A DNA stretch of 25,857 bases, from positions 26,570-52,426 of the forward strand of contig MU646650.1 of NCBI GenBank assembly GCA_026770585.1, in the 5' to 3' direction. This DNA comes from Baffinella frigidus. Its lineage: Eukaryota; Cryptophyceae; Cryptomonadales; Baffinellaceae. Below, one piece after another: positions 1 through 25,857 of this stretch. The stretch's first letter is position 1. Each line of letters begins with the position of its first letter. Under the pieces are notes generated by a model that made no database searches, was not told the DNA's origin, and saw only the letters and a list, made by a program, of their open reading frames with translations. A program made the translations under genes and the position numbers.

Positions 1-118
1 ATCCGTCGCCTACCTACGGTAGGCAATCCGTCGCCTACCTACGGTAGGCAATCCGTAGGGACAGTGCCTACCTACGGTAGGCAATCCGCCGCCTACCTAC
101 GGTAGGCAATCCGTAGGG
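1..118. repeat. Tandem array of short palindromes
   Basis: Four copies of a unit with core GCCTACCTACGGTAGGC (7-bp stem, 3-nt loop) followed by AATCCG; spacing 25 bp, then 33 bp where TAGGGACAGT is inserted. The CGGTAGGCAATCCGTAGGGAC string recurs in elements at 951-1000 and 11497-11830. Confidence 0.8.
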
Positions 119-375
119 ACCGCGCTACTGCGTGTCTTGAGGTATCGTGGACCTACCCTAACACATACCCATCGGGGCCGGACTGATTGAGTATGTGTGG
201 AGGGTAGGTATGCGTTATGGTGTCCACCCTTCAGGCATACTTCCTTGCAGGGGGAAATCGGGGGCCGGCCGAAGGAGGATGTGTGGAGGGTAGGTATGTG
301 TTACGGTAGCCTGTATTAGGGTACGTGGACTGTATCGTGCTTCTTGCCAGGTGATGGGTTTCGGGGATCTCTGAT

Positions 376-500
376 CGAAACGGTTTTACCATGGGAACAA
401 TGGGTTCAACGCAAATTACTACACGACTGCTTTAATATCACTGAAGAAGGCCATTATGTGTAGTAAATTGCATTGGCAAACTTGTTGTGACAACGTTTCC
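376..500. mobile_element. Foldback/MITE-like element with CAACGCAAATTACTACAC arms
   Basis: Imperfect inverted repeat about 45 bp per arm (GAAACG... and ...CGTTTC ends) with an inner near-perfect pair CAACGCAAATTACTACAC / GTGTAGTAAATTGCATTG. AT-rich compared with its surroundings. The inner arm sequence recurs in the element at 23599-23735. Confidence 0.6.
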
Positions 501-601
501 GCATTAGATCGCAGCCGCTCGGCTTCCTCAAAATGGGCGCCTCGCCCCGTTGCTGTCCGTACAGCGTCCCGTTGCGTCCCGTTGCTGTCTGTAACTGCCC
601 A

Positions 602-680
602 ACGTTTCTGTCACGTCTTTGTAACGTTTTTGTAACGTTTTTGTGACGATTTTGTGACGTTTTTGTAACGTTTTCCCTCT
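602..680. repeat. Degenerate tandem repeat GTAACGTTTTT
   Basis: About seven units of GT(A/G)ACG(T/A)TTTTGT in a row. No coding signal. Confidence 0.7.
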
Positions 681-709
681 GCAACGATTCTGTTTGACTG
701 GGCGTGGAC

Positions 710-766
710 CTGGTAGTCGTTCATGTACCGCACGCGGCAGATGATCTGCGCCCCCGTCTTTCGCAA
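710..766 (-). CDS. P2X exon 9 (RxTG...YxN motif), last exon seen
   Basis: Acceptor GTGGGCAG|TTGCGAAAG, donor TACCAG|GTCCAC, phase 0 both sides, 19 codons. Encodes LRKTGAQIICRVRYMNDYQ, the conserved P2X R-x-T-G-x-x-[IV] strand followed by YxN that leads towards TM2. A decoy copy of its acceptor and start lies just upstream at 862-901. Confidence 0.83.
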
Positions 767-1347
767 CTGCCCACAGCCCCCGCACCTCAGCGCAAAACAC
801 AGGCAAATCAGTATCACAGCCCCCGCCACTGAGCGCATAACCCCCGCCACTCAGTAAGCCCCTCCATCTTTCGCTACTGCCCACAACCCCCACAACTCAG
901 CGCACCCCCCCCGCAACTCAAGAAGCCACTTTTCCGCCACCGTGTCCGTAGGGACCCCCTCTACGTCCCTACGGATTGCCTACCGTAGGATCCTAGGTTT
1001 CATCGCTTATGGGTTATTCAAAATCCCGTCGAATTCCGTTGCGTGGGATGCAAGTGGTCTGGAGCCATCCGCTCAGAGGAGGTGGCGGTTCGCGACACGG
1101 GGGGTGGGGGGGGGGGAGAGCGGGAGAGCGAGCGAGCGCGCGAAAGAGTGACAAGAGTGAGAGCGAGCAAGGGAGAGGGAGACAGGGAGAGGGAGAGGGA
1201 GAGTGAGAGCGAGAGAATGTGTGTGTGTGTGTGTGTGAGAGAGAGAGCGCGAGAGCGCGAGAGAGAGCGAGAGAGAGCGAGAGAGAGAGAGATAAAGCGA
1301 AAGAGAGAGAGAAAGGGAGAGCGAGCGAGCGAGCGAGCGAGCGAGCG

Positions 1348-1385
<38 letters not shown>

Positions 1386-2642
1386 CAGCACCGTCGACCC
1401 CTCGCCTTTCTCGTTGGCCGAATGCCCGGACACAGGCTTGTCGAGATCCAACCTACCAACCACCCAACACGTCGACGTCAGCTCCACCAAGCCCCTGAAC
1501 CCTACAGCAATCAGGGCCGCCGGTAACGCCTTCCACTCACCCTCACGGAAAGACCAAATCGTCGATTCTCAAACCTCGGATTTACCTTGACAGACACCCC
1601 GATATGGGGTGTCTGATTCGTAAGTTAACACAATCTTGCTGCAAAATCAACTTTTGGGAAAAGGTCGAAAATCGATCTTTTGGTCCTTCCGTGAGGGCTG
1701 GTGGTTCTAGACGTGCCCGTGCACCAATGCAGATAAAGAGAGAAAAAGAGACAGAGGGAGGGAGGGAGAGAGAGGGGGAGAGAGAGAGAGAGAGAGTGTG
1801 TGTGTGTGAGAGAGAGCATCCCACGACACGCTGCGGGCGATGTCTGGACGGGTCTGAGAGGGCGGGAAGGGCACCCCACGTAGGACACAAGCTCAGCCAC
1901 GGTCATCCGCAGCCCGCGCTCCCACTCGAGGCTAGAAAGGGACCATTTTAAAACAGAGCTTCTTTTAAAAGTGCAGTGGGGGGGAAAATGCGTAGTAATT
2001 TTCATACAAATAGGGGCCTTTGGTCACGTGGCTCAAGTTATAACTTGAGCTACGTGACCAAGCGTGCCCGTGACTGGTACTAAATTTAACAACCCCACAT
2101 TTAAAATACCCCCTCTTCCAGCCTCGAGTGGGGTCTGAGAGGGCGGGAAGGGCACCCCGCGTAGGACACAAGCTCGGCCACGGTCATCCGCAGCCCGCGC
2201 TTCGGATCCACCTGACGCCCCAGCTTGATGTAAGTTTCGTTGTGTCGTATATACGTATAATTATGTCGTATATGAGTATGATACACACTTCCCGGCCTCT
2301 TGTTCGTGGCCTCATGTGCACCCGCCCCATCGGCCGTTTTTTTGTCGTGGCCGTATTCATAGGCTAATGTCCTGAAAATAGGGTAGTTAGGCCTACGGCA
2401 TTGCCTAGGACCTCCTACCGTAGGCCGAGGGGTCCTAGGACCAAAAAGTCTCGGCCTACGGTAGGAGGTCCTAGGCAATGCAGTAGGCCCAACTACCCCA
2501 TTTTCAGGCCGTTACCCTATTAAAGCAACCATGGTGCAGGTGAAACTGGGGAGTTGCAGCATGTCCCCCGAACAAGAGGTTGGACGCACTGGGGGGGAGA
2601 GAGAGCGAGAGAGAGAGAGAGAGAGAGAGCGGCAGAGAGAGA

Positions 2643-2696
<54 letters not shown>

Positions 2697-5600
2697 ACCG
2701 GCCCGAGACTCTACGTCGATGAGGAGCAACGTGTGCAGATGGTTTCGGGTTCAGGGTTGATGGATTGAGGGTTCAAGGATTCAGGGAGGGTTCAGGGGTT
2801 ACGGTTTAGGGTGCAGGGAGGGATTATGGAGGGTTCATGAAGGGCTGATGGAGGGTTTATGGAGCCGATGCTGGCAGGGGCAGGCGCTCGCCATCCAACG
2901 AAAGTGCAGTCTGGGGATACTACCCCGTGTAGGATGACAGGAGTGACTTTACACACTAGGCAATGCCGTATGCCTAACTACCCCATTTTCAGGCCGTTCG
3001 CCTATGAGTGTGTTGAAAGCTTTCAAAAGCGCGCACCTCCGAGAGGGTGTTGAGGCGGACGCGGCCCGTGCCGTCGTCGCGGTATGACACGATCGTCCCC
3101 TGCACCACGCATCGGTGTTCATAGGCCACCGTGGATCGTGCCGCAGCCTGAGGGGACGTGAGTGACGCTGACGGCGTGAGCTGGCAGGTCTCATCCGTGA
3201 CCGTCACACCCTACGCCCTGCGCCGACGCCCCCAACCCTCTCGTCGTACGGGGGGTCCTCCCCTATCAGCGACTGCGTTCATAGGGTAACGGCCTGAAAA
3301 TGGGGTAGTTAGGCACACGGCATTGCCTAGGACCTCCTACCGTAGGCCGAGGGATCCTAGGGCCGAAACGTCTCGGCCTACGGTAGGAGGTCCTAGGCAA
3401 TGCCGTAGGCCTAACTACCCTATTTTCAGGCCGTTACCCTATTAGTGTGTGCGTCAGGCGGGGGGTATGCATGGGTGTGCGTCAGGCGTCAGTCGTGAGG
3501 CGTCGGGGGGGAGCATGCCGCAGGGAGGTGAGACAGGGGGGGGGGGTTGCCACAGGGCTGTGCCACAACCAGCCCCCCCTCGTGAGAGGGGACGAACAAG
3601 AGGGGAGCATGCACCCTTTGCAAGAGGGGAGCATGCATCCTTTGCAAGAGGGGAGCATGCATCCTTTGCAAGAGGGGAGCATGCATCCTTTGTAAGAGGG
3701 GAGCATGCATCCTTTGTTCAACACCCAAAAGCAGAGCCAGACCCCATGTGGAAAGTCTTGAAATTCAAAAAACTTCGGCAATCAATTTTACTACACAGAA
3801 CGATCTTGAGGGTTTGGGGTTGAGGGTTTGGGGTTTGGGGTTGAGGGTTGAGGGTTTAGGGTTTATGGTTCAGCGTTTAGGGCTCAGCGTTTAGGGTGTA
3901 TGGTTCAGAGTTGAGGGTTTAGAGTTCAGGGTTCAGGGTCCAGGGTTCAGCGTGTAGGGTTTACCTCGGCCTTCTTGGACTGTGCGCGGAAGGACTCCGA
4001 TCGTGTCTTGCTAAAAAATATCGGCGCCCCCCCCTCGTGCGTCACAATCACCTGCCAGGAGCAGAGAAGTCAAGACGGCGTTGTTTCGGAATCTTCTAGC
4101 TTGAGAGGAGAGAAGTGAGACGCTGAGTGATGTTTTGCTCACTCATCAATCGGCGTCTCACTTCAAAATCATCATTCAGCGTCTCAAAAATCGTAGAAAT
4201 CATCACTCGGCGTCTCACAAATCGTCAAAATTATCACCCAGCGTCTCAAAAATCGTGGAAATCATCACTCAGCGTCTCAAAATCATCGAAATTATCACTC
4301 AGCGTCTCAAAAATCGTCGAAATTATCACTCAGCGTCTCACAAATCATCACGCAGCGTCTCACTTTCCACTCGTGCGTTCCAATCACCAGCACTCATCAA
4401 CCGGCGTCTCACTTCTCTCCTCTCTAGCTACAAGATTCCGAACAAACGCCGTCTGACTTCTTTGCTCCTGGTAGATCCCGGCAAGACGCAGGAGAGGGCG
4501 AGTGAGCGAGAGAGAGAGTGAGCGAGAGAGGGAGCGAGAGAGGGAGCGAGAGAGAGAGCGAGCGAGCGAGCGAGCGAGAAAGAGCGCGCGCGTGTTTTCT
4601 TCTTCAGAAAAGTGCTGTGTAAATGTCACGAAGTCGCGCCAGGTCCAGGGGCCAGATAGAGATAGACGGAGAGAGGGAGCGAGCGAGAGAGAGAGAGAGC
4701 GAAGCAATCAAGACCGGGTACAGCCACGGCGCACAGTCAAAACCCGGTACATTCCCGACCCGGCGTCTCGCCACACGCCGGAAAGTGCCGGCACGTCGCT
4801 TCTACGCAAGACGAGGGTCGGGGATTCAGGGGAGAGGTTTGACGATCGATGCGGGGAGGCAGGAGGGCGAACGGTGCGTGGTTAGTACCACCAACCCTCA
4901 CGAAGGGGACCAAATCGTCGATTTTGAATCTCAGTTTCACCCGGGCAGCCAGGCGAATTCGCCTGTGGTGGAGCCATTTCCCATAGGAATTGCGAAAATG
5001 AAAATCATCGATTAGGTCCCACCGCGAGGGTTGGTGGTAAGGTGATCACTTTTCACAAGGCTGAAATGGCCTGTTGACAGGGACTTTACGAGGTTATCAA
5101 AGAAGAAGAAAAAAGGAGGAGGAGAGCGCACCTGCATGTCCTCGACGCCCACAGGATAGAACTCCTCGAGCTTGGTGGTCGAGAAGGGGGACTTGCGGTT
5201 GCACACGTCCGCGTCCGCGTCACACTGGTCAAACCAACGCACTGGTCAAACCAACCGCCCATCCCGTTCAGCCACCACGCCTAGCGACACAGGGATACAC
5301 GGGTGCGCTACCGCCCGCCACCCACAGCGCACGCATCTTGCCACGTCATCACTTCACGTGCGTGAAGAGTCCTTTCATGCGTGTTCATAGGGTAACGGCC
5401 TGAAAATGGGGTAGTTAGGCCTACGGCATTGCCTAGGACCTCCTACCGTAGGCCACACTTTTTGGTTCTAGGATCCCTCGGCCTACGGTAGGAGGTCCTA
5501 GGTAATGCCGTATGCCTAACTACCCCATTTTCAGGCCGTTAGCCTATGAGTGTGCTGAATCGTGCTGAATCGGTGCGTCTTGTCGCTCATGCCGCTGCTG

Positions 5601-8206
5601 CAAGACCAGATATCGGGTCCCACCCTTCATGCAAAAAGCTAACGCCAGCGAGGTACTTAGAGCCTACGGATTGCCTACGGTAGGAGCCCCCCTCCTACGA
5701 CTTTTAAAGTCATTTTTGTTTTAAAAGTCGTAGGCGGAGGGGGGGTTCCTACCGTATGCTAAGGGGTCCGCTGGCGTTAGCTTCTGGCATTACCCAGCCT
5801 CTGGATGCCCCACGGCAGCCGGCTGGCGGGAAGAACAAGGAGTGGGGGGGGAAAGAGGAGATGGGGGGGGAAATAGGAGATGAGGGAAAAAAGAGGAGAT
5901 CGCCGAAGTAGTGGGTGTCGAATCATCGCCAAAAAAGAGGAGTGGGCGTCCGATCGACACTGACTTCTGCCCGGGAGGTCTGCGAGGGTGGTACCATCCC
6001 CACAGCGCCCATCCAGCTGCATGACCAGCTAGCCCTAGGAAGCACCCGCAGGCTCTCAGCGCGGAGACACGGAATGGTGTACCGACTGTGAAACACGGAA
6101 TGGTTTTGCAACTATCAAGGCAGGGTGTGCCAACTCTGAAAGGAAGGGTGTACCAACTGTGAAACCCGTGAAACTTATCTCAGAAAACGAGTTCTAAAAC
6201 TCGTTTTCTTAAGTCAATTCACCTACAATTTTGTTAACTTATGCGGAGAGTAAAGAATAAGTTGACGAATTTGTAGGGGAATTGACTTAAGAAAACGAGT
6301 TTTAGAACCCGTTTTCTGAGATAAAAACACGGAGGGCAAGGACCTCCCGGGTCTGCTCGTGTTCCGACATGTACGTCGAGACGAAGAGCTGGTCCTGATT
6401 CAGATCCGAGCGCACTAGCACGTGCCTGCCGGACATTTCGCGCACCGGTCACCTCCCTCCCCAGACGCCGACTTGGGGTTATTCATCGATCAGTACCGGG
6501 AAGCCCCGGGGGATGGCGCGAGACGGGCTGGGACGCCCTAGTGGCTGAGCAATCTAATGGGGTAACTGACCAAAAATGAGGTAGTTAGGCCTACGGGATG
6601 GCCTAGGACCTCCTACCGTAGGCAGAGACTTTGTGGTCCTAGGATCCCTCGGCCTACGGTAGGAGGTCCTAGGCAATGCCGTATGCCTAACTACCCCATT
6701 TTCAGGCCGTTAGCCTATGAAATCGAGGAGGAGCAGTAGGAGCAGAGATGCTCGAAGAGGGGTTCTCACCACCAACCCTCACGGAAAGACCAAATCGCCG
6801 ATTTTCAGACCTCAGATTCACCTTGCAGAGCCCCCAGATCTGGGGTCTCTGTGTCAACTTAATTCCCAATCTTGGTACACAATCAACTTTGGGGAACAGG
6901 TCGAAATCAATCGGTTTGGTCCGTCCGTGAGGGTTGGTGGCACCTGTCGACGAAGCGGCACGGCGTCTCGCCATGGCAGTAAGAGAGCTTCGTCGAATTC
7001 ACGCCCCGCAGCGTCCCGAGCAGGTCCACGCTCACCATCCCCTGCGCCGCACCTTCCACCGCTCAGGACCGGCAAGGAACGGGATCCACCGGGCGTGAGA
7101 GCCCACCCGCCACTTGAGAAATAATAATGCACACGTGGGTGTGTCCAACACCTGCCAGAGTCAAAACAGTACCGGTTTCCGCGTGTCACGTCCTGGGGTG
7201 TGTGACGCACGCCACCTGCTCTGGGGCAACACCCGGGCGCCTCGCCCCGATGTGAGGGAGCGAAGTGGCCAAGCCTGCACTCCGCCGTGTTTTCGATGCC
7301 CAGAGCCACCCTGGAGGGGACTTGCGGCCAATCCCGAATAACCCTTTATCGCAAAAGTTGACATGATTTATACCACTAAAATACATATTAGACCTTTTTG
7401 TACTAGATCCATTCATCACGGGGGCGCCACATTGTGGCGCCATCTCCAAGGGGAGTTGACTTCAGAATGCTCAAAATACCATAATGTTCCATCCAGGGTG
7501 GCCCAGGTTCCCCGCGTAGCTTCGGGAGTGAACATATGCACATGAATGCATTAGCCCTGCCCCCTCCCCCCCCCTCCCCCGCCAACCCTCCAGCGTCCGT
7601 CCTACTGTGGGTTCCTCGCGCCGCCACACGCACGGCACAATCCCGGGCGTGGGGCCCCGGACGGGTCTCGGGGAAGCGGCACTGGGGGAAGAGGTGGAAG
7701 CAGCCTCCCCTCCACGACCAAACATCGGCCGCCAGAGCAGCGCATCGCTGGCCTGACAGAGAACAACGGCCAGGTGGGCAATGGGCCGCACCGTAACAGG
7801 CTCGTAGACGAGATACGAGGTTTTGCTGATGAAAAGAACGAAAACAACGAACGCCGTGATGAGTGCCTTCATCGCCAGATCAATGAATCCTGCACGAGGC
7901 CCACTGATCAGCACAAGTAACCCATCGCTCCGGCGCGCCAGCGCTGGGAGGCTGTGAGAGAGGAGCGTCTTCCTGGCAATGCACAACCTCATCCCGGCAC
8001 CACACGAAAACGTACCGGCAGCGCTGAATTAATCAGGCGGGAACGGCCGGCTGGGGTTGGGGGGGGGAGAGCGGGCGGGCGGAACCGAGGGTGCGGTCCT
8101 GGACGCGGACGATTTTGGCGGTGCGGAAGGAGAAGACGTCATCGATCGGGACACCAAACATGGTGTCGCGGGTGAGCCAGGTTTCCATGAATCCAGAGAG
8201 CCCCAT
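710..8206 (-). CDS. P2X-type ATP-gated cation channel, 3' part beyond the window (spliced gene)
   Basis: Nine exons join in phase without a stop: 8206-8086, 7889-7798, 7041-6944, 6425-6344, 5224-5132, 3147-3037, 2211-2156, 1452-1392, 766-710 (257 residues). P2X channels are trimeric plasma-membrane or vacuolar cation channels opened by ATP. Seen: an N-terminal DDVFSF-RTAK-IVRVQDRTLG block with the conserved TxK phosphosite motif, one hydrophobic helix at residues about 45-62 (TM1), a GTLRG-N-LSYC segment right after it, QDQLFVST, paired cysteines, FYPVGVED, MTVAELVSYAGLDLD and RKTG..I.CRVRYMN, all in the order expected for P2X and closest to the amoeba/algal type. Cysteines fall at about 93, 99, 132, 139, 175 and 248. 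TM2 and the C-terminal tail, roughly the last third, are not in the window; 1-709 holds no exon I recognise. The family call is from remembered family pattern, not a search. Confidence 0.85.
862..901 (-). pseudogene. Decoy copy of P2X exon 9 acceptor and start
   Basis: Reads on the minus strand as a close copy of the region around the exon 9 acceptor (CTGAG-TTG-GGGGG-TGTGGGCAG then TAGCGAAAGATGG). The first codon after the AG is TAG in the frame of exon 9, so it cannot replace exon 9. It lies in intron 8 about 110 bp upstream of the true site. Confidence 0.7.
1098..1384. repeat. GA/GT/GAGC microsatellite block in P2X intron 8
   Basis: Compound purine tract: (GA)n, a (GT)n run near 1218-1236, GAGC repeats near 1320-1350 and a pure (GA)n end. 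On the sense strand of the P2X gene it is a CT-rich pyrimidine tract directly downstream of the exon 8 donor. It creates several false Ser-Leu and Arg-Glu open frames. Confidence 0.9.
1392..1452 (-). CDS. P2X exon 8
   Basis: Acceptor GGTTGGTAG|GTTGG, phase 2 in; donor TCGACG|GTGCTG, phase 0 out. Encodes LDLDKPVSGHSANEKGEGST, completing AG-LD of the previous exon. The donor opens straight into a (CT)n tract on the sense strand. An alternative donor a few bases earlier (GAGGG|GTCGAC) would be out of phase with exon 9. Confidence 0.75.
1533..1704. mobile_element. CCACCAACCC-type MITE, copy 1
   Basis: Termini CCACTCACCCTCACGGAAAGACCA and TGGTCCTTCCGTGAGGGCTGGTGG; flanked by TT on both sides (2-bp target duplication). 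Lies in P2X intron 7. Internal sequence resembles copies at 4888 and 6769. Confidence 0.8.
1738..1816. repeat. GA/GT microsatellite
   Basis: GA-rich run ending in (GT)n and (GA)n; intron 7 of the P2X gene. Confidence 0.85.
1875..1924 (-). CDS. P2X exon 7b, alternative copy of exon 7
   Basis: Near-identical duplicate of exon 7 and its donor side inside intron 7. It has its own acceptor (GCCTCGAG|TGGGAG) and the same donor (TACGTGGG|GTGCCC). Phase is 0 in and 2 out, as for exon 7, so it can replace exon 7 without a frame change, but using both copies would shift the frame (56 and 50 nt). The encoded difference is WERGLR...SYVG for VDPKRGLR...SYAG. It may be a mutually exclusive exon or a decaying duplicate. 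Confidence 0.55.
2021..2060. repeat. 40-bp palindrome
   Basis: TGGTCACGTGGCTCAAGTTA followed by its reverse complement with one mismatch and no loop. Lies in P2X intron 7; could form a cruciform or RNA hairpin. Function unknown. Confidence 0.8.
2156..2211 (-). CDS. P2X exon 7 (copy a)
   Basis: Acceptor GGCGTCAG|GTGGATCC, phase 0 in; donor TACGCGGG|GTGCCC, phase 2 out. Encodes VDPKRGLRMTVAELVSYA plus two bases of Gly. With exon 8 it makes MTVAELVSYAGLDLD, the P2X motif in which a short helix precedes AAG-x-LD. A second splice-compatible copy lies at 1924-1875. Confidence 0.83.
2357..2522. mobile_element. Foldback element family A, copy 1
   Basis: T(C/A)ATAGG...CCTAT(G/T)A ends, then CCTGAAAATGGGGTAGTTAGGC arms that pair almost to the centre, with core TAGGACCTCCTACCGTAGGC. 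In P2X intron 6. Flanks GTAT/AAGC show no clear target duplication here. Confidence 0.85.
2597..2695. repeat. (GA)n microsatellite
   Basis: Almost pure GA dinucleotide run in P2X intron 6; pyrimidine on the sense strand. Confidence 0.9.
2745..2870. repeat. Degenerate GGGTTCAGGG/GGGTTTATGG array
   Basis: Telomere-like degenerate repeat, G-rich on plus, hence C-rich on the sense strand of the P2X gene. Confidence 0.7.
2957..3007. mobile_element. Half copy of foldback family A
   Basis: Only the right arm is present (AGGCAATGCCGTATGCC...TTTTCAGGCCGTTCGCCTATGA); it stops at the centre of the palindrome, as expected from loss of one arm of a hairpin. Lies 30 bp from the end of P2X exon 6. Confidence 0.8.
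3037..3147 (-). CDS. P2X exon 6
   Basis: Acceptor CCCCTCAG|GCTGCG, donor CTCGGAG|GTGCGC, phase 0 both sides, 37 codons with strong GC3. Encodes TVAYEHRCVVQGTIVSY then a DDGTG turn and RVRLNTLSE. It sits where P2X ectodomains have a His-containing strand and a Gly-x-[IL] strand. This is the least conserved exon of the set; its place rests on phase, GC3 and position. Confidence 0.7.
3279..3444. mobile_element. Foldback element family A, copy 2
   Basis: Full-length 166-bp copy in P2X intron 5. Flanks GCGT/GTGT match at three of four positions. Confidence 0.87.
3599..3718. repeat. 24-bp tandem repeat, five units
   Basis: Unit AAGAGGGGAGCATGCATCCTTTGC in near-identical copies, no spacers. In P2X intron 5. 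Open frames across it are shadows. Confidence 0.9.
3806..3962. repeat. Telomere-like GGGTTTAGGG array
   Basis: Degenerate (GGGTTTA/GGGTTGA/GGGTTCA)n. On the P2X sense strand it reads CCCTAAACCC, the same sense orientation as all such arrays in the plus-strand gene. Confidence 0.85.
4055..4471. mobile_element. TIR element with internal array copied from its own end
   Basis: Terminal inverted repeats of roughly 80 bp (CCAGGAGCAGAGAAGTC... and ...GACTTCTTTGCTCCTGG) enclose about eight degenerate units of (A)TCA(T/C)TCAGCGTCTCA(A)AAATCGT. The same GCGTCTCACTTC motif forms the inner end of the TIR, so the interior array probably grew from the TIR. In P2X intron 5. No transposase frame. Confidence 0.75.
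4496..4704. repeat. GA/GAGC microsatellite blocks
   Basis: Two GA-rich runs (about 4496-4583 and 4662-4704) separated by unique sequence; P2X intron 5. Confidence 0.85.
4888..5037. mobile_element. CCACCAACCC-type MITE, copy 2
   Basis: CCACCAACCCTCACG... and ...CGCGAGGGTTGGTGG ends with TA duplicated on both sides. In P2X intron 5, 95 bp from exon 5. Confidence 0.82.
5132..5224 (-). CDS. P2X exon 5 (cysteine pair)
   Basis: Acceptor TTTGACCAG|TGTGAC, donor ATGCAG|GTGCGC, phase 0 both sides, 31 codons. Encodes CDADADVC, a basic/Ser-Thr stretch, then KLEEFYPVGVEDMQ, comparable with the P2X segment before the extracellular IDH-like region. The acceptor stretch GTTGGTTTGACCAG is duplicated in tandem immediately upstream (plus-strand 5221-5256), giving a second AG in the same context. 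Confidence 0.8.
5385..5549. mobile_element. Foldback element family A, copy 3
   Basis: Near full length; exact GTGT target duplication (5381-5384 and 5550-5553). In P2X intron 4. Confidence 0.88.
5636..5783. mobile_element. Foldback element with AAGCTAACGCCAGCG ends
   Basis: 15-bp perfect terminal inverted repeat, inner pair CCTACGACTTTTAAA / TTTTAAAAGTCGTAGG, and a GCCTACGGATTGCCTACGGTAGG stretch shared with other foldback families. In P2X intron 4. Confidence 0.8.
6175..6324. mobile_element. Foldback element with TTATCTCAGAAAACGAG ends
   Basis: Arms of about 65 bp pair nearly perfectly (TTATCTCAGAAAACGAG... and ...CGTTTTCTGAGATAA), including an internal AAGTCAATTC / GAATTGACTT pair. AT-rich. 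Lies 20 bp downstream of P2X exon 4 in the sense direction. Confidence 0.85.
6344..6425 (-). CDS. P2X exon 4
   Basis: Acceptor TCCGGCAG|GCACGTG, phase 2 in; donor CGGGAG|GTCCTT, phase 0 out. Encodes 27 residues with SDLNQDQLFVST and EHEQTRE, fitting the P2X segment in which an acidic stretch precedes a hydrophobic F[IV]xT and a Gln-rich stretch before a cysteine. An ATG just upstream (6439) could be mistaken for a start but reading from it ignores the good acceptor. Confidence 0.8.
6555..6720. mobile_element. Foldback element family A, copy 4
   Basis: Full-length copy in P2X intron 3 with exact AATC duplication (6551-6554 and 6721-6724). Confidence 0.88.
6769..6940. mobile_element. CCACCAACCC-type MITE, copy 3, at the P2X exon 3 donor
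   Basis: 24-bp termini CCACCAACCCTCACGGAAAG... and ...CCGTCCGTGAGGGTTGGTGG, CA on both sides. Its right end is three bases from the exon 3 donor, so intron 3 (6943-6426) starts inside the duplicated target and continues straight into the element. Confidence 0.85.
6944..7041 (-). CDS. P2X exon 3 (start of ectodomain)
   Basis: Acceptor GCGCAG|GGGATGG, phase 0 in, phase 2 out (GACAG|GTGCCACC). Encodes the post-TM1 segment VDLLGTLRGVNSTKLSYC followed by ETPCRFVD; the LRG and YC spacing is the P2X signal used. The donor GTG is followed immediately by the inverted terminus of a CCACCAACCC MITE (6769-6940), so the 5' end of this intron is three bases plus transposon. Confidence 0.82.
7113..7201 (+). 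repeat. Left arm of a 1.37-kb inverted repeat
   Basis: About 89 bp (AATAATAATGCACACGTGGG ... CCTGGGGTGT) recurs in reverse complement at 8399-8479. This arm is in P2X intron 2, the other upstream of the P2X start, so exons 1 and 2 lie inside the pair. Either a TIR element that captured the gene end or two insertions of one dispersed repeat. Confidence 0.75.
7798..7889 (-). CDS. P2X exon 2 (TM1)
   Basis: Acceptor GTGCAG|GATTC, phase 1 in. Encodes FIDLAMKALITAFVVFVLFI, the first transmembrane helix, then SKTSYLVYEP. The donor is either after CCT at 7798 (GTTACG) or after ACG at 7792 (GTGCGG); both keep phase 0 and differ by two residues (Val-Thr). Confidence 0.8.
8086..8206 (-). CDS. P2X exon 1 (start codon, TxK motif)
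   Basis: Begins at ATG 8206; a second in-frame ATG lies at 8188, six codons on. Encodes the cytosolic N-terminus ending DRTL plus the first base of Gly41. Donor CTCG|GTTCCG, phase 1. The frame stays open upstream of the ATG for some codons, so a further 5' exon is not excluded. The start at 8206 is preferred because it gives a Met-Gly-Leu-Ser start comparable with other protist P2X proteins. Confidence 0.8.
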
Positions 8207-8887
8207 TCCGCGGGACCTTTCGAATCCACCTCCCCCCCAGAGCGAATGCCGACGGCGCGACCTAGGTCACCTATTCTCGTCGTCACGTCTAAAGTTTCTT
8301 AATTGACTTTCACGTCTTCTCCGCTCCGAGGCGGGCCCGTCTGAATTGACTTTCGCGAGACAATGAACTTTTGGAAGACACCCCCAACCCCCCAAAATAC
8401 ACCCCAGGTCGTGACACTCGGAAACTGGTACTGTTTTGGCAGGTGTTAGACACACCCACGTGTGCCATTATTACTCATTTGGGAAAGTTTAAAACTTCCC
8501 ACATAAATCAATAAATCGAGATAGATCCGTGCCCCCCCCGCGGCATCGGGGAAAGGGTCGGCGAACAGTTGTTTGTGGCGCGCGACTTGCGGGGCGGCGG
8601 CGGTTGTCATCAGCAGGGAGGAGCTGGATACGGGGCCCACCTTGGTGCTGCTGCGCCGCGCGGAGCCCAGCAGTGATCGCTGGCGCAGTTGGCAGGGTCG
8701 CTACTTGAGTCTGAAGGTCCAGGTGCAAGGGACGGGAGCGAAGGAAAGGAAAGGGGAAGACCGGGCTGATTGGCGGCTCGTGGGACGCGCGGATACAGTA
8801 GGCGCGGTCCTGCTCGCCCTCCGTCTCCCGCGGCGCGTGGGGACGCTCTGTGAAGCTCTTGCAAATCGGGCAACTCGGTGCAGCTAG
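8207..8887. promoter_or_regulatory. Shared 5' region between divergent P2X and beta-helix genes
   Basis: 681 bp separate the two proposed start codons. It must hold both promoters and 5' UTRs unless extra 5' exons exist. I see no clear TATA box or initiator. Holds the repeat arm 8399-8479 and two AATTGACTTTCxCG copies (8302 and 8344). The stretch 8560-8887 is GC-rich without a convincing exon. Confidence 0.4.
8399..8479 (-). repeat. Right arm of the 1.37-kb inverted repeat
   Basis: Reverse complement of 7113-7201 with a few substitutions and a short deletion. It lies in the region between the two divergent start codons. Confidence 0.75.
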
Positions 8888-9397
8888 ATGAGCGATCCCA
8901 TGGCCAGCCCAGAGCCGGAGGAGAAGATGGACATCGACGCTGACGCAAAGACAGTAACTGTCTCCCTGCTGGGCGACAAAGACTACCCGTCAATCGGCGA
9001 CGCGCTGCGAGCGGCACCCTCGGACTCGTCCACTGTCTTCCGCATCATCGTTGCGGGGGGGCTGTACGAGGAGGGGCTCCTCGAGCTGAAAAGCAACGTG
9101 CACATCATCGCGGCTCCGGACGCAGCCCCCACGTCTGATAACCCCGTGATCATCGCGGCGTGCGGCGACCACCCCTCCATCTGCTCGCGCGTGACCGGGG
9201 CGGTGCTGCGCGATATCAGGATCGAGCACCCGGGGCCCTTCGGCTCCATGGCGTCCGTGGTGATCGAGGCGGGCAACCTGCGGCTCGAGAACTGCATCCT
9301 GACCGGGTCCGTGACCATCGCTGTCCTCATGTGCGGCGCCGCCACCCCCGTCCTCCAGGGCTGCGAGGTGTACCTCTGCTGCGGCGACGGCATCAAG
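8888..9397 (+). CDS. Beta-helix gene exon 1 (N-terminus)
   Basis: ATG directly preceded by an in-frame TAG (8885-8887), which fixes the start unless the GTGCAG at 8878-8883 is an acceptor. 170 codons. After an acidic leader (residues 1-21) comes DYPSIGDALRAAP (32-44), the opening signature of pectate-lyase-fold proteins, then IIVAGGLYEEGL and LRDIRIEHPG rungs up to CCGDGIK. Donor ATCAAG|GTGGGG, phase 0. Confidence 0.92.
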
Positions 9398-10567
9398 GTG
9401 GGGCCCCCGCCACCCCCACCTCACCTCCACAACAGGCACTTCCATGGCATCTGGGCAGGGGCCGGCAGTGGATGACTGGGTTGGGCGGGTGCGGGGTGAT
9501 TGGTGCTGGGCGACCAGGACTGAGGATGCCCTGGATACGTCCTGGATGCGGGATAGATGATGTTGTATTTAACAGGCGGGTGGGTGGATGCTCGCAGGTC
9601 GCGGACAAGTCGTGTCCGACGGTGAGCAAGTGCACGATCCACGACAACGATGGCTTCGGCATCTTCTGCACGGGCTCCAGCGGCGGCCTGTTCGAGGAGA
9701 ACGAGATCTACGGCAACAGGTCACTCAGCGTCGGATGTCTTCGCCTTGACTCCCTGCTGAAGTTGCACCTGTTGACACCTGTTGACGTAGATGTCGTCCC
9801 CTGTGTTGACACATCAACACAAGTTGAGGGTGCCGGGCCCCGAATCTTGCCCGGAATTCCCCTTGATGTGATTCGCGAATGCGTTGGTGGAGTGGCATGT
9901 CGCCACAGCGCTCTTTGTATGGGGCGCACGTTGTGTGCCCCCTCGGAGCATGACATGAGCGACAGCAAGACGTCTTGGCCTGCCTCATGGACGGCAGGCG
10001 CCCCCTACAGTAGGACTGTGCCCGCCGGCAGGCTCGTGAACGCCCACGTGACCGGTCACGCGGACGCCGAAGCCAGACGGTCGGTCGTGACTGCCTTGCG
10101 TGTTCCTAGCACCCCAAGGTGCTATAGGGTACCCTACAGTAGGACTGTGCCCGCCGGCAGGCTCGTGAACGCCCACGTGACCGGTCACGCGGACGCCGAA
10201 GCCAGACGGTCGGTCGTGACTGCCTTGCGTGTTCCTAGCACCCCAAGGTGCTATAGGGTACCCTACAGTAGGACTGGGCCTGCCTCACGGACGGCAGGCG
10301 CCCCCCCTCGTGATTGATAGTTTCCTGATCCCGCAACAAGGTTGGACGGCACTCTGCAGCCTTGTGCTGGAGGTGTCTTCGGGGGCGGGGCGGGGCACGT
10401 CTCTTCCGCGGGGGGCGCAACTTTCAGGCGGGCCCGCAGACGACTACCAAGGAGGGCACCAAGTGCGGTGTAGTGCGAGAGGGTTGCTTCCGCCGAGCGC
10501 GAGGCTGTGAGGCGCAGCCCCGCAGGGCGCAGCAGCCCATCTGTGGAAGACATGTAGCGTGGAGCGC

Positions 10568-10608
<41 letters not shown>

Positions 10609-13600
10609 TGGTTTCCCGGGCCTGGGAGGCGGGGGGAGGCCGACGCCCTGCCACCCTGACGGTGTGGCGCATTGTGTGGTGCAGCAACTGACGGCCTGAC
10701 GCGTGTTCTGGAGCAGCAACGCGGGCGTGGCGGCGCGCGGGTCCTCGTCGGGGCACTTCAAGAAGAACAACGTCTACGACGGGAAGCAGGGGGGCTTCTG
10801 GCTCGAGGAGGACGCGTCGTGCCTTCTCGAGGAGAACGATATCTACCAGAACCAGAAGAGTGGCATCCAGGTCCAACCGCCCCCCTAAACCCCAGCCTCA
10901 CCCTCAGCCTGAACCCCAACCTAGACCCCAGCCTAGCCCCCCGCCCAACCATCAGCCCAACCCCCAGCCTAAACCCCAGCCCAACACCCAGCCTAAACCC
11001 CAGCCCCCAGCCTAAACCACAGCCCAACACCCAGCCTAAACCCCAGCCCCCAGCCNNNNNNNNNNNNNNNNNNNNNNNNNNNNNNNNNNNNNNNNNNNNN
11101 NNNNNNNNNNCCCAGCCCCCAGCCTTAACCCCAGCCCAACACCCAGCCTAAAACCCAGCCCCCAGCCTAAACCCCAGCCCAACACCCAGCCTAAACCCCA
11201 GCCCCTAGCCTAAACCTCCGCCCAACCCCCAGCCTAAACCCCAGCCCCCAGCCTGAACCACAGCCCAACCCCCAGCCTAAACCCCGGCCTAAACTCCAGC
11301 CTAAACCCCAGCCTCCAGCCCCCAAAGCCGTGGCCGGCGGGCAGTTACCGCGCACATAGGGCTTAGGGGTTGGGGTTCGGGGGGTTGGAGGGGTGACCCA
11401 CCCCAGCGTCAACGCGCACCTCTACCGCATCGCCTAGCAATTCCAGTGGAGTGCATAGCCTCGCGCGCTGGAGACGCTCGAAGCACTGCGCGGGAGGGTA
11501 TTCATAGGAACAACCGTAAGTCCCTGCAGATTGCCTACCGTAGGGTCATATGGCGTATCCACTTGGATGCACTGCGCTGGAGGGTGTCCATAGGAAAACC
11601 TGCAAGTCCCTGCAGATTGCCTGCCGTAGGGTCATAGGGCGTATCCACTTGTGGGTTGTTCACAAAACCCCTAGTCCGCAGTGTGGAGTGGCTGCGGCGT
11701 GTGGGAGCGGCGCCGCTGCACTCCACGCAGCGGACTAGGATCGAATTTTGTGACTATCCCATAAGTTGACACACCCCATGACCCTACGGTAGGCAATCTG
11801 TAGGGACATAGGGTTGTTCCTGCGGATACCTTAACCGATTCTCGCTCACTTTTTTTGGCTAGAAAAACCCGTCGTAGCCCGCTGTGTGCATGCGGGAGTC
11901 GATGCGGACGGCATTTCCCCTGTTGCGTCCGCACCCCCGGGAGAGTCACACGGTTAGAGAGAGCGAGCCAACGTCTCTTCTTCTTCTTTATAACTCTCGA
12001 TGCAGGTCCTAAATGAGGCCCTTGCGCCTTGAGTTGGGTGATACAAAAGTCGATGGGCCTTGAGCAACGGGCCCGCCTCAGAGACACGTTGCAGCACGCG
12101 CGCAGTCAGTGGGCAGGCGGCTGGAAGTGCGGTGCAGCAGCCATGGAGGTGGCGCGCGGCGTAGGGCAGCCCCCCCCAGGACGGGAGCTGACGTGGTGGT
12201 TGCGGGGCGCGCGCAGGTGGGCGGGCACGCGCAGCCGCTCGTGATGCGCAACATCGTGCGCGACGGGATGAAGGGCGGCATCGTGGTGCACGACCGCGCC
12301 ACGGGCACGTTCCTCCAGAACGAGATCATGCGGAACACCATGGCGGGCGTCGGCGGGACGGACTCCGCGTGCCCGCTCTTCCACTCCAACATTGTCAAGG
12401 ACGGCCGCGGGGGCGGGATCGTGCTGCACGAGAACTGCCGCGGCATCTTCGAGAAGAACCAGGTCCGCCCCCCTCCCACCGACCACCGACCATCCTGCGC
12501 GGCAGCTACGTGCGCTGCCAGCACGCGAGGTTCGTGTACCCGCCACGCGCCAGGGCACCAATCCTGCTTGCTCATCCCCGCACTATCTTCACCTGCCGGG
12601 AGGAGTATGCGTTGGAAACAACATAATAGGGTAACGGCCTGAAAATGGGGTAGTTGGGCCTACGGCATTGCCTAGGACCTCCTACCGTAGGCCGAGACTT
12701 TTTGGTCCTAGGATCCCTCGGCCTGCGGTAGGAGGTCCTAGGCAATGCCGTATGTCTAACTAACCCATTTCCAGGCCGTTAGCCTAGGAAACTGGAAGGG
12801 AGGTTGGACGCGTGCGGTAGGGAGGCGTAGAAGATATCGAGCGAGAGGACGGTTGGCGGGGGCGCCGCGCACGAGGCTTGTGCAGAGAGCTCCCTGTGGA
12901 GCCGACATCCGATTTCGGATGTTTCACTTTTAGCGAATTGCGGCGGAACTCCGTGAGGTCTCCCCCGAAGTGGCCGATGCGTGGTACATGCGTGGTACAA
13001 ACACTACACAGACTCTGTTTCGCCATCTCAACGCGAGGTTCGTTCGTGGATGTTCACAGGGATCTGACGTGTGGGCTCTCTCTCTGGCTCAGGTGATCGG
13101 GCAGTGGCCGACTCGTGGTACACATAACAGCAAGGTTCTGCGCCGGCAGCTGAACGCTACGCCAGGCTCATTCGTGGATGTTGACAGCGATGTGATGTGC
13201 GGGCTCTCTCTCTCTCTGGCTCATCTCTCTCTCTGGCCCAGGTGATCGGGCAGTGGCCGACTCGTAGCACACATAACAGCAAGGTTCTGCGCCGGCAGCT
13301 GAACGCTACGCCAGGCTCATTCGTGGATGTTGACAGCGATGTGATGTGCGGGCTCTCTCTCTCTCTGGCTCATCTCTCTCTCTGGCGCAGGTGATCGGGC
13401 AGTGGCCGACTCGTAGCACACATAACAGCAAGGTTCTGCGCCGGCAGCTGAACGCTACGCTCATCCGTGGCAGGTGATCGGGAACACGCACGCTGGGATC
13501 GGGCTCAAGGGGGTCTCCAACGCCCTCCTCGACGGAAACTATATCTCCGACGGCTCCGGCTACGGCGTCTGGGTCCAGGCAACCTCCCACCCTACCAAGC

Positions 13601-16007
13601 CGAGATGCTTTGAAGGGTAACGCGACCCCTGCCACCACTCTGGAGGCAACCCCGGGGCAAATCGTAAGTCAATCTCCCACAAGTGCCACCCGATTCTGGT
13701 GGCATTTGTATGGGAGTTGACTTAAGAAACCATCGATTTGCCCAGTAGTTGCCCCCAGGGTGGATCAAGGCACGCCTGCACCTGCCTCGCCCGCTAGACC
13801 TGAGAGTGCTCAATCGCAAAAGTCAACTCCCCAGTGCCGCCAGGTCAACTTTTGGAAGAATAGCCCGTTTTCGGGCTATTCTGCAAGGGTGTCAACTTAT
13901 GATTGCTCCCGGTCACGTATAAAGTAGCCCCCCCCGGTCCTGCCACGCCAGCTGCTTCCTTCGTTTCACCGAACCCAGATTTGTGCACGGGGTTCGCCTC
14001 AAGCCTCAACCCTGGCATGAATCCCCCACACTGAAACGGTCGAAACATCGAGGGTGCTGGTGGCGCCTTCGGCACCACCCCCCTGGCCTGACGACTCGCT
14101 GCCTTGGGGGCAAAGCGTCGGGTGGCGTTTGGAGAGATTTCGTAGGGAAACTCCCGGAAAGTTGGGTAGTTTCCCTACGGAATTAGGTAGGACCTAGCTA
14201 CCGTAGGCCGTAGGGCTCCTAGGACCTCCTTTCCTACGAGCCCTCGGCCTACGGTAGGAGATCCTAGGCAATGCCGTAGGCGAAACTACCTCCATTTTTG
14301 GGGGGTTTACGACTAGTTTCGTGGACTCCTGGAGTTTGCGTCGCGCGGATACGAGATGCACAGGAGGTGTGCGTGGGGGGGGGGAGGCGCGCGCGAGAGA
14401 GAGAGAGAGGGAGAGAGAGAGGGAGGGAGGGGGGAGAGAGAGAGAGAGAGAAAGGGAGAGAGAGGGGGAGAGAAAGGGAGAGAGAGGGGGGGGGGGAGAG
14501 AGGGAGAGGCGTGTGGTGACGGCTGGAGTGTGTCTGGCAGGAGCATGCGGTGAGCACGCTGCAGAACAACGTGATCGAGCGCAACCTCCGCGCGGGCGTG
14601 GTCGTCACCGACAGCGCCAACCCCACCATGAGGTGCAGCGCCGTTGACCCCCCCCCCCCATCTCTCTCAATTGTTCCACCTCTCTTTCTCTCTCCCTCCC
14701 TCCCTCCCTCCCTCTCTCCCTCTCTCTCCCCCTCTCTCTCTCGATCTCTCTCCCTCCCTCCCTCTCTCCCTCCCTCTCTCTCTCGATCTCTCTCTCTCCC
14801 TCCGTGCGTGTGAGGTGCCGCTCGTGACACCGCGTACGCGACACGCGCACCAGCGTGGCACACATGGCGTGTGGTCTGTGGTCTGTGGTCTGTGGTCTGT
14901 GGTCTGTGGTCTGTGGTCTGTGGTCTGTGGTCTGTGGTCTGTGGTCTGAGGTCTGTGGTCTGTGGTCTGTGGTCTGTGGTCTGTGCGGTGTGCGGTGTGT
15001 GGTGTGCGGTGTGCGGTACGCGGTATGCGGTATGCGGTATGCGGGTTTGGTTTGCACACGGCGTGCGAAGGAAGCTCGCTCGCAGGCTGTGGTCGGCGTG
15101 TGCCTGGGTGGGTGGCCTCAACCCCTCCAAACCCCTAATCCTGCACCCTACACCATGCACCCTGACCCCCATCCCCTGCACAGCAACACCATCGCGCGGG
15201 ATGTTCGTGCGGGATGGTCGATGTTGTTGCCGTGGTCCGCAGGGGACTCGCGCCATCTCATCTGGCGATGGGTGTGTGGCAGCAACACCACCGTGCGGGG
15301 CGGGAAGCACGCAGGGCTGCTCATCTGGCCCAACGCGACGGGGCGCTAACCGCGACGGGGTGCTAACACCCATCCCCCGCACAGCAACAACATCGTGCGC
15401 GACGGGAAGCACGCAGGGCTCCTGATCCGGCACAACGCGACGGGGCGCTTCCGCCAGAACACCCTCGCGCACAACGCCCACGGCAACATCGTCCTCCTCG
15501 AGCAGGTGCCCCCCCCTTAACCCTTAACCCTGAACCCTGAACCCTGAACCCTGAACCCGGAACCCTGAACCCTGAACCCTGAACCCTACACCCTACACCC
15601 TAAACCCTGAACCCTAAACCCTAAACCCTACACCCTACACCCTACACCCTAAACCCTACACCCTAAACCCTACACCATAAACCCTAAACCCTAAACCCTA
15701 AACCCTAAACCCTAAACCATCAACCCTAAACCCCAAACCCGGGGCCTCCTGCCTGCCAAAATTCGCACCCAAAAACGCGAGGCAGACCCTGGCGTTTTTA
15801 TAAAATCTAGAAGTGCCGGTGTAAAACCTCTTTTAGAGAATTTGTAGGGAATTGTCACGAAGCCGTACGGAAATCAGTACGGCACCGTGACCAACTCGCG
15901 TACAAACTTGGACGCGAGCGTAACACCAACATTTAAGAAAATGCCACGGTGAGCCTCGAGTGGAAGCGCGGGGCGTGTGCCTGACTTGGAGAGAGAGCGA
16001 GAGAGAG

Positions 16008-16074
<67 letters not shown>

Positions 16075-18783
16075 GACTGACGTGCGCGACGGTGGCCCGG
16101 CAGGCGTCGAGTGAGCTGGTGGCCAACATCGTCTCGCACGGGCCCCTCGGAGGCATCATCATCCGCGGCACCACCACCGCCACGGTGAGAGAGACGCGCA
16201 CGCTTCATTGCACGCCCCTTGTTTGTTTTGATTTCGTTTGAATTTGATTGGGGGAGGCGTCGAGCCTCGCACAGGGCGCCGCCGCGGGTGCTGTCAGTCA
16301 CAGGCTGTGCGCATCAGCGCGGAGTTCGCACACGTTGGCTCAGGCGCAACCTGTATACAACCTGTCGGCACGCTTACCAACATACCAGAATCTGTCCATA
16401 CAAAAAGGCGTAAGATAGCTTCATTGTATGCCTAAAATAGCATACCCACCCTTATCTTCCGCGTCGAAAGTCTAAGATAGCGGGACAGAATCTGCCGTTT
16501 TCAGAATTGAAATCTGTCGGCTCACCTCGTCGCCTGTTCACCTCGATCAATCGGGCCGCTGGGTGCCTCGGGCAGAGGAACAGCATGCATCAGTGCGTGC
16601 GGGACAGCATGCATCAGTGTGTGCGGGACATGCATCAGGTGGTTCTCCGGCTGACGGCGCGTGCTTGCTGGCTGGGTCGGTGTGAGGCTCGACGGCTGTC
16701 GGGTGTCTGCCTGGCGCAGTGACGCGCACTCTGTCGGGGCTGCCCCGCCTGGCTCCCCCCACCAACCCCCACACCTTGGGCAAACCGAAAAGGTCAAAAA
16801 CACCAAACCCCCTTGGAGGCCGTCGGAATCCGACGGCCCTCAAGGGGAGTTTTGGAGCCATTTTTCCCGATTTGCCCAGACTGTGAGGGTTGGTGGCCGG
16901 CTGACGGCTGACGGCCGACGTGTGGGGTGTCTGCCTGGGTCTGTGGACTGACAGCGCTGGTGGGGTTAATGCTGACGGGGTCGGCGGGAGGCAGGTGCGC
17001 GGCAACACCATCTGCCACAACGAGGGGGCGAACATCGCGGTGCTCGACTCGTCGAACCCCATCTGCGACGGCAACGTCCTCACCAACTCCGCGGGCCGCG
17101 GCCTCGTTATCATGGACAAGGTCCGCCCTATCCCCACACACCTGCGGAGGGTAGATGTGGTTAACGTCGACGTTAACCACGTGGTTAACGTCGACGTTAA
17201 CCACATCTCGACCACAACCACATCTACCCTCCGACGGAGGGTAGATGTGGTTAACGTCGTTAACTACATCTACCCTCCGACGTAGCGACTTTCCGTTGAG
17301 ATAGCCCTAGGAATAACTCAACGTACGTTTTTTTAGTTCGCCCTAGAATAACCCTACGGTGCTCAAGTTAGCCCTAGGAATAACCCTGCGTGCCTACGGA
17401 TTAGCTAGCGTACCTGTGACGGAAACGTCCTCACCACCTCCGCCGGAGGTGTCATCCTCATCATGGACCAGGTCTGGTCCTACTCTAATCCCGCCGAGTA
17501 GTCATGTAAAATACTCGGGGACTGGTCAATTGCGGCTAGGTTTCGCGAAAATGCCAGACATTCCCATCGTAGCGTCCGCCAACTCTGACAAGCGTGTCTT
17601 CTCGTGCGCAACTTTCCAGCTTACCCCCCCCCCCCCACCTTGCAGGCGAAGGGCACATACCGGTTCAACATGATCCGGAACTCGGAGCTAGCAGGGGTCT
17701 ACGTCGGCCGCCAGTCGGACCCTGACATGATTGCCAACTGCGTCTGCGATGGTGCCCCCCCCTCCCCTCCCCTTCCCCCCCGTCCCCCCCCTCCCCGTTC
17801 GCGCCCTCCTCTCGCCCTCGCACCCCCCCCCTCCCGCGAGACGAAGAAGGCGCGGCCGCTGGTGGGGGGCGGGACAGGAAAGATGTGGGAGTGCCTTGCC
17901 CGGTTGGGGCACGGGGTGCGGCAGGCTCGGGACGATGCAGTCGTGACCCCATACCCACAACAGGCAAGTCGGCGGGGATCCTTTTCGAGGACGACGCGAC
18001 GGGACGGTACACCCTAAACCCCAAACCTGCAACCCTACACCCTAAACCCCAAACCTGAAACCCTAAACCCTAAACCCCAAACCTGAAACCTTCAACCCTA
18101 AACCCTAAACCCTAACCCCTAAACCCTAAACCCCAAACCCTAAACCCTAAACCCTACACCCTTAACCTGAAAACCTAAACCCTACACCCTAAACCCTAAA
18201 CCCCAAACCCTGAACCCTACACCCTACACCCTAACCCCTAAACCCTACACCCTACACCCTAAACCCTAAACCTTACCCCTAAACCCTCAACCCTTCACCC
18301 CTACACCAGGTTCACGCACAACATCGTGTGCGCGAACCAGAACGAGGGCGTCGCCGTGCACGGCCGCGCACACCCGACCCTCGAGTGCAACGTCGTCATG
18401 CAGGTCCGCACTCCTCCTCGATCATACCTTTTTTGTTCCTACCCCTGAACCTGCAACTCGCGAGCCTTCTCCGTGCCCCCCCCCCGCCTGGCGCGCGCAT
18501 CTTCTCCTCGGCCCACTCTGCTAGCACCTGCCGAACAAGCGTGGGGTTAGGTTACGTCCGGTACGCTCATACGCCCTACCGTAGGGCTCTAGGACCTGCC
18601 TGGGGCTTCCACGGGCGATTACTCGCCTGTTGGTCACTTGAGGGAGAGAGGACGTATGCGAGCCTACCTGTATAATCACACTACCATCCCCTTGGTATCT
18701 CGAGCCGCGCGCCAGGCAGCAGCTTAGCCATGCAGGGGGGGGAGACACCTACACCCTCAACCCTCAACCCTCAACCACCAACC

Positions 18784-18829
<46 letters not shown>

Positions 18830-19162
18830 ACCCCGCACCTCACCAGGGGGGGCACGGAGGGATCTGGCTGGACGAGAACGCAGGCGGGACGTTCCGCGGC
18901 AACGTCGTCGAGGACAGCGGCACGAACGCCTACCGGTCCGCCCCCTGCACCCCGCCCCGTCAAAACCTGTATCCACAACGTGCGCTCAGTCCCCCGCCGT
19001 TGCGCGCTGCCAGCTGCCGCGGGTCTCTGAGAGTGACGCCGCTGCACGTCGGGAGGAGCGCGCTCGCTCCCCCCCGGGTCGTGGGGGCACCGCGGTAGGG
19101 TGCGGGTGGTGTGGCGCGTGAGGGGGGGTGCGACTCTCCCACTTCTCTCTCTCGCCCGCGCG

Positions 19163-19195
<33 letters not shown>

Positions 19196-22100
19196 TGTCT
19201 CGCTCTCTCCCTCACACTCACACACTGTCTCGCGCTCTCTCACACACACAGTGCTTCCGGCGCGGCGTTACGCATGGAGCGCACCCGCGGCCCTGCCCGT
19301 GCTGCATCCTAGCACAATCCACAGACACAGGACGCAGCCCTCACTCACACCAAACGCAGAGCGCTGACGCGAAGATGGCGGCGGGCAGGTGCGGGACGAC
19401 GAGCGCCAACGAGTGGAGGCTCGCCGAGCGCAACGCCAACACCGCCCCCGCCGCCCTCTCCGAGGTGCGTCCCACGCCCCAGAAACAGAGAGAGCCCCCC
19501 ACCGCCGAGAGTGGGGGGGTTGGGGATCAGGGCCGAGAGAGAGTGGGGGGGGGTCGGGGATATCCGTCCCACTCATGACAGCATGAGGTGAGAGGTTCGT
19601 GGGGAAGCGCAGCTAGGAGGGATTCCCAGCTGACTTGGAGGAGGGGGGGGGGGCGTCGTCCCTGGTGTCGCGTGCCAGCTTTCTTCTCTGCTGCCTCCTT
19701 CTCATGCAGTGCCGGGTGTATGGTCTAGGGGCGTAGCGTTCAGCGTTCAGCGTTCAGCGTGCAGCGTTCAGCGTTCAGCGTTCAGCGAAGCTAGCCCCGT
19801 TGGTGAAGTGGGACGGCGCGCGCTGATCGAGAGAGTGTGGTGTGACGGGGGGAGGGTAGCGCTGACCCGCAGTGTGTCTTGTCCCACTCCGGGAACAAAC
19901 GGGTAGCGCTGACCCGCAGCATGTCTCTTGCCCCACTCCGCTAACAAGACATGCTGCGGGTCAGCGCTAGGCGGCGTGGGGCGCCGCGCGCTGCTCGGGC
20001 AGAATCGAGTCTTTTCGAGGACGCGATCAGTTGAACCGCGTCGTTTGGCGGACGCGAGAGGACGTGGCCACTCAGGCCCTGGCAGTGATACACGGTAGTA
20101 TGATGCTATCTCGTGAGTGGCGAGGCGGTCAAAATTGACCGCCAGGAGGTCCTAGGCAGGTCCCTAGGGCCCTACGGTAGGGCGTATGGGCCTACTCGCC
20201 ACTTACGGGATCGGACGTGAACTAACGCAACGCTTGTTCGGCAGGTGCTGGCGGAGTGGGCCGAGGAGAAGATGCGCGCCCCAGGCGGGAACCGAAAGGT
20301 GATCCTCGTGCAGAACCCCGACACCTCTTCAGAACAAGGCGGCGTCGCGATGGCCACCCAGTGCTCTGAGCTACTTGGTCCGCCCCCGAAACCCGAAACC
20401 CGAAACACTAAATACTCAACACTCAACACTTAACACTAAACCCTAAACGCCAAACTCTAAACCCTAAACCCTAAACCCTAAACCCTAAACCCTAAACTCT
20501 AAACTCTCACCCCTAAACCCCAAATCCTCAACCCTAAGCCAACCCCGAGCGCACACACATGCGTGCATGTTGGTCGCTTGCTTCCTACACCCTACACCCT
20601 ACACCCTACATCCTACACCCTACACCCTACACCCTACACCCTGGTGTCACAGACACTTGGCGCAACGCGGCCTGACGCGAGGCGCCCACAACCTGTGTGT
20701 CTCGCTCACAACCTGTGTGTCGCAGGGCTGGACCCGTCGCGGTCCTGCATGCTGGTCGCCCGCTTCCTCGGCGACGCCGGCCAGTTCCAGGTCCTGCCCG
20801 CACCTCCCACCAGGACCCATCCTCCCAGCCTTGCAGGAAACGTTGTGGTTAGTCAACGCGGGGTACCTAGCAGCGACGCTCGTTCGCAGCCTGCGCACAC
20901 TCCGTGTGGGCCGGGCCCTCTCTTGCCCCACCGTCATTCTAGCTCTGTCTGACTCGGGGTTGGCTGATCGTTTTCACATCAAAAGTTGACAGATTTGCAC
21001 CCGCACCCCGGGGAATTGACTTCCGGTCTCGCCAAATTGGCGAGACCGAACCGTGTGGAGGAAGAGCTAGTAATTGGGTAGAGCCTTTCCGGAAAAACTT
21101 TGTCGTGCTCGATTTTTCGAAATGCCGACGTGGCATCTTTGCCACTTCCGACGCCGTTTTGGCGCTCTCTCTTCACCTCCGCCACCCACCCACCAACCCT
21201 CACAGTCTGGGCAACTCGGGGGAAATGGCCCCCAAAATCCCCTTGAAGGCCGTCGGATTCCGACGGCCTGAATGGGGGTTTGGTGTTTTTGACTTTTTCG
21301 GTTTGTCCCAGTTGTGAGGGTTGGTGGACAGGACGTTGGGGTGATCCGCGTTCCGACTTGAGTGTTTCGCTAACCCTGCAGGCGCCTGGTGTGGTTTTAG
21401 GGTTCGGGGTCAACCCTAACCCCCTAAATCCTAAACCCTAAACCCTAAATCCCAAACCCTGAACCCTAAACCCTAAACCCTAAGCCCTAAACCATAAACC
21501 CTAAACCCTAAACTCAAAATCCTCAACCCTAAACCACAAACCATAAACCATAAACCATAAACCATAAACCATAAACCATAAACCCCAAACCCCAAACCCC
21601 AAACCCCAAACCCCAAACCCAAACCCCCAACCCCCAATCTGCAACCCAGGACGCGGAAGAGTTGATCCAGCTGGCGAAGACGTTCGTCGGAGACTCGGGG
21701 CCCTTCAAGGCCGAGATGGGCTCCGTCCTCCGCGTCCAGCAGCGTGGCGATATGTAACACTCCCCCCACACACACACACCCCACAGCCCCAAACCTGCTG
21801 GTTGTGAGCCTCGGTCGGACAGGTGATGAGCCTCAATGGTTGACTAATGAAGGTGAGTTCTGGCCTCTCTCCTCCCAAGCGGGGTCACACTGGTCGAAAG
21901 GTACGAGGCTGGGCAACTGGCGGTTGGCAACCAACCGGGCAAAAGGTTGCAACCTTTGACCCAGGCTCGTAACCTTAGACCCCCCCACAAACCCCTACAC
22001 GCAACAGATGCTTCCAGCCCTGCACGCAATCCCATTCTTTGCACGCCACACCTCACGCCCCAGAACCCAGCGCTCGGTCGCCAGACCCTGCACCCTGAAT

Positions 22101-25100
22101 CGGTCACCAGATCTCAACCTGTAGCCTACCGCAGGTCGCTGCACTGCGCGGAGCTGCTCAACAAGTGGGCCGCGGCCTCCCCCGAGTACAACACTGGTCA
22201 CCCCCCCCCGCCCCACACATTCTCCTTCTTCCCGACACCCACTCTTCTCCAGACCCACATTCATAGGCTAACGTCCTGAAAACGGGGTTGTTAGGCATAC
22301 GGCATTGCCTAGGACCTCCTACCGTAGGCCGAGGGATCCCAGGACCAAAAAGTCTCGGCTTACGGTAGGAGGTCCTAGGCAATGCCGTAGGCCTAAGTAC
22401 CACATTTTCAAGCCGTTACCCTATGAATGTGCTTCAGCGCCCCGCCCGGTCTTAGGGCCCTACGGTAGGGCGTAAGAGCCTACTGGTCACTCAAGGGATC
22501 GCGTTTTGAGGGGGCGGGCGGGGCGCTGCAGCACATGTCAACGTGTCACATGTCAACACTGGTCACCCCCCCCCGCCCCACACATTCTCCTTCTGCCCGA
22601 CACCCACTCTTCTCCAGACCCACATGTGCTGGTTGCGTTTCAGTTTGTTTCGTGTGAGATGGCTCCAGTCTCGTGTCAGAGTTGCAGTTCCTTGTCTGTG
22701 GTCCCGCCCGCCCGGAGGTGACGCCGCCAGCGCGAGACAGCGGGTCGAGTCAACTTATGATCGAGTCAACTTAAGATCGGGTGCTGGAATGTCAAAGCAA
22801 CGGCCATTGAGTTGACTTTTGATTGACCCCCTTCAAATAGGGTTGAGCGGTGTAGGGGTGAGAGCAGCAGCGTGGGGGAAAGGGACACCGGACAGGCCTG
22901 GGTGAAGGAGCTTCACCCTCATAGGCTAACGGCCTGAAAATGGGGTAGTAAGGCATACGGCATTGCCTAGGACCTCCTACCGCAGGCTGAGGGATCCCAG
23001 GACCAAAAAGTCTCGGCCTACGGTAGGAGGTCCTAGACAATGCCGTAGGCCTAACTACCCCATTTTCAGGACGTTACTCTATTAACCCACCCGCCCGGAA
23101 ACGACACTGCGAGACATCTTAATAGGGCAACGTCCTGAAAACCGGGTAGTTGGGCCTACGGTATTGCCTAAGGTAGGCCGTAGGGCCTCTAGGACCTACG
23201 TTTCCTAGGACTCCCCGTAGGCCCCTACGGCCTACCGTAGGCAATACCGTAGGCTCAACTACCCGGCTTCCAGGACGTTGCCCTATGAATCTCGCAGCGC
23301 GCCCTCCCCGCGCGCCCCTGCTCCGCCGCGCTCCGCTGCCGGCTGGCGGCGGCTGCCGTCAGTCGCCGTGGTGGGCCACGCTGGCTGGGGCGCGGGAGGC
23401 TGGTACCTGGTGCTCGTGCGCGGCCGGCACACACCTGATGCCCCCTGGTGCGCGGCGCAACCGGCCAACAGACCCGGCTGACGCTGCTGGATGCACCCTC
23501 CGGGCCGACCTGATGCCGTATGGTGTGCGGCCCGGATGACGCTGCTTCCTGCACGTGACAGACCTGCTGCCGCGTGGTGTCGTGTGTGCACAGACCTAAT
23601 CTCCATAGAAGTATTAATTGATTGCTTTTAGGCAACGAAAATTACTACACGGTTTGCTCATAAAAGTAGTAGTAAAGCATTTGTGTAGTAAATTTCGTTG
23701 CGCCAAAAGCAATCAATTAATACTTTTGTGGAGATGAGACCTGATGATGTGTGTGCCTCCTGGTACGCGGCTGACGCCTGTGTCCCCTGCTGGCAGACCT
23801 GACGCGTGATGTGTGGTAGACGTGATGGCCCTGGTACCTGCACGTGGCAGCCCTGATGACTCTTTGTCTGTGGAGCCACAGACAGCCACAGACAAAGAAC
23901 TGCAACTCTCACGCGAAACTGGAGCCATCTCACACGAAACAACCTGAAACGCAACGTGGTGCGCGGCCTGCACACCTGATGACGCCTGTGCATGCACACT
24001 GCTGACAGACTTGATGACTCTGGTGAATCCCCTTGGCAGACCTGATGACCCAAGTGTCTCTTGGGGCGCCGCATGCCTACTGACGCCCTGTCTGTGGCCA
24101 CTGATGACGCCTTGTCTGTGGCAGACCTGCTGACGCGTGGTGTGGAGTGTGCACAGACCTGATGCCGTGTGTGCCTCCTGGGACGCGGCTGACGCCTGTG
24201 TCCCCTCCTGGCAGACCTGATGACGTCTGTGGAGCCAAAGAACTGGACCTCTCACACGAAACTGGAGCCATCTCACACGAAAAACAAAGTGAAACGCAAC
24301 GCGGTGCCCCTCCCGGCAGACCTGATGACGCGCGCGGCGGAGTACGCGCGCGAAGCGGCCGAGGTCTTCGCGTCGATGCAGCCCCAGGACGTCCAGACCC
24401 TCGAGTCCTTCGCCTTCTCCCTCTACTGGGTCGTCCTCAACTTCGCGACGCTCTGCCGCCTCGGCGGCGGCGGACAGTGGACCGCGAACCAGGCGTGCGC
24501 CGTCGCGGCCGAGGCCCTGGCCGTCGCCCACTCCATGGTCCTCCCCCACGCCTCTCCGCCAAAATTTTGTGTTTTTTTTTTCTGGGGGTTGGATTGCGGG
24601 GGTTACTTCGCGTACGAGTGTGCTGGGGAGCGCCCTGCCCTGCCTGCCTCGAACAGTGTTGATAGGAGATTGATGCAGTGTGCAGTGGTTAACAGATGAC
24701 TTGGGCGGTGCCCGAGAGCCCCAGCGGGATGCGCACACGCCGAACCCAGACATGTAACCTTACAGTAAAGTTGCTGTACACTAGAGTGGAAGGCCTAGTG
24801 TTGCTATGCACTTGGGTGGAAGGTCACCAGGTGACTCCGCACACCCCGTGGCACCACACCGCGGCGTTTCAACAGCAGACTGACAGTGTGGAGTAATAGA
24901 TGATGTATGTAACACATGATGTTCTCTGGGGCAGGTGACGCCGCACACGCCGCCGCACCGGACGGCGGAGCTCTACTTCGTTGAGGGCGTCCTCTACTAC
25001 TGCAAGGCCGAGGCCACCGCCGCCGGCTACATCCAGGCACCCTACTCCCTACTCCCTACACCTTACACCCTACACCTTACACCCTACACCTTACACCCCA

Positions 25101-25742
25101 CACCCCACACCCCACACCCCACACCCCACACCCCACACCCCGCACCCCGCACCCCACACCCTTGACTCTACACCCTTCACCTTCAATCCTAAACCTAAAC
25201 CTACACATAAACATAAACATAAACATAAACATGAACTTGAACCTAAACCTCAACCCAAAAGTAAACTTCAACCTACGCCTCCTCAACCGACACCTGAACC
25301 TTGCTCCCTGCACCAGGTGGAGGGCGAGGTGGTCGACGCGGCGGTCAAGGTGCTTCTCGAGAGCGCCCTCAAGGAGATGAAGGTCCGCAACCCTACACCC
25401 TGAACCCTGAACCCTCACCCCTGAATCCTGAACCCTGAACACTGAACACTGAACACTACGAGCGCCCTCAAGGAGATGAAGGTCCGCAACCCGAACCCCT
25501 AATCCCTGAACCCTCACCCCTGAACCCTGCACCCTGAACCCTGAACCCTGAACCCTGAACCCTAAACCCCAAACTCCAAACTCCAAACTCCAAACCCCAA
25601 ACCCCACACCTCAAACCTCAAACCTCAAACCCCACACCCCACACCCCAAACCCCAAACCCCGGATGCAGGTTGCGTACAAGCAATGGTGCGAAGCGTACG
25701 GCGAGAAGCACCTCCAGACCGTCAAGGCCATCACCATGATCG
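8888..25742 (+). CDS. Large right-handed beta-helix protein with C-terminal helical (TPR-like) region, 22 exons, 3' end beyond the window
   Basis: Exons: 8888-9397, 9598-9719, 10717-10870, 12217-12462, 13474-13578, 14541-14632, 15385-15505, 16104-16184, 16995-17120, 17646-17751, 17964-18006, 18310-18403, 18847-18935, 19389-19464, 20245-20377, 20726-20790, 21650-21753, 22135-22196, 24320-24537, 24935-25036, 25317-25382, 25670-25742. They join in phase to about 929 residues with no stop. Residues about 30-629 are repeated rungs of the form GIxVxxxAxPxLxxNxIxxN, the beta-helix pattern of SHCBP1, FBXO10/11 and NosD-like proteins. Residues about 630-929 are helical and include LVARFLGDAGQFQDAEELIQ and AYGEKHLQTVKAI, which look TPR/kinesin-light-chain-like. 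No signal peptide or membrane helix, so probably intracellular. No F-box seen. Function unknown; scaffold or binding role is an inference. Confidence 0.88.
9598..9719 (+). CDS. Beta-helix gene exon 2
   Basis: Acceptor CTCGCAG|GTCGCG, phase 0 in; donor GGCAACAG|GTCACT, phase 2 out. Encodes VADKSCPTVSKCTIHDNDG and GLFEENEIYGN, two classic rungs. Confidence 0.92.
10003..10276. repeat. 129-bp tandem repeat, two full units plus a start
   Basis: CCCTACAGTAGGACTG starts at 10003, 10132 and 10261; the two full units are virtually identical. The array is bracketed by GCCTGCCTCA(T/C)GGACGGCAGGC hairpins at 9979 and 10279. In intron 2. Confidence 0.9.
10571..10607. repeat. (GT)n microsatellite
   Basis: Eighteen GT units in intron 2, 110 bp before exon 3. 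Confidence 0.95.
10717..10870 (+). CDS. Beta-helix gene exon 3
   Basis: Acceptor GGAGCAG|CAACGC (an AG three bases earlier also keeps phase), phase 2 in; donor ATCCAG|GTCCAA, phase 0 out. The AG|C junction makes Ser in IYGNSNAGVAARG. Continues FKKNNVYD and LLEENDIYQNQKSGIQ. Confidence 0.9.
10885..11330. repeat. CAGCCTAAACCCCAGCC array with assembly gap
   Basis: Intron 3 begins, right after its donor, with hundreds of bases of (CCCAGCCTAAAC)n-like repeat. An undetermined stretch of 55 N lies at 11056-11110, so the array length is not known. Confidence 0.9.
11056..11110. other. Assembly gap (55 N)
   Basis: Run of N inside the CAGCC array of intron 3; repeat collapse is the likely reason. Confidence 1.
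11497..11830. mobile_element. Foldback element with nested 86-bp duplication and inner hairpin
   Basis: Arms 11497-11549 and 11778-11830 are reverse complements over about 53 bp (GGTATTCATAGGAACAACCG... and ...GGTTGTTCCTGCGGATACC). An 86-bp direct duplication (11480-11565, 11566-11651) covers the left arm. A central inverted repeat (11661-11752, CACAAAA...TTTTGTG) holds CTAGTCCGCAGTGTGGAGTG. In intron 3. Confidence 0.8.
12217..12462 (+). CDS. Beta-helix gene exon 4
   Basis: Acceptor GCGCGCAG|GTGGGC, donor AACCAG|GTCCGC, phase 0 both sides, 82 codons. Contains GGIVVHDRATGTFLQNEI and GGGIVLHENCRGIFEKN, textbook rungs. Confidence 0.92.
12624..12789. mobile_element. Foldback element family A, copy 5
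   Basis: Full-length copy in intron 4 of the beta-helix gene; flanks AACA/AACT match at three of four positions. Confidence 0.87.
12970..13473 (+). repeat. 149-bp tandem array ending in the exon 5 acceptor
   Basis: CAGGTGATCGGG occurs at 13090, 13239, 13388 and 13471; the last is the true acceptor plus first nine bases of exon 5. Units also carry a CTCTCTCTCTCTGGCTC pyrimidine tract. A diverged first unit lies at 12970-13089; the last is shortened to 83 bp. Every unit thus offers a pyrimidine tract, a CAG and the exon start. Confidence 0.9.
13474..13578 (+). CDS. Beta-helix gene exon 5 (GC donor)
   Basis: Acceptor CGTGGCAG|GTGATCGGG, phase 0. Encodes VIGNTHAGIGLKGVSNALL and YISDGSGYGVWVQ. 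The donor is GTCCAG|GCAACC. A GT six bases earlier (TGG|GTCCAG) would delete two residues and break the 15-residue rung spacing GVWVQEHAVSTLQNN, so a GC-AG intron is preferred. The acceptor and first nine exon bases are repeated in the array upstream. Confidence 0.85.
13632..13764. mobile_element. Foldback element with GGGCAAATCG and AAGTCAA arms
   Basis: Outer pair CTGGAGGCAACCCCGGGGCA / TGCCCAGTAGTTGCCCCCAG, inner pair TAAGTCAATCTCCCACAA / TTGTATGGGAGTTGACTTA. In intron 5, 50 bp past the exon 5 GC donor. Confidence 0.75.
13811..13908. repeat. Hairpin with AGTCAACT/AGTTGAC ends
   Basis: Central stem AGAATAGCCCG TTTT CGGGCTATTCT flanked by GTCAACTTTTG-type strings. Similar GTCAACTT-containing hairpins occur at 7345, 20975 and 22741. 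Confidence 0.6.
14141..14311. mobile_element. Diverged foldback related to family A
   Basis: Same inner core (CCTCGGCCTACGGTAGGAG-type) but different ends (CGTAGGGAAACTCCCGGAAA... / ...GGGGGGTTTACG). In intron 5. Confidence 0.75.
14385..14513. repeat. Polypurine GA/GGGA tract upstream of exon 6
   Basis: Long (GA)n/(GGGA)n run ending 28 bp before exon 6; complementary in composition to the CT tract 14672-14808. Confidence 0.9.
14541..14632 (+). CDS. Beta-helix gene exon 6
   Basis: Acceptor TCTGGCAG|GAGCATG, phase 0; donor CATGAG|GTGCAG, phase 2. Encodes EHAVSTLQNNVIERN and AGVVVTDSANPTM. It is bracketed by a purine GA tract upstream and a pyrimidine CT tract downstream. Confidence 0.88.
14672..14808. 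repeat. Polypyrimidine CT/CCCT tract downstream of exon 6
   Basis: (CTCT)n/(CCCT)n run starting 40 bp past exon 6. Confidence 0.9.
14867..15045. repeat. GTGGTCT heptamer array grading into GCGGTGT/GCGGTAT
   Basis: About sixteen GTGGTCT units in a row, then diverged heptamers. In intron 6. It drives a false repetitive CGLWSVV frame. Confidence 0.9.
15184..15219 (+). pseudogene. Exon 7 decoy copy 1
   Basis: CTGCACAG|CAACACCATCGCGCGGGATG resembles the exon 7 acceptor and start, then diverges. No in-phase continuation of the rung. Confidence 0.7.
15283..15349 (+). pseudogene. Exon 7 decoy copy 2 (stop)
   Basis: GTGTGGCAG|CAACACC followed by about 65 bases nearly identical to exon 7 (GGGAAGCACGCAGGGCT...), ending GGGGCGCTAA where exon 7 has GGGGCGCTTC: an in-frame TAA replaces Phe. 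Cannot encode the rest of the rung. Confidence 0.8.
15385..15505 (+). CDS. Beta-helix gene exon 7 (third of three copies)
   Basis: Acceptor CCGCACAG|CAACAAC, phase 2 in; donor GAGCAG|GTGCCC, phase 0 out. Encodes SNNIVRDGKHAGLLI then FRQNTLAHNAHG. Chosen over the two upstream copies (15184 and 15283) because only this one continues into a full rung and has a donor in phase. Confidence 0.88.
15512..15741. repeat. Telomere-like CCCTAAACCC/CCCTGAACCC array, intron 7
   Basis: Starts within ten bases of the exon 7 donor and runs about 230 bp as degenerate CCCTRAA/CCCTACA heptamers, C-rich on the sense strand. Confidence 0.9.
15989..16073. repeat. (GA)n microsatellite
   Basis: Nearly pure GA run, 30 bp upstream of exon 8. 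Confidence 0.95.
16104..16184 (+). CDS. Beta-helix gene exon 8
   Basis: Acceptor GCCCGGCAG|GCGTCG, donor GCCACG|GTGAGA, phase 0 both sides, 27 codons (ASSELVANIVSHGPLGGIII). Preceded 30 bp upstream by a pure (GA)n tract. Confidence 0.88.
16581..16640. repeat. 24-bp tandem repeat CAGCATGCATCAGTG
   Basis: Two and a half units of CAGCATGCATCAGTGYGTGCGGGA in intron 8. Confidence 0.8.
16759..16896. mobile_element. CCACCAACCC-type MITE, copy 4
   Basis: 138 bp, CCACCAACCCCCACA... / ...CTGTGAGGGTTGGTGG ends, CC on both sides. Internal palindrome GGCCGTCGGAATCCGACGGCC. Same subfamily as copy 5 at 21190 but in the opposite orientation. In intron 8. Confidence 0.85.
16995..17120 (+). CDS. Beta-helix gene exon 9
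   Basis: Acceptor GGGAGGCAG|GTGCGC, donor GACAAG|GTCCGC, phase 0 both sides, 42 codons. Encodes VRGNTICHNEGANIAVLD and GNVLTNSAGRGLVIMDK. The second half is duplicated at 17409-17471. Confidence 0.9.
17144..17279. repeat. Stacked perfect palindromes in intron 9
   Basis: The 24-bp perfect palindrome GTGGTTAACG-TCGA-CGTTAACCAC occurs twice back to back (17157-17180, 17181-17204), enclosed by CGGAGGGTAGATG / CATCTACCCTCCG arms; a second smaller hairpin with the same arms follows (17235-17279). Confidence 0.9.
17409..17471 (+). pseudogene. Copy of the second half of exon 9
   Basis: TAG|CGTACC then TGTGACGGAAACGTCCTCAC... to ATCATGGACCAG|GTCTGG: 21 codons (CDGNVLTTSAGGVILIMDQ) with AG before and GT after, phase 0 both sides. 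It could be spliced in without a frameshift, but it lacks about four residues of a full rung. Duplicate or optional exon. Confidence 0.65.
17646..17751 (+). CDS. Beta-helix gene exon 10
   Basis: Acceptor CCTTGCAG|GCGAAG, phase 0 in; donor GCGATG|GTGCCC, phase 1 out. Encodes AKGTYRFNMIRNSELAGVYV and MIANCVCD. Joining exon 9 directly gives the 17-residue rung GLVIMDKAKGTYRFNMI, matching GIVVHDRATGTFLQNEI in length. Confidence 0.9.
17964..18006 (+). CDS. Beta-helix gene exon 11 (43 nt)
   Basis: Micro-exon, phase 1 in (CAACAG|GCAAG), phase 2 out (GGACG|GTACACC). Encodes GKSAGILFEDDATG. The following intron is made entirely of CCCTAAA-like repeats, including its donor and acceptor. Confidence 0.87.
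18007..18309. repeat. Telomere-like array forming the whole of intron 11
   Basis: The intron from GTACACCCTAAACC to CCCTACACCAG consists entirely of CCCTAAA/CCCTACA/CCCCAAA repeats, splice sites included. Confidence 0.9.
18310..18403 (+). CDS. Beta-helix gene exon 12
   Basis: Acceptor CTACACCAG|GTTCAC, phase 2 in; donor ATGCAG|GTCCGC, phase 0 out. Encodes FTHNIVCANQNEGVAVHG and PTLECNVVMQ. Confidence 0.9.
18486..18604 (-). repeat. Inverted copy of exon 15 start and its upstream intron
   Basis: The minus strand reads CGCTTGTTCGGCAG then GTGCTAGCAGAGTGGGCCGA..., the exon 15 acceptor and about 45 exon bases with few changes, preceded by a GGACGTAACxTAAC stretch and GAGCCCTACGGTAGGGCGTA as at 20157-20245. 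Lies in intron 12, about 1.7 kb from the original. Confidence 0.85.
18743..18840. repeat. CCCTCAACCCTCAACC array, intron 12
   Basis: Pure heptamer (CAACCCT)n ending 6 bp before exon 13's acceptor; sense strand C-rich. Confidence 0.92.
18847..18935 (+). CDS. Beta-helix gene exon 13 (last clear rungs)
   Basis: Acceptor CTCACCAG|GGGGGG, phase 0 in; donor TACCG|GTCCGC, phase 2 out. Encodes GGIWLDENAGGTFRGNVVED, the last clear beta-helix rung. Confidence 0.88.
19140..19252. repeat. (CT)n/(CA)n microsatellites, intron 13
   Basis: Alternating CT and CA runs in three blocks. Confidence 0.9.
19389..19464 (+). CDS. Beta-helix gene exon 14 (start of helical part)
   Basis: Acceptor GCGGGCAG|GTGCGG, phase 2 in; donor TCCGAG|GTGCGT, phase 0 out. 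Encodes CGTTSANEWRLAERNANT then APAALSE. The rung pattern ends here. Confidence 0.78.
19735..19789. repeat. CAGCGTT heptamer array
   Basis: Seven units of CAGCGTT (one CAGCGTG) in intron 14. Confidence 0.9.
19904..19969. repeat. Perfect 23-bp inverted repeat
   Basis: TAGCGCTGACCCGCAGCATG... (19904-19926) pairs exactly with 19947-19969. A direct partial copy of the left arm lies at 19857-19880. Intron 14. Confidence 0.88.
20157..20213 (+). repeat. Dispersed repeat GGGCCCTACGGTAGGGCGTA
   Basis: TCCCTAGGGCCCTACGGTAG... followed by GCCTACTCGCCACTTACGGG. Related copies at 22451-22503 (plus) and, inverted, in 18570-18640. Copy here lies 30 bp before the exon 15 acceptor. Confidence 0.75.
20245..20377 (+). 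CDS. Beta-helix gene exon 15
   Basis: Acceptor GTTCGGCAG|GTGCTG, phase 0 in; donor CTACTTG|GTCCGC, phase 1 out. Encodes VLAEWAEEKMRAPGGNRK and VAMATQCSELL. Its acceptor and first ~45 bases are present in inverted orientation at 18486-18541. Confidence 0.8.
20395..20642. repeat. Telomere-like arrays, intron 15
   Basis: Two blocks, 20395-20545 (CCCTAAA/ACACTCA) and 20584-20642 (CCTACAC), sense strand C-rich, starting about 18 bp after the exon 15 donor. Confidence 0.88.
20726..20790 (+). CDS. Beta-helix gene exon 16
   Basis: Acceptor GTGTCGCAG|GGCTGG, phase 1 in; donor TTCCAG|GTCCTG, phase 0 out. Encodes LDPSRSCMLVARFLGDAGQF, a TPR/PPR-like helix. The string CACAACCTGTGTGTC before the acceptor is doubled. 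Confidence 0.8.
20975..21060. repeat. GTTGAC-containing hairpin
   Basis: AAAAGTTGACA ... GGAATTGACTTCC with the stem CGGTCTCGCCAA/TTGGCGAGACCG. Intron 16; related in motif to 13811-13908. Confidence 0.55.
21190..21327. mobile_element. CCACCAACCC-type MITE, copy 5
   Basis: 138 bp, AC on both sides, internal palindrome GGCCGTCGGATTCCGACGGCC. Reverse-orientation sister of copy 4. In intron 16. Confidence 0.85.
21395..21640. repeat. Telomere-like array, intron 16
   Basis: CCCTAAACCC, then pure CCATAAA and CCCCAAA heptamer blocks, ending 15 bp before exon 17's acceptor. Sense strand C-rich. Confidence 0.9.
21650..21753 (+). CDS. Beta-helix gene exon 17
   Basis: Acceptor CAACCCAG|GACGCG, phase 0 in; donor GATAT|GTAACA, phase 2 out. 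Encodes DAEELIQLAKTFVGD and AEMGSVLRVQQRGD. If not spliced, the frame ends with ATG TAA at this point; splicing is preferred because exon 18 continues in phase. Confidence 0.78.
22135..22196 (+). CDS. Beta-helix gene exon 18
   Basis: Acceptor TACCGCAG|GTCGCTG, phase 2 in; donor AACACTG|GTCACC, phase 1 out. Encodes SLHCAELLNKWAAASPEYNT. The last eight bases, the donor and 62 bases of intron are duplicated at 22554-22625. Confidence 0.8.
22189..22260 (+). repeat. 72-bp duplication, copy at exon 18 donor
   Basis: CAACACTG|GTCACCCCCC...AGACCCACAT includes the last eight bases of exon 18 and its donor. Copy 2 is at 22554-22625 with one or two substitutions. A family A element is inserted at the end of this copy. 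Confidence 0.9.
22261..22426. mobile_element. Foldback element family A, copy 6
   Basis: TCATAGG...CCTATGA. Copy 2 of the 72-bp duplication (CCCACATGTGCT) serves as an unoccupied site and fixes the element ends at these bases, with AT on both sides. Confidence 0.88.
22451..22503 (+). repeat. Dispersed repeat GGGCCCTACGGTAGGGCGTA, further copy
   Basis: CTTAGGGCCCTACGGTAGGG... then GCCTACTGGTCACTCAAGGG, related to 20157-20213. Intron 18. Confidence 0.72.
22554..22625 (+). repeat. 72-bp duplication, downstream copy with decoy donor
   Basis: Repeats the exon 18 end, donor and intron start. A transcript spliced here instead would gain intron sequence. Confidence 0.9.
22632..22701 (-). repeat. 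Inverted copy of the 23886-23955 segment
   Basis: GTTGCGTTTCAGTTTGTTTC... is the reverse complement of 23886-23955, which itself recurs directly at 24228-24303. Gives a long intramolecular pairing inside intron 18. Confidence 0.8.
22741..22832. repeat. GTCAACTT-containing inverted repeat
   Basis: Two direct GATCGAGTCAACTTA(T/A)GATC strings and, at the far end, GAGTTGACTTTTGATTGACC. Intron 18. Confidence 0.55.
22919..23084. mobile_element. Foldback element family A, copy 7
   Basis: Full length, exact ACCC duplication (22915-22918 and 23085-23088). Intron 18. Confidence 0.88.
23120..23288. mobile_element. Foldback element family A, copy 8 (diverged)
   Basis: Exact ATCT duplication (23116-23119 and 23289-23292). 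The arms differ in sequence from the other copies but still pair with each other, so both arms changed together or it is a separate subfamily. Confidence 0.87.
23440..24319 (+). repeat. Degenerate array of exon 19 acceptor-start copies
   Basis: GGCAGACCTGATGACG-type strings recur about a dozen times (for example near 23506, 23555, 23793, 23971, 24035, 24121, 24155, 24211), the last being the true exon 19 acceptor. Larger units (GTGTGCCTCCTGG...CCTGGCAGACCTGA) repeat at about 23750 and 24165. Confidence 0.85.
23599..23735. mobile_element. AT-rich MITE inside the exon 19 decoy array
   Basis: ATCTCCATAGAAGTATTAAT... / ...ATTAATACTTTTGTGGAGAT arms of about 52 bp, inner CAACGAAAATTACTACAC pair shared with 376-500. 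AGACCT occurs on both sides, so it landed in one decoy unit. Confidence 0.85.
24320..24537 (+). CDS. Beta-helix gene exon 19
   Basis: Acceptor TCCCGGCAG|ACCTGATG, phase 1 in; donor TCCATG|GTCCTC, phase 0 out; 72 codons with very high GC3. Encodes DLMTRAAEYAREAAEVF, ESFAFSLYWVVLNFATLC and ACAVAAEALAVAHSM, clearly alpha-helical. The acceptor and first bases are repeated about a dozen times upstream. Confidence 0.85.
24825..24873 (+). pseudogene. Decoy copy of exon 20 acceptor and start
   Basis: CACCAG|GTGACTCCGCACACCCCG resembles GCAG|GTGACGCCGCACACGCCG of exon 20 and continues HHTA for HRTA, then diverges to a TGA. In intron 19. Confidence 0.7.
24935..25036 (+). CDS. Beta-helix gene exon 20 (GC donor)
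   Basis: Acceptor TGGGGCAG|GTGACG, donor ATCCAG|GCACCC, phase 0 both sides. Encodes VTPHTPPHRTAELYFVEGV and YCKAEATAAGYIQ. No GT donor is available nearby, so this is the second GC-AG intron. A partial copy of acceptor and exon start lies at 24825-24873. Confidence 0.82.
25038..25250. repeat. Telomere-like and AAACAT arrays, intron 20
   Basis: CCCTACTC/CCTACAC, pure CACACCC heptamers, then (AAACAT)n; sense strand C-rich. Starts two bases after the GC donor. Confidence 0.88.
25317..25382 (+). CDS. Beta-helix gene exon 21
   Basis: Acceptor TGCACCAG|GTGGAG, donor ATGAAG|GTCCGC, phase 0 both sides, 22 codons (VEGEVVDAAVKVLLES and ALKEMK). The exon end and donor are duplicated at 25460-25491. 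Confidence 0.82.
25383..25660. repeat. Telomere-like array forming intron 21
   Basis: CCCTGAA, CCCCAAA, CTCCAAA and CCTCAAA heptamers fill the intron except for the duplicated exon 21 end. Confidence 0.9.
25460..25491 (+). pseudogene. Copy of exon 21 end and donor
   Basis: GAGCGCCCTCAAGGAGATGA AG|GTCCGCAACC is an exact copy of 25361-25392, inside intron 21. Confidence 0.92.
25670..25742 (+). CDS. Beta-helix gene exon 22, last exon seen
   Basis: Acceptor GGATGCAG|GTTGCG, phase 0 in; donor ATGATCG|GTACCC, phase 1 out. Encodes VAYKQWCEAYGEKHLQTVK, close to the second helix and loop of kinesin-light-chain-type TPRs. The gene continues past the right edge. Confidence 0.8.
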
Positions 25743-25754
25743 GTACCCCCCACC

Positions 25755-25857
25755 GCATAAACCCTAAACCTCAACCCTACACCCTCATCCACCAACCCCG
25801 CACACCCGCACACCCTCACTCACCCCGGACTGTCAAGGCCATCAAGCACCTCCAGAC
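25755..25857 (+). repeat. Repeat array and scrambled copy of exon 22 end at the window edge
   Basis: CCCTAAACCTCAACCC repeats followed by CTGTCAAGGCCATCA and AGCACCTCCAGAC (25830-25857). Both strings are from exon 22 but in swapped order, as at the junction of two tandem copies; the array continues beyond the window. Confidence 0.8.

Follow-up and report, generated by a model that had tools for sequence, protein, structure and literature searches.

Copies of exon edges in the introns of two Baffinella frigidus genes as probable by-products of frequent short-range DNA duplication

The introns of two genes in a stretch of Baffinella frigidus DNA carry copies of the edges of their exons. We consider it probable (about 0.8) that these copies are by-products of a frequent short-range duplication of DNA in cryptophyte introns, and that exon edges are not favoured by this process. 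The stretch analysed ('the window') is 25,857 nucleotides long. In the process we propose, segments ranging from tens of bases to a few hundred would be copied beside or near themselves, mostly in direct orientation and at least once inverted. If the duplicated stretch crossed an exon-intron junction, the copy would land inside the intron. The spliceosome would then keep the outer, ancestral site, so that the protein would remain unchanged while the intron would grow and the inner copy would decay.

The two genes encode a beta-helix protein and a P2X-like protein (see table; intron numbers without a gene name refer to the beta-helix gene). The 22 exons of the beta-helix model give 929 codons with zero stops, and the gene matches the Pfam families PF13229 and PF05048. 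The model was compared with P0001, the representative, and only the representative, of a three-member cluster: all of the 916 residues compared are identical (0 mismatches). P0001 would be derived from spliced RNA, since its longest contig measures 4515 nt while the gene spans 16.9 kb. The closest named homologues of the beta-helix protein (P0005 and P0006, 70% identity) are assigned by taxid to Cryptomonas curvata and C. paramaecium, so that the window most likely represents the nuclear genome of a cryptophyte alga. The P2X-like model is supported by tblastn of P0016/P0017, with an uncertain border between exons 2 and 3. PF00864 scores 22.5 bits on this gene, under the gathering score of 27, and 30.7 on the homologue P0017. 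An assembly gap (55 N at 11056-11110) lies in beta-helix intron 3. Among the 30 introns of both genes, the donors are GTCC in 10 cases and GTGC in 9; there are two GC donors. Where a downstream exon starts with G, T is the second base in 14 of 25 cases, and within exons G is followed by T in 15%.

An extended alignment of 20 edge cases gave 11 copies (score of at least 13) in which exon and intron sequence are both present and keep their original order. Two others include an exon part only (scores 17.0 and 17.5) and seven score below 13. The 11 copies are found in beta-helix introns 2, 4, 6, 9, 18 (both ends), 19 and 21 and in P2X introns 5, 8 and 9, and their intron parts are 3, 3, 4, 4, 10, 25, 27, 44, 58, 64 and 87 nt long. 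The exon-edge search was run unmasked; simple-repeat masking had hidden the intron 21 copy. Identity ranges from 71/72 (intron 18 donor) and 97% (P2X intron 8) down to approximately 79% (introns 9 and 19). The copies in introns 6 and 21 are near-tandem (spacers of 28 and 19), as are the units of the 149-bp array in intron 4 and of the 17-bp repeat in P2X intron 4; spacers are longer in the other 10 of the 12 copy pairs. In the intron 4 array, CAGGTGATCGGG occurs at 13090, 13239 and 13388 (the real acceptor is at 13471), and self-alignment extends the array 4 nt into the exon. In intron 18, CAGACCTGATGA, an exact copy of the exon 19 acceptor edge, occurs at 24037 and 24212, and another copy in the array lies at 23890-23985.

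These alignments bear out the central claim of the original prediction, that copies of exon edges are present inside introns of both genes. The details fared unevenly. Copies were said to match their own neighbouring exon except for the intron 12 copy, which was assigned to exon 15. This is mostly so, but a further weak copy at 20564-20586 matches the interior of an exon and reaches no edge. The intron 12 copy does include 45 nt of exon 15, but in inverted orientation: its source (20123-20289) comprises the end of intron 14 together with these 45 nt and is 1.7 kb away. The edge copy listed for intron 4 is present, with only nine exon bases in it. For the P2X gene, copies had been placed in introns 4, 7 and 8. 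Copies exist in this gene; introns 7 and 8 of that list are probably introns 8 and 9 of our model, while its intron 4 may be either our intron 4 or our intron 5. The copy after exon 22, that at 20564-20586 and that in intron 2 (10345-10413, gapped) are weak, because at scores of 15-17 the search of exons against introns is close to its reversed-sequence control.

Features of the window, with positions counted from its first nucleotide
Feature	Position	Strand	Remarks
P2X-like gene, exons 1-10	710..8206	-	open at left end of window; homology only
Copy of P2X exon 10 acceptor region (44 nt intron, 19 nt exon), intron 9	858..920	-	period 110
Copy of P2X exon 8 end (46 nt) and 25 nt of intron 8	1850..1920	-	97% identical; period 281
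210-bp element with terminal inverted repeats, P2X intron 8	1921..2130		between two 71-bp copies of exon 8 edge
Copy of P2X exon 6 start (21 nt), P2X intron 5	4367..4391	-	acceptor AG lost
17-bp tandem duplication, P2X exon 5 acceptor (intron 4)	5223..5255	-	
Beta-helix gene, exons 1-22	8888..25742	+	open at right end of window; exon model and homology
149-bp tandem array, beta-helix intron 4	13076..13460	+	three copies: exon 5 acceptor and 9 exon bases
Copy of CAG and about 70 nt of exon 7, beta-helix intron 6	15280..15353	+	period 102
Copy of exon 9 end (58 nt) and donor (10 nt intron), beta-helix intron 9	17414..17482	+	period 351
Inverted 146-nt copy of 20123-20289, beta-helix intron 12	18483..18628	-	alignment
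Copy of exon 18 end (8 nt) and 64 nt of intron 18	22554..22625	+	71/72 identical; period 365
Diverged direct repeats with exon 19 acceptor-edge copies, beta-helix intron 18	23472..24319	+	alignment
Copy of CAG and 34 nt of exon 20, beta-helix intron 19	24828..24864	+	period 104
Copy of exon 21 end (22 nt) and 58 nt of intron 21	25460..25539	+	period 99
Weak copy of 25 nt of exon 22, after exon 22	25821..25844	+	stops 9 nt before donor
Fold-back family copy	2356-2522		
Fold-back family copy	3278-3444		
Fold-back family copy	5387-5549		
Fold-back family copy	6557-6720		
Fold-back family copy	12619-12790		
Fold-back family copy	14132-14307		diverged
Fold-back family copy	22256-22430		
Fold-back family copy	22914-23085		
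Fold-back family copy	23115-23289		

The copies exceed what chance would give, as had been claimed. For each of 61 edges, up to 40 nt of exon sequence was aligned locally with the edge's own intron. A copy with a score of at least 14 was found for 10 of the 61, compared with 0.07 expected from non-own introns, and one with a score of at least 20 for five, compared with 0.00. When all exons were compared with all introns on both strands, six matches reached a score of 20, against none in the reversed-sequence control; at a score of at least 15 the corresponding numbers were 17 and 14. That the copies are mostly local is supported by the distribution of direct pairs: 48 of 159 lie no more than 1.5 kb apart, compared with 18.4 expected under an even spread. 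The same search of the reversed-sequence control gave 31 direct pairs in total.

Local copying is not confined to exon edges. Intronic 40-mers were sampled at 20-nt steps, subject to a minimum complexity derived from the exon edges, and 211 of 766 have a copy in their own intron with a score of at least 14, which is more frequent than for the exon edges (10 of 61); with other introns the figure is 3.9%. Overlapping 30-mers (own-intron copy, score of at least 13) give rates of 4/123 (3.3%) deep in exons and 9/147 and 10/139 (6-7%) towards the edge. For 30-mers centred on the junction the rate is 36/172 (20.9%), and for intronic 30-mers, moving inward, it is 20/91, 38/218, 69/368, 133/725 and 247/823 (17-30%). 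Against a random other intron, the copy rate of 30-mers is 0-4.8%. Even with the complexity filters in place, the intronic rates may be inflated by repeats.

We also compared clusters of direct pairs (within 1.5 kb) with those obtained when the exon map was rotated. An exon copy is present on one side only in 7 of 17 clusters, compared with 8.06 ± 1.75 for rotated maps. In the unmasked sequence, at three complexity limits, 9/19, 9/18 and 9/18 clusters touch an exon, compared with 10.5, 9.7 and 9.3 under rotation. Counted as pairs, the exon-touching examples number 9 against 16.6 under rotation, and 16, 16 and 14 against 39.0, 30.8 and 23.5 when unmasked. These pair counts, which fall below rotation, speak against an edge preference, although intronic arrays may be their cause. 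Within this window, neither the 30-mer rates nor the rotation of the exon map revealed junctions to be copied more often than intron interiors.

A mechanism directed at splice borders, acting for instance through breaks at GC-rich borders or RNA-DNA hybrids, would prefer exon edges, and the original prediction included copying that favours such borders. We regard this as unlikely. All six of the exon-derived intronic matches scoring at least 20 do reach an exon edge, and four of the 11 copies that extend into intron sequence (those in introns 4, 6, 19 and P2X 5) end within 4 nt of the splice site: they carry only 3-4 intron bases and their similarity begins at the acceptor CAG or GCAG, while the other seven carry 10 to 87. 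These four copies also count against our own reading and somewhat lower its probability. However, the copy rate of junction-centred 30-mers falls inside the range of the intronic rates, rotated exon maps produce as many exon-touching clusters, and for local copies reaching the edge is to be expected. Copies that start at CAG or GCAG might be explained if intron flanks, being free of constraint, decay more quickly than the exon and acceptor, which are under constraint. In intron 4, the alignment of the array runs well past the 3-4 intron bases of its edge copy.

A comparison of exon edges with exon interiors cannot settle the matter of border preference, because exon sequence left in an intron by local duplication usually comes from a segment that spans the edge. 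Exon edges lying beside their own exon would be what a blind local process leaves behind. This is a matter of geometry and is in line with the 40-mer, 30-mer and rotation results. Copies within exons would alter the protein and should be purged, and copies internal to introns would escape the eye. There is therefore a trap in self-alignment: under local duplication, the exon sequence found in introns nearly always consists of exon edges and, for this reason, exon-edge copies do not in themselves point to a process directed at borders.

Such copies could also be generated by mobile elements whose insertion leaves long target-site duplications, and P2X intron 8 provides an example that looks like this. 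Here, the 210-bp inverted-repeat element is abutted by 71-bp direct repeats of the exon 8 edge (1850-1920 and 2131-2201) that are 97% identical and resemble a very long target-site duplication. Inverted-repeat ends with a score of at least 14 occur in just 1.5% of random intronic spacers. However, this is the only one of the 10 testable spacers to have such ends (there are 12 pairs, two of them near-tandem), and long target-site duplications were rejected as a general source since only this 1 of 10 testable pairs conforms. In intron 18, moreover, a fold-back element lies at the first copy and the second copy (22554-22625) represents the site without it. The duplication therefore probably preceded the insertion. 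Comparison of this empty site with the element at 22256-22430 suggests a 2-bp AT target duplication. As a general origin of the copies, mobile-element insertion is very improbable.

The introns contain several other repeats. The fold-back element belongs to a MITE-like family of approximately 165 bp with nine related copies (see table), most of which have ends like ATAGG...CCTAT. A further family of inverted repeats, whose ends resemble CCACCAACCCTCAC...GTGAGGGTTGGTGG, is represented at 6772-6940, 16762-16896 and 21193-21327 and near 1691 and 5023. Long telomere-like (CCCTAAA)n tracts are present in four introns (15514-15740, 18011-18294, 20385-20537 and 21412-21626).

It had also been proposed that the copies are retained by selection for splice choice, as alternative splice sites or cassette exons. 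Many do keep their splice signals: GT is retained in all four donor copies tested, AG is retained in the acceptor copies of introns 6 and 19 and P2X introns 4 and 9, and exact CAG-bearing copies are present in introns 4 and 18. One acceptor copy in intron 18 (24215, 105 nt upstream) would add its 105 nt in frame with no stop. This is the exception, since 15 copies were examined and splicing at any of the other 14 would introduce a stop or shift the frame. P0001 joins the beta-helix exons at the outer sites only and uses none of the beta-helix copies; AG has been lost in P2X intron 5 and the intron 12 copy is inverted. Retention by selection is thus hardly credible.

Repeated edge segments also occur in relatives, in three of five genomic-looking ORFs of the same genes that were examined. 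P0018 carries the start of P2X exon 5 twice (self-repeat score 108, compared with a maximum of 35 among 40 shuffles), in P0019 the end of P2X exon 8 is repeated (53 compared with 35), and P0024 includes a repeat around beta-helix exon 19 (49 compared with 36). No repeated edge segment was found in the other two ORFs, P0021 and P0022. A search for orthologous loci gave two pattern matches in viral_contigs, with no relative and no repeat match, and no repeat match in genome_contigs. Judged by eye from the ORF translation, P0019 seems to read through the position of P2X intron 7 (3036-2212). In P0021 (98% identity, covering half of the query), exon 19 (24320-24537) seems, again by eye, to be split by an additional intron after TANQ. 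The relatives thus seem to differ in their introns.

The opinion that the pattern fits no described class has to be given up, since tandem genomic duplication across an intron-exon junction has already been described. In the potato RdRp gene (PMC4974935), a segment running from the 3' part of one intron into the 5' part of the following exon has been duplicated in tandem together with its splice signals, and the gene has a further 83-bp tandem duplication within an intron. As in that example, exon and intron sequence are contiguous and directly oriented in the copies from 11 of the 20 edge cases described here. There are two differences with the potato case as described there (PMC4974935): the potato duplication created an additional spliced intron and inserted part of an exon, whereas the inner copies here remain within a longer intron, and duplication recurs here at about a dozen edges in two genes.

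Small tandem duplications are described as arising by end joining after fill-in at breaks (PMC8355091, which refers to Vaughn and Bennetzen 2014 on rice). They share with our copies the properties of being short, local and direct, but fill-in end joining alone, as presented there, would not give an inverted and distant copy such as that in intron 12. Direct repeats near intron splice sites have been reported broadly, and break repair or insertion has been proposed as their origin (Rogers and Bendich 2025, PMC11782384). Direct repeats around intron borders are common to both cases. The repeats of Rogers and Bendich pair the 5' with the 3' border of one intron, whereas in-register pairing right at the borders does not exceed that of permuted pairs here. 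Over our 30 introns, the in-register donor/acceptor repeat beyond AG/GT averages 3.43, compared with 3.46 for permuted pairs (P=0.63), and identity over 40 nt is 12.27 compared with 12.53 (P=0.74). We therefore rejected the creation of these introns by AGGT duplication (the Rogers model), as the in-register repeat is no higher than in permuted pairs.

Introner elements (PMC9860276, PMC7789003) have a counterpart in the inverted-repeat elements found in introns here. However, our edge copies are mostly local and do not form a dispersed family. Furthermore, an introner is a repeated element that makes up a whole intron and supplies its splice sites, and our assessment concerned the inverted-repeat ends of spacers between copies. 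Exon-edge copies such as those reported here are not described for cryptophytes in the titles or the starts of abstracts among the matches listed, which is a weak indication that they have not been reported.

Among the causes initially put forward (slippage or break repair, a route of intron growth, or selection), local duplication accompanied by intron growth is the likeliest, but plain slippage is not the whole cause because the intron 12 copy is inverted and comes from 1.7 kb away. Such a copy fits template switching or templated repair. The spread of identities, from 71/72 to approximately 79%, is as for continuing events of different age. The short-range duplication proposed here would most likely be neutral, occurring through break repair or template switching and enlarging the introns.

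If the rate in this window holds across cryptophyte genomes, this would be a simple and testable route of intron growth. It would also supply many natural pairs of near-identical donors, for which the sequence of the site alone cannot decide the choice of splice site. More tentatively, and with an evidence base of one window, two genes and one assembly, cryptophyte nuclear introns might grow, and new introns might arise, mainly by very frequent short-range duplication; we hold this to be possible but rather doubtful. If it is true, these genomes would offer a series of near-identical splice sites of graded age from which the rule that favours the outer site could be read.
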